From positions 558,001 through 622,000 of the forward strand of contig JAQGEQ010000263.1 of NCBI GenBank assembly GCA_034620365.1: 64,000 nt of DNA, written 5' to 3'. Positions 1 through 64,000 of the stretch are shown here, one piece after another. How positions within the stretch are numbered: the first letter of the stretch is position 1; every line of letters starts with the position of its first letter. The notes beneath the pieces are model-generated. The model made no database searches. It worked only from the letters and a program-made list of their open reading frames with translations, and was not told the DNA's origin. This DNA comes from Pegea sp. RAD2-039 (taxonomy: Eukaryota; Chordata; Thaliacea; Salpida; Salpidae). The translations under genes were made by a program, and so were the position numbers.

Positions 1-2496
1 TGAGATTTGAATGTCAATTAGAAAGCAAAGTGTTTTTGTATCGACGATTATGTAACAACACAAATTACGATGACTCGACCACTTTTGCAATGACGTTAAT
101 TAAAAGTGAAAACGCGATTTTTTGTGCAGCTGTTGCTGATGACGTCATTGTTTATAGAGTCCAGTGAAGATTTGTTTCAAATTTTTAATAATTTCAACTT
201 AAAACGAATTTCTTTCATGAAATTAAAACTTAAATAATTTTCTAAAAATTTGATTTTTTCTTGCCACTAAATGTCGCTAATGAGCAGCTTACGTCAATTA
301 CTGAAGCTTTATCTTTCCTAATTCTTCCCAGTCATTAAAAAGTGAATATTTTGTTAAAATAATCGCTACAAACCTGCTACTATGTTAATGTTTGTAAAGC
401 TTGCTATAAAGTCTAACGACAGCGGGTGGTTTGTATGACATCATCAAGTATTTGAGCTGCTACAAACGAAGGCATTTGGAAAATTTGAAACTTTCTCCAA
501 TTTATTTTTGAGCGTTTATAAAAGTTTAAATATCCCGAAGGTCTCAAATCTTTTGATTTCAATCGATAAGGTAAATATAGAATGTTGATAAAATCTCAAT
601 TTTATGAGAGACTCTGTTTCAATCTTTAAAATGATCAAATTATTCGACCGAATCGACAAATTTTGTTCCTATAAAATGATGTTAAATCTTCTTTCTAAAA
701 GAACAATCCAAAGATATCTGAGTATTCTCTCGATGAATCTACTTATTAAAGACTTTAATATCAGCTCGAATTAACTTCCAGTTTCTTAGGTCTTCAAGAA
801 GATAATTAGAAGTCAATTTTTATGTTCAAACTTTTCTATTCACCAAGCATTTCTTAAAGATCTTTAAAATCGAATTAACTTTACAAAATCGATGAATAAA
901 TTGTTTGAAAACCTTTTTATTTTAAATCGAACTTAACTTATAAGAAGCTCAACATTTTTTTGCAAAATTAGTCATGTGACTATTCAATTTTCACACATAA
1001 CTGTTTGTTAAGTAAAATTATTAAACTAAATTACTGTATCTTCATCCATAATCATGTAAAAATTCTTTAGAGTTTGAATAGCTGAAGACTTAATTATAAT
1101 TTAATCGAATTTAAGATAAAATTAAAGTTTTTTATTTAGAAAGTAAAGAAAGTAAATTCCTTAAGCACACTTAACTAAAAACAACTGTAAAAATGATAGA
1201 TGTAAAAATTAAACCATCAAAACTTTTAACAAAGTCAGATATTGCAATATATCAATTCAATTGTTTAATATGAAAACAATTAAGCATTTATAAAACTGTT
1301 GTTTGAATATAAAAGTATTTTTGCAACTTTTAATGAAGATTTTATGCAAACAAGCGACACGCACTTCTAGTTCCGTTGTAAAGTTGTTTACAAAAAGTCT
1401 CAAAAGTCTTTTGATGTAATTTGTAGTTTGAAAAAGATCTTATTATACATCATGATGGAAATTAGAGGAACTTACAAAACAAAAAATTGAAAATATAAAC
1501 CAATTGATGGAGAAAAGAAGTAAAAATGTGGATTAAACTTGAATAAACTTGAAATTGAAATAATTCTTTATTGGAGAAGAAGTTTAAATTTTAGGAAACA
1601 ACTTTTTCTATCAAGTCTAAAATAAATGTATCGATAAATTGATAAAAACTTGAGCTAAAGTAATAAAAAGAGCTAATTTTTTTGTCGCTATGTTTCTAAA
1701 GGTAAAAATGTAAAAAAAAAAGAAGTTTTAATTATAAAAAAATTAAGTATTTAGTAATAATTGATTTATTTATTTCACAATAACATTCTAGAATACTTTA
1801 GTTGTGAAAACGCTTATCTTGCATTAAAATTAATTTTATACAAACTTATTGCTTATTTACTTATTTAATGATTAGTATACAAATAGAAATTTACTTTTTA
1901 AGCACTTTCATTTTTCTACAGCTGAAAATTGTTTTTGAAATCAATCAATTAAAAGATAGAAAAATTCATTTTTATTTTTTTTAAATCCACATTTAAAATA
2001 ATTCAATTTCTGATAAATCTTTTGATTAATATTTTATTAGCTCTTACAGCAAAAAAGTTTTCAGAAAATTGATGTTGTAAATGTTAATGAATTCATGTTC
2101 TGTACTGAATTACAGTTTCGTCTTTTTATCAAATAAGTATTTTCATTTTTTATGAGTTCTTAAAATATTATTCAAATATTTTGTTAATAAATTATAATTT
2201 TTTTATTTCAACTTTTTTTCCAGAAAATTTAAAAACAATTTTGACAAAAACAAAAAAAGATCGATTCTCAAAAACTGCTCACTTGTGACGTCATTTAACG
2301 AGACCATCAAACAAATTGGCTTTTTTCAAATCTGCATTAATTAAACATCAAAAAAACTCTTTTTTTAAAACATCCTTTTTAACTGTCCAAATCTGTACAT
2401 CATTTACACAAAAACCTCAGAATACAAACAAAGCAACATCATTGACGTCATAGCGGTGTACGCGATCGATACATGACGTCACAGGACGTGCACATC
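1..2496. other. AT-rich intergenic DNA, no gene seen
   Basis: I see no open frame with family resemblance, RNA gene or clear repeat. TGACGTCA octamers occur near 140, 2286, 2443 and 2474, three of them just past the end of the complexin-like gene. The last 200 bases may include the 3' UTR of that minus-strand gene. Confidence 0.6.
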
Positions 2497-3351
2497 TCAC
2501 TCTTCTGCGATAGAAGTCTTGATTTTCGTCCATGACTCTTTCATGATTGAAATAACGCTATGAGCAACTTTCACGACCCCCTCTTCTTCTTCTTGATCTT
2601 GGAGTCGAAGAAGATCCGGAAGACACAGAGCAAGCTGTCGATCCTCTTCACAGGACTTCAATTTGTGTTTTCTTCTCATCTCTTCCCGAAAATTCGCTCT
2701 TTCTGATCTTCTACGCGCCTGCATCATCCGGATTTTTTCTCTGTACATCAAGATATGTATTAAAAGAGCTTTATGACGTCACTAAGCGATCGAGAAAGAT
2801 AAGATTCAGCGAGAAGTTTGTCTCCATATTTGGTCATGAAACGCGATTATTAACTGAAGCGGAAATTGAATTTGACTGAAATTGAAATTGAAGGATAAAA
2901 AGAAGTTATTGAAGCGTAACTAAAACCAGCTGAGTCAATCAAAGTGACAAATTTGGCGTTTAATCAATCTTCTAAAAGCTTCGATATTGAACAATTTAAA
3001 AGTCTGAAAATTGAATTAAAATCGATTCAAGTTTTCAGCGAAATATAAATAATAATTATTATTAATAATTATCAACAATTTTTTGCTTCAAAAACTGTTT
3101 GTAAAAAAAGATGAATTTTTGTGAGAAGTCAAACTCACTGTCGTTCCTTAACCGCTTCTTGGGTTCCATCTTCTTCTTCCTCAACCTCTACAGACTTTCG
3201 TTCTTTATTAGAGTCTTCTGAAAATCCTTCTTCAGGTTCTCCAGTTATCTTTTTGATATGTTTTCCTATCTAAAAAGAACAATTTAAAGTTCTAGGAAAC
3301 TAATTTCAAGATTCCTACTTTTTCGCGTAACGGATTCTTTACAACTTCCAT
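2497..3351 (-). CDS. complexin-like SNARE regulator (3 exons)
   Basis: Exons on the minus strand are 3351-3319, 3269-3139 and 2740-2497 (stop), giving about 135 residues, the usual complexin length. The start M-E-V-V-K-N-P resembles the short amphipathic N-terminus of complexins. Exon 2 is an acidic accessory-helix-like stretch. Exon 3 starts the arginine-rich central helix: the segment MMQARRRSERANFREEM aligns without gaps to the KMEAEREAVRQGIRDKY region of vertebrate complexin, and a basic K-x-K-L-K then an acidic tail follow. Complexins bind assembled SNARE bundles at the presynaptic membrane and control vesicle fusion; that role is inferred from the family. There is no C-terminal CAAX box. 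Exon phases close (33, 131 and 244 nt). The call rests on remembered sequence; another small coiled-coil protein is the alternative. Confidence 0.72.
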
Positions 3352-5039
3352 CGCTTCAAACTCACAAAAAAATTACATCAAAATATCTGCAACAACAAAA
3401 AACTCATTTATAAACACTTTCACCAAGGTTCTACATCATCAGTATGACGTCATCAGCGATCCTAGTATCGCGAGCCACAACACTGAGAGTTGAACTGTCT
3501 CTTATACCTCTTGCCTTCTTCCTTTGAAGAAGAGATTATAAATCGATTTTCTCTTTTGATCTTATTCCATTTACGATGTAAGTTGTGATCCTGTATTACA
3601 AAACAACAACAAGGTTATTGGCTGCTAATAAAATCATTTTTAAAAGATTTGTTCTTGATACTTTTGAATATACAAAGAATTGAAAATGACAAAAATCGTT
3701 CTTTCAATAAATAATGAAAATTTTCGAAAAGTAAAATCAATATTATTTTCAGTAATAAATGTTTGTTCAACATGAATAGAAATTTATAGAAGATATATCA
3801 ATGATTTTTTGCAAGATGTAACTTTTAATTATATTTAAATGAAAATTAAGTATAAAGTTCATTTATTTATATAAAAGTTTTTATCTAAACTTTTTGTTTT
3901 TTAAGATTAATTAGTTTTTTTATAAATTTAACATCAAATTTTTACTTTATTTTTCATCAAATTAATTTACCTGCCAGTTTTTAGGCATTTTTAAATTAAT
4001 TGTAATTTTATTTTGGCAGCGGTTCAAACAACATTTCGATCAAAGCAAAAAATATCTAAAAATAATTTCTGCTTTCTTTCAAATGAAAATAGAAAATCTT
4101 ATTTATATAACCAAGGTGTATGAGAACTCAAAATACTTTAAGGTCTTTGAAAAATGATCTTATAATAGATCATGTTAAAGTTTGTTTCAATCACTTAAAA
4201 TAATTAGTATAAATGATTATAAAGTATTTCTAATTAGCTCGAATTACAGTTGTATAGATTGTAAAGGTTTTTTGCAAATTTAGTGATTTATAAAACGATT
4301 TGTTTGTATTTAAAATTAATTCTTATTAAACATTTAAAACAACTTAATTATAAATTTTAATTTTTTGTATCCTAGAAATTGATTGTTTTAATAATTGATT
4401 GTTTAATTAAGTTTTTAAGATTGAAATTTCTTGATTTTGGAAATATGAACAAATTTTTCAGTTTACTACAAAATAATTGCGAGAAATTAAGTAGTTGTTT
4501 TTAAAATACTCAAATTTTGAAACTAAATTCATTTATATTGATTAAAATAGGCAAAAAGTTTACTTTTTAATCACAACAGACTAATACAAAGAAATCTTTG
4601 AATAATAATTAATAATTTATTAAGGTTAACTTGAAAGGATACTTATTCTGGTAAATTTAAATTAACAAAAGATTAGTTGGAAAGCTTTCTGTAAAAGTTA
4701 TTAATTAGAGGTAATGACTGTTAAACTAGGATAAGAAATAAATTAAAAAAAATTTTTTTCAGTTAAAATACCTTTTAAAAAGTTTTTTGTTAGAAATCCA
4801 AAAATGAAATTTATTTTTTTAGACACAATGAACTTTATCAGTTAAATCATTATAAAGTCAGGATACTTAGAATCAAAACATTTGGATATTTCGAACAAAA
4901 TTATTCAAAAGTAGTTTTGATTTGACATTTAAATTGTTGATAAATAATTAATCGAATAACAAATTTCAAAAGCCAATTCCGACTTTTATTATTCAAAATA
5001 AAAAGTTGTGGTTTTAAAACAGAAATATTTGGAATGCAA
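3352..5039. other. intergenic region upstream of complexin, downstream of CDK8
   Basis: Very AT-rich. An acceptor-like AG at 3387-3388 (minus strand) lies 36 nt before the complexin start. One TGACGTCA lies near 3443. No open frame or RNA gene is recognisable. Confidence 0.6.
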
Positions 5040-8289
<3,250 letters not shown>

Positions 8290-10653
8290 TTTTTGATCGA
8301 ATTTTTTTTTTAAATTATAAAAATCTGATAAAAACATAAATGATTTAAGAAATTTATCATAAAATAAAATTAGCAAATCATATTATTATACAAAAAATTT
8401 GAATAAATTCGAGTTTTCTCTAAGTATCAATTTAAAAGTAATTTATATAAAAGTTAAATATTGAAATGCTAGAAAACAGTGGTTTAAAATCGAAACTATG
8501 CATAAAAATTCTTTCTAAAAATATAATTAACAAAATAAAAACATTTTTGATAGCAACAAAATAGTGATAAAAGTTTTTATTAACTTATTAACTAATAATT
8601 CTTTGATAATTCAAGTTTAATAAAACTCAAATAAATAAATATACAAAATCATATTATTTAATTTTAGTGTTTTCAAAATACAAGAAGATTTTTTACAATA
8701 TTTTTGATAGTTTTTATTGTTTACATATAAAAAACCTAAATTTTACAAATTTGAACAAAATATTTTTCAAAATCTTTTTACAAATTAAATTCTTAGATTT
8801 AAAGTATTCATAAAAAGGAATTTGTTTTTTTTTAATGAAAAATCATATGGTTTTGTATACTCAATTCTTAAAGAATCGGCATTCAGAAAAAAGATGAAAA
8901 AATAGATACAAATTAGCTTTTTTATCTACAAATAGTTTGTCATTAAATTTTCGCTTATTGAAATGATTTATAAATCTAAAAACACCTTAGAAATTTTAAT
9001 TGTTTATTGAAGCCTGTAAAATATGATTCTAGTCTCTAATCTTCATATTTCTTTTTGTATCATTTTCTATAATTTTAATGATAGTCATCAAAAATTGTTT
9101 TGATAAATCGTACTATCATGAAGTTAGGGTACTTATCCCCACAACTATAAACAAATATACTTCTTGAATAATAATATATAATAAAAAGACTTGCTTCTAG
9201 TGAGAACGATTATATTGGGGCACCTTTGAAATTATTTTTTCTGACTTTTGTTAACTGAGTTGTTAACTGAAAAAAATCTAGAGATCAAGATCCTAGATCA
9301 ACTCTAACTTTACTAAAAAATGTTTGTGCATAATGTAGGATTGAAACTAACTTAGTAGGCTTATTAATCAATATATTTCTTTCGTTTAAGCATTTACATA
9401 TATTTGAAATTGATTGCTGTTCTAAATCATCGATGTAATTGTAATTTTTTGTAATTAAGCATTTATTTATAAGTAACATTTTAATATTAGAAGCATCAAA
9501 ATTAAACAATTGAATGATTACTTTTTCTAAGAGACTAATTCATTATTTATCAAAATGATTTATTTTCTTAATTTCTTTATTTAAATCTAATTAGTTGATG
9601 AAACTGGTAACTTATTTTATTTCATGTAATTAATTTCTTTAAGTTATTTTACATCTAAATTTAAATTAAATTTAGAATTTAAGAAATTCTACTTTTTTTA
9701 ATGATTTTTTCGAAAACAAAAAACGGTAAAAATAATGGGAATTAATTATTTCTTAAAAAGTTTAAACTTACTTAATTGATAGAAGATAAAAAAAGTTTGA
9801 TTCATTTCTTTATTTTTTAACAAAGAAAACTTTTATATGAGCAAAAAGTTTAAAATATATTATTTATTCAACACCTCTTAAAAAAGGTAATTCTTTACAA
9901 TAAATCAAAACTAGATACAGAAAATAATTTAAATGCTACAAATTAATTCAATTTTACTTAATATCATTATTCAATCTAACTGCACTTCATATTTTGATCT
10001 ACATTACCATCTAGGTAACTTTTTAGTATTCCTGAACTATTTAATAAGGTTTGTTTTTAAATGAAATCATTTTCTAACAATTATAACTAACAAATATTTT
10101 ATTAGAACTTCTCCCAATAAATTTAATTAAATTTTGGTTTGTTTAATCTTTATTAATTTTGCTTTAATATTAAAAGAAAATATTTAGAGAATGCTTTTTC
10201 TATTTGATTAAAGCACAGTTGTTTATTAAACTTGTTATCTCATCAACTTTATCTTTTTAATAATGAAAGAAGACTAATTAGATAGTAAGTAGTATTTGGA
10301 ATTTCATTGTTGCATGACTTCACCAAAATTGGACAATTTTTACTTGAAATAAATCCCTAATCAATAACTATTGATTATTGGAAACAGGAACTTCTGTTTA
10401 CTTAACTAGGCTTACAAGAAAGATAACTCGTTTTGTTTGCTTATTTATTTAACCTCTTTAACTATCATTAACACGTTTAAGTTTTAAAGTTTTTACATTT
10501 ATCCAAAAATTGAAATTTTTTCAGCAATATTCAAACAGTTGAATTCAACTGCTGATTTTATAAATAGAATTTCCATAAAACTTGACTGTTTTTACGGTTG
10601 TTGTTTCATAGAATGAATAAACAAAGGAACAAAAAACATCAACTAAACAACAA
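8290..10653. other. AT-rich spacer between CDK8 and the phosphodiesterase gene
   Basis: Both neighbours are transcribed leftward, so this holds the CDK8 upstream region and the end of the phosphodiesterase gene. An acceptor-like AG (minus strand, 8325-8326) lies 36 nt before the CDK8 start. The small open frames here have no coding character, and no TGACGTCA copies are present. Confidence 0.55.
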
Positions 10654-13600
10654 TTAGAATACAGTGACAGTTTTTTCGTGTTCTCCTTCTTTCCCCCATT
10701 TTTTACGATTATTCAGACAACCATCAACCAGTGGTTTTAATTTAGGAGATACTTTTGCTAGTTTCTGAAATTAGAAGTTGACTTTTTTAATTTTATTAAA
10801 GAGCTAACATTATTTTCATCTTGTAAAATAGCTAAGTAGTTTTTAAAAGAATACAGATCAGACAATGTAAATTTAAAACAAGATGTCAGTAAAATAAATT
10901 AACATTTTTCAAATAATTATTAGGTAAGCTCATAAAAACATTTTAAATTTTATGAGTCTTAGAAAAATAGATGTAGATTGGTAATAAAATATTCAGCTTA
11001 ATTAACAACTCTTAAACAAATTAAGCTCTGTTCATTGAAACATATGTTGTTTTGGAATCAATTGTTTTTCATCACCTGATACAAAGGCAAACAAATAGCA
11101 TCAATAAATCCAATTTGCATCTCTGGGAGCTTGTGTTTCAGATCTCTATTCATCATATCTTTTGGATTTTGATGAAGACGTTCTTTTTCAAAGTCTCCTT
11201 GCTCAAAGAACTCTTCAGCAATTTCTTGAGCGATCTGTTTTTAAATAAAAAAACTCAACAATGATTATTAAATCGAGTTTTCAGGTAAAATATTTTCTGA
11301 GTGTAAATAGATAAATTTTTGACTGAAAATCTATCTAAAAAATCCAAAATAGATGAAATAAGAATAAAAAGTTTTGATAAAATACTTTTCGTTGTATTTG
11401 CCAAGGTTTTGTAATAGCGGCGACATCTGTTGACGTCATCACCATGCTCCTGTCAAAAAAAGCAATTTGTAAAAGTTGATAAACTGTGAAAAATAACTTA
11501 GACATAAAAAAGATTTGTTTTTAGAACAAAATCTGAAATGAAACAAAAGTGATCTTCTATCAAAGTATTTTGACTTTGAAAATAATTCTTCTAAATTAAT
11601 TAAGTTTCATACTTTTCAATTAAAACGAATGTTATGTCAGTAAGTATCAAAATGAATCTATTTTTCAGGATTTTAAACATCAAACCTCAACAGAGACTTG
11701 TGCTTTTCGTTTGTCCAATCATATGATTTCGTGTCAACTACATCAAAGAATTCCTTTCTTCTTTGGAAGTATACGGCAAGATCAGTACTGATGATGGAAT
11801 GCTCAATCAAACGTATCACTTTAGTGTACTGAGATTGACTTAAATGTGAAAATATTTCACAACCTGAAATCATGTTTACAAGTTAGAAGATTTAAATGTC
11901 AACAAACTTGAATAAAAAAATACAATTTAAACTGATCGCCTAAGGCAAGATATGAAAGTTGAAACTCAAGAACTGACAAGCAACTAGTTGATAGAATGTC
12001 TTTAGTAGAATGCACAGAAATCAAAATTTAAAGAAAGCTTGTCTTTTATTGATTTGTTGCTATTTTACAACATTTGTGTTTGAGTTTGCAAGAAAAAGAA
12101 AGATCAAAGTAAAGTTTAATGTTTGCTTTAATTTGACTTTGTTTAACTTTAAGCAATAACTTTTTAATATTAAACAGTATTATTGTTCGATTTTAGACAT
12201 TTTTAAAATAGCATTATCAAAACTTTACTAAAATTATCTGAATAAAAACATTTTTTAAACTGTAGGAAGATCAGGAAGTGATATGTCATGGAGTTAGATA
12301 CAAATTGAAAAGAAGATCTTGTTCAAGTCGCTTCAATTGGATCACATCTCATAATCATCTTAACAATTACAATTGCTTCCAGCAAAAAGGACTTAATCAC
12401 CATGGTAACAGCTGATGACGTCATCATACTACATTTAAGCAATTGAATTTGTAGCGAGTGACTGTGACGTCATCCGCTATTTGGTATTCGTCGAAGGTGT
12501 TTGTTCTTTACCAGAAAACGCGATTCAGTTTTTTCAACTGCATTTATTGAATGAGACGAAAATGGCCATTTTGAGGCCAAAAACTGATTTCCATGATTTG
12601 TTACTGAAACTGACAGAATGCGGCGACGTGAGTCGATGACGTCATCAGCTTTCTATTTCACTTTGAATAACTTTTATAGGTTTGCAGTTTTATGCAGAAG
12701 CGAATTGAATCAATGAACGACTTGTGGATCGAATCGATGACCCGAATATCGCGTAATGACGTCATCACCACTACTAATAAACCGCCCATGAAGATTCTAT
12801 TACATATGGGACTATTAACCAAAGAAATGGGCTTGAACTTTGGCATGGCTGCCCTTCATGGTGGTCCATTAGGTGAATTGGTTCAGTGGTCGGACCTCAT
12901 GGCTACACTACATCTTTTGGGTCATGACGTCACGTTGTCATGGTCACCAGAGCGCCTGGAAAAGTTGCTAGGCAACATAGATGATTTTAATGGCTGTCTC
13001 CCAACAAAAAGAAAATTCGATCTCGTCTTTACTGATGTCAACGGCGTTTCTCAAGTACTGATGACGTCACTGGCTGCTAATGAATATGATGACGTCATCT
13101 TTTGTAGATGATGCAAACTTTAGGAAGTCTCCATGACTACCGTTGTGTCCTAAGAGTTTTGGATGTGTTTGGAACCGAAGCAGAGTTTAATCATCCATTG
13201 TTTAATCCAAACAAACACCAAGGCGGTGATTGGGGAGGTGCTGACGTCATCAGTGCTGTGTGATGACGTCATCATCACGTGTTGCAGGTCGTGGTTTAAA
13301 TCTTGCTCAATTCTTCACTCACTTTCCACATTCACCTGACAACTCATTTTTGGGATTTGTCGTTGCTAAGCAACCTGAGGTGATGACGTCACGACTTCGG
13401 TAATTCGTCATTTGCAAAAGTTGTTTGTTGATCACATGGTTTTGTGACGTCAGAGATCGAGCGCTACTTTACGGGAAGCGAAGAGAAGTTTTGCGTGGTC
13501 GGAAGAAAGAAGAGTTTTTGGAGCTGATACGTCATCAGTTTCCCGATGTCCACGTCACAATGGAAGGCAAAGTCTCAGATGACATCATTAACCACGGAAA

Positions 13601-16600
13601 TGTGGATCAGGAGACGTTTTTAGGATTGTTACGAAGCGCGAAGCTCTTTGTTGGCTTTGAATCACCTATAGAGGGTCCTGCTGCCCTGGAAGCGATTTCA
13701 CAAGGAGCTGTCTTCCTTAACCCCAAATTTGATCCACCAAAGAGCTTAGATCTTTCAAAACCAACTCGTAGAAAGATCAAATCTCAGAATCCTTTTGCTG
13801 AAGAGTTTATTGGTGAGTTGATCTTTGTGGTGATCTTTTTGAGACCTTTCTTTCGAATCAGGGGAGCCTTTTGTTTATACAATTAATATCCGGAACCATA
13901 CTGATGTTAATCGCGTTTTGTCAAGGATACAACAACAACCTGCCAATCAACCGTTTGTTCCTCATCAATTCACATTTGAAGGATTCATCGAGGCATGTGA
14001 AGATCATTTAATGATGTTGCGATCTTATTTGCTTCTTTACAGCGAGTCAACGGCTACGTGAGTAATCAAGATTTCTGCCCGGGTGAAGTAAAATATTTGG
14101 CGGGAACAATGACTTCTTGGATCGGTCAAAAATCCGAATTATCTCCGAGTCTTAATCAGGTATCTTTTGACATCAAATTTGAATCTTTTTTAATTGAGTT
14201 TAAACTTTAGATCAAGACTTCAAAGCCTTTTGAAAGCTGTACGGCGTCATGTAAACGTCACAAACTCATTTGTGAGCCTTCTTTTTTCAGTAAGATCAAT
14301 AATTATGAATCTTTTCAAGCAAATAATGTCTTATGTTCTTCTTTTCGAACGATATATCCGAGAAAAGAGTTGGAATCATCTTCATTTTCTCTGATTCCCA
14401 CTTATCTTCCTTCTCTTGATCTTACAACTAATGAATGCTTGATTCAATCTGATTATCTTCTCTTTTCATGTGCCTCACATCCTCCAAAAGATATGATTCG
14501 GTTATGTCCTTGTAAAATCCCACAAAAATGATCAATTTATAATTTTCATGTCTCATAAAGTCTTTAATTTAAAACTAATTAAAAAGTTGATGAAACGGTG
14601 AAGACCTTCACTTTGAAGAAGCATCAATGATTGATTAAAATGATGATTCTCCATCGTTGATGTAGAGTACAATCTCGCTAATGGATGTTCAATCCTACAA
14701 ATTTCAAACTTCTTTTAAAAATCTAATAAAATCTTTTTAGAGACACAAAAAACTATATTTTTGCTGATAATAAAATAACAAATTCTATTTACTTTGCTTG
14801 GAAGTCATTCGTCCGACCGCGGTGGTCTAAATCATGACAAAGACAACTTACAAGGACTGCAAGCTTCTCAATATCATCAAATAAGTCCCCAAGACCTCCT
14901 TGAGTCATCATACAAAACGCACTTTGACACACATTGAATGCATGCCTCCAATTATGATATCTAACCGGTCGATAGTTGCGTTTTACACTTGCTAGCCATC
15001 GACAGAACACCTTCACGAAATATCATATTCAATTATTGATGTTATTTAATCATCAAGACCTCAGTTTCAATGTGGAACTTCTCAAAAAGATCTAGATCTG
15101 TAAACATCCGTAGAGATGCTCGTAAAGTGTCATCTGTATCCATTAAAAGATCACTAAACTGAAAAGAAAAGAGATTGTATGTCCTAGAAGATGGGATATC
15201 CGTAATCTATAATATGTTAGATTGTTGAATTGCTTAGTGATTGAAGTGACTAACCATTAGAGGTTTGTATTCTTCTAAAGGTGCAATGGCGTGATATGAT
15301 AAAACCTGTAGAAAGCGAATAAGTCAACAGATAGTTGTTAAATCATAACTAAAAGTCCTTTTGTCGCAACATAAACATTTACAGATAAAGATTTATATCT
15401 ACATCAATCGAAACTGGTCATTCAGATGTTTGCTTACTTCTAAAACAACTTGTTGACGGGCAGCAAGTTTTGCTTGTGACTCATACATCTTCGCTTGTGA
15501 AATACCGAGACCACAAAAGATTGCAAATGCTTCTAGTAAATGTCCATCACCTTTTGTGAACTTGTTCCCTTTACTTTCAAATTTATTGATAAGTTGGATT
15601 ACACCTGAAATCATCAACATCTTCAATTCAAGCTCATTTGATGAATGACTTTTTAGCTGATGATTAATTAGTCACAAGACACTCACCAATGACTTTATGC
15701 TGACTATTTTTAATTGGGACACACAATAAGGACCTTGTTTTGATTCCAACTAGTTTATCTTCCTGGAAACAGGAAGAAAATGAACCTTTTTCGTCAACAT
15801 CACATAACCTACCTCAAATGAAAATCTTCGGTCTTTTTTTGATTCAGAAACATTTACCGTCTACAAAAAAAGAAGATTAATTAAAAAGATCACGTGTTGA
15901 TGTGTACGAGTCACCTCTCCCGACTGCCGAACATGCGTCACAATTCTCGAATTCAAAGGAGTTTTATGAGGACTCCCTTTAATCGATAAAAGATCACCAA
16001 CCTCATCAGACACATGCTCAAAAATCTGACTGACAAAAACTGCAACAACCAATCAGAATCGAGTTGGTTGTGACGTCATCACAACTCACCATCACTTTTT
16101 TGAGGGTCACAAAGTTGGACGTTTGCTCGCTCGCAACTCAGCAAGCTCGTCACGTTGATTAAAATCTTGTTGATGACTACATTCAGTGATCTTTGCTCCT
16201 CAAATAACATCCGAGCAAGCTCCAGAAGAACCTGTGTATGTGATGACCTCATAGATGAGTAGACGTTGCTGTGATGACGTCATCACCTCATTACGACGAT
16301 TTTCAATTTTGATTTGTTCGAAAAGTTGCGCGTTGTTGATGACAATTCCACAGAAGCTGAGATAAGATGCAAAGACCTTCTCATCTTTTGTGTTAAATGG
16401 TCCGTCGTTCTTATTGATTGCTTGAGCGACCCCTACAATCTAAAGGAAGATGTTTGTGTCATCAAATAAATGATGAAGAAGAAGAAGATAGAATTTGAGG
16501 AGAATTGTTGCTTTTGCTAATTTTGATCCTAATTTTGTTATATCAATGTTGATAACTTTTGAAATTATAAAATTGGCAAATGAGAGATGTAGATGGTGTA

Positions 16601-19600
16601 ATTAGTGATGTAGATGATGAAATTAGTGATGAAGATGATGAAATTAGTGATGTAGATGATGAAACTAGTGATGTAGATGATGAAATTAGTGATGAAGATG
16701 ATGAAATTAGTTAAATTTGAATAACTGATCACCATCGAAATTCTGTCAACTCTTCAAAGATTATTTAATAGATCATGAGACGTTTGTTTGCTTGAAAATG
16801 AGTAGGAAGGTAATAAACTAAACAATCATAAATGTCTGTACTAGGTTAATAAAATTGAAAAAGTTAATGAACAAAATTACACCAGCGACAAAAATGAAGA
16901 AATATTTTGCAACAAAATTTCAAGTCAATCAAGAAGTAATCGGCAAATAAATATTAGTTACAACATTTTAATTATTCATTGTTGTAATCAAACAATTAAA
17001 TTAAACTGACATTAAAACTATTTTATTAAATGAAAATAAAAATAGAAAACCTTTTTATCTGAGTCCATTATTGGCATACACAGCAAATTGTTTGTTTTGT
17101 AACCAGTTTGTATATCAACACCCCTATCAAATCTTGAGTCCTATAAATCAACTTATATATTTTAACAAATAATTCAATTTGTAATCAATCAATTTATTTA
17201 AATTATTTGCCGTAACATGACCACAACTCAAGTTGCATCACCTTATAAGCATCAGTAATGTTTAAGGTTCTTCCCGTTGAAGCTACAAGTCCAGCAGCTC
17301 CCTGTCCAAGCTTGATTTTGATTTGATTTTGATTTTTGACAACGTTATCCTCTAATGAAGATATCTGAGTAAATATTACAGCAAAAATTGGTCAAACTTT
17401 CACTGAGTAAATATTTGTTCAAAACTTCCACCTGTTGCATATGTAATATTTACTAATTTGCTGGCTACAAGCTAGTTATATGTTTCAATAGAATCTTAAT
17501 TTCAAATCAGTATTTCTTCTATTTTAACATTATATCTTTAGAAGCTTTAATACAACTATTTAATTGGATCAAACTTTTTAACGAGTGAAACCAAAAAGAC
17601 TCTACCTGATTCACATCAAACAGGTGACTAACAAGAAAGCTTTCACTTCCTTCATCTTTCATTAAGAATAAAGAACAGCGATCCGCGTTTAGAAGAATTC
17701 CTACATTCTATCAAAAAGTGTTTAACCAATTACATCGTGGTTTTGAATTAGCTGACAGGGTGATTAAAAAATAAAGTTAACTTATTAATTATTAACAAGT
17801 TACTAAGGGTGAAAATATTTATATAAGTAAATTTAAAATCAATTAACTTTTGCACAATTTGCTCTTTGAACTTATTTGAATTGTTTATTAAACAGTTAAT
17901 CACTTTTTAAGAATCAAGAAACATTTGGTGATTAAATAAAGTCTTTATTAGATTTTGAGTGATGAGGAAAACCTGTAGGATTCTGTGAGTAACTGTTGCA
18001 AGATCTAATTCTGTTGTGATGTCCAAATCCATTATCATGTCTCGCTCATCAATTACATGATTTTGATTATTCAATTCAATCTCATTTCGTCTTTTGTTTG
18101 TTGGAACTTGATATTGTGAAATTCTTCTTGTTTTTAGTTGAGTTATTTTTTCTTTTTGCATCTTAAAAGTAGTAAAAAATTATTTGGCAAAAAAAGTCTC
18201 ATTTCTACTTTTTGCAAAAAGTTTTTAGTTCTGAGCAAGCTAAAAAGTTAATTAAATTACAAATATGATATTAGTGTCAACATCTTATCTACTTTGGTTT
18301 ATAATATGCTAATTTTGTGGTGCACACCATCATTAAGGAGACATTCTTGGCACCCTCAATTAACAAGCCCAAGATTTGTTTGGAATGCAAATGTTTTCTG
18401 GCTAAGAGTTGTTTGTTTAAAGAGTTTTTGTAAGTTAAATTTTAAATTGATTCAAATAGTTTTAATGAAATCTATAAATTTGAATAATTTGAGAGTTTTG
18501 AAAGCAAGCAAGTACACAGACTGTAATTATACTTTTAAATAAAAAAAGAATCAATTTTAATCACTGAAAAAGGTAAGTTAGACGTTATTCACATATATTG
18601 GCTGTAGTATCGTAAACGAAAATATTTCTCATCAATTATTTCAAACTCTATTTTCAAATATAAAAAAATATTTTTTCATTTCTAAATTTGAGATTTATTT
18701 TCAACTATTAGATTAGAAATCTTTTATAATTTAATATGAAACTTACAGATACTTTCTGAAGGTTTTTTAAGAGTGATAATAAAAGCCAAAGATAAATTTT
18801 TACTTAAATTCTCATTTTAATACGGCACGTAATTAAACAAAAATTTATTATCGCCTATGTACACATTACCTCTGCAAGGTGTGCCAGATTTTCTATCAGT
18901 AAAATAAAACTAAGCAGACACTTTCTAACACTTGTTTTGATAATTTCTATAAATTTAATTTTAACCCAAATATCTTAAACGCCAAAACAGTCGATAAATA
19001 GGAAAAAATACAAAATTTAATCAATTATAAAACCTTTTTACGAGGTGTTGGAGTACTTGGGCACTCTTGTTGACTATTTGTATAAAACGAAGGTGCCCCC
19101 GTGTTGTCAGTAGTTATGATTGGTCTAACTGATTCAATTAAATCCAACTTGTCAGATAAGATCTTCGGTTTTGAGACATCAGCAAGAGATCTTCTTCTTT
19201 CTGTTAAAAATTGAATTTAACTTCAAGTCAATAATCTTCTAAATATTTTCTAGAAATTTTTATTGATTTAAACTTCTTTTTTTAAAGTAGTTTTAGAATT
19301 GCTTTTTATTGTTTCCAACATTTTATGCAGCATTATGTGATTATAAATATATATTTCTAAATAAAAACTTGTTAATTAAGATGTTAGTTTTATGGCAACA
19401 TTCTATTTAGTAAATTTAATTAGTTCATTTACTATTTTCTAATTTAATTAGCACAAACACTACCAGTAAACACCCATCAAATTAAATATTAGTTTTCTTA
19501 ATATTGATAATATATAGATTAATATTTCTAGGAATAATTCCAAAATTATTTCATGAATTATTAACATTTTGAAATCATTATCTTGTGAAATATTTGACAT

Positions 19601-21053
19601 TAAAAAAATCTAATTATGTCTTCAGTGGATATTAATTCGTCTAAAAAATAACTTTCTTTAGAAGCTAATTTTTTAGTGAATATTATATTTGTTATTAAAA
19701 CATCAAGTTTTGATAAACAAACTTTTTAAAGGGATTTGTTATAGTATTTTAAATAAATCTTTTAAAGACGTTTGGGAAGATTTAACAAATACACTTGTTT
19801 AATATTTCTAATAAAATACAATAACAACAATGAATCCTGAACAATAAACTTTAAAATTATATAAGATTGTAAAAAGCAATTCACAGTTGCTAGTATATCA
19901 AAAGAAAAATGATTTATTAAGCAAACTTCTGTTACTATCTCATTAATTTCAGATTAAACGATTGTAAATATATAAAATCAAATTGAACTAAAAGAATATT
20001 TTCTATATTTAATGGTTTGTTACCACGGTTTTGAATATATGATTTTAAGTTAGGCTCAGTTTCAGTGGTTGCAAATCTTTCAACTCTTTCATCAAACCAT
20101 GAAGTTATCATTTGATGCGTCGCCTTTCGTCGAAAGTAGGAAAGAGTAAAATCAAGGTTGTCATCCAGCCAAGCTTCTGTTAAAATTCAATTTCGAAAAT
20201 GAACTGACTGAAAGTCAAATTATTCTTTCTTTTTTCATATTTTCAAAATATTAAGGTTGTAATAGAAAATTGATTATACAATAAAGCTGATTTGATGAAT
20301 AATAAATGAGTCTTAAAAGCTTTTTGAAGCTTTTCATTTTAAATCATACCGTTTGATATTTCATATATTGACACAGTAGGATTTTAAGATTAACTAAAAT
20401 GAAAACTTTCTACTGAAATCTTATAAAGCTACACTGAGATAATTGAGATTGGAAGTCAAGCTTGATTTTAATCATTCTGTTGATTTTTTATACTTTAAAA
20501 GGTTTTTCTGCTCTTATTCCAGTTAAGCTTGAATCATTTGTACATTTTAAATAAGCGACTGTTAGTTAATTATTGGAAATCTCTTTTTACCTATTTACCA
20601 GGATAAATATTGATTTGCAATTAATCATTTTACACAAGGTTTAGAAAATCAGGAGTTAAGTGCAATTAATCAAACAAACAAGTTAATATTGAACTCTAAG
20701 AAACAAAGCGATAACCATGGTTAGTTTAAAATGTTATTGTGAAAATTAAAATGAAAAATTAATTCAAACTCAATGATTTATAACAAAGTTTTATAACCTT
20801 TAAACTTTATAACCAGTTTAATTCATTTTTTCTTTAGACTATCATACTCTGTAGGTTCTTTAACAGTAAAGTATAAAATTTTTATTTGTTTGAAAATAGA
20901 CAATGTAATTGAATATCAAAATCAATTGCAGCTAAAAGGAAACTAACCATATCTACTATTTTAGTGAATAAGTTTCAAAAATAATACAGTATTTATCATA
21001 CTAAATAAAAAGTATAAAAAATCATACATACCAACTTGATCGTTATGTAACAT
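10654..21053 (-). CDS. PDE11: two-GAF 3',5'-cyclic nucleotide phosphodiesterase, PDE5/PDE11 type (21 exons)
   Basis: Minus-strand exons: 21053-21032, 20176-20024, 19200-19034, 18161-17973, 17707-17606, 17364-17242, 17140-17051, 16439-16287, 16231-16090, 16039-15915, 15860-15813, 15762-15687, 15604-15438, 15305-15255, 15158-15060, 15010-14793, 14694-14597, 11863-11686, 11449-11386, 11234-11076, 10764-10654. Phases close to 844 residues. An N-terminal EAWLDDxxDFT..YF.RKAT segment is followed by GAF-A ([11 protein letters not shown]...[12 protein letters not shown]...VGVAQAINK), GAF-B (FEEQRSL...[11 protein letters not shown]) and the catalytic domain with [19 protein letters not shown] and [13 protein letters not shown], including metal-binding His/Asp residues and the invariant Gln in [10 protein letters not shown]. 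It should hydrolyse cGMP and/or cAMP. Catalytic details (FQAK, LQSEG, YFxRRxEFF) favour PDE11; the N-terminus recalls PDE5. The intron between 14597 and 11863 holds MGAT5 on the other strand. Confidence 0.93.
12010..14531 (+). CDS. MGAT5: alpha-1,6-mannosylglycoprotein 6-beta-N-acetylglucosaminyltransferase V (10 exons)
   Basis: Exons: 12010-12108, 12266-12404, 12455-12627, 12680-13054, 13108-13237, 13288-13399, 13454-13812, 13862-13996, 14047-14159, 14211-14531. Phases close to 651 residues (vertebrate enzyme about 740). Exon 1 encodes a type II signal anchor: a short basic N-terminus, a hydrophobic core ([18 protein letters not shown]), then RKRK. The cysteine-bearing stem, [96 protein letters not shown] and the cysteine-rich C-terminus ([16 protein letters not shown]) all match MGAT5. 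It adds the beta-1,6 GlcNAc branch to N-glycans in the Golgi. The part missing relative to vertebrates is stem. Eight of nine introns are 49-54 nt. The 14047 acceptor was chosen because it keeps family length. The whole gene sits in an intron of the opposite-strand phosphodiesterase gene. Confidence 0.94.
12416..13452. repeat. cluster of palindromic TGACGTCA octamers in MGAT5
   Basis: Eleven copies of TGACGTCA lie within about 1.04 kb, often extended to GATGACGTCATC. Seven fall in five of the ~50-nt introns and the others in exons. The octamer equals the cAMP response element core, but its spread over exons and introns does not look like a promoter. Confidence 0.85.
16586..16711. repeat. 21-bp minisatellite, six copies
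   Basis: Six head-to-tail copies of a 21-mer of the form GATGTAGATGATGAAATTAGT, with GAA/GTA and AAA/AAC variants. It lies in the phosphodiesterase intron between exons 17140-17051 and 16439-16287, so it is not coding. Confidence 0.92.
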
Positions 21054-23234
21054 CTTTGGCTGATTCAATAAACAAAGTTTAAATTTTTTCTAAGCTCAAA
21101 AAATCTTACAAGTATTTATATAAGCTTCTAAGTACAAAAACAAAAGTCTGAAACAGAATTAAAGAGACTAAAAATTGCGTGTGCCTAGCTTTTTGTGTGA
21201 CTTAAAAGCTCGTACATTAACAAAATCGATACTTTAAGAGATAACTAGCACCTCAAGTAAGAAAAAGATATTCTACTCAGCCGTTGTCTTCTGATAGTTT
21301 GAATAAAGTTGTTAACTTTCATGTTTGTACTTTCGATTAATTATTAACAATCAAGCGGTGATAAAACATAGCATCATATATTGGAAAGTAAAGTAGAATA
21401 TAAGATTTTTTAAAGAATATTTAACATTTTAAAAAGATCTGAGATAAATATTTTTAAAAATTAATAAGCTGACTTGTAATCAAACCTTGTTGTAACGTGG
21501 TAACAAAAAAAAACTTCTGATATTGGATTTTTTATGGCTTTGATATTTCAGTTTATCTGAAAGTGACAAATTTTTTTTATAATATCATTGATTTGTAGCT
21601 GAAAAACCTTTTATATGTCAATGATATTCTTTTTAATGATAAAAACTAAAAGCACCATGACGATATAATAAAAAAACACTTATCATAGAATAAAACTTTA
21701 TTCGATTTTAGTTTCAAACTTTCTAAGAATTTTAGAATAAAACCATTTAATTTTTGAATAATTTTTAATAGAAATTAAGTAACTTTTCTCATAATAGAAT
21801 AATAATCTTTTAAACAAATCAAAAATGAAGTATACTTTTACTAGCCTTATTGTACATAATATCAATATGATTTAAACATCTTTAAAAGGTACTATCTCAA
21901 AATTAGCAGAAGTCTAACAAAACCTCAAAAACCACGTGACTTCTAGATATTTTTAAAGATTCTAATTCATTCTAGTATTAATTTGTTTAGTCGTAAGTAC
22001 CCTTTTAGTGTTAAAGAAATGCTTAAGAAGCAATTATAAAATAAGAAATAACTTTAACAAGTTAAAAACATTCTTTGTTTAAATTTTTATAGTAAAATTA
22101 TAGTTTCATTTCAAATTATTGAAATCAATAAAATTGTAAAACAAATTTTAATGAAATGTTTCAAATGATGCCTCTAAAAATGTTGTTATTCAAATGAAAG
22201 TCAAAGCTTCAGACAATCAATTTATTTTTTCTAGACTGAATTTTCTTTTATACTTTTTAACTAACTTGTTGTTTATCTCATTTTATTGTATTATAAATGA
22301 ACTGATAAATGGAAACATAAATAATTTGTTTTCCACAAAATGCTAAATAATCGATTTTATGGAGTTTGCAAAAAAATTAAACTAAATTCTTTTGATGGGT
22401 ATACAGTTAAAAGAAGAGGAATTCTTAGAGAGCTTAACTAATAACCTTGGCAAGCAATTAGTTGATGGTATTGGGTGAAGAACTTTACAGACCACCAAAC
22501 TATGTTTTTAATGTACATGATAAAACGACAATTATTTGACTAATATAAATACTATTAATTTATTTGAAGTTTTATTTCTATTGTTTTTGAACAACTTTTA
22601 TTTCAAATAATATTAGATAAATTGATTATAAGTTTAATTTGATTGAACGTAACCATATCATTATATTATCACGATTCAATTAAGTTACTATTTTTAAAAT
22701 TTATTTTTCACAAATATAATGTATGTTAGAACTATAATAAACATTTTCCAGTTATAAGTTCTAACAAAGACCTTCACCCTTTAACACCAACCGCAATATT
22801 TCTCAGTTGGAATAATGTTCTTTACTTACATCTAATATAGCTAAAAAGAGTTAAATGTATAACTAATAAGTGTGTTTCAGTTAAAAACATAATATTTTCA
22901 AACAAAGTAATAACTAAAGCTTTAAGTGATTGAATTGATTGCATTCGTACATAAATTATTCTCTAAAAAATTATAATCATAAATTATAAGGTTTTAAATG
23001 GATAAAAGGGGTTTTGTTTGCTAACAGTTATTTAAATCAAAAACTTTTGAATAAATACTTCTAGAAAAATACGTTAATAGACTGACTGAATTTATGTTTT
23101 AAATTAGACAGACAATTTTATGAAAATAAAGTAGAGCAAACTTTGTAAAAAAGTTGAAAAGTTGTTTTAACAAAAAAAAATAAATAAAAAGAATAATTTC
23201 ATCCATATAGCAGCTAAGGCTTTAATTCTTTTGC
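21054..23234. other. AT-rich spacer upstream of the phosphodiesterase gene
   Basis: This is the left part of the divergent intergenic region between the phosphodiesterase gene (leftward) and the oxidase gene (rightward). An acceptor-like AG (minus strand, 21060-21061) lies seven bases before the phosphodiesterase start. I see no gene or repeat and no TGACGTCA. Confidence 0.55.
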
Positions 23235-23465
23235 ATCCAAGTAAGTTTCATCAACTCAAGCTATATCAACTCAGACGACACACATTACATCTTCATAAGC
23301 CCATATCACCTGGTACGTTAATCAGAACAAAATTTGTTCATACCGCACGATTAGTACTTGGAACCAGCTGCTATCAGACACTGTCATGTCGGAGTCGCTC
23401 GCGTTGTTCAAGCAGAAGTTGAACCGTTTCAATATTGCCAACACTGCCATTTATTAACTGTGAAT
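23235..23465 (+). mobile_element. fragment of the 3' coding end of a CR1/Jockey-like LINE
   Basis: The translated stretch QLRRHTLHLHKPISPGTL followed by a broken continuation matches the last part of the reverse transcriptase ORF in the two larger copies at 39.75 and 42.84 kb (QLRRHTLHLNKPISP). It differs from them more than they differ from each other, and it has frameshifts. It stops before the 3' UTR, so it is truncated at both ends. Confidence 0.8.
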
Positions 23466-24676
23466 TTTTTCTGCTTTTTTATTATATAATAATAATAATT
23501 TATAGGAAATATTTCCTTGATAAAATTATCAGTCATTCTAAAATCTTAGCTGTATAAAAAGTAAGATAATAATTTAATGTTAAAATGTATGTGTATGCAT
23601 ACAATATTCTCCTACATATTTTACGTGAGTTACATACAATTATGTATATTTTTGAAAGCTAATTACGTAACTACTAAGTAAAGGATACTTTAATAATACA
23701 TTACAAAACTTTTGGTTTAAATAATAATACCTTTAAACAACGCACATACTATGTAAAGTTTTGATACTTAACTGAACCTACAACTTATTCTTACTTCTTT
23801 TTTTACTTGTTGCTTACTTTCACTGTCTAATACCACAGACAAAACCATGCACTGCACCCGAAGCAAGTCTTTATTGCCATGAAATAACTCTCCTTTTTTA
23901 TATTTTTTGGTTTTTAGTAACTGTTCGTGACGCGCTATCTTATTCACCTTGCTGTATTTGAATATGTGAGTTTAAGTTACTTAAATGGTAACTATTTAAA
24001 CTCTCCAATTTCTGACAAAGATAAATAAATCGACAAATAATATACTTTAAATAGTAATATTAAATAAATCGACAAATACTAAAAATAATCATTATTGAAT
24101 TAAACCATTTTAGCACAAAAATTATGGTTAGCAACTTTTGCTATTGTTTATCACTGGTTTAAGCCACTTAAATAGCAATTGATTTCTTAACATTTATTCC
24201 TTGTACCTACAAAGTTATTTGATATTAAAATAAAATTAACTTCAATTTTCCCTAAATTTAATTTTTCTTTCTTTTATAAAAGGCTTGTCTTTCAATATTT
24301 TTACATTAACCAATCAAAATAATTGTAATTAAAAAGCAATTAAATTTTGTATATTACAAAGATTTCAAATTTGTTTATAATTTTTAGTGTGTTATAAAGC
24401 CAATAAAATCATATTTTATATTATATCTAAATAAGTTACTAGTAAAGTTTATAACCCTTTAAAATCTTATCTTTAAAACTTTGTTTGTAAAATATAAAAT
24501 GCTTTTTATTTTCATATTAATTTTTGAGTTAAAGTACAAACTAAAAAAGTATCAAAAGATGATTGCTTTAAACTTATACACAATTAATTATAATTTTTCT
24601 AATTTTGACTAATTAAAAGATTCTTTTTCAATCACATAATTAGTTTCCTTTAATATAGGTGATATTCTGTTTGAAA
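23466..24676. other. AT-rich spacer upstream of the oxidase gene
   Basis: No gene is recognisable. A short segment near 23855-23890 (CCGAAGCAAGTCTTTA...GCCATGAAA) loosely resembles one at 34355-34400, perhaps an unclassified repeat. An acceptor-like TATAG at 24654-24658 lies 18 nt before the next start codon. Confidence 0.45.
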
Positions 24677-27263
24677 ATGTTTGATGTGATTGTTGTTGGC
24701 GGAGGTATTATTGGTTTATCAACAGCTACAAGACTGGCCAAGCAAAAACTTAAAACTTTGCTAATTGAACAAGTAATTATCTCACTTCTACTAACACAAA
24801 CTTTATAAGTTTATAACAACTCATAATTTCAACGATAAGCTTTTAAATTGAACAAATATTTTTAATAATTTATATTTGTTTGTAATTCTAATTGTATTAT
24901 GCTTTTGTGATGTTTTTTATTTACTTAAGTTGAACTATTTGAGATTTTTTGCTTTTAATTTTTGTAGTCATGTTGTTCTGTGTGTTTGTTAAAACAATAA
25001 TTTAATATCTGAGGTCATGTATTGAATGAATAAACACTAAATTGAAAAAAAAATCAGTTTAAAATTGTTAAATTAATATATGATTCTGCTGAACTTATAA
25101 TATTTTAGTTTAAACTCAAACTAAAATGTCAAGTTTATTTCTAAATGTTGTAAACAATCATTTAAATTAGAACAAAGATTAAGAATTAGTATCATAATTT
25201 TTATTAGTTGCTTTTAGTAAAGTTTAAATAACCTAAAACTTTTTATGCTTTAAACTTTATTTATTATTATCAATTAGTTTGTTTATTTATCTAACTTCAT
25301 ATTAAATAATTCAAATCACATTTAGATCTCACAAAAAACTTAGACTACATCAGTCATTTTCTAAACTGTTTAATTCTCTTCTATTTATAGTTTAGCTGTC
25401 CAAACACAAGAGGAGGTGCAAATGGTCAATCAAGGAACTTAATCCTACATAATGATGATTTGATGATCAATAAAGCTATCAAGGACTCTGTAGATGAATG
25501 GAAGAAATTAGAAAAAATCTCCCAAATAAACTTGATATTGTAAGTTGTGTTGAATTCTATTAAAGTCTTTAAATCTAGCTGTTGCAGTTTTATGAATGAA
25601 ATTTTTTATTTATATTTTTGATAGGGAAAGCAAATGTTTAATTGTTGCTGAGGACTCGAAATTGAAGGATGTTGAAATGAATCAAGAAATAAAGAAGCAA
25701 TTTTTCAAAGGTTTTAATTATAAAAGTTCTAATTTGGTTGCAGAAACAGATGCTTGGATACTGAGATGTGTTAAATGCTTAGAAACATATAAAGTAATTT
25801 TCTATTTTCAAAAAAATCGAACAAAATTCATTAATAAAATCTTTTGTTGAATTGAAAGGAACAATTTTTGAATGAGATGGGGACCCTTATGGAGATGGAA
25901 ATGGTGAAAAAAGTCCGACCAATTCATGATAACTTGATTGAAGTATATACCTCTAAAGGATTTTATATCTCTAAATCTGTGGTGATCACGTGTGGAGCTT
26001 GGACCAATCGTATTTTAAGACCTCTTGAAATACAGCTTCCTTTGGAAGTGAGAGACTTTTTTAAAAAGATTCTTTAAATATTTTATATTCAAAATATAAG
26101 ATCTTTTCTTCCATATCTTTGAAATCAATTGAAAGAATTTTTCGTAAATGATAATTTGAAACAAAATATTTCCTCCTGATCTTTTCATCTCATTTTATTG
26201 CTTCAAATCTTAGCTTTGATGATTCGTAAAGACATCATCTACATCTCAAAAAAATAAATGAGATCAAATCTTCTACAGATCCGAAGATATTCGTCCACCT
26301 ACTTCAAAACTAACCAATCAAATATTTATGAATACAAAAATGGATTTCCAATCATCTCCATCTATGGAAGTCCTTCTCTAACCATCTCACCAATTCATGA
26401 GTACCCCGATATGATCAAGGTAAATGATCACGTGATCAGTGATGACGTCATGTGATGACGTTTGTAGGTGACAATTGAAAATGGAAGTGAAGTAGAAGCT
26501 GATAGAAGAGATGTAAAAGTTGATGATGAAAATGCTTCTTTTGAAGAAGAATTGATGAAACAAAAAATCGAAGCTGTAAAGAGTCATCTTCCGGGATTGG
26601 ATCCATGTCCTTGTATAAATGAGATTCATCTTTCAAGTGTGAGTCATCTGATCCTCATCTCATGATCTCTGAACATCTGTGACTCACTTGTTTCATTGTG
26701 AGGTCTGCTATCAAACCAAACGTCGAAAGTAGTTTCATCTTAACTTGCAATAAACAGAAGATACGCGTGCTTCCTTACTGCGCATGCGCATTGATTATAA
26801 AGAGTCGTATGTGCTGAACCACCTTAACACTTTAGTGACCAGGCCAATGACCTGGGACAGTGACATGCCGAAGCAACCACAGGGTAGTGGGACTATTTAG
26901 CAATAGTTTGGGAATTTACTTCCCGCGCTCGATAGGTGGCGTAATAGAGCGCGGCGTATCTGCTTCATCTTTTCTTCTCCAATTTTCAATTTCTTAATTT
27001 TGTTATTTTTATAGAAATCTTCAGATGGTATCTTCATCATTGACAGACACCCAGACTACAAGAACATCATCATCGCATCCGGGTTTGGTGGTTAGTATCA
27101 TTCATTAATCCAAATATTCTCTAAAAGTCTTCTTTTCACAGCTGAAGGTTTCGGACTTGCTCCTTTCATCAGTCAAATGATTACGTCATTAGTGACAGAT
27201 GATGACGTCATCACTGAGAACTATTCATTAAAAAGATTTGAATCTTTAACTTATCTCTTGTAG
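24677..27263 (+). CDS. PIPOX: peroxisomal sarcosine/L-pipecolate oxidase-like FAD enzyme
   Basis: Exons: 24677-24772, 25391-25539, 25625-25793, 25859-26047, 26279-26419, 26468-26638, 27015-27090, 27142-27263; frame closes to 370 residues (human about 390). The N-terminal Rossmann motif VVGGGIIGLSTATRLAKQ binds the ADP part of FAD. RGGANGQSRN follows, then SVVITCGAWTNRILRPLEI, HEYPDMIKV, and SDGIFIIDRHPDYKNIIIASGFG with GFGLAP. Family members oxidise N-methyl or cyclic amino acids with O2 and release H2O2, usually in peroxisomes. The C-terminus here ends TYLL and has no clear PTS1. The expected covalent-flavin cysteine motif (C-M-Y-T in relatives) is absent from the main model. A matching V-C-Y-Q-T lies at 26703-26717, inside the 376-nt intron, after an acceptor AG. 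The exact splicing there is unresolved (see findings). Confidence 0.88.
26757..26966. mobile_element. short GC-rich MITE-like element with an NRF-1-type palindrome
   Basis: An abrupt GC-rich block inside a PIPOX intron. It is bounded by imperfect inverted ends (GAAGATACGCG on the left, CGGCGTATCTGCTTC on the right). Inside are TGCGCATGCGCA (26779-26790, the NRF-1 core palindrome), a CCAGG...CCTGG hairpin, ACTATT...AATAGT, GGGAA...TTCCC and GCGCTC...GAGCGC. It may be a nonautonomous DNA transposon, a structured RNA gene or a promoter island. No target-site duplication is convincing. Confidence 0.45.
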
Positions 27264-28809
27264 ACTTCATCTTTTAGTATTTTATTCAAACTTTCAATCA
27301 GTTGTATATCTCAAATTCGAATTTTGATCTCGAAAACTTTCCGCTTTCAATCCATTTTCGTGTAATCGCGTATCTAGTAGCAACTGTCGAAGCTTTTCAC
27401 TGTATCCATCATCAACTATTTTCTATTTTTTTAATTTGTAGATTTTTGTTAATTTAAGTATGGAAGTTGATATTTTGTATCCTGAGATCAAAGACATTAA
27501 TGGAAGATCTTATTGCAACTTCCTTCATCAGCAAGATCCCAATCAAAGACCCCAAGTTTACAATGAAGAAAGATTCGAGGATTACATGGATGATGTAGAA
27601 GAAGATGAAGACATCAAAATCATTCAAAATCAAGACGGCAGGTGATTTATATGCAATCTTCATCCTCATCTTCATCTTTAGATCTTCCAGTTTCCGATCT
27701 GATCTCTACATCCCGTCCGTTCTTCATTCTCGACTAATTGGTAAACAACATCATCACCGCAAACAACTTGAATCAGAAACTTCAACTCAAATCCGATTCC
27801 CATCTCGAAACAGCCCTGATGACGTCATCACCATCACTGGCGCTTCATCCAAATCAGTGACGTCATGCGTGACGCGACTCACACTCAACGCCGCGAACCT
27901 TCGCGCGTCAACCCCATTCACTCACTTTCTTTCAATCCCGATCCCACTCACGGAGTCCTTCAATATCTTTCGCTCCCAAGTATTACGTCATTGCGGTGAC
28001 GTCATCAGCGCGAAACACTTCCAGAAACCACAACGTTTGCACGTGACTCTCTGCATGCTTCGGTTGCTAGACAACTGCGAAATCGAAGCAGCACGCGCAG
28101 CCCTGGCCCAATTCCCTACCACTGACTGCGTCCATTGTGACGTCAGAGGTCTCGAAGTGATGAATGACGATCCATCAGCTGTTGATGTTTTGTATGCGAA
28201 GGTATGACGTCATTTCTACCGCTTGTATGACATCACTAATCGAATCACGTGACGCAGATATCGTCCAATCAGCTGCAACAGTTAGCTGAGCAACTTGTCG
28301 AACACTTGGTGGCGTTGAATTTAGCGGAGCAATCGACTTCGCGCGCCAACATCAAGCTCCACGTCACTTTGCTCAACTCCAAGTTTGCTCTCGATCACAT
28401 GACGTCATCATCGCGACAAAGCTTCGACGTTAGCGAGTTGCTGCAACGTTTCGGTGACTTCGACTTCGGTCACGTGACTGTAGATCGCGTTTTACTGTCG
28501 TCACGTGATCGATTCGACTCGAACGGTTTCTATTGGACGGCTGGACAGTTGAAGCTGACTTGATCACGTGACTTAAATTTGTCGAAAAAAACTGAGAATT
28601 CTATTAAAACTTTGATGACGTCATCAGATCGAGATGAAAAAACTAAAAAATAAAAAAAATTAATGAAAAACTAAATTGTAATTTCATAAAAAAATCAACA
28701 ATCAGAAAAAAGCTGTGATTGATGTTGACATCACTACCTATCTTCATATATCTTCACAAACAGAAATTTCTTCAGTTCACGGTGTTATCCCGACGTTTCG
28801 ATGACGTCA
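27203..28809. repeat. cluster of TGACGTCA octamers across the PIPOX end and ASCC1
   Basis: Nine copies of TGACGTCA, at about 27203, 27819, 27858, 27996, 28139, 28204, 28401, 28616 and 28802. They fall in the last PIPOX exon, ASCC1 exons 2 and 3, the ASCC1 intron and the downstream spacer. CACGTG palindromes are mixed in, for example near 28038, 28246, 28471, 28502 and 28564. Confidence 0.85.
27460..28563 (+). CDS. ASCC1: activating signal cointegrator 1 complex subunit 1 (3 exons)
   Basis: Exons 27460-27641, 27682-28201 and 28258-28563 close to 335 residues (vertebrate ASCC1 about 357-400). The N-terminus MEVDILYPEIKDINGRSYCN matches the family start. A KH domain follows (FRSDLYIPSVLHSRLIGKQ, then TQIRFPS), with the GxxG loop altered to GKQHHH. 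The C-terminal half is the 2H phosphoesterase-like domain with its paired H-x-T motifs, LHVTLCML and LHVTLLNS, and the conserved YMNDDP...VDVLYAK region as VMNDDPSAVDVLYAK. ASCC1 works with the ASCC3 helicase in alkylation damage repair and transcription coactivation in the nucleus. The introns are 40 and 56 nt. It starts 196 bp after the PIPOX stop, on the same strand, with an acceptor-like AG at 27440-27441, so co-transcription is possible. Confidence 0.93.
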
Positions 28810-29197
28810 TAGCAGCAAGAGCACGTCAAAAATCGATGAACGTCAAAAATGAGAGGAAAAAGAAAAAAAGATGTGATGATGAATTTGCTCTTTGAAATGA
28901 CGTGCTTGTAGTTAATTGGCCGATCAAGTAATGACAATAAAATCGATTTTCAATAAATCTGCATCATTTAAGACTTTGTGATGAAATTTTGAGGAAGTTG
29001 TAGTTTGCATTTTAATAAAAAAGTTTCCTAAAAAAATATCTCATTTCAAAGTTTTCTGGTATTTTTTTTTACTTTAAAGGCAGAAATGAGATGAATGTTT
29101 TAGAAAATGAGCCAAGTGGTTATGGAGTGTTGTAGCTTTTCAATATTTCATATTAAATTCTGAATTTTATTTGTGTTAAGCTAGGAGGTAAGCAAAT
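28564..29197. other. spacer between ASCC1 and the GalNAc-transferase gene
   Basis: The first 250 bases contain two TGACGTCA octamers and likely the ASCC1 3' UTR. The remainder is AT-rich without a recognisable gene. An acceptor-like CTAG at 29181-29184 lies 13 nt before the next start codon. Confidence 0.5.
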
Positions 29198-32100
29198 ATG
29201 CGAGCTGAAAGAGTTCTGAAGTTGAGTATTTATGTCGTAGTAGCTTGTATCTTTCTTATTCTACTTTACATTGCAAATTCTGGTGAAAATGAGTTTAATA
29301 CTGATGCAAGAAACTCCGCAATAAGTGAATATGATTACTATATGGATGAATATAAAGACTTGTACGATAGTGAAGGCGATGGTACGGGCGAGAACTTCTA
29401 TGATGATGATGCCAAAGTTAAAGAAGAGAAGAAGAAGTATACAAGTCCTGATGATCAAGTGAGGATTTGATGAAAATAATTTTATTATTTAATGAAAATG
29501 TCTCCCTAAAAATTTTAGGATGAAGATACTACTCCAGCAAAAGAGGAGGATGAAAAATTAAAGGGATCAGATGAAGATGCAAATGATGATTCAGTTGTTG
29601 TTTCTATTGATGATACGGAAGATGTAAAAGAGAAGAAAGAAGAGAAAAAGTCAGAATCTTTAGAAGCTCCAAAAGATGTTGGGATCGAAGATCGAAATAG
29701 TGAAGATTTTGAAGATGAACTGGAAGAAGATGACACAGGAGCTGGATCGGAGGTCCTTGTTGAAGAAGTTTCAATTGAGTCAGACTCAGATGATCAAGAC
29801 TTATTCTTTGCGGTAAGATCTGTTTTCAATCATCAATCGCGTCAAAGAGCGCATCAAAGATTCGATTTGTAGCATCGACGTTGATTCAATTCCAAAGATC
29901 TTGAAATATCCCGAAGGAGACCAAGACTCCTTCATTCCTGGAGTATCCAAGTATCTTAAGATGATGATCTGCTTCTTAGTGTGTCCCTAGTACCAAAAGA
30001 TAGTAATAGTAGTGATAGTAAAGTAATAGTTTTCCCAGGACCTCTTATCTTCTCTCTTCTTTTGTGATTGATCTTCAAGGAGTTGACTTCAGGGACTTTA
30101 TTCTTTAAACATCCGTACATCTACAAATTCAGCTATAAATTCATTTCTAACCAAGTGGTCTTGAAACTGAAGCATTCTAGATATCCAGCTTTTATTTTTA
30201 GAGTTTTTGGCGCTCAGGTAAATCCTCTAGTCTATTATAAGACCCAATGTCCTTATTCTAGTCTACACATATCTTTTCTTTACCCAATCAACAACTTCTG
30301 ATAGTCATAATTCGTTTGTAAGAAGTCTCTGCTTACTGATACTAATGTCGGGTCATAAAGTTAGTAGGGTTGCTTACATTTTTTAAATTGTAAAATTTCC
30401 AGACTTTCAACTCGATTTTAGAGATTTGCAAAGTTTTTTGGCATTTACTAGAAAAACAAAATTGAACTGAGAAAAAAATATTAAAGCTTAATTTGATTAC
30501 CGATTTTTTGTTTAGAATTGAACGAAATGTCAAACAGAATTAATTATTCATGAGTTCGACATTCAGATAATATCAAAAAATTTGTTAATTTCATTTCCAA
30601 GTGCTTTGAGCCGCACAAGAAACAATTTAGTTGATGCATACCTCAATCCAGAATGGAAAAACGCCAAATTGTTTACTCTTAATCTATTGATTCTTAAGTT
30701 TGCTGTTAAAACAGTATTTTTTTTTTGATATTTATTATTTTGTGCTTGAAGAGTTTATTGATCAAATATTAAAGTAGGTAAAAGAAGCAAGCTAATATCA
30801 ATCAAGCTTTCACAATTTTTATTTTATTTACAAACTGTTCTGATTTATTTTCAATCATCTCGCGTTTATCGATTCTATCGATGCCTGCGTCAGTTACTCT
30901 GATCAATTTTAAGTCTTTCAGGATGTAATGAGATTAATCACCAGAAATATTTTCCAAGAAAATAAAAAAATCTTTTTTTTCAGGCTTCAAATGCTTCCTT
31001 GGATAGTTTGACAAAACTGATTGAAGGCTCGGAAAATTTCACTTACTACCTCCCAGAACACTTGATCCCGATTCTAATGAAGCCTCCAGTCGATCGAGAA
31101 GCTCCTGGTGAGTTAGGACATCCATTCGAGATCCCTAAACGGATGGGACCATCAGTTGGAGGACAAGTGGAAGAAGGGTACAGACGTCACGCTTTTAATG
31201 TCCTTGTCAGTGACATTATTTCTGTCCACCGTAACCTTGGCGACCACCGTGAGACAATTTGCAAGGTTCTGATTGGCTAAGAGTATTGATGACTTTATAA
31301 ATGAGTTTTACTCTTCAGGACGCTCAATTTAAGGTGCCCCTGCCGACAGCAAGTATCATCATCTGTTTCCGTAATGAAGCCTATTCGACCTTGATGCGCA
31401 CGATATATAGCGTTCTTGAAACAGTTCCCGCGATTCTTCTCACAGAATTGATCATTGTGGATGATTATAGTCATCAAGGTGTGTCCTAAAGATGCAGATG
31501 AAGCATCTCAACTCTTGTTGTAATCTTCTTCAGATCTCTTTGAGTCTGTGAAGCGAGAAATTGAGGAAATGGATATGGTGAAGTTGATCCGGCTTCCAGA
31601 TCAGCGAGGACTGCTTCGTGCTAGAGAAGTTGGGGTGTCTCATGCCACTGGGGATACTCTAATCTTCCTCGATAGTCATTGTAAGTTTAAAGAAGACACA
31701 AAATAATTTGGGGCAAAAAACCGCCCATGAAAAATCTTCTTCATTGATACCTGAGAGTCCTTCAGATCTGCTCACGTTTCAGGTGAATGCTATGAATCAT
31801 GGGTGGAACCTCTTCTTGATAAGATCAGTAGTAACAAGCGAGTGATTGCTCTTCCGGTGATGGAGATTATTAATCCTGATAATTTCAAATTCTCACTGAC
31901 TCCAATGCACAGAGTTAGTTACTAACTCATCAGCAACCACGTGATCAGTTCCCACGTGATAGGCTCAACGTGGAGGTTTTGATTGGTCGTTGACTTATCG
32001 TTGGATTCAACCTGATAAAGAAAGATTTCAACATCCGAAGAAAAATCCTTCAAAACCGATTCCTACTGCTACTCTTTCAGGAGGAGTTTTTGCGATTGAT

Positions 32101-33553
32101 AAAAAGTTCTTCTTGGAGTTCGGAGGATTCGATGAAGGGTTCGAAAAGTGGGGAGGTGAAAACATGGAGCTCTCGTTTAAGGTGAGGTATCGCGTTCGTG
32201 ACGTCATATATGGCGTAGTTGAGTTTCAGGACTTTGGAAGAGGGTCTTGATGTAGAATAAAGTTGATGATTTCAAAAAATCTTAGAAGTATTTGACGAAA
32301 TTACTTTCAGACTTGGATGTGTGGAGGAAGGATTGAGATTATTCCTTGCAGTCACGTGGGTCACGTGTTTAAAAGTAGAAGTGTCCATAATATTCCTCAA
32401 GATGTAATTTTGAAAAATAAACGAAGAGTTGCTGAGGTTTGGATGGATGATTATATTCAATTCTTCTTGAAAAGAACCCCAGCTGCTAGAAAGGTAATTT
32501 TATAATTTAAAAGTCAATTTATAAGAAGATTTATGAAATTTTTTCATTCTCAATAATTTTCATCAACTTAAATATTAATGTAACAAAATATTAAGAGGTA
32601 CTAAAAACTAAATGCACTTCATTAGATTTAAATGCTCTTCAATCAAAGTAGAGTATTATTAAAAGCTGTTTAAAACCAAATACTCTTCAGACGACAAACA
32701 TTTCCAATTAAAAATATGACCAGTTTGTATATTGCAACATAATTGAAAGTTTGTTTTCAAAACAAATAAACAAAACTGTTTGTCTTACAGATTGTTGTTG
32801 GAAATATTACAAACAGACTTGCTTTACGTGAAAAGCTAAAATGCAAGTCATTCTCGTGGTACATCAAAAATATTTATCCAGAATTGTATATACCTGAACA
32901 GAATCCAGAAAACTCTGGAGCTGTTAGTATTCACATCTTCTTTCTTCTTATTTATAACTTTAGCTTAAAAATTAAACAAATTTTACAAATTAGTTGAATA
33001 ACAGAAATTTTGATATTTATTTCTGTTTCTATTTAGCTTTGTTGCCGTTTTGGTGAAGATGCAAACATCTGTTTAGATACTAAGTATTCAGAAACCATTC
33101 CTGGCAAGCCAATGACAGTAGGAAAGTTCCACTCAAATTCATTAACTCAGTATTTCGAGTATACGAAACAAGTGAGTTAGTTGATGTGGTCATTACAAAA
33201 CTGAATTTAAAAACTCTTTTATAGCAAGAACTTCGACAACCAGGAACACGTGACACTTGTGTTGGAACAAATAATAAGAATTTAGAAATTCAGAGGTGTA
33301 AATATCCAGCTGAAAATAAAAATAGTCCTGACTTTCAAAAGTGGATCATTCACAAAGTAACTTTAAAATATTTGAAACGATTTTTTTAAATTGGAATTTT
33401 TAGAATGGACTTGTGATGAACGTCGAAACAAAATCTTGCTTAACGTCGTCCATGAACGAAATCAAACTCATGGCTTGCTCAGCAAAATCACTTGACCAAA
33501 AATGGTCGTGGAACAAACTGGATCACGACGAATCTCCTTCACGTGATTTGTAG
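29198..33553 (+). CDS. GALNT: polypeptide N-acetylgalactosaminyltransferase (12 exons)
   Basis: Exons: 29198-29458, 29519-29812, 30984-31265, 31319-31478, 31534-31680, 31783-31913, 31963-32181, 32311-32493, 32791-32922, 33037-33171, 33225-33356, 33404-33553; 741 residues. Residues 7-27 ([20 protein letters not shown]) form a type II Golgi anchor. Residues about 30-185 are a long acidic stem. The GT-A catalytic domain has [28 protein letters not shown], the metal-binding DSH in [19 protein letters not shown] and [20 protein letters not shown] with CSHVGHVF. The C-terminal ricin-type lectin domain is partial, with one clear Q-x-W-like end (QKWSW). The enzyme starts mucin-type O-glycosylation by moving GalNAc onto Ser/Thr. 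I cannot assign a specific GALNT subfamily. The 1.17 kb second intron contains an exon-like stretch (29872-29950) that does not fit the phase. Confidence 0.93.
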
Positions 33554-35917
33554 AGAATATAGTTAATTGTAGCTCAGTTGAAGTAGCAAAAGTTGTCATG
33601 AACACACTGTAACACTTGTAAGCATTTATTCGTACTCAAATTAGAACAGTAATTAATAAAATTGTAGTTTTTTAATCATATGATATAAAGATTATAACAG
33701 TCTAAACCAGTTTCACAGCAAATTATTGTTGGAATTATATTGAAAATAGAAACTAGATGAAGGTAAAAGTTCCATAAATAAAAACCACTCAAATAAGTTT
33801 TTTGAAATTAAAAATATTTTAAAAATAAAAATTTATCTTAATATTTATCTTTTTATAACATACAACGGTTGACTAGTATAAAAATAAACGTTGCTGATTT
33901 TAATAATAGGGAAACGACTTTAGATAACTTTAACATGGATTAATAAATATGACTGAGCACTTTGATATTAAAGCAATTGCAAATATAGATGTCATTTTCA
34001 ACTTGGTATTTCATGCTATAATGTTTGAGTAAATGAATTAATATTTTACATCATCTCTGACAACCTATACTAGTGCTTCTTAAGTTATCAAAAATTTAAA
34101 CTTTGTTCATTGCTATCAAAAAAGCAAATGATATGTGAAAGTTATTCTGATTATTGCAGTTTTACATTCTCGTAGTCAGTTTATCACTGTACTCAGTGTC
34201 GTTCTGACAGCTCCTGTGACGTTAGCTGGATGTAGCTGCATCAGTCCTTCTGTTCCGATGCATAAACTTGTTGGCGTAGAAAATGGAATCCTGCTACATA
34301 GGCAACAACTGGATCTCTTTGTTTTCTGTTCTGGCTCACAGTATAGCCGTTCTCAGCCGAAGCAGGCCTTTACTACTTCTACATTCATGCCATGAAAGTC
34401 AAGTCAATTCATAATCACTAATTCAAATTACGTTCAGGCTGAAAGTTGAATATATTCAGCAACTTACAAATAAAAAAAATTATTTAAGAAAATTTATAAA
34501 TAGCAGAAGCATAAAAAGAGCTCAATATTTACAAAGTTTAGTTGTCTCTGTTCCTATACATAATTTTCGTAGATAATAAAATCATTTCACAAATCCATTT
34601 TCAAAAAGTATTCCATCCTATTTTGATCTCAATAAAATATTCAAACTTTTTATAGAGTAGGCAGCATAAGAGCTGTTAAATGAGGTAACATTAGTTGGTG
34701 AGAAGTTACTGATACCATCTAGATACTTATTCATCAAACCTAAAGTCCGTGCATGGTAAATGCTTATGAGGCAAGTAAGACGAAACTTGTTCCAAATACT
34801 CAATAGTCTTATTAGTAAAGTTGTTAAACTCAATTAGCATTTTTATGAGTATTTGTATCTGTATAAGATTTGAACCAACTTTCTCAGTTTTTAGGTCTCT
34901 TTTTTGTATAGGTGAACAGCCACAGACTTAATGTAAAAAGTTCTCGACTACATTTGAGGTTGAATAGTGGTTCTCAAACTCTAAGATGATAAAAGCCTCT
35001 TAATTAAGTCTTCTGTAAGACTGGTTGATAATTTAGCATAAATATAAGATTCCAGAAAGTCAAATATATTAGTAACATAATTCGTTTCAAATGATATAAT
35101 GTTTTAAAATTAATGTATCATTTTTAAAGTAGTAATAATTTACTTTCGAGAATTCTTTAAAGTTATATTTTACAATTTGTAATATTGTAATGTGCAACAT
35201 TTTGGCTAAATTTGTAGAAAAGTGACAAAAAACAACCGATCAGCTGTTGTACTTCAAGTAAACAAAAATACACCTTTGTTGTTTTTCATCAATGACTGCT
35301 TAAGGATGTATTTTCTAATTTCTAACATGTTATATAATTCAAGTTATTGTTCATTTATTCAGTTCACAACTTAAAGAGTTTTTGATAAGTTGTTTTTACT
35401 TTCATATTTAATTTATTTTCCTTTTATTTTATTGAGGTTTCTGATGAGAAAGTAGTTTTGTTGGTTAAGTTTATTTCAGAGTTTTGTAATTGTAAAAATT
35501 AACTTTTACTAAATTGCATAATTTGAAAGTTTTTATGACCAGATAAATTTCATAAAATAATCTCATAAATTTTTTATGCTTAATTAAATTAATATTATTT
35601 TTATTATAATTTTATTGTATTTTAAAATCAAAATTAAACTTTTATATTTTTGTCTCCAATAACATTTAAATTTGAACTTTAAACTTCTAATTTAATAAAA
35701 GCAAATTATTCAATAATAAGTAGTTCATTAGATTGAAAGTAATCTTGTATTATCAGCAATATAATAGAATTTATTCTGTGATCTTTTAGTGAGTTATCTA
35801 TTCTATATTTTTGAGAACATATTTGTAAATAAAGAAAATTTTAATATATTTTTTTAGATTTTTATATCTGTTATAGTAAACATTGTATTGAGTTTTCAAA
35901 ATTGGTGACGTTTGAAG
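33554..35917. other. spacer between the GalNAc-transferase and nucleotidase genes
   Basis: Mostly AT-rich. Two patches look different: 34140-34400, more balanced in composition, and 34618-34833, with a minus-strand open frame (see separate entry). AG acceptor-like sites at 35856-35857 and 35875-35876 precede the nucleotidase start. Confidence 0.45.
34618..34833 (-). pseudogene. coding-like minus-strand remnant, unidentified
   Basis: A 71-residue open frame with ordinary amino-acid usage (for example YHARTLGLMNKYLDGISNF and PTNVTSFNSSYAAY) in an AT-rich spacer. It looks like a piece of a once-coding sequence, perhaps from a mobile element, but I cannot name a family. No splice partners were found on either side. 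Confidence 0.3.
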
Positions 35918-39061
<3,144 letters not shown>

Positions 39062-39750
39062 ACTTTATATAAACAAATTGGTTAAATCATTCCAGTGTCA
39101 ATTTCTTTTAGTAATTTGTCTTATAATAAAACGTTTGAATCTCACAGTGAACATTTATCTTATTAAAAAATTGTAAAAATGACATCAAAATTCAAGTGAA
39201 AGTTTATTCTTTAATATCATCCCAGCTTATTTCTGGGGTTTTCTTTTCAGCAAAAGTTTTTTTTTTATATCTTTAGCATGTAAGCAGTCGATAACTTCAC
39301 TTTTAAGTGTTACATTAAATATCTTTTACTTTTGTATAGAGAAGAATAAATGATAAATTTTCAGCATAAATTTGTTAAAATTAAATATCTTCTTAATCTT
39401 CAAATAAATTAGGATTTAGATGTTTTATTTTTTTTGTTAGAAGAGAAGTAATTATCTTATTATTAGTCATATACTTCTCAAAATCAGGAGTAAATTGTAA
39501 GAAGTTGTAACAAATTTTGATAACCGATATTGCAAGAATTCATTTTAAGGTTTTCCATCTGTTTATCCGAAAATATTTTTTTAATCTTTTTGCAGTTATA
39601 TAAAATTTCATTTTCTTATCTGATGCAAATATCCTTATATAAATAAATTGGATAAAAAACTATATCATTATCAATTACATCAACCTACAGTTTGCATTAA
39701 GGAAAAGTCTATAAAAGATTAAGGTGCATTAAAAGAAAATATAATTTTCC
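39062..39750. other. AT-rich spacer before LINE copy A
   Basis: It holds the likely nucleotidase 3' UTR. No gene or RNA is recognised. Confidence 0.5.
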
Positions 39751-41155
39751 GACCATCTAATATCTGATGTCCAGCATGGCTTTGTGAAACGGAAATCTTC
39801 CCTGACTCAACATCTCACTTTTCTTAATTAGCTTACAGCCCGTTATGAAAGTAACACTCCCTGTGACATCATCTATCTCGATTTTGCTAAAGCGTTTGAT
39901 TCTGTCCGACACACTAAGCTCGTTACTGTATTGAAAACTCAAAGATCAACAGCTTTATCTTACAGTGGACTGAAGATTACCTATCAGGTAGAACCCAACA
40001 AACTCGTGTAGAAAGATCTTTATCTACTCCTAGTCAAACCACTAGTGGTATTCCTCAGTGTTCTGTTCTGGGTCCCCTTCTCTTTTTAATTTTCATTGAA
40101 GACCTCATCAGAAGATTAGTAGCAGTAGATGATGTCAGAGTGTTTTGTGTATGCAGATGATATCAAGCTATTATCTTGTAATCCTTCAAAACTTCAAACT
40201 GTAGAAAACTGGTCTACGAATTGGCAGCTCAGAATCCAGTCCACAAGGTCTGAACTTATAACTTTTTCTCGTAAACCAGCTGTAAATTTCTTGAATCAAT
40301 ACTCCATCAATAGATTCATTATTCAACGAGTATCTTCGGTCCTAGACCTTGGCATTACTCTATCATCTAACTTTAAATGGCAAAATGATTATTCCAAAAA
40401 CTTTGCAAAATCAATCAACCTTGTCTTCCTTATTATAAAGACCTTTAATTCTAAGGAACCATGCTTTTTTATCAATCTTTTCAAATTGTACTTATGTCCA
40501 TACAATGTTATTGCATGGATGCCATATCAAGTTAGTGATATAAAAAAAATCGAATCTGTTCAGGCCACAACTACAAAATTAGTGTGCAGGAAACTTAATA
40601 TTAAATATGATAGTTATAAACATCGTTTCAACTTCTTCAATTTAGATACTTTGGAAATCCGACGGATTAAACACGACTTATATCTTATTTTTTAGATTAT
40701 CCACAGTTTAATTGACATTCAATTTGATGATTTCTTTTCTATTAGTCCTTCCTTCAAGTTATATCAGCTCAGACGACACACATTACACCTTAATAAGCCT
40801 ATATCACCTAGTACATTGGTCAAAGCAAATTTTTTCTCATACCGTACAATTAATACATGGAATCAGCTGCCATTAGACATTGCCATGTCGAAGTCACTCG
40901 CATTGTTCAAAAAGAAGTTGAACCGTTATAATATTGCCAACATTGTCATTTCTAAACTGATTTTTTTTCTCTTTCTTACATTTTCAACATTCTATGTAAT
41001 TGTTCACTGTTATATGCCTTGAGTGCTATTAGAAATACCATGTATTACAACTTTTATTTTCTATATTTCTGACTTAATAAATGTTATTTGTGAGAATGTG
41101 TGTTAGCGAGAGGTGCTTTCTTCAGGTACCGTTTGCATTTATTGAAAAAAATAAA
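39751..41155 (+). mobile_element. LINE copy A, CR1/Jockey-like, 5'-truncated
   Basis: The copy begins inside the reverse transcriptase domain, at the equivalent of HLISDVQHGF in copy B, and runs to the 3' UTR and an AATAAATAAA-rich tail. The catalytic FVYADDIKLLS block, the thumb region (INLFKLY, MPYQVSDIKK) and the C-terminal WNQLP...FKKKLNRYN, common in CR1/L2/Jockey-type elements, are readable in pieces. Frames are broken at several places, so it is inactive. By eye it is about 90% or more identical to copy B, which implies insertions that are not very old. Typical 5' truncation from target-primed reverse transcription. Confidence 0.9.
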
Positions 41156-41614
41156 TAAAATGGTATATCCAGTTAGATATAGTAATAAGTTGAGTTGTAA
41201 ATCCTATTAACGTTAAAATATACCTTTTGATTCTTAATTGGATTATTTTTTATCTTTAATTTCAACTATTGACAATCTCAAAAAACTTGTTTGTATTATA
41301 TAAGTTCCAACCAAGTTTTTGTAAGATATGAAAATAATACAGTTTGTTTTAGATTAAATTAAAATTGACAAAAATGTAAAAAGTCAAAAAAGTTCATTAA
41401 ACTGATTCTAATATACAAAACTATAAGAATAGTGACGTAATAATCATACCATCAACTCTTCATTGACTTGTTAATTTCATTTTACAATTTATTGATCGGA
41501 AGTTATTTCAAAGTGATTTACTTTCAAACTTTTTTCATATTACGATTATAACTGAATTTATAATTGTTTATTTTCTGCTATTTCTCCAACTACATCTTCT
41601 CAATAAGAAGAACA
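41156..41614. other. spacer between LINE copy A and the small basic gene
   Basis: AT-rich. A pyrimidine-rich stretch and AATAAG (AG at 41607-41608) lie just before the start codon of the next gene. Nothing else seen. Confidence 0.45.
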
Positions 41615-41984
41615 ATGGCTAAAGCAAGAATTTTGCAAAATACAAAAGCAAAATTGAACTATGCATCTGTAGTTCGTAAATGGAGACGAAACAAACGTCA
41701 CCAAAAGATAAAGTTGCTGAAACAGGTACTAGCACTTAATAATCAATTAAAATATTTCAAAATCTACTTTTACATCAAGGATATTTTGTTTACAAAACTT
41801 TTTCTGACAGTTTATAAAAATGGCAAAAACTAGAAAAGCGAAACCTTTGGCGAAGAACTCAACTTCATGGTCGACTGTATTGAGCGAGTTGACGCAAAGC
41901 AACTCAAAAAAAGCTCCTATTAAGAAGAAGAAACAATCTAAAAAGGTACAAATAACTGAATTATTTGTACTTAAGCAATCATAA
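41615..41984 (+). CDS. small lysine/arginine-rich protein, unknown
   Basis: Exon 1 (41615-41725) encodes MAKARILQNTKAKLN...VVRKWRRNKRHQKIK. It joins in phase 0 to exon 2 starting at 41811, which reads FIKMAKTRKAKPLAKN...SELTQSNSKKAPIKKKKQ and would end at a stop at 41982-41984, giving 94 residues. A good donor (AAG|GTACAA) at 41946 means the gene could instead continue into exons I cannot find, possibly beyond the foldback element and LINE copy B. The composition (over a quarter Lys/Arg, few hydrophobic residues) suggests a nucleolar or RNA-binding protein such as a small ribosome-biogenesis factor. That is inference only; no family was recognised. Confidence 0.55.
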
Positions 41985-42148
41985 ATTAGTTAATCGCTCA
42001 TCTAGTCCAATTCTTTTAAACTCTACTGAGTTTTTAACTTAAATGAGATTACAGAAGGGTTTGTATGAGTCTGCAAGCACAGTTGCTATTTAAATTAGTC
42101 AGTTTAATCACATTTAAAATTTGTATTAATATTTATTATCAATTTTAA

Positions 42149-42650
42149 GTGCGCCCATAAACACCAGACTAAAACGTTGTTATAAATAGGATGAATATTC
42201 TTACAATCAATAACTTATAAAAATTAGGAAAATTTCTAAGTTTTGTAGAACTGACAAAGTCAGTTTGATTATTTTAAAATATCTCTTCTTTTTAGTAACA
42301 TAAAGAAGTTCTGAAAAGTTGTTTCTCGGATTTAAATATTTAAATCTACTTTACTCTGTCGTGGGCAAACAGTGATTTAAAAATTATCAAACTTACTTTG
42401 TCAGTTCTACAAATCTTTATAATTGTCGAGATTTCAAATTGCGACAATAGAAAAGTCAAAGCAGTTTTGAATAAAATCAAACTGACTTTGTCAGTTCTCC
42501 AAAACTTGCAATAAAAAAACATTACAAAGAAGCTAATGAGCTCTATTATAGTAACATATATTAGAGTGTGTCCGTTAGTTACTGATTGTAACAGTAGAAA
42601 TATCCATCCTATTTATAACACTAATGTAGTCTGGTGTTTATGGGCTCACA
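42149..42650. mobile_element. foldback/MITE-like element with about 70-bp inverted ends
   Basis: The left end, starting GTGCGCCCATAAACACCAGA, recurs inverted at the right end (TCTGGTGTTTATGGGCTCAC). The match continues inward about 70 bp to AACAATCAATAACT-like sequence. Internally the palindrome AACTGACAAAGTCAGTT (42249-42265) recurs as variants at about 42389-42410 and 42478-42496 in the opposite orientation. There is no open frame, so it is a nonautonomous element. A target-site duplication is not clear. Confidence 0.8.
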
Positions 42651-42779
42651 TAAAATTAATAATAAATATTAATTGAAATTGATCATTAATTGATTGTCCA
42701 GGGTTTGAGATAATCGCTTTCGATTTTTATTTCTCAGAGTCCAAATTTTCTCGTTTTATATGTACCTACTTACCTACCA

Positions 42780-45475
42780 CCCTCTTAAACTAATGATGAG
42801 GTTACTGTTAGGGCCTTTTTGAAGGGTCTGAAGAGTGTTGTGTGTTCAGAGTTAGATTTTTAGTGGATTTTACTAAAAGTAAAATTGATTGGAATAACCC
42901 GAATTTAGCATTTAGTGGAAAATCGTTTAACTTGGATAGCGATAATACTAATTCAGCCTTTCTAAGTAATGCCTTTGTAAGCTTCCTCAATGCCAATAAT
43001 CTATCTCAGATGGTTATTTTTCTGACCCAAGTTAGTGGTAATAACTTGGATTTTCTTATCACATCAAAACCTGACAACATTATCTACGTTGATCAAAAAG
43101 AACCTTTTGCTCTGACATGCAATTACAATATGGTTGAATTCAAGCTCCATCAAACTTTTTTTATGAACGTTAAAACTTCAAGCAGAAGGAATTTTTACTG
43201 TGGAAATTATAATGGTATTAACAAGTTTCTATCAGATGTTGACTGGATTTCTAATTTCAACTCTTCCGAAGACGTCAATACTATTTACTCAATGTTTACT
43301 AACATCGTTAAAGAGTCAATTGAAAAATTCATACCTCTCTACAGAGCCAACAAAAACCACATTTGCCCAAAAATTTAAAGAATTTACATTATTTAAAAAA
43401 CCTCCTATACAAACAAACTAAAACAGACCCTTCCATCAAATCTCTGTACAAAGATCTTTGTATAGTTTCCAAGAAATCTATTTCTAATTTATATTAAGGA
43501 AGAGAAAATGCAGTTTTATATTCACCTAGCAAGAAAACGTTTTTGGTTTCATAAATTGCAAGCTTAAGGCCAGATCTGAAATACCTCCCCTAATTGATAT
43601 CAGCGACCAGCTTGTGATGAAAAAAGAAAATAAAGCTGAATTGCTAAACAATCAATTTAATAGCGTTTTTATAACTGATGATGGCAATACTCCTTCTCTC
43701 TCCTGCTCAGACATTATTACAAACATCTTTGAGATGGTAGATCCTGAAATAACGGTCAATATGGTATCTAAGGCTATTTCTTCTATGAAATCATCAGTTT
43801 CCAACACCCCAGATCAGATCCCAACTTTGTGTTTAAGAAAAACTACTTCCTCTTTATCACTACATTTATCGCTCTTCTTTAACATGACTCTGAGGCGAGG
43901 AAGAGTTCCACAGATTAGGAAAAAAGCTATTATTACTCCTATTCATCAAAAGGGTCCCAGAAACACTGCACTTAAATACAGACCAGTTTCGCTGACTTCA
44001 GGTATCTGAAAAACTGAAGAACATATCATTCACAATCATATGACCAGTCATTTGAGGGAGCACCATCTAATATCTGATGTCCAACATGGCTTTGTGAAAC
44101 AGAGATCTTCCCTGACTCAACATGTCACTTTTCTTAATCAGCTTACAGCCCATTATGAAAGTAATACTCCCTTTGTCATCAAATTCCTCGAATTTGCTAA
44201 AGTATTTGATTCTGTCCAACACACTAAGCTCGTTACTATATTGAAAAACTTAAAAATCAACAGCTCTATCTTACAGTGGATTGAAGATTACATATCAGGT
44301 AGAACCCAACAAACTCGTGTAGAAAGATCTTTATCTACTTCTAGTCAAATCACTAGTGGTGTTTCTCAGGGTTCTGTTCTGGGTCCTATTCTCTTTTTAA
44401 TTTTCATCGAAGACCTCATCATAAGACTAGTAGCAGTAGATGATGCCAGTGTGTTTGTGTATGCAGATGATATCAAGCTATTATCTTGTAATCCTTCAAA
44501 ACTTCAAACTGTAGAAAACTGGTCTACGAATTGGCAGCTCAGAATCCAGTCCACAAGGTCTGAACTTATAATTTTTCTCGTAAACCAGCTGTAAATTTCT
44601 TGAATCAATACTCCATCAATAAATTTATTATTCAACGAGTATCTTCGATCCTAGACCTTGGCATTACTCTATCATCTGACTTTAAATGGCACAGATATGT
44701 TTCCAAAATCTTTTGAAAATCAATCAACCTTGTTTTGTTTATTACAAAGACCATTAATTCTTAGAACCCATGCTTTTTTTATCAATCTTTTCAAATTGTA
44801 CGTACGTCCAATTCTTGAATACACTGTCAGTGCATTGATGCCATACCAAGTTAGTGATATAAAAAAATCGAATCCGTTCAGGCCACAATTATGAAATTAG
44901 TATGCAGGAAACTTAATATTAAATATGATAGTTATAAACATCGTGTCAGTTTCTTCAATTTAGATACTTTGGAAATTCAGCGGATTAAATTCGACTTAAT
45001 TCTTATTTTTAAAATTATCCACAGTTTAATTGACATTCAGTTTGGTGATTTCTTTTCTATTAGTCCTTCCTTCAAGTTATATCAGCTCAGACGACACACA
45101 TTACATCTTAATAAGCCTATATCACCTAGAACATTGGTCAGAGCAAATTTTTTCTCATACCGTACAATTAAAACAGGGAATCAGCTGCCATCAGACATTG
45201 CAATGTCGAAGTTACTCGCGTTGTTCAAGCATAAGTTGAACCGTTATAATAATGCCAACATTGTCATTTCTAAACTGATTTTTTTTCTCTTTCTTACATT
45301 TTCAACATTCTATGTAATTGTTCACTGTTATATGCTTTGAGTGATATCGAAATGCCATGTGTTACATCTTTTACTTTCTATATTTTTGGCTAAATAGATG
45401 TTATTTGTGAGAATGTGTGTTAGCGAGAGGTGCTCTCTTCAAGTACCCTCCTTCGCATTTATTGTAATAAATGAA
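42780..45475 (+). mobile_element. LINE copy B, CR1/Jockey-like, longer copy
   Basis: Starts in the middle of the endonuclease domain (KSKIDWNNPNLAF, NNLSQMV, NLDFLITSKPDNI), then a linker, the reverse transcriptase (QHGFVKQRSSLTQHV, GVSQGSVLGPILFLIFIEDL, FVYADDIKLLS), the thumb and a C-terminal module (QLRRHTLHLNKPISP...NQLPSDIAMSK). The 3' UTR ends GAGGTGCTCTCTTC... and AATAAATGAATAAAT, as in copy A. The reading frame is interrupted several times and the 5' part is missing, so it is dead. Its exact left edge is uncertain (42,660-42,840). CR1, Daphne or Jockey clade cannot be separated by eye. Confidence 0.92.
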
Positions 45476-47166
45476 TAAATTAATTTTCTTTTATAAAGAC
45501 CTGAAAATGAGCAAAATAAAAGCGAACTTTATTCTTTAAACATAATATAAAATTTTAGTTCTGAATTTTAGTATTTTAGACTAACAAATTTGAAATTGGG
45601 ATATCTAGTAGTTTTTCAAATAAATTTTATAAACCTTTCTGAACACTGATTTTGAACAAAAGAATATTTTATCGATGAAATGAAGCTAGCAATCCTCTTT
45701 TTACTTGATTTAAAAAAAGTATGGAAAGCAAATTGGTGCTCTTGTTTAAAACTTAGCAAAACTAAATCAATTTATTTTTATTTCAGTATTTTATTTTAGT
45801 TTTTTATTTAGCTACATTTTATCTTTGTATTCTATTTTAAGAGTCAGATTTTTTATTCTTCCAGATAAAAAGTTTACTGATAATTTTAAGTTTTTAAAAG
45901 AATTAAATTTCAATTTTGACTATAGTGCTTGACTTTTAAAGTTTTTGAAATTACACTATGTCAATATTTGATTATATATGTTAGTTCAAATTCACTGTGT
46001 AAATTATAGGATAATTTTAATATGTCTTTATGTTTTTTATTCTTATTTTTCTAGCGTACCTTAGCTTCTATTGCTATATGATTGTGTAAATTTTTGTTTG
46101 CAGCTTAGTAGAGATTTTTCATTATACTTCATCTACACTTCAAGTATTTAATTGTAGAAAATTATAAATTAATAAAATCTTAATCAAAGCCCTAGCCTAA
46201 ATGCTTACATTAAATATAAAATTATTTATGATTTTTTTGAATGTCTGTAAAAGCTACATTTTCTCTTGAAAAACATAAAACAAAAACTTTTTATATTTTA
46301 ACCAAAATAGTTGCTTCCACAAAGAGTTGTAAATCTGCTTGCAACATTTATCTTAAGATTATTCATATAATATTTTATAACTAGATTAAATCCTAATATT
46401 GATAAAAATCTATGATTTAGGAAACAAATAATAGAAAACAAAAAATAATTTTTTATAAATTATCTTAAATTAGAAAAGTCTTGTTTTGAAAGTATTTTTT
46501 GTCACTACCTGATATTAATAGATTTTGTTCTACATTTGTTAGTTTAAATCATAAATTTAATTCATTTAGTTTATGATATGCTGTAATTTTGAAGTTATAA
46601 GGTTTAATTTTATATTAATTAAGATTAGTTTTTAGTATTTGATTTATTTTCTGTTTATAGATATCATCATTTATAATGATTGAAGAGAAATTGTTTTCTT
46701 ATAATTTTTTTAAATATATAATGATTATTTAAATTGTTTATACTAAAACCTCCAATAAATGATAAAACAGTTAATTTGTTCTTTAATATTATCTAATTGC
46801 ATTCTTTAATTGTATCTTTAATTTTGTATAACTAATTTTAAGATTTACTTTTATGGCAATCTATGAACTTGACTTAAAATTTAAATAAAATTATTTAAAG
46901 TTATAAAAATAATTTCATAAATTTTTTTAAAAATAATTTTTTAAATAAATTCATCTTTCTTAATTATGAATTAAAAGTTTATTTTCATTATATTTAATAT
47001 AAATATTTAGTAGACATAATTAAATTCTGTAGATGATAATATTAGCTAATTTGGTTAATTTTAGATAATTTCTGTAAATATTTAAAGTTTAAATAGATAA
47101 TAACTAAAATATTTTTTTTAAATAGAGTTTCAGTAAAAATAGATTCTTTCATATTTTGTTTGAAAA
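45476..47166. other. AT-rich spacer upstream of LTN1
   Basis: No gene or repeat is recognised. Near the end, TTTTTTTTAAATAG (AG 47124-47125) and TTTCAG (47132-47133) are acceptor-like sites 34-43 nt before the LTN1 start codon. Confidence 0.5.
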
Positions 47167-50100
47167 ATGGGTAGAGACAAAGGAGTACGAACTAAAGGAA
47201 ATGTGAAGCCATCAAGTAGTAGTAGAGCTGCCCAATTACTTCATTCTAAATCTTCTGTTCCTCTTGAGACTTTTTCTGGAGGACCAGCTTATATACCAGT
47301 ATCAAGTTTCACTAATGAAGAAATTGGAATACCAAAAGAGCTTCAAAGATTATTTGCTAAAATTTCAAAAAAAGATCCAGTAACAAAATTAAAAGCATTA
47401 AATGAATTAAATACATCTTGCCAGTCACATCCAGATGATATGATTCAACTCTTACCTTTCTGGTCTCGCCATTTCAACCGCTTATGTGTTGATACAGATC
47501 GTAGAGTCCGTGAATCTGTTCAAATAACAATGAAGAGTTTGGCTATATGTTGCGGAAAAGAACTTGCTCCCTATCTTAAGTCTATTATGGGGTGGTGGTG
47601 GGTATCCCAAAGTGATAGTCATGCTTTAGCAGCTACAAAAGCTCAAGAAGGCTTCCATATTGCTTTTCCAACAGATGAGAAAAAAAGTAAAGCATTAATT
47701 TTTTGTTATGAAGAAGTTTTAAAGCTTATCTCTCAGTATATTTTTTCATCTGTTAAATCAAAACAGACTGATGAGCAAGATTTTATGAATCAGTTAGTTG
47801 CAAACTGTTTAACTTCATTTGTTGCATTTATTAAACAGATTTCTTCAAACCCAAAACATGAAAAAGTAGTTGAAAGTCTTCAGAATATTATTGATAGCCC
47901 CAGATTTTGGAAATTTCAGAAACATAAAACCTCCTCAGTAAGAGCAGCTTTTTATCATATCATTAAAGGAATTTATATCCATAAACCTCAGCTTCTAAGT
48001 AAACATCTTCAAAATACTCATAAGTCAGTTTTTTATGCTTTAAATGAGAAAGAAGGTTCATGTCTGAAAGCTATCTGGGAAGCAGCTTTTGTTATTACAG
48101 CTAATTGTCCTGATTGGTATGATAATCTTGATCTTAATGTTGGTTTTTTACCACAAGTTTATGGAATCATTCAAAGTTCTTTTTCCGGTTATGCATCTTT
48201 TGTTAGTAAACTTTTTCCACAAATTTTTAAGACCTTTCCTACCATGATTAAAACTAAAAATGTTTTTGATAAAATTCTGCAGCTACATTTAGATGCTATT
48301 GAAAATAACAAGTCTACAATTAGAAGTTCAGCTGAAACTAAAGCACTTGTAGCTTCTTTTATAGATTGCTTACAACTGATGATGACTTCATCTTCTGATG
48401 ATGTCATTATTATGTGTAAAAATCACATGTTTTCCATTTTTAAGTCTTGTCTACATGATAATAGCAATAATCCTTATTTGTTAAAACATTTCTTTCTAAG
48501 ATTTTCTCTTTTTCTAAACACTTCTCATGAGTTTAATGGTATTGATGAAATTTGGCAAGAGTTAAATTATATATTAGGTTCATTGGTGGATGATTTGAAT
48601 ATTTATGGATTGAATAATAAACTAGAATCTGAGTTTAGCAGATTTATTCAATTTTTAAAATGTTTTTTGGTGATAGAAAATAGAGAATCTACAAACAAAA
48701 ATGTAAGATTTAGTGATAAGGAATCATCTTTTAAAAAGTATTCAGAAATGAATTCAAAAGTTTTTCAATTTCTGACAAATTTCTACAACCATTTAATCAA
48801 CAATAACATCCAACAAAACTTACAATTATTCATTTGTGAAAACCTTTTTATCTATTTTATCCAAAAACAATTTTTCATCAACATTTTTCCAACTGAACAA
48901 AATCCAGTTTCATTTTTCCTTCTTAATTATTTCTTTCCTTTGTTGACAAAACCAGCAACAGATGGAAGTAATTATCAACTAGATATCAGCAAACAAGTCA
49001 GTTTTGTTTATAAATCATTATGTCATTGTAACTGCCCTGAAACAGATTTCTTCCAACTTATCTTTTCAAAGGCATCTTCTGACTTTAGTTTGAATCTTAT
49101 CAAAGAGACGCTTCAGTCTTCAAATCCATCAAACTGGATTTCTCAGTGGATTTATACATCTAGTGACAAAATGGTCGAATTTATTTGTGATCGAAAACAG
49201 CAACTAATTGATGATCAACAATTATGGTCACTTTTAGAATTGGCATTTACTCCATGGCAACATAAACCTGACACCTGTAAACTTCCAATAAAATCCGTGG
49301 TTCGTCTGTTGGATGCAGTAATCCCATCTTATCTTCTCGATATCGACGCTCTAATCCGTATCTCATCTCTCTTCACTAATCTCTTGCCTCTATTTTCTGA
49401 TCAAGAAGATATAGGGAGGTTGGCAGACTTTTATGTGTGCTTAGTCATCAATTTGATTAATTCCTTGGCACCTGCTCACATCTTAGATCAAATACTGATG
49501 AAGTTGATTCAACTTCACCAACTACATCACTATTTTCTTCAACATCCGACTGAATTAAATCTCTTTTTTCAAAAATCTGCTTCCAGTCTTCAAAATCTTA
49601 TCGTTAAAGATCCGGGGAATTCCCTCATCCACAACTTATCTTCTTCTTTCAAACAAATTCTTATTTCTTTTCCTTCAAACTTTCTTCACTTGTTCCTAAA
49701 AAACTTCCTCCCATCTTCATCTTACTGGGAGTCCTCAGAGATTCGGAACAATCTCTCTTGGAGCGGTTGGATCAATACTCATGACATCTTAAAGGGTCTT
49801 TATGTCCCTCAAACCAATCAAATTTGGACAGAATCACCAACACGACCCACTTACATTGACGTGGTCCGGACTTTCACCAACTTCTGCAACTTCCTTATCT
49901 CGGATCAATCAATGAAAGACTTCTCAGACCCTTCTCTTGATGCTCTTGCCATGGAAACGCTTCTAGCGTCTTCTATCGCTTCCACTCGCGTCTCCCTCAC
50001 CTATCCTTACTCACAATACAAGGATGACGTCATCAAAAACGCTTCGCGCATCGGTCACGGCTGGCTGCTCATCTTCAAATCGCTTTTAAATCTTTGTATT

Positions 50101-52362
50101 TGCGAATTAGAAGTCACAAATCAGCTGTTGACGCTCGAACTCAATGACGTCACCACCAACGTCTTACTCGTCTTCTGCTATGAATCTGAAGATCAAGAAT
50201 CCCTCCGAAATCTTCTTCATCATCTTCTGCGACTTCCCACTTCCGGTCATCAACTTTTTATTGCTTCTGTTATTATCAATAAGATTGATGACGTCACAAC
50301 TGGTGACGTCACCGCCACAGATGTCCCTTCTGCTGATGTTGCTGATGATGACGTCACAACTGATGATGTCACCGCCACAGGTGACACTTCTGCTGACGTT
50401 GCTGATGATGACGTCACAACTGATGACGTCACCGCCGCAGATGTCCCTTCTGCTGACGTTGCTGATGATGACGTCACACTTGATGACGTCACCGCCACAG
50501 ATGACAATTCTTCTGATGTTGCTAACAATGGCGTCGTTGATGTTGATGACGTCATAAATGATGAAGTCACAACTAATGACGTCACTATTCTAACGCTACT
50601 CGCTGTCACTCAAAGATTGCGTAGTGATTCTAATGACGTCATCTTCGACTCAAGTGACGTCACACTTGTTATTGGATGCTTGGCACTGTTCGAAGAAGTG
50701 GGGCGTGCCCTTGAAACTGGTCACGTGACCTTAAACGAATCTCAATGGGATTTCATTCTTTGTTTGCTGGTCACGTGGTTTAGTGATCTGAAGTCACGTT
50801 TTATCGACCAATCAGAAGACCCGCTGAAACAAAGTCACTTGTGTGCACTTCTAACTCGTCTGTGTGACGTCACAACACGCTTCCATCGTCTACTGACGTC
50901 ATCAACAGCACGCGATGATCCCACATTACCAGCAGGACTCGTGAGTGAGTGGCAGGAGTTCTACTCTCCTCTTGCACATCAAACACTCGTTCATATCTAC
51001 CTCTACGTCATCACTCCGTTACGTCATCACGCTACATACGTCGATGAGGTGATGACGTCAATGGCTTCGTTACTCAAAGATACGGAACGAGGATCGATCC
51101 TCGGAGGTTGCCGGGATCAGTATCCGGAGGAGCAGAAGATTATTAAGAAGCTTCTTCCGCATCTAACAGCTCGATTCACGCCAATGACGTCACTACTAGA
51201 TCGCTTGATCGCGTATGAACTGACGTCGGTGCTGGTGACGTCATCAACAGTGATACAGCCGGATGAAGAGCTTGTCCACTTGGTGGAGCTGCTTGCATCA
51301 CAAATTGATCTTTGCAATCTGCCAACATTTACTTCTCAGCCAGTGAATGACGTCACAATTGAAGAAGATGATGACGTCACATTAGATGAAGATGATGACT
51401 TCACGTTTGAAAAAGATAATGACGTCATATCTGACAAGAATGATGACGTCATATGTGATAAAAATGATGAGGCCAAGCATGAAGATGATGACGTCATACG
51501 TGATGAAGATGATGACGTCATCTTTCCGAGAGATCTTCTCACAAATTACTTTCTCGTTTTTGATCTACTTCTCAAACAACTTGAACGAATATCTCTGGAA
51601 CAACGACGTCATCACATCGTCAAACTCGATGACGTCATCAATCATCTATTCCGCTGTCTTCTGTCATGTCTTCCGCATGATTCTGATCATTTGTTTCAAA
51701 CATCGCTGCGCGTTTCTGACGTCACTACATTTCACGATCACGTGACGTGTGTGACTTACAAGCAGCTACTGAGAAGTGTCCCGGCTCTGGTCCGTTCCAT
51801 CTTCCATAATGCTGACCGCAAGACCCAAACCCACGTTGATTGGTACACTAGAAGTTATGTGAGTCCGTTGCTATGTCGTGAAGAGTTGAGAGTGGTTGCT
51901 AGGGAAGATCAACCGGATCAGATGAAGATCATATCTCGTCCTCAGCTCCGAGAAGTCCTTGCATCTTATGAGATTTCGGATGCGCAGTTTGAGATTAGTA
52001 TCAAGCTCCCGGCAAATTATCCTCTCAATCCTGTTGATGTAGAAACGCTGAAAAGAAGCGGGATCCCTCTCGCTCAATGGCGTTACTGGATCTTACAGAT
52101 GACGTCACTGTTGCATCAAGAAAACGGAAGCATCGTTGACGCTTTATCGCTATGGAAACGGAAAGTTGATAAGCGATTTGCTGATGTCGAAGAATGTATG
52201 GTTTGTTTCTCGGTTGTGCATTCAAGTGGAACTCGATCGCTTCCTACTCTCGCTTGTAAGACTTGTCACAAAAAATTTCATCCTCAATGTCTCTACAAAT
52301 GGTTTGATTCCAGTAATCAATCAACATGTCCTCTTTGTCGTTCTGTTATGTTCTTCCGCTAG
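47167..52362 (+). CDS. LTN1: E3 ubiquitin ligase listerin (single exon)
   Basis: An uninterrupted 1731-residue frame, close to the vertebrate length of about 1766. The N-terminus (MGRDKGVRTKGNVKPSSSSR, SKKDPVTKLKALNE, DRRVRESVQ, APYLKSIMGWWW) matches the listerin N-terminal domain. A long HEAT/ARM-like middle follows. The RWD-like region has WYTRSYVSPLLCREEL. The end is the listerin RING-CH variant: CMVCFSVVH, SLPTLACKTCHKKFH, CLYKWFDSSNQSTCPLCRS (residues about 1677-1726). Listerin ubiquitinates stalled nascent chains on 60S subunits with NEMF. The frame contains a four-unit 20-residue acidic repeat (residues about 1041-1119) and a second Asp/Val-rich acidic tract (about 1395-1455). Both are made of TGACGTCA-bearing DNA and absent from relatives I recall. 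The 3' half is also visibly richer in G+C than the 5' half. A gene with about 30 exons in vertebrates here has no coding intron. Confidence 0.96.
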   Translation: MGRDKGVRTKGNVKPSSSSRAAQLLHSKSSVPLETFSGGPAYIPVSSFTNEEIGIPKELQRLFAKISKKDPVTKLKALNELNTSCQSHPDDMIQLLPFWSRHFNRLCVDTDRRVRESVQITMKSLAICCGKELAPYLKSIMGWWWVSQSDSHALAATKAQEGFHIAFPTDEKKSKALIFCYEEVLKLISQYIFSSVKSKQTDEQDFMNQLVANCLTSFVAFIKQISSNPKHEKVVESLQNIIDSPRFWKFQKHKTSSVRAAFYHIIKGIYIHKPQLLSKHLQNTHKSVFYALNEKEGSCLKAIWEAAFVITANCPDWYDNLDLNVGFLPQVYGIIQSSFSGYASFVSKLFPQIFKTFPTMIKTKNVFDKILQLHLDAIENNKSTIRSSAETKALVASFIDCLQLMMTSSSDDVIIMCKNHMFSIFKSCLHDNSNNPYLLKHFFLRFSLFLNTSHEFNGIDEIWQELNYILGSLVDDLNIYGLNNKLESEFSRFIQFLKCFLVIENRESTNKNVRFSDKESSFKKYSEMNSKVFQFLTNFYNHLINNNIQQNLQLFICENLFIYFIQKQFFINIFPTEQNPVSFFLLNYFFPLLTKPATDGSNYQLDISKQVSFVYKSLCHCNCPETDFFQLIFSKASSDFSLNLIKETLQSSNPSNWISQWIYTSSDKMVEFICDRKQQLIDDQQLWSLLELAFTPWQHKPDTCKLPIKSVVRLLDAVIPSYLLDIDALIRISSLFTNLLPLFSDQEDIGRLADFYVCLVINLINSLAPAHILDQILMKLIQLHQLHHYFLQHPTELNLFFQKSASSLQNLIVKDPGNSLIHNLSSSFKQILISFPSNFLHLFLKNFLPSSSYWESSEIRNNLSWSGWINTHDILKGLYVPQTNQIWTESPTRPTYIDVVRTFTNFCNFLISDQSMKDFSDPSLDALAMETLLASSIASTRVSLTYPYSQYKDDVIKNASRIGHGWLLIFKSLLNLCICELEVTNQLLTLELNDVTTNVLLVFCYESEDQESLRNLLHHLLRLPTSGHQLFIASVIINKIDDVTTGDVTATDVPSADVADDDVTTDDVTATGDTSADVADDDVTTDDVTAADVPSADVADDDVTLDDVTATDDNSSDVANNGVVDVDDVINDEVTTNDVTILTLLAVTQRLRSDSNDVIFDSSDVTLVIGCLALFEEVGRALETGHVTLNESQWDFILCLLVTWFSDLKSRFIDQSEDPLKQSHLCALLTRLCDVTTRFHRLLTSSTARDDPTLPAGLVSEWQEFYSPLAHQTLVHIYLYVITPLRHHATYVDEVMTSMASLLKDTERGSILGGCRDQYPEEQKIIKKLLPHLTARFTPMTSLLDRLIAYELTSVLVTSSTVIQPDEELVHLVELLASQIDLCNLPTFTSQPVNDVTIEEDDDVTLDEDDDFTFEKDNDVISDKNDDVICDKNDEAKHEDDDVIRDEDDDVIFPRDLLTNYFLVFDLLLKQLERISLEQRRHHIVKLDDVINHLFRCLLSCLPHDSDHLFQTSLRVSDVTTFHDHVTCVTYKQLLRSVPALVRSIFHNADRKTQTHVDWYTRSYVSPLLCREELRVVAREDQPDQMKIISRPQLREVLASYEISDAQFEISIKLPANYPLNPVDVETLKRSGIPLAQWRYWILQMTSLLHQENGSIVDALSLWKRKVDKRFADVEECMVCFSVVHSSGTRSLPTLACKTCHKKFHPQCLYKWFDSSNQSTCPLCRSVMFFR
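50025..52107. repeat. dense TGACGTCA octamer cluster in the 3' half of LTN1
   Basis: About 27 exact copies in 2.1 kb of coding sequence, against none in the first 2.8 kb of the same ORF. They are read in two frames, giving Asp-Asp-Val-Thr/Ile (GAT GAC GTC AYN) and Met-Thr-Ser (ATG ACG TCA). CACGTG also recurs here (about 50722, 50773, 51739). Confidence 0.92.
50287..50523. repeat. in-frame 60-bp coding minisatellite, four units
   Basis: Units at 50287-50343 (57 nt), 50344-50403, 50404-50463 and 50464-50523. Each encodes a version of DDDVTTDDVTAxDVPSADVA and carries one or two TGACGTCA copies. Unit lengths are multiples of three, so frame is kept. Confidence 0.95.
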
Positions 52363-52799
52363 TTGGCGCTGTTGAGTATTTATTTGATATTTAAATAGAA
52401 AGCTATTGATGGTGTTCTGAAGATTTCAGTGAATATTTTTTTGCTTTCAAACTGTTTAAGATTAATTTTTTTTCATTTTTAGTAAAAATTTTGCCTTTTA
52501 TTCGCAAAAATAAATTTGGAAACAAGTTTTTGAAAATCATTTTTTTTTTGGTATTGTGTAAAAATTTGCATAATCAAAAATCACATGAAAATTTCATCAC
52601 TTTTCGAGAATATTTATAATGATGATGAACAACAAATGAAACTTTATTAAAAAATTCTTTGTTTGCTCATTAAATGTAGTTAGTAAAAAGGTTTTTTAGG
52701 ATATTCATCTAAAATTTTTGTATGTAGAATTTTTGAAGCTTTTTAAATTTTGTGAAAAAATCTAAAAATTAAAATTATTCTCAGATCAAAGTTTTGAAA
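52363..52799. other. spacer between LTN1 and the next small gene
   Basis: AT-rich, containing AATAAA-like signals near 52508. ATTCTCAG (AG 52783-52784) is an acceptor-like site 15 nt before the next start codon. No gene seen. Confidence 0.5.
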
Positions 52800-53171
52800 A
52801 TGTCAAACAGAAGAGTTGTTAGTGAAGATCATCTGAGTTTTCAGATGTACAAACAATTGCTTGTGTCTACAGAAGTTCTACTCGAACACTTTCTCAAAAT
52901 GTTTTCAAATGAAAATAACAACATTGACGAAAGCATCTCTTTAGACAAGATTAAGACCATTTATGCAGAATGTGAACAAAGGTTAAATAATTTTGAAGCT
53001 TTCAAACAACAAACGTTGAAAGATTTACCGGAAATTCTAGGAGAAAAATCTTGGAGTCAAGCCATTGAAGATAAAAAAATGAAAGTTTTATCAACTTGTC
53101 AAAACGAAAGACGTTGGTGTGAACACAAGAAAGAAATCTACCAAAATTGGACCGCTTTCTTATCAGACTAA
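52800..53171 (+). CDS. small helical protein, unknown (single exon)
   Basis: An open frame of 123 residues from the first ATG (MSNRRVVSEDHLSFQMYKQL). It is rich in Glu, Lys, Gln and aromatic residues and predicted by eye to be mostly alpha-helical with coiled-coil potential. Notable pieces are EHFLKMF, YAECEQRLNNFEAFKQQTL and the C-terminal SWSQAIEDKK...RRWCEHKKEIYQNW. It has no signal peptide or membrane segment. Amino-acid usage and the acceptor-like site just upstream support a real gene, but I do not recognise the family. It follows LTN1 on the same strand 437 bp downstream, so it could be its own gene or part of a co-transcribed pair. Confidence 0.65.
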   Translation: MSNRRVVSEDHLSFQMYKQLLVSTEVLLEHFLKMFSNENNNIDESISLDKIKTIYAECEQRLNNFEAFKQQTLKDLPEILGEKSWSQAIEDKKMKVLSTCQNERRWCEHKKEIYQNWTAFLSD

Positions 53172-53774
53172 CTTATTACTTCTTATTACAGAAAATAAAC
53201 TCAACATTTTTAAAAACAAAACTTTTGCTCATTTTGAAATATCAGATTAAGAAAGTATTGAAAAGCTAATTTACCAAAAATCCTAGATCTTCAGTTTGTT
53301 ATTGAGACAATCTCTCGAATTTCAACTTTATAAATACGACCTAAATTGGATTAATTTCAAGATGGAACCCACGGGTCTTATATATAAAGTGTTTACCTTG
53401 TTGTCTGTTGAAACATAATCAATTTCTTAATTTGATTACAAAATGTTTTTATCTTGAAACTAAATAAAGTTAAGTTCGATCTGAGAAAATACTACAAAAA
53501 TACAACGCCTCTTTATTAATTTAATTCTATCTGACTCATTTATTTACTAAAAGAAATTGTTCTTGCTGAAACAAAACCAATTTCTCTTCAAGTTGAAAAA
53601 TATAATTGAATTTTTGGTCATATTTCAAAATTATAATAATAATATGTTATATATGTCTTAAAAACTAACTTCCTACTGAAGACTAAAGTGAAAAAAATGA
53701 AAATTAAAACTAACTAAAAGTATTTTTCTTCAAATGTTTTCAGAGTATTAGATAAAAACAAGATTTAAAAAAAA
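53172..53774. other. AT-rich spacer before the tRNA gene
   Basis: No gene recognised. The run of A residues at 53767-53774 is the T-run terminator of the minus-strand tRNA gene. Confidence 0.5.
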
Positions 53775-53850
53775 GCGATCCTGGTGGGACTCGAACCCAC
53801 AATCTTCGGATTAGGAGTCCGACGCCTTCTCCATTAGGCCACAAGACCGC
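53775..53850 (-). tRNA. tRNA-Arg (anticodon CCT)
   Basis: On the minus strand the sequence starts GCGGTCTTGTGGCCTAATGG and ends GGTTCGAGTCCCACCAGGATCGC-like. It has a 7-bp acceptor stem with G-U pairs, A-box TGGCCTAATGG, anticodon loop CTCCTAA, B-box GGTTCGAGTCC and no intron. CCT decodes AGG. Eight T residues follow directly on the transcribed strand, an RNA polymerase III terminator. The body matches animal tRNA-Arg(CCT) closely. Confidence 0.97.
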
Positions 53851-56800
53851 CGGGAAATGCATGAAAAATATTTAATATCAAAATTAATAATCATAATTAC
53901 ATTAAACTTTGTTTAAAAACACAAATTTAAAAAAACAAAACAACAAATTTAGTGATTTCAAATTTTATGTTGCTATCACTTATGGTTTCTTATACTCAGC
54001 CAAAATGATGATTTTTTAGTAAACTTATGATTTATAGAATTTGGAATAATTATTCAACTTCAATATTTTTCTTTTTGGTTTTGTAAAATGATTATTTCAT
54101 TTATTTTCATAAATTTAACTTTTTTTGGAAATAATTTTTATATATATTTGCTATAGTAAGATATTTTAAAATTATTTCAAAATATATTTCAAGTAGATAT
54201 TTAAGAACAAGAAAGTTGTGATAAAATTTAGAAAAATTGTTTAAAATTTATTACATTTTAAAGTAATAAACTAAAAAGTTATATTTCTCAGATAAATTTC
54301 ATTTACAAAATAATCACCAATTAATTTAGCTTTAAAAAGTCATTTGGTTTCTGCAAATAACTTTTATTATTTTTATGTTTTCTCTTAATTTGAAGACTAT
54401 TTTAGATTATAGAATTAATACTTATTTTTGGTTGATTTTACAAACAGTTTTTCAGAAAATTAAAGTTTAAAAATATCAGTTTTATGAATTGATAATTTTG
54501 TTTAAAATTTGAAACTAAAATTGATTACAAATTAAAAACATCGAAAAAATATTAATTTGTAAAATTTGAAGCTAAATTTATGTTTAAAATTTAACACCAA
54601 TATTTTTTCATGGCTTTTTGGTTACTATTTAATCATATATATGTTGTTGATATATTAAGATTTAATTTTAAGAATACAGAACAAAAAGTTTGAACTTTTT
54701 GAACATTGAAATTCTGAACTGGTAAATTGGTGAATTAAAAGTATTTTTTTGTAATTAGTAATTAGATGATTAAAGCTTGGGTCTCTTATGTTAATAATAA
54801 TTAATGATGGATAAATAAGTCTATGAGCTTTAAATGAAATTTTCACAAAATACTCAATGATTTCAGATTATTATTGATTGAAAGTAAAACAATAATATCA
54901 CGACCAAGCGGAGGATGAAAAGATAATTAATTCTTCTAAGTCTTCAACTTTACAGTGACTTGTTTAAATAAATAACGTTTAGTTTCGCATACAATAAACT
55001 ATTTACACTAAACAAACATTATTTTAAGTTTGTTTATGTTCAGAGTTTATTTGTTGTTTATTCATAAATGGCTTTTATTTAAAAAAAAACTTTAGCTTAT
55101 TTTTATCTGATTTATCAATCTTACAAAACGGTTTTTCTAAAACTCTCTTTTTTTAAATAGAAACTATTTTGCTATTATTAAAGTTTTTTATATTATGTTA
55201 CTTAAATCTTAAGATATTTGATTATTTTTTTATGAATTCAAAGTATTCAATCAATTTAAACTTTTTTTTTATGAACATTTTTCTTTTTTTACCATTCTTT
55301 ACTTAAGTTTTATCGTTATTAAACAATTTTGTTTTATTTTTATACAAAAATTGATGTTTTCTGTATGAAAAGCATGAATTGCTGGAAATGTTTAACATCT
55401 TTAATAACAACGTCTAAAAGCTTCTAATGTTTTTCTATATAAATGTTATGATATTGAGTTTCGTTATTTTGATATTTTTGCTTTTCAAATGAATGTTGCT
55501 TGAACTTTGATAACAAGCATTTTATATTTAGATGAAATAATATATTTATAGCTTTTGATACACCAAGAAATTGTTTACATTAATTGTTTTATACAAACAT
55601 TTTTGTATAACCAATTCTGATTCAGTTAACCACTCTAAACTTTAAAAATTTTAAACATTTTTATATAAAATTTAATTTGAATTTAACATTTAATGCCGAG
55701 GTCATGTTTGATATGTCAACTTTAAAATTACATATAAATCAAAATTTGTCAGTTTGACTGATGTAAGTTAAGATAAATCTACAAACCGATCTCATTATCT
55801 ATCTTATATTCAAAATTTAGAATTAACATAATGTCAAGTTGTTTATTTTCCATTTGATATAAAGTATTATTTTATTAATAAACACTAACAATAAGGTTGT
55901 ATAAATAAACTAACTTTTGGAATTAATGTTGATTTCATTTCGATAACAACAAAAACCAGCATAATACACAATATGTATTCCTTGATTTAATTCCAGAACA
56001 ACTCTCTCTTAGTTTTAGTTGTAAACTTTAATATTTTAATGGAAATATTGTTTTTATCTTTACTTTTTTAGACTGAGTAATTGTTTAGAGTTTTAAGCAA
56101 AGTTTGTTTTTCAAATAAACAGTTTCTTTATTTTTTTTAATAAAATTTTTTAAGAACTTTTTTAGATCTGTTGATAACCTACTAAACAGTGAAATAAAAA
56201 TATTTATGTTATATAAAATGCCAGCTGTTTAAGCTAAGAGCACTATTATCATTAAAAAGCTTTAACTATTATTATTTATATTACCTTTTGCTTTAAGAGT
56301 AAGTGTTAATCAATGTAATAACAATAAAGTAGCTATAAAAGTAATATTTTTAAATATGGTGCTTTTATATTATAATTATTTATACCATCTTATATCTTTG
56401 ATAAAACATTTTAATGAAAACTTTAACTTTTTGTGTAACAGTATTTAAATGAATGTTTTCAGTATAGTGTAAGAACATTTTTATTTTATTATAAGCAAAT
56501 AAATAAGTTTATATCACAACAATCATTAAATTTATTGATGTTAAAGTAAGATTTAATCACATTTAAAGAAATAAATTTAAAACTTATAAACTATACACTA
56601 CCTATAATATTTTATTAGTTTTTTTTTCAGTTAGTTAATTTTATAATGATTATCAAAACTTTTTATTGGTTATAGAATAAATTTTTTTGTTCACTGTATC
56701 TGGTTATTAAAGAGTATTATTTTTATTTGGTTTTCTTATAGTTATATAATCTCATTGTCTACTATACTTAAGTTATTTATAAAAAAATTTTAAATAATCT

Positions 56801-56941
56801 GAAATTTTATCTTTTAGCTATAATTTGTAATAAAATTATTGTGAATAAATAAAATTTATATTCATACAATTTATAAATTGTTTTTAGTCGGCATTAATTA
56901 CTGAAAAAATTGTTTTTGTAAAAATTGTTCCTAATGATAAA
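53851..56941. other. long AT-rich spacer, nothing recognised
   Basis: About 3.1 kb of extremely AT-rich DNA with scattered short open frames lacking coding character. No TGACGTCA copies and no repeat structure obvious by eye. GTTTTTAG (AG 56886-56887) is an acceptor-like site before the next start codon. Confidence 0.55.
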
Positions 56942-58314
56942 ATGACAACAAAAACCACAAAAAAAATTTCTAAGGTTATGGATTATACTACTATAAAAAG
57001 AGAAGAGTTCTTAGAATCATTAAACTCATGGGTGAGTCACAATTCAATAGATTTTATTAGCATTTGAATTTATATCATTTTGTCACAGGATTTATTTGAC
57101 GATTTTGAAATTAATAATTCTGCAACTACAGTTTTTGATCAGTTAAATATCAAAGAAAAGGTTCGTTCCGTTTGCATATGAATTTGACATAAAAACTTTA
57201 AGCTAAAACTTGTTTATGATTAAAGTGTTTAAAATACAATTTTTTAACAACTTAACTATTTCTAGGATTTAAAAATAAGAATAAATAGTTTTCATAAAAA
57301 GTTTGTGATAAATTTAAAAAATAAAATTTGAAACACTGCAATAAATATTTCTTTAATAAAAACAAAAATATATTTAAGCAAGTTTAACTTTTTTTAGGTT
57401 TGATTTCTTCAATATTTGTTGTAATTTTGTAATGAATAGTTATTTATATTTTACTAATTCTGTTAAACTACTCAAATAAAAACTAACTTACAAAAAAAAA
57501 TTAAATATTTTTTAAGATTTTAAAACTTTCGTTTTAAAGGATATAATAAATCTTAAAGACAAAATAAGGAAAAAAATTATCTCAAATTGAAAAACATATT
57601 CAAATCATTTATTTGATCTGTAAACAACTTTTAATTATTTAATGAGTTCTAAGAAATATTTACATTATTAACTAAATAAAAATGTTGAAACCATGAAACT
57701 GTTGTTTTAGTTTTGTAGGAAAAAAGTTTTCTACAAAATCTGTTCTTTTTAAGTTTCAAAAATATATCAACAAAGAAAAATTCCTTAAGATAAATTTAAT
57801 CAGATTTGAAATTTTTTGGTTGTTTATCGTTTATTCAAATTCTAAGTAACTACTTTTTAGTAGTCATAAGACAATAGCTTAAACTTACATGCTATAATAT
57901 CAAGAGCTTTACTGTTTGTATCATCAGTACGCCTATGTTGACAAGATCGCATCCGATCTTGGCTGTGAAGAGCCATTTGAAGAATTTGACTTAAGAAGAC
58001 CTATTTGTGAACGATTTCAAGTAACTGAAAATTTGACGGACAAAATGGTCAATTTACTAAAAAGCCCAACAAAATCACCTAAAAGACCACAAGAGTATTT
58101 AAAATACACTTTAAAAACTTTTGGCCGAAATAAAATCTCTCTGTGCCGACAAACAAAAGCTGGAAGCATTTCTGCAAGCCTCTTACGCAGGAGGAAGTCT
58201 TCTATAACCATGACGGACCAATCAAACGCTAGTACTTCAACTCCTTATATGTACGGGAGCTTTCTAGAGACAATTGAAAATATTCAGCTCTCAAAACAAA
58301 AATCTTCAAATTAA
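56942..58314 (+). CDS. small three-exon gene, unknown product
   Basis: Exon 1 56942-57031 (MTTKTTKKISKVMDYTTIKR...), exon 2 57089-57160 (DLFDDFEINNSATTVFDQLN) and exon 3 57928-58314 (YAYVDKIASDLGCEEPFEEF ... LLRRRKSS ... IQLSKQKSSN, stop). All junctions are phase 0 with good GT-AG signals; 182 residues. The C-terminal half is basic and serine/threonine-rich (KSPTKSPKRP, RRRKSS), suggesting phosphorylation sites. No membrane segment or known domain is seen. YVDKIASDLG recalls a short motif of flavin monooxygenases, but nothing else of that family is present, so I do not use it. Exons in the 770-nt second intron cannot be excluded. Confidence 0.55.
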
Positions 58315-61300
58315 TAAGAAACAATTCAAAATGTGTCTTTCGTTTTTAGCAGTAAATTAACTTGCTGTGAATTAAGAAATCGTTTTATTTAATTCAATAA
58401 TAATTCAACCAAAAATAATATTTATTCATTGAAGTTAATTATTCATAACAATTTCATTACTAATTAATAAAATAAAACCTTTTTTCTGTCCATGAAATTA
58501 TGAATTTATAAGCCTTTGTTTTACAACATGAAAACATCTGTTAAATCAAAACGTTTCAGTATATATTTCTTGTTATCTGGAATTTATGTTGACGTTTGTT
58601 ATATGTTCTAAAGCCTTTGAAGCCAGCTAATATGAAATTTAATAAAATAGAATTATCTGAGCGTAACATTTTCAAGGAGTTTAAATACAAATTCCTATTT
58701 TCTTTTGCAAGGTTTTGTAAAGCTCTGAAGTAATGATATGAAAAATATTTACATAAGATGATATGGTACAATTTTGTTTATTAATTATAAAAATAATATA
58801 GAAGAAGCTTATTTGTATTCTAACTTGATTTGTATACGAATTAATAAGATATAAATGAAATACTTGGTAATTGCAGTAACATAGGTTTATTATGATAGAA
58901 ATTATCTGAGAAAAAATCTGCTCATTATAATTGAGTGCTTTCTGAAATATCAAAAGTTTTTCTCATTGTAAATGTAAGACTTAAATAATTAAAACGTGGA
59001 ACAATTTTTACAAGCTAATTGATTCTAGGAAAAGATTATAAAATGTTGAAAAAAATTTGCTAATGTAATAAAAAATGCTTTGGTATGTCTTCTAAGTAAA
59101 GAAACAAGAGGTCTATAATTTAATATTTTTTATAAAGAAAAGCATTAATATGTCTTTAGCTTGATATAAAACTAATTTAAAAAAAATTTGCTTGTTTAGT
59201 TTAAAGATTTGTTGAAAATTTTTGGAGTGAAACCGTTTTTTATGATCTAATTAAAATCTTTAGTTTACTTTAGCATAGCTTTAAGGTAAACGCTTTGACG
59301 AGTTTACAGTAGTCGTTACTTAATGGAAGCAGAACCTGTCTGGTGTTTAAAAGAAAGCAGACTGAAATTATTCGTTGTGGATATTCTCTGGTATCAAAGT
59401 TCGACAATAATTTTTTTTTATTTTCTTGTTATCTAAACCATTAAATGACATAATTTTACTTTTTTAAACTTTTGAAAGCTGTAAAATTTTGTTATGTAAT
59501 TTTAATTACTGAGTTAACCACAAAAATGTTAGTCCGTTTTATTTACCTTTTTTTAAGAAGCAATTCTGATAATAAGCTTCTGTTCGTAGGCAGCTAATTT
59601 AAATTTCTTTCTATTAGCAATCAATTGATCTCTAAAAAAAATGACAATAATATGAAAATATATATTACATATAAATAAAGTTGTATTAAATAAACCTTTG
59701 AAATATTACTTTAAAACTCATTTTTTTTTATCATAATTCATTTTCTTTGTCGAAATCAAATATTTTATTTTTGAAAACGTTTTTATATAAAGTTTATAAA
59801 AGAAATTATTTCTAAAATTGAATTTTCTATATATTACAAAATTTAAAAAAGACATTTCAATTGAAGATTATGAATTATTAAAGGAAAAAATTTAAAAGAA
59901 GAAAATAGAAGTAAGTTTAAAGAAGTTTGCACTGAAATGAACTTTATCTGATTTGCTTTCAGGTAACTTGCTTTCCAAAAAAGAAAGTTCAGCTATATTC
60001 TTAGAAAAAATCTTTGTTAAAACTAGATCTAGTTGGTACGGAAAATTTAATAAACATTTTCATTAAATGAAACTAGAAATACATTTATTAGAAAAGCCAA
60101 GTGCGTTGGAACTAATTTTAAAATATTTTAAAGAAATCTATGGACTTTTATAGAATTAATTAAAAATAAACATTTAATGATTTTATTAATTTCAGAGAAA
60201 TCTAAAGCTGGGAAATCCAAAACACATTTTAAAAGAATTTTTTCTTTGATGTTCTAAAAATAAATAAAAACTTTTTATTTTTTTTAAATAGTTTTATGAT
60301 TTATCGAATGTTTAATAATGGCTACTAAGAATTAGTAATGTTTAACACCACATATGTTCGGGCCTATTTTTAAGTTGTTTTGTAAAAGGCTAGAAATTTC
60401 GATTTTTAAAATTAATTTATTTAACAAAAAGAGAAATGTTAATAAATCTTATTTGCATTTTCATCTAAAGTTTAATTAAGATAAATATTAATATTTTTCT
60501 TTAAGAAGCATTCAATCAAACTCTCAATTTGTTTTGCAGTAATTGGATAGTGAATATAAGGAGACTTTCCAAAGTTTTCTCAACAAACTGCGTCTCATTC
60601 CTCTTAGAGAGTAGAAAAGGGAGATAAATGAGTTTTTACAAGAAATTCTGACGTATTTTGTCACTAACAGCCTATGAGCAAGTCACTTTCTACTGTAAAA
60701 ATTTTTCTCTTTAAATTCAAAAGTTAAAATATTTTAGTCAAATTTTTAGTACTTTCAAAATAAATTTTTCATTTAACGTTTTATTACCTTAAATTAATAA
60801 AATAGATTTATTGGGTGAGCTACTAACCAGGTTTTTAATCATAAAAATGTCATAAATTTGCATATAGATTTATCCACATTTTTTCTAAGAAATTAAAGAT
60901 ATATTAAATATCGTTAAAATTTGTGCTAAGATGGAAAATAATTTTCTAAAACTCTCTTTTACTAATTTGGTATCTTTGAAATTCAAAACAAAAATATTTT
61001 ACTTCACGTATTCAAGTTTAAATAATAATCTTTTTCTAAAGGCAAGATTTTGCAAGTTTTCAAGTTTTCTGCTATGAATAAATAGTACATATAAAAGATT
61101 GCAGAAACCTCATAAATTTTAATATCTAACAAAACAATAGCTCTGGTTAGATTTTAAAAGGTGTTAACGTAAATATTTTAGATTACCAAACATTTAAAAG
61201 TCAAACAGCTAAACAAATATGTAAGTAAAATTTGCAATAAATTTTTGATAATCTGTTTAATGTCGCTGTTATCAAAACAGAGGTCATTATATGTCAGAAT

Positions 61301-64000
61301 ATATATCAGTTTAAAAAAATTAGCTGCAACATTAATAAAACATTCTTATAACCTTTTAAAGTTTTCTTTAATAGCTTTATATTTAGGTAGAAAAATTATT
61401 GAATAATAAATATAAAGTTTATTATTTAAGTAGAATAAATTTTTCTTTCGTTTCTTTAAACTTTCTACTCTTCAATTTTTGGCATTTATGAATCAATCAA
61501 TTTAAGATAAAATAAATAATTTTGGATAAATGAATAAATAATAATAATAGTCTAGAAACATTTACTTAAGAAAAAATTACATTTATATTAATTTGAAACA
61601 TCAAGTTGTAAATCAATAAGAATTAGAAATATTAAGAGAAAAATAATTATATAAAAGTCTTTATAATTCAAAACAGCATCCTTATTACGTATTTATGAGT
61701 ATCGTTGGTAGCCAACGCGGCTAATAGTCGTATTTCACACATATAACACATGTTTAGAAGAAATTTGATGTTTAAAATGTACACCATGTATGATTACTAA
61801 AGTTTTTGCTTCTATTTATCTTTAAAAAAAGGTTTTATGTTTTTATAAAAAACATCTGATAGATATAAATCATTTTTTATAAATCAAATTATTTTTTCTT
61901 AGTGGAAACTTATAGTGATGTAAAATTGAGATACCTTAATCTTATTTTTTTCTACTCGTGGTTACACATAGACTCAAAAATACATAAAGCTAAAAATTAA
62001 AGTTAAGATTAAAATTAGAAAACCTTTAAGAACTGCTTCTAGGAAATACTTGCCTTGTATAGTACACTAGAATTAATTGGTTGATTTTTATATTAAACTG
62101 GTATCCTACAAACCAATAAAATGACAATATCGCTTCTGTTGAAACTTGTTATATTTTTTTCTAAGAATTAGGCGATTATTTGAAATGTACCCGCCTGACA
62201 ATATCTTATAAGCGAGACATATACTGTTGAGGTTTAATAAAAAACATCTTTTGCGGTTCTTTTGTCCTCTCATATATCTTTTACTGGTAAGACTTCTATA
62301 GAAAAGTTTTTCCCTGATTCTGAGAAGAAGGAGACCTCACATTTTTTAGATGATAAACTGTTTTCTAACTGACAGCTCTAGTGGTCTTTTTGATTTCCTA
62401 CCAAAGATTTCAATTGCTGTAGATAAGATAAAACTTTTTTAAAATGAACAAATATTTTTCAAAATCAATTTCAAAATCTTTATTTCAAATTTTCATTGAA
62501 AGTAGAAGTATTATTCAAAAGTTGAGAAAGTTTTTGTTCAGATATTTAAAAAAATATTCAAAAATAAAAAACAATTTATTTTCTATTGGTACAAAAATAT
62601 TTATTTATTTATAAAATCAAAGTTATATCTTGTTGATCAAAATGATAAATAATATTTTTAAATATTTTGAGATCTTAAAATATCTTTATTTGGAGTAAAT
62701 TATAAAAAAAAAAAACTGATTAAATTTAGTTCAAAATAGTTTCTACAAACTTTCTATCATTATTATAAATAAAAGTATGGAAGTTTATGAATATATTTGT
62801 GTATGTTTACTTATCTATTTCTTTTTGAACTTTAATACTTATAAATTAAGTAATAAAATTGATAAATTAAGTTAACTAGTTTTAAGCTCACTCTTTTTTG
62901 TTTCTTACAAAACGATATTTTCCTCTGAGTATTTTTAGAGTACAAGACTTTCTACGGAGTACTTCGTGATCTAACATTTTTAGAGTCATTTAAGGACAAA
63001 TTTAATTCATCTACCAAAAAGAAAAACGCTGAAAGTTTGAAATCAGATATGGCAGCTTGTAGCTACTCCTAAAATGATATAATCCAGTTTCTCCTTCTCT
63101 TAACTGTTTCCAGCATTTGGAAGAAAATTTCAACTTTGTTTTTGCAAAAATAAAAATTATACCTTAGCTAAAATAATATTATTCTAAGTTTCATCTAAAA
63201 GTAACAAAACGTTAAACCGATAGTTTAAATAATTGATAAGTTTGCATATCTGATGAATAGTGTTGTTTTATCTTAAAGGACTTGTTTATTTTAAAAATGA
63301 ATTTGCAAAAGTTCACCAACCTGTTAATTGATATCATTGTTTTTATGTTTTCAATATAACTTCAACAACAACAACAACAACAACCATGTCATATGTTTTG
63401 AGAAATACATTAGTTGTGGTTATTTGTTGTCATATTTTGCTCTGATTAAGCTCTTGTAAGCTCAATTCTTGAAAAGAACCAAAAAATTGTTTGTTCCTAT
63501 AAGGAGATATGAGGTAATCAATACAATTTCTTAGTCTGTGGTTGCATTTATGATTAATTTTATAGGAGTTGTTAAAAATAGATTAAACTTTTTTCTCAAA
63601 ATTAATTTATATTCAAGCTAGTTATTATTTTAGAACCGTAATCTTATGACAACTTGGTTATTTGAAAAGTGTTTTGCAAAAAAAATCGTTTTCAAAAGAA
63701 ACATGACTTTTTGATAAAATTAGATGAGTAATTTATTTTGCTGTTTTGATTTTATAAAAGCGTTGATTTAAATTCCTTTCTATTTTTGAGAAGTTAAACC
63801 TACTTATAATTTCAAGCTTATTTTAAAGGTATTAAAGAAAAGTCATAACAAGCTTGTAAAAAGCGATTGTTCTTTTTTTCAATTTGAGCATATTTCAGCT
63901 GCTTTATTCTAAGAACTCCAAGTTAATAGCTCATATACCCCAGAAAAAAATAAGTCAATAATAAGTTGAGAGTAACGGTATTATTTAATTAGTTATTTTT
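58315..64000. other. AT-rich terminal region, no gene recognised
   Basis: About 5.7 kb without a recognisable coding region, RNA gene or TGACGTCA copy. A short CAA microsatellite (63363-63384) is the only clear repeat. Genes may begin outside the window. Confidence 0.55.
63363..63384. repeat. (CAA)n microsatellite
   Basis: About seven perfect CAA units in an otherwise unremarkable AT-rich stretch. Confidence 0.9.

Follow-up and report, generated by a model that had tools for sequence, protein, structure and literature searches.

The palindromic octamer TGACGTCA is in genome-wide excess in a salp and lies in exons, introns and noncoding flanks

Genes and sites at the locus

The window, the whole stretch of 64,000 nt that we analysed, contains 59 exact copies of the palindrome TGACGTCA. 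An Rfam scan of the window returned tRNA only, and the genome carries a cellulose-synthase-like segment adjoining a GH6 domain, consistent with a tunicate. The three clusters named by an earlier sequence-only reading indeed hold 47 of the 59 sites (11, 9 and 27); clusters and single sites are given here without strand. The first cluster (12416..13452, 11 sites) spans the exons and 50-54 bp introns of an MGAT5-like (GT18) gene on the plus strand. By-eye models place one site (12637) in a 52 bp intron at 12628..12679, across which the spliced frame is open, two (13062 and 13090) in a 53 bp intron at 13055..13107, two (13242 and 13264) in a 50 bp intron at 13238..13287, and one (13445), adjoining the acceptor, in a 54 bp intron at 13400..13453. 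An exonic site of this gene (12925..12932) codes for H-D-V-T and aligns without gaps to H-D-I-R of a solved MGAT5 chain, and several exonic copies were found at such ungapped homologous protein positions. The second cluster (27203..28809, 9 of the 59 sites) lies within ASCC1, a gene with KH and AKAP7 2H domains, and in its vicinity; a 56 bp plus-strand intron of this gene at 28202..28257 holds one TGACGTCA and one copy of the E-box palindrome TCACGTGA. Two further sites, at 16071..16078 and 16275..16282, occupy introns of 50 and 55 bp in a minus-strand gene of phosphodiesterase type. An exon near these introns gave a PDEase_I domain match; the GAF piece of the same gene gave no Pfam match and was placed by homology. 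The densest cluster (50025..52107) consists of 27 sites within the coding sequence of LTN1 (listerin), a single open frame on the plus strand at 47164..52362 with no site before 50025. A minor cluster of five sites lies at 2286..3452.

The gene models were built by eye and by homology, without RNA. In the four genes modelled in this way, TGACGTCA occurs at 18.8 per kb in introns versus 3.4 per kb in exons, a 5.5-fold difference; LTN1 was kept apart from this figure, and the exon density rises to 6.3 per kb once it is counted. The intron count leaves out two possible introns with two sites each, one of 45 bp in lipin and one of 110 bp in MGAT5; adding them would make the intron excess larger. 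Mini-introns with a copy at each end were rejected for lipin (7550/7610) and MGAT5 (13384/13445), where the spliced-frame check puts coding sequence inside. The word is thus found in exons, introns and noncoding flanks of the modelled genes, and the view that it is not confined to promoters is supported; 27 of the 59 window sites fall in the 3' part of the one LTN1 frame.

We considered a role at the RNA level, in which intronic and exonic copies pair with one another or serve as splicing enhancers. In its favour, 9 of the 12 modelled introns contain TGACGTCA, 7 of the 12 intronic copies begin at most 11 bases from the 5' splice site, and, upstream of the sites, GT shows a mild rise at several offsets. 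However, AG downstream is not raised, so that a splice-site element was rejected as the general cause; of the 12 introns, which are alike in size, three have no copy, and the space that branch point and pyrimidine tract leave free can account for the 5' position. Furthermore, neighbouring copies show no flank covariation (79 pairs; outer positions 47 versus 48.2, inner 49 versus 48.9), and 27 copies lie in the intron-free LTN1 frame. An RNA-level role is therefore very improbable, and splicing, which the sequence-only reading had listed among the possible roles, is unlikely as a general cause.

The LTN1 frame also bears on whether the word travels within a transposable element or satellite, or reflects a protein-level motif (D-V, T-S). 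Its 27 sites fall in the D-V phase (22) and the T-S phase (5), with none in the TGA phase. Thirteen of them lie in repeats coding for DDVT/DDVI-like peptides, at 50289-50491 (7) and 51348-51520 (6), so that not all sites are independent events, and similar low-complexity DNA is present elsewhere. When an uncollapsed LTN1 allele was sought for comparison, no sequence but the window gave a long match. Alignable flanks elsewhere in the sample were found at just 9 of 246 tested sites, five of these within or near the listerin repeats, whereas the other 237 had none, and no repeat therefore carries TGACGTCA. This result, together with flank composition, rules out a transposon or satellite origin for most of the copies examined. 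Neither does any site occur from 32,207 to 50,024, the reverse-transcriptase frame at 44.0-44.6 kb included, and the introns of the four genes exceed their own exons in copies per kb, which argues against the repeat and protein-motif readings alike. We consider these readings hardly credible.

Copy number and CpG-keeping islands

The sequence-only reading had put the count at 59, with about 0.4 expected by chance, and both figures are borne out: 100 dinucleotide shuffles of the window gave a mean of 0.40 copies and a maximum of 3, the observed number being 147-fold higher. Markov models of orders 0, 1, 2 and 3 expect 0.45, 0.47, 0.70 and 4.6 copies, respectively, and the asserted more than 100-fold over-representation thus corresponds to 84-131-fold for orders 0-2 and 13-fold for order 3. 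Orders 4-6 expect 21-59 copies, because such orders absorb TGACGTCA itself. As had been supposed, the element is genome-wide and not peculiar to the window: 27,792 sites lie in the 105.7 Mb genome (about 263 per Mb) versus 453-651 expected from low-order Markov models, a 43-61-fold excess. The reversed word, used as a control, occurs 969 times, near the roughly 890-1,160 copies expected for it. The window is richer than the genome average (59 versus 16.8 copies per 64 kb).

The sites are strongly clustered, with 49 of the 64 one-kb window bins empty versus 25 expected, and a variance-to-mean ratio of 7.1. For the background, we used ten evenly spaced 10 kb stretches from contigs C1 and C3, picked after the first hit list and later enlarged by two more. 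Four site-rich stretches and loci cut around hits also entered, as applicable, the analyses of GC gradient, near-site words, GT/AG, covariation, gene models and flank alignment, which are thus non-random samples. In the window and the ten stretches, with the motif masked, bins below 30% GC contain 0-0.28 sites per kb, in agreement with the reported near-absence from AT-rich spacers, while the GC-richest CpG-retaining bin reaches up to 6.6 per kb. Next to the sites, motif-masked GC is 0.46 and CpG observed/expected 1.26; GC declines to 0.27 at distances above 1.6 kb, and the CpG ratio to 0.54-0.62 away from sites. TGACGTCA is thus concentrated in GC-rich islands that retain their CpGs. One such island starts inside an exon: in LTN1, motif-masked GC4 is 0.15 before 49564 and 0.40 after it, and 0.24 versus 0.49 in the same two parts of the frame when CpG contexts are removed.

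Flanks, variants and the competing explanations

The sites prefer the context R-TGACGTCA-Y, with A/G at -1 and T/C at +8. The two flanks are nearly independent of each other, as for two bZIP half-sites, and the preference reaches 2-3 bases past the 8-mer, with composition near background beyond 3 bases. We then considered the one-mismatch words, four of which were counted individually genome-wide. The transition neighbour TAACGTCA occurs 2,370 times versus 1,750-2,285 expected (1.0-1.4-fold), whereas neutral decay of the 27,792 sites would, with assumed fractions, add about 2,800-5,600. The transversion neighbour TTACGTCA outnumbers it, at 5,160 copies (2.3-3.4-fold). This contrast fits bZIP-like recognition better than plain decay. 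The transition neighbour TGGCGTCA stands at 2.4-2.7-fold, as decay would predict; it is a weak CRE by bZIP rules, and its excess is a misfit to a bZIP-type variant spectrum. The CpG deamination product TGATGTCA is raised and is the commonest of the words counted singly. Save for TGGCGTCA, the exact word, its flanks and its variants are like those of a CRE as recognised by bZIP proteins, and the CRE-like character attributed to the word at the outset is thus upheld. The AP-1 reading was rejected, since TGACTCA occurs at only 0.8-fold in the sample.

All 24 one-mismatch words together number 37,125 versus 19,600-22,800 expected, so that each exact site is matched by about 0.5-0.6 surplus neighbours. 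This is only about twofold below the one-to-one ratio expected from neutral turnover, so that the argument against decay draws on the identity of the raised neighbours and not on their sum. Within 250 bp of sites in the sample, conditioned on site presence, we found 60 one-mismatch words versus 19.3 expected and six copies of TAACGTCA versus 1.4, which tells against the bZIP-based explanation set out below. A rival to that explanation is a process of repair or mutation, similar to that of cyanobacterial HIP1, that makes and remakes an exact word without function of its own, for instance where mismatch repair is directed by how the central CpG is modified. In size, the excess falls in the HIP1 class (about 263 per Mb, 43-61-fold), the summed neighbour excess is about half of the exact count, and the commonest counted neighbour is the deamination product. 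However, the flank preference 2-3 bases beyond the 8-mer resembles a protein footprint and the transversion TTACGTCA is more numerous than the transition TAACGTCA; we also know of no eukaryotic repair or mutation system of this kind. Such a process is unlikely, in our judgement. Among the 15 top-ranked palindromic 8-mers, only TGACGTCA and TCACGTGA exceed four copies, by which a general palindrome-making mutation was rejected. With only two palindromes standing out and TAACGTCA hardly raised genome-wide, the simple mutation bias or palindrome-making process that the sequence-only reading had also offered becomes less likely.

The excess of TGACGTCA and its presence both inside and between genes suggest that the word is maintained at the level of the DNA. 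As the best explanation, we tentatively favour a DNA-level force that prefers the exact octamer, with CREB/ATF-type binding in chromatin that is open in the germline as its likeliest route. In such a scheme, TGACGTCA, as the full palindromic CRE, would be read by a CREB/ATF-type bZIP dimer, and the exact word would be favoured in the GC-rich islands; since CpGs persist there, these islands are probably unmethylated in the germline. Germline binding may then give the occupied allele an edge in transmission, through a bias of repair or conversion where open chromatin is recombination-active, and this edge may accompany weak selection for binding or stand in its place. In a reversible mutation-fixation balance, a 43-61-fold excess needs a population-scaled advantage of only about 4; in a very large population, an advantage of that size could be maintained at thousands of sites. 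The hotspot paradox, by which a motif that starts meiotic breaks should vanish by conversion, counts against this explanation.

Ordinary transcriptional regulation on a massive scale is an only slightly less likely alternative, with CRE enhancers and promoters under selection for CREB/ATF binding and the exonic and intronic copies acting as enhancers in a compact genome. It predicts equally that sites should be denser in genes than in spacers, an observation that counts against the best explanation, and it is favoured by the bZIP-like variant spectrum and by the parallel excess of TCACGTGA (7-9.5-fold). CRE and E-box are CpG words of vertebrate promoters. On the other hand, 27 sites fall within about 2.1 kb of one coding frame, and the CREs of Ciona showed no positional bias to transcription starts (PMC1796609).

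Comparison with known systems

The joint excess recalls vertebrate CpG-island promoters, which carry CRE and E-box words, as the CpG-retaining islands here carry TGACGTCA and TCACGTGA; the present islands, however, also cover gene bodies and a 3' end. Unlike M26/CRE-like meiotic hotspots of fission yeast, TGACGTCA is in excess, where break-forming motifs should erode; the raised GC and GC4 around the sites bear on a hotspot role only indirectly. The likeness to these hotspots lies in the ATGACGT core, the yeast one being bound by ATF/CREB-type Atf1-Pcr1 and active inside coding sequence (PMC9775316). The same paper reports that a plain CRE in ade6 was neither bound by Atf1-Pcr1 nor recombinogenic, which counts against the best explanation. 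With the canonical CRE bound by CREB/ATF bZIP dimers (PMC1796609), TGACGTCA shares the identical word and the central CpG, and its deamination product TGATGTCA is raised; it differs in abundance, since its copies number in the tens of thousands across 106 Mb and many lie in coding exons. At such a density, a CRE match in a tunicate enhancer alone would be no evidence of function.

An animal 8-base word this dense in coding and noncoding DNA would offer a natural test of weak binding-site selection versus biased conversion, and suggests a route by which a DNA-level force leaves D-V and T-S residues in conserved proteins. A bolder and more doubtful idea is that TGACGTCA could play in an animal the part of HIP1: as an octamer read by a bZIP, it would spread and persist by biased transmission, with conversion or repair favouring the exact word when occupied, and would so enter the exons, introns and spacers of unmethylated islands that are active in recombination. 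Were this true, protein sequence, codon use and local GC would be shaped as side effects. Full-text literature searches gave, among the papers listed, no account of such an iterated octamer in an animal. The nearest known phenomenon is cyanobacterial HIP1; with one group set aside, most cyanobacteria carry 300-2,700 copies per Mb, at observed/expected ratios of 55-228 (PMC4390886). Like HIP1 and the alternate highly iterated palindromes described there, TGACGTCA is a palindromic octamer whose genome-wide count exceeds expectation by a factor of tens, in coding as well as noncoding DNA (modelled exons, introns and noncoding flanks). Unlike HIP1, which is CGATCG-cored, TGACGTCA is GACGTC-cored, belongs to an animal genome, and is strongly clustered in islands with a bZIP-looking flank preference.

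Abundance and clustering of the word

We recounted the palindromic octamer TGACGTCA, the CRE/CREB core word, and obtained 59 exact copies in the window against 0.40 in dinucleotide shuffles, in agreement with the number and strong over-representation claimed by the sequence-only reading. The in-window Markov expectation was 0.45-0.70 at low orders and 4.6 at order 3, models above order 3 absorbing the word itself. The three clusters that had been described (12.4-13.5, 27.2-28.8 and 50.0-52.1 kb) indeed hold 47 of the 59 copies, and the variance-to-mean ratio of counts in one-kilobase bins was 7.1. The suggestion of a possible genome-wide element was borne out by a count over the assembly (105,744,746 bases, 387 contigs), which yielded 27,792 copies, one per 3.8 kb or about 263 per Mb, against 969 genome-wide for a control with the letters reversed. 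This is a 43-61-fold excess over a background from ten regular 10 kb stretches of two contigs, with or without the window, whose own density is 3.5 times the genome mean.

The same assembly carries, on one strand of contig C14, a cellulose-synthase-like segment and a GH6 domain within 3 kb; a CesA-GH6 gene is a tunicate hallmark, which makes a tunicate the probable source of the genome. A search for mitochondrial COX1 gave no match. The former segment matched TIGR03030 (E 2e-29, under the model cut-off), a model that also matches in 11 of 14 control genomes, and Pfam Cellulose_synt (4.7e-7), ranked behind general family-2 glycosyltransferase models. The GH6 domain scored 27.5 bits, just over its cut-off (E 1.8e-8 as a separate frame), and was found in none of the 14 control genomes.

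Introns, exons and the listerin island

Four gene models, all with open spliced frames, were drawn by eye. Three belong to the window (MGAT5, ASCC1 and a partial phosphodiesterase) and the fourth, lipin, to L053, a sampled locus outside it. The spliced models matched Pfam LNS2 (lipin, 9e-99) and AKAP7_NLS (3.6e-44) with KH (ASCC1), single exons matched PDEase_I and Glyco_transf_18, and a Pfam search with the spliced phosphodiesterase GAF piece gave no match. The 12 modelled introns (window 12628-13453, 16030-16300 and 28202-28257; L053 6668-7540), 50-58 bp each and 638 bp in total, contain 12 copies (18.8/kb), with at least one in nine of them. The modelled exons (3,196 bp) contain 11 (3.4/kb; P 1e-4 for the contrast), or 6.3/kb when the 3' part of listerin (LTN1) is included (P 0.002). 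The word thus occurs in both exons and introns of the four models, as had been claimed, and both densities are far over the 0.02-0.08/kb expected in island sequence. At exonic copies, ungapped alignments place H-D-V-T against H-D-I-R of the homologue in MGAT5, C-D-V-R against C-Q-L-R in ASCC1, and L-Q-M-T-S-L against L-Q-L-S-T-Y in LTN1, indicating that those copies arose by substitution; the exonic copies at 12757, 27820 and 27997 adjoin one- or two-residue alignment gaps.

A role in splicing had also been proposed. Although 7 of the 12 copies in introns begin no more than 11 bases from the 5' splice site, the word is plentiful in the intron-free LTN1 frame, and splicing is unlikely to be the general cause; RNA pairing of copies was rejected, since 79 neighbouring pairs lacked flank covariation.

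LTN1 lies at 47164-52362 as a single uninterrupted frame of 1,732 codons (5.2 kb). Its first 2.4 kb have zero copies, 17 CpG and a GC4 of 0.15, against 27 copies, 123 CpG outside the word and a GC4 of 0.40 in the other 2.8 kb; with CpG contexts removed, GC4 is 0.24 in the 5' part vs 0.49 in the 3' part (P 2e-4). From this contrast within one frame, the island is a compositional domain with its start inside an exon. The switch from CpG-poor to CpG-rich sequence is abrupt, near 49.5 kb. By frame, 22 of the 27 copies encode D-V and five T-S, with none in the TGA frame. DDVT/DDVI-coding repeats lie at 50289-50500 and 51347-51521, the latter resembling low-complexity DNA on C57, C14, C23, C52 and other contigs (~69-78% identity).

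In a pool including four site-rich stretches, motif-masked GC is 0.46 in the 10 bases next to a site but 0.27 at distances above 1.6 kb, and motif-masked CpG o/e drops from 1.26 near sites to 0.54-0.62 far away. Across the window plus ten regular stretches, sites become denser as masked GC increases and, from 25% GC up, are more frequent where CpG is kept. The low CpG outside islands suggests that DNA there may be methylated in the germline.

Flanks, carriers and one-mismatch neighbours

Among 83 sites of the window and ten regular stretches, position -1 is A (0.66) or G (0.24), -2 is G or T and -3 is T, with near-background composition beyond, and left and right flanks are near-independent (247 sites); this is the pattern that a symmetric dimer on two separate half-sites would give. 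A repeat carrier was ruled out for most copies examined, since a 100-base flank could be aligned to another place in the sample for only 9 of 246 sites (five in listerin, two adjoining an L053 minisatellite), and 32,207-50,024 of the window, which includes a reverse-transcriptase frame, has zero copies. Broken, LINE-type-looking open stretches at 42812-45340 (RVT_1 match 44010-44594) contain none. Minisatellite-like large repeats lie near sites in three sampled loci (L046 4990-7030; L053 7640-8160 and 8930-10000; L054 5525-6000), some with long open frames, such as QTTSTGPKPHQLVPNHINWS in L046. A tRNA gene occupies window 53776-53848 on the minus strand; several further contigs carry copies like it.

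A general palindrome-making process is also unlikely, as only TGACGTCA and TCACGTGA exceed four copies among the 15 top-ranked palindromic 8-mers. The second palindrome has 4,614 copies genome-wide (7-9.5 times expectation; reversed control 237); it often appears as GTCACGTG, was noted at window 26440-28570, and is enriched around the TGACGTCA sites of the sample. The AP-1 word TGACTCA showed no excess in the sample (0.8-fold).

All 24 one-mismatch words together number 37,125 genome-wide (64,917 minus exact copies), 1.6-1.9 times expectation. On both strands genome-wide, TGATGTCA occurs 11,070 times (2.3-2.5 times expectation), TGGCGTCA 1,239 (2.4-2.7), the transversion neighbour TTACGTCA, whose reverse complement TGACGTAA is a CRE variant, 5,160 (2.3-3.4), and the transition neighbour TAACGTCA 2,370 (1.04-1.35). 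The TAACGTCA surplus of 85-620 is far under the roughly 2,800-5,600 predicted, on assumed fractions, by neutral decay of made copies, and TTACGTCA is twofold commoner than TAACGTCA; on these word counts, the spectrum favours protein recognition over plain decay. PMC1796609 describes TGATGTCA as a lower-affinity, functional form of the CRE. Counting against recognition are the summed surplus of ~0.5-0.6 per exact copy (only about twofold below the one-to-one expected from neutral turnover), the ratio of TGGCGTCA, and the neighbours raised within 250 bp of sites in the sample (60 one-mismatch words vs 19.3 expected; TAACGTCA 6 vs 1.4, TTACGTCA 11 vs 1.4, TGATGTCA 18 vs 3.7). Some decay is thus visible, and the argument for recognition hangs on which neighbours are raised.

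A candidate bZIP element and known systems

On our reading, the word may be a bZIP element of the CREB/ATF type that is favoured, as an exact word, by a force on the DNA itself. By reversible mutation-fixation theory, the 43-61-fold excess corresponds to a computed scaled advantage near 4. Since the force acts in coding and noncoding DNA, in GC-raised islands and with dozens of copies per exon, biased transmission is suggested as the source of the advantage, and may operate in germline-open, recombination-active chromatin. Against this source, break-forming motifs are normally removed by conversion. In fission yeast, ATF/CREB binding to ATGACGT can make a meiotic hotspot within a gene, but a plain CRE in ade6 was reported to be inactive (PMC9775316). 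Nearly as likely, selection for regulatory binding may keep the word: in excerpts of PMC11001920, one 1.8 kb enhancer region of Ciona contains 10 copies of the motif TRTGACGTCA, which also overlaps a needed core in another, but a CREB-like site elsewhere was dispensable.

Among the matches listed from full-text literature, as excerpted (preprints and most subscription journals lying outside), such an excess was undescribed in a tunicate or other animal, and a term search of the main text of an 8-mer study including Ciona (PMC12525110) returned no ACGT string. The nearest known phenomenon is HIP1, the highly iterated palindrome of cyanobacteria, for which an origin in methylation-linked repair has been proposed and which, in passages of PMC4390886, reaches 300-2,700 per Mb and an O/E of 55-228 in most species outside one group, compared with about 263 per Mb and 43-61-fold here.

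Follow-up and report, generated by a model that had tools for sequence, protein, structure and literature searches.

The palindrome TGACGTCA, a CRE core, is abundant throughout this genome, probably that of an ascidian, as a sharply defined word with preferred flanks. Its copies are clustered and linked to CpG-intact, GC-rich DNA, occur in coding and non-coding sequence, and have been gained at the expense of protein sequence. We propose, at a probability of about 45%, that these clusters are islands bound by a bZIP protein and free of methylation, in which sites would have accumulated through a fixation bias acting on DNA.

Expected counts were derived from base composition, shuffled sequences and reversed control words. 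The window (the whole 64-kb stretch of DNA that was analysed) holds 59 exact copies on recount, the number given in the original prediction, and the predicted expectation of about 0.4 agrees with the mean of 100 dinucleotide shuffles (0.40; maximum 3) and with base composition (0.45). A third-order Markov model, which absorbs the motif's own 4-mers, expects 4.7 copies (12.7-fold excess); GATGACGTCATC occurs 11 times in the window. Across the 105.7-Mb assembly, 27,792 copies of TGACGTCA were counted versus 969 for the reversed control, or one per 3.8 kb, and this excess of about 29-fold, rather than a few-fold one, bears out the proposal of a genome-wide element. The density is not peculiar to the window either: it reaches 922 copies/Mb there, 3.5 times the genome mean of 263/Mb, and 325/Mb in 16 10-kb stretches chosen by position. 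The shuffles and reversed controls rule out a base-composition artefact, and no report of comparable abundance was found in the literature searched.

The sequence sample consisted of the window, the 16 position-chosen stretches, 30 site-chosen 3-kb loci, and L047 and L048, the last two being excluded from all flank, island and CpG counts; the site-chosen loci were merged with L031 into the 15 blocks of C1. CpG and GC statistics were computed on 224 kb (window plus position-chosen stretches), with windows as non-independent units, and flank, neighbour and island counts on 277.5 kb including the site-chosen loci, with islands defined by their sites.

The word is sharp. Genome-wide, the 22 one-mismatch words other than CpG transitions average 1,184 copies, close to their control words (1,154) and far from the count of the exact word, and the CpG-transition products TGATGTCA (5,503) and TGACATCA (5,567) stand at about 4 times their control (1,373). 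The 12 sampled islands contain 98 exact copies versus 19 summed over all 24 one-mismatch variants; the variants that stand out genome-wide are those with a transition in the central CpG, and variants with an outer-position mismatch occur 0-4 times each over 277 kb. The actual unit is RTGACGTCAY, the form of 23,214 of the 27,792 genomic copies, as a CREB/ATF bZIP dimer would read it. Across 140 sampled copies, A (0.59) and G (0.30) prevail at position -1, G (0.42) is far commoner than C (0.07) at position -2, and the preference weakens past position -3; we take these flanks to fit the CRE matrix of ATF/JDP2-type proteins. With an exact core, a 5' purine, a 3' pyrimidine and bZIP genes present in the genome (12 matches to bZIP_1, PF00170, above cut-off, a number judged ordinary), TGACGTCA fits a putative CREB/ATF (CRE) binding site. 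A companion palindrome, RTCACGTGAY, is also enriched (3,577 versus 57 for its control). The AP-1 word ATGASTCAT is almost flat (1,041 versus 787 for its control in the genome) and TGASTCA occurs 35 times versus 40.7 expected in 277 kb, the 8-bp and not the 7-bp (AP-1) spacing being favoured. General bZIP enrichment was rejected, AP-1, PAR and C/EBP words being close to expectation. The weak word TTACGTCA was seen 13 times versus 3.3 expected in 277 kb.

Clustering is strong (variance/mean 3.6 in 500-bp windows). As predicted, copies concentrate in three parts of the window (11 at 12,416-13,452, 9 at 27,203-28,809 and 27 at 50,025-52,107) and AT-rich DNA is nearly empty, with 2 of 111 copies in the 63.5 kb of windows of GC < 0.25 in the 224-kb sample. 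With sites masked, 70 of these 111 copies fall in the 9.5 kb that are CpG-intact and GC-rich (CpG o/e ≥ 0.85, GC ≥ 0.40), a density of 7.37 sites/kb, versus 0.14 sites/kb (1 site in 7 kb) at the same GC with CpG o/e < 0.5; none of 300 permutations of CpG within GC deciles reached the observed link. Because the window had been flagged for the motif, the test was repeated on the remaining 160 kb, where 31 of 52 sites lie in 5.5 kb of CpG-intact GC-rich DNA and 1 in 7 kb of depleted DNA (0 of 300 permutations). CpG o/e is 0.94-1.60 in all 12 islands when the CpG within the sites is included; of the 16 position-chosen stretches, 12 have 0.53-0.73, one has 0.33 and three have 0.96-1.25. The islands therefore have the sequence character of unmethylated CpG islands, namely an o/e of about 1 in a genome that is poorer in CpG, and higher GC. 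CpG o/e in GC-rich (≥ 0.33) 1-kb windows does not form two clean peaks (25 of 61 at 0.6-0.8), and the CpG-intact state is therefore a weak proxy. GC outside CpG, TpG and CpA contexts is 0.304 in islands versus 0.246 beside them (pooled) and is higher in 10 of 12. The companion E-box is present in 10 of 48 windows with a CRE versus 13 of 400 overall, and at GC > 0.35 in 6 of 34 versus 5 of 64, so that the association runs partly through GC. One position-chosen stretch (L032) has 6 copies despite a CpG o/e of 0.33 over its 10 kb, and a small island inside it has 0.94.

Features of the window discussed in the text (positions in the window; strand where assigned).
Feature	Position	Strand	Remarks
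Small island	2286..2781		4 copies of TGACGTCA
Glycosyltransferase-18 (MGAT5-like) island	12416..13452		11 copies
Predicted 48-nt intron, mostly palindromes	26420..26467	+	one RTCACGTGAY, one TGATGACGTCA
Single TGACGTCA in open frame upstream of ASCC1	27203..27210		DDDVIT
ASCC1 gene	27460..28563	+	3 predicted exons: 27460-27641, 27682-28201, 28258-28563
Companion palindrome TCACGTGA	28470..28571		three copies: 28470, 28501, 28564
LTN1 5' part, uninterrupted frame	47169..49000	+	GC 0.30, CpG o/e 0.17, 0 copies
LTN1 island, same frame	49875..52257		GC 0.45, CpG o/e 1.04 (sites masked), 27 copies
Coding 60-bp/15-bp tandem repeats, LTN1	50286..50585	+	9 copies
Coding 24-bp tandem repeat, LTN1	51347..51521	+	6 copies
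TGACGTCA in stretch conserved among tunicate-like listerins	52100..52107		ATG ACG TCA

Coding regions, predicted introns and spacers all carry copies, as had been claimed; the word is the CRE core but, again as claimed, its distribution is not promoter-like. In the MGAT5-like island, whose exon limits are alignment limits rather than mapped splice sites, the first aligned exon (12689-13063) holds 3 copies, with 3 more upstream of it and 5 in the 388 bp between aligned exons, giving 3 copies over 741 bp aligned to exons and 8 over the other 811 bp; the second aligned exon (13452-13817) has none, and a copy at 13445 touches its edge. ASCC1 carries 5 copies in its coding sequence and a sixth, at 28205, in intron 2 (56 nt), with 2 further 3' of the gene (28616 and 28802), or 5 sites per 826 coding bp and 3 per 464 non-coding bp; its splicing is backed by a 96%-identical database protein (P0021) except for 3 residues at the start of exon 2. 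The 48-nt intron was predicted from GT...AG and open frames, and the joined exon pair around it gave no Pfam match. Further copies of TCACGTGA are at 26428, 28245, 33539, 50721 and 51738. No Pfam family was found for 5 of 10 open frames in one set and 6 of 9 in another. A role in splicing, one of those originally suggested, is unlikely because the islands extend over coding and non-coding DNA without distinction. The suggested chromatin role and biased repair process are both compatible with the present results.

The listerin (LTN1) frame concentrates these properties. Its CpG-intact 3' part contains all 27 sites, and its CpG-depleted 5' part has none. In the island 22 copies are read x.GAC.GTC.A, giving DV, and 5 are read xTG.ACG.TCA, giving [MLV]TS. 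DDV occurs 15 times in the window LTN1 and 0 times in six tunicate-like homologues, and at the copy in the conserved stretch the window has LQMTS where 6 of 6 tunicate-like listerins have LQMTM (a simple pattern for this stretch gave no match in the 14 other homologues). The sites thus take the place of protein sequence. The one codon pair and context that yields the octamer is used in 22 of 34 DV pairs; on this codon context, and on the non-coding copies, a codon- or protein-level preference was rejected. The organism groups with tunicates: the best listerin matches are from Clavelina, Phallusia and Ciona, and a listerin tree places the window row, a long branch (3.21), with the six tunicate-like rows, with no supported sister. 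As searched, the assembly yielded no match to the COX1 family. A search for a second LTN1 haplotype returned, among the candidates scored, the window itself and repeat matches elsewhere.

Under the reading that we prefer, a CREB/ATF-type bZIP dimer would bind the RTGACGTCAY copies in CpG-intact intragenic islands and maintain these islands as open, methylation-free DNA in the germ line; the companion RTCACGTGAY would be the target of a USF/TFE-type bHLH-zip protein. CpG-intact DNA is here presumed to be unmethylated, and the sites would cause, rather than follow, the island state. New sites would reach fixation through a DNA-level bias, which would be either weak selection in favour of a bound island or a conversion bias where germ-line DNA is open. 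Should the ratio of exact to one-mismatch words reflect a mutation-fixation equilibrium, the scaled bias would be about ln 18 = 2.9 genome-wide and, on the same assumption, no more than about ln 124 = 4.8 within islands, a figure inflated because islands were picked for having sites. Excerpted reports describe methylated and unmethylated domains with sharp borders, independent of start or stop codons, in Ciona sperm (PMC3827831), and state that CREB1 occupies unmethylated CpG islands nearly exclusively, that methylation blocks it and that it opens chromatin (PMC9729108). Against the proposal, this need of CREB1 for unmethylated DNA would suit islands that came first and sites that came later equally well; in the excerpted Hi-TransMet study, CREB stands outside the listed methylation-protecting factors of ES cells and appears only among demethylating factors, in neural progenitors, and the excerpts mention USF solely in the title of a reference (PMC8184831). 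Nor does selection for an island with 26 sites already in place readily account for protein changes at a conserved residue.

An unlikely alternative is a HIP1-like drive, in which repair of heteroduplexes that can give a bound or methylated TGACGTCA favours this word, so that it accumulates without benefit. The sharpness of the word, its spread into coding DNA at an amino-acid cost, the occurrence of copies in both kinds of DNA, coding and non-coding, within single islands, and the raised island GC, as localized biased conversion would give, all suit it; so do the sequence-specific methyltransferases that HIPs accompany (excerpt of PMC4390886) and seven long open frames (832-873 aa) that match the C5-methylase family here, besides likely host genes. 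The island GC difference may, however, include an exon-content effect, and the RTGACGTCAY flank and RTCACGTGAY companion resemble the specificity of zipper proteins, not a methyltransferase site. HIP1 is distributed rather evenly, unlike the strongly clustered TGACGTCA. We consider it improbable that the clusters are ordinary regulatory DNA, i.e. homotypic CRE clusters serving as enhancers or promoters of neighbouring genes, exons included: the factor-like flanks and companion E-box favour this, but 27 copies in one listerin frame and one copy per 3.8 kb of genome do not, and one-mismatch variants, which are usual in enhancers, average the control level. In excerpts of work on Ciona, moreover, the motif lies outside minimal modules, in the remaining enhancer regions (PMC11001920), and the CRE has no positional bias at start sites (PMC1796609).

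A quite improbable explanation is that of meiotic hotspots of the M26 type. At these, also in a coding exon, an ATF/CREB dimer on ATGACGT makes chromatin accessible and draws in double-strand breaks. M26 itself is a point mutation inside ade6, and sites of this type are implicated in roughly 20% of natural events (excerpt of PMC9775316). The core and protein family are identical, and GC is raised within the islands. Because the break-attracting allele is the converted one, hotspot motifs are expected to disappear, so that such motifs should be lost, not gained. It is very improbable that the copies arose as a side effect of acidic coding repeats (DDVI/DDVT minisatellites) or of mobile elements, despite the two coding arrays in LTN1 and an 877-codon open frame with 62 copies at locus C57: the copies share no common flanking sequence, as those of a mobile or tandem repeat would, tandem arrays hold 17 of the 140 sampled copies only, copies occur in predicted introns and spacers, none falls among the retroelement-like frames at 39-46 kb, and the LTN1 DV pairs favour the octamer-making codon pair and context. 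Such an origin is largely refuted by the array count and the empty 39-46 kb. Hardly credible, finally, are relics of a word once made everywhere and surviving only where CpG is unmethylated. The four-fold excess of TGATGTCA and TGACATCA and the location of copies in CpG-intact DNA would fit, but the expected decay words are missing from CpG-depleted DNA (7 CpG-transition words in 67.5 kb with CpG o/e < 0.5, 1 in 14 kb when GC is also ≥ 0.35, versus 8 in 56.5 kb with o/e ≥ 0.85), and this reading was rejected.

An 8-bp word this dense in conserved animal coding sequence suggests a DNA-level force that can outweigh protein constraint at many loci, and TGACGTCA is a candidate sequence determinant of sharp mosaic-methylation borders in ascidians. 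On a more speculative and rather doubtful view, it would be an animal counterpart of HIP: a bound CRE palindrome that biases germ-line repair or conversion toward itself, spreads in open islands, overwrites conserved coding sequence, excludes methylation and sets the borders of a mosaic methylome. The sheer frequency of TGACGTCA may be enough for motif finders to report it from ascidian enhancers. The suggestion that ascidian genomes are rich in it finds only indirect support: one 1.8-kb region of Ciona holds 10 TRTGACGTCA (excerpt of PMC11001920), and a DDV-rich query matched a Ciona protein with 14 DDV. One of three matches in the DDV-repeat search was a cyanobacterial protein, and DDV repeats alone are therefore not diagnostic; the peptide signatures DDV[I/T] and [MVL]TS, used together, would allow an easy survey of predicted proteomes.

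Among known systems, HIP1 and the alternate HIPs of cyanobacteria (GCGATCGC and others) are likewise 8-bp palindromes over-represented genome-wide, in coding and non-coding DNA. TGACGTCA differs in belonging to an animal genome, in its island clustering, in its factor-like 10-bp consensus and in having a second palindrome; one-off variants of HIPs are biased to outer positions (excerpt of PMC4390886), whereas here the central CpG transitions are raised instead. Vertebrate CpG-island promoter CREs have the same core and flanks in CpG-intact DNA, but TGACGTCA lies inside exons and introns, not at start sites. Fission-yeast M26 (ATGACGT) is a CRE-like site within a gene that is bound by ATF/CREB; TGACGTCA, unlike M26, has accumulated genome-wide. 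The unmethylated domains of Ciona sperm likewise have a sharp border of CpG state within genes, independent of start or stop codon; the excerpted report names no sequence determinant for them, whereas in the present genome the CpG-intact side is occupied by a candidate word.

The 8-bp CRE/CREB-core palindrome TGACGTCA occurs exactly 59 times in the window, against a mean of 0.40 and a maximum of 3 in 100 dinucleotide shuffles, which bears out the original prediction of 59 copies where about 0.4 would be expected. The accompanying suggestion of a genome-wide element also held: the assembly (105,744,746 bases, 387 contigs) contains 27,792 copies vs 969 of the control with the motif letters reversed, ACTGCAGT. 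The density is not confined to the window, which lies on contig C32 and is 3.5 times as rich as the genome mean; 16 position-chosen 10-kb stretches hold 52 copies in all, with none in 6 of the 16. No report of such abundance was found in the literature among the matches listed, judged by titles and abstract openings, with preprints and most subscription papers outside the scope.

Allowing at most one mismatch gave 64,917 places for TGACGTCA vs 28,668 for the control across the genome, so that the 24 one-mismatch words together total 37,125. The CpG-transition products TGATGTCA and TGACATCA account for 5,503 and 5,567 of these, and the remaining 22 words average 1,184 vs 1,154 for control words, a mean from which individual words may deviate; TTACGTCA is a one-mismatch word with a raised count in sampled DNA. 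The 10-bp form RTGACGTCAY (R, purine; Y, pyrimidine) makes up 23,214 of the 27,792 copies (control, 228). Flanks were read from both ends of 140 sampled copies, only 17 of which come from tandem arrays: a purine occupies position -1 in 89%, C is uncommon at -2, T accounts for 51% at -3, and the preference weakens further out. A second palindrome, TCACGTGA, is enriched genome-wide (4,614 vs 237 for its control), 3,577 of these copies having the form RTCACGTGAY (control, 57). The 7-bp AP-1 form is barely enriched (1,041 vs 787), and neither PAR and C/EBP words nor the mixed forms TGACGTGA and TCACGTCA (3 and 3 vs 2.1 and 2.0 expected) are enriched in 277 kb. Judged by its sequence, the sharp TGACGTCA word resembles a protein site, and the two palindromes together fit binding by symmetric dimers of bZIP CREB/ATF and bHLH-zip USF/TFE types, which we take to recognize the TGACGTCA and TCACGTGA forms, respectively. 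The bZIP_1 family has 12 matches in the genome.

For the density analysis, 224 kb with 111 copies were divided into 448 windows of 500 bp, and sites were masked before composition was measured; density tracked GC and CpG retention alike. At GC ≥ 0.40, TGACGTCA reached 7.37 per kb where observed/expected CpG (CpG o/e) was ≥ 0.85 (70 copies in 9.5 kb), 1.22 per kb at 0.5-0.85, and 0.14 per kb below 0.5. When CpG retention was shuffled inside GC deciles, 0 of 300 trials matched the observed effect. Because the window had been flagged for TGACGTCA, the analysis was redone without it on 160 kb of position-chosen DNA, where GC-rich windows with intact CpG (5.5 kb) held 31 of 52 copies and GC-rich windows depleted of CpG (7 kb) held 1 (permutation, 0 of 300). 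Across the 224 kb as a whole, 61 occurrences of words such as CTGGTCCC point to a possible repeated unit; one position-chosen 10-kb stretch, L032, has CpG o/e 0.33 and GC 0.37.

Twelve sampled islands, each a cluster of at least 3 copies, span 412-2,383 bp with 4.3-11.3 copies per kb and CpG o/e 0.94-1.60 (sites included), and contain 98 exact copies vs 19 one-mismatch words over 24 types. Pooled GC outside CpG/TpG/CpA contexts was 0.304 in islands vs 0.246 in 1.5-kb flanks, uncorrected for exon content and reversed in 2 of the 12. Besides LTN1 and ASCC1, genes with islands include an MGAT5-like gene and a KCNT-like potassium channel. Copies had been predicted in exons as well as outside them, and islands indeed ignore coding limits (ASCC1, 5 copies in 826 coding bp and 3 in 464 other bp; MGAT5-like, 3 in 741 exon-aligned bp and 8 in 811 other bp).

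Coordinates of features in the window and elsewhere in the assembly
Feature	Location	Strand	Properties or basis
LTN1 (listerin), 1,732-codon open frame	window 47,164-52,359		Pfam
LTN1 frame 5' segment	window 47,169-49,000		GC 0.30, CpG o/e 0.17, 0 TGACGTCA
LTN1 intermediate segment	window, between 49,000 and 49,875		CpG o/e 0.61, 0 TGACGTCA
LTN1 frame island	window 49,875-52,257		GC 0.45, CpG o/e 1.04 (masked), 27 TGACGTCA
tRNA gene, 3' of listerin	window 53776-53848	(-)	Rfam
Very short predicted intron (48 nt)	window 26420-26467		with the next, holds TGACGTCA and TCACGTGA
Very short predicted intron (56 nt)	window 28202-28257		see preceding row
Open frames like non-LTR reverse transcriptase	window 40129-45340		by eye only; apparently two copies
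877-codon open frame, mostly QQTDDVI and EEDDVIAEEG repeats	sampled stretch L048 (contig C57) 3-2633	minus	
C5-methylase frames	C57:819728-826344		
C5-methylase frames	C249:1740707-1742050		
C5-methylase frames	C32:10146-38173		
C5-methylase frames	C52:9209-10639		

Within LTN1, whose frame is uninterrupted, third-codon-position GC rises from 0.20 in the first 1,935 bases to 0.42 in the last 2,349. The CpG-state border inside this frame may be a methylation border, with a precedent in Ciona sperm, where DNA is either methylated almost throughout or unmethylated, the borders being sharp and independent of start and stop codons (PMC3827831). No TGACGTCA lies between 39 and 46 kb of the window, where the reverse-transcriptase-like frames lie.

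The closest database relatives of the window listerin are from Clavelina, Phallusia and Ciona, so that the genome is likely that of an ascidian, and in a tree drawn open it joins six tunicate-like rows with 92/96 support, on a long branch with its sister unsupported. These homologues comprise four species in three genera, one of which is represented by a 999-aa protein, plus two further rows. The 27 LTN1 copies are translated as DV (22) or [MLV]TS (5), while the third reading frame would give a stop; some lie in inserted acidic repeats and others in ungapped alignment. The window listerin has 15 DDV vs 0 in the six homologues, and 22 of its 34 DV pairs have the exact codons and neighbours for the octamer. 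In its 3' part, residues at copies are identical in 0.78 of 6 homologues vs 1.42 for other residues, and at window position 52,100 LQMTM in 6 of 6 homologues is LQMTS here, a change that creates the octamer. A 96%-identical database ASCC1 retains the residues at 5 of 5 coding copies, but with just 12 substitutions among 332 residues this retention does not reach significance. The 877-codon frame on C57, largely DDVI/DDVT repeats, carries 62 copies; GAC encodes 65 of the 95 D residues that precede V and 18 of the 145 other D. TGACGTCA copies come at a cost to protein sequence.

A database search with the DDV-repeat frame gave three matches, for which DDV was thus query-selected and [MVL]TS, the other readable frame, unselected. 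Ciona LOC100180670 has 14 DDV in 743 residues and just 1.3 [MVL]TS per 1,000, a metagenomic protein has 14 DDV and 11 [MVL]TS in 794 residues, and the third is cyanobacterial; 140 other proteins compared gave 0.42 DDV and 0.60 [MVL]TS per 1,000. With selection on DDV and not on [MVL]TS, only the metagenomic protein shows both signatures. In a Ciona enhancer study, TRTGACGTCA is the sole significant shared motif, found 10 times in a 1.8-kb region. One module has a required site covered by it, whereas in the other regions it falls beyond the minimal modules (PMC11001920). This motif and the DDV proteins hint that other ascidians are also rich in TGACGTCA, against which the DDV-free tunicate-like listerins would speak. 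Ciona CRE has no bias towards start sites (PMC1796609).

The most likely reading, to which we assign a probability of about 0.45, is that islands are putatively bZIP-bound and methylation-free. Bound copies would maintain open chromatin and intact CpG across an island, where further copies would be favoured; because copies cost protein sequence, their accumulation would need a DNA-level bias, either selection or conversion drive. In mouse, CREB1 occupancy is almost entirely restricted to CpG islands that lack methylation; methylation blocks the factor, which itself increases accessibility (PMC9729108). The concentration of copies could instead be that of relics, the word surviving only in CpG-intact DNA; this is disfavoured because CpG-depleted DNA in the 224 kb lacks enrichment in decay words.

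Among known systems, HIP is close to TGACGTCA in overall pattern but differs in its variant pattern (PMC4390886). Seven long C5 DNA-methylase-family frames (832-873 aa, no stops) in two score groups provide a lead as candidate methyltransferases for the HIP parallel; likely host genes lie apart, on contigs C262 and C49. The frames look multi-copy and intronless, those on C32 and C52 lying near contig starts. Under hotspot theory a hotspot motif is expected to be lost, which runs counter to reading the gain of TGACGTCA after the M26 hotspot of fission yeast. M26 does show that an intragenic CRE is able to open chromatin during meiosis (PMC9775316).
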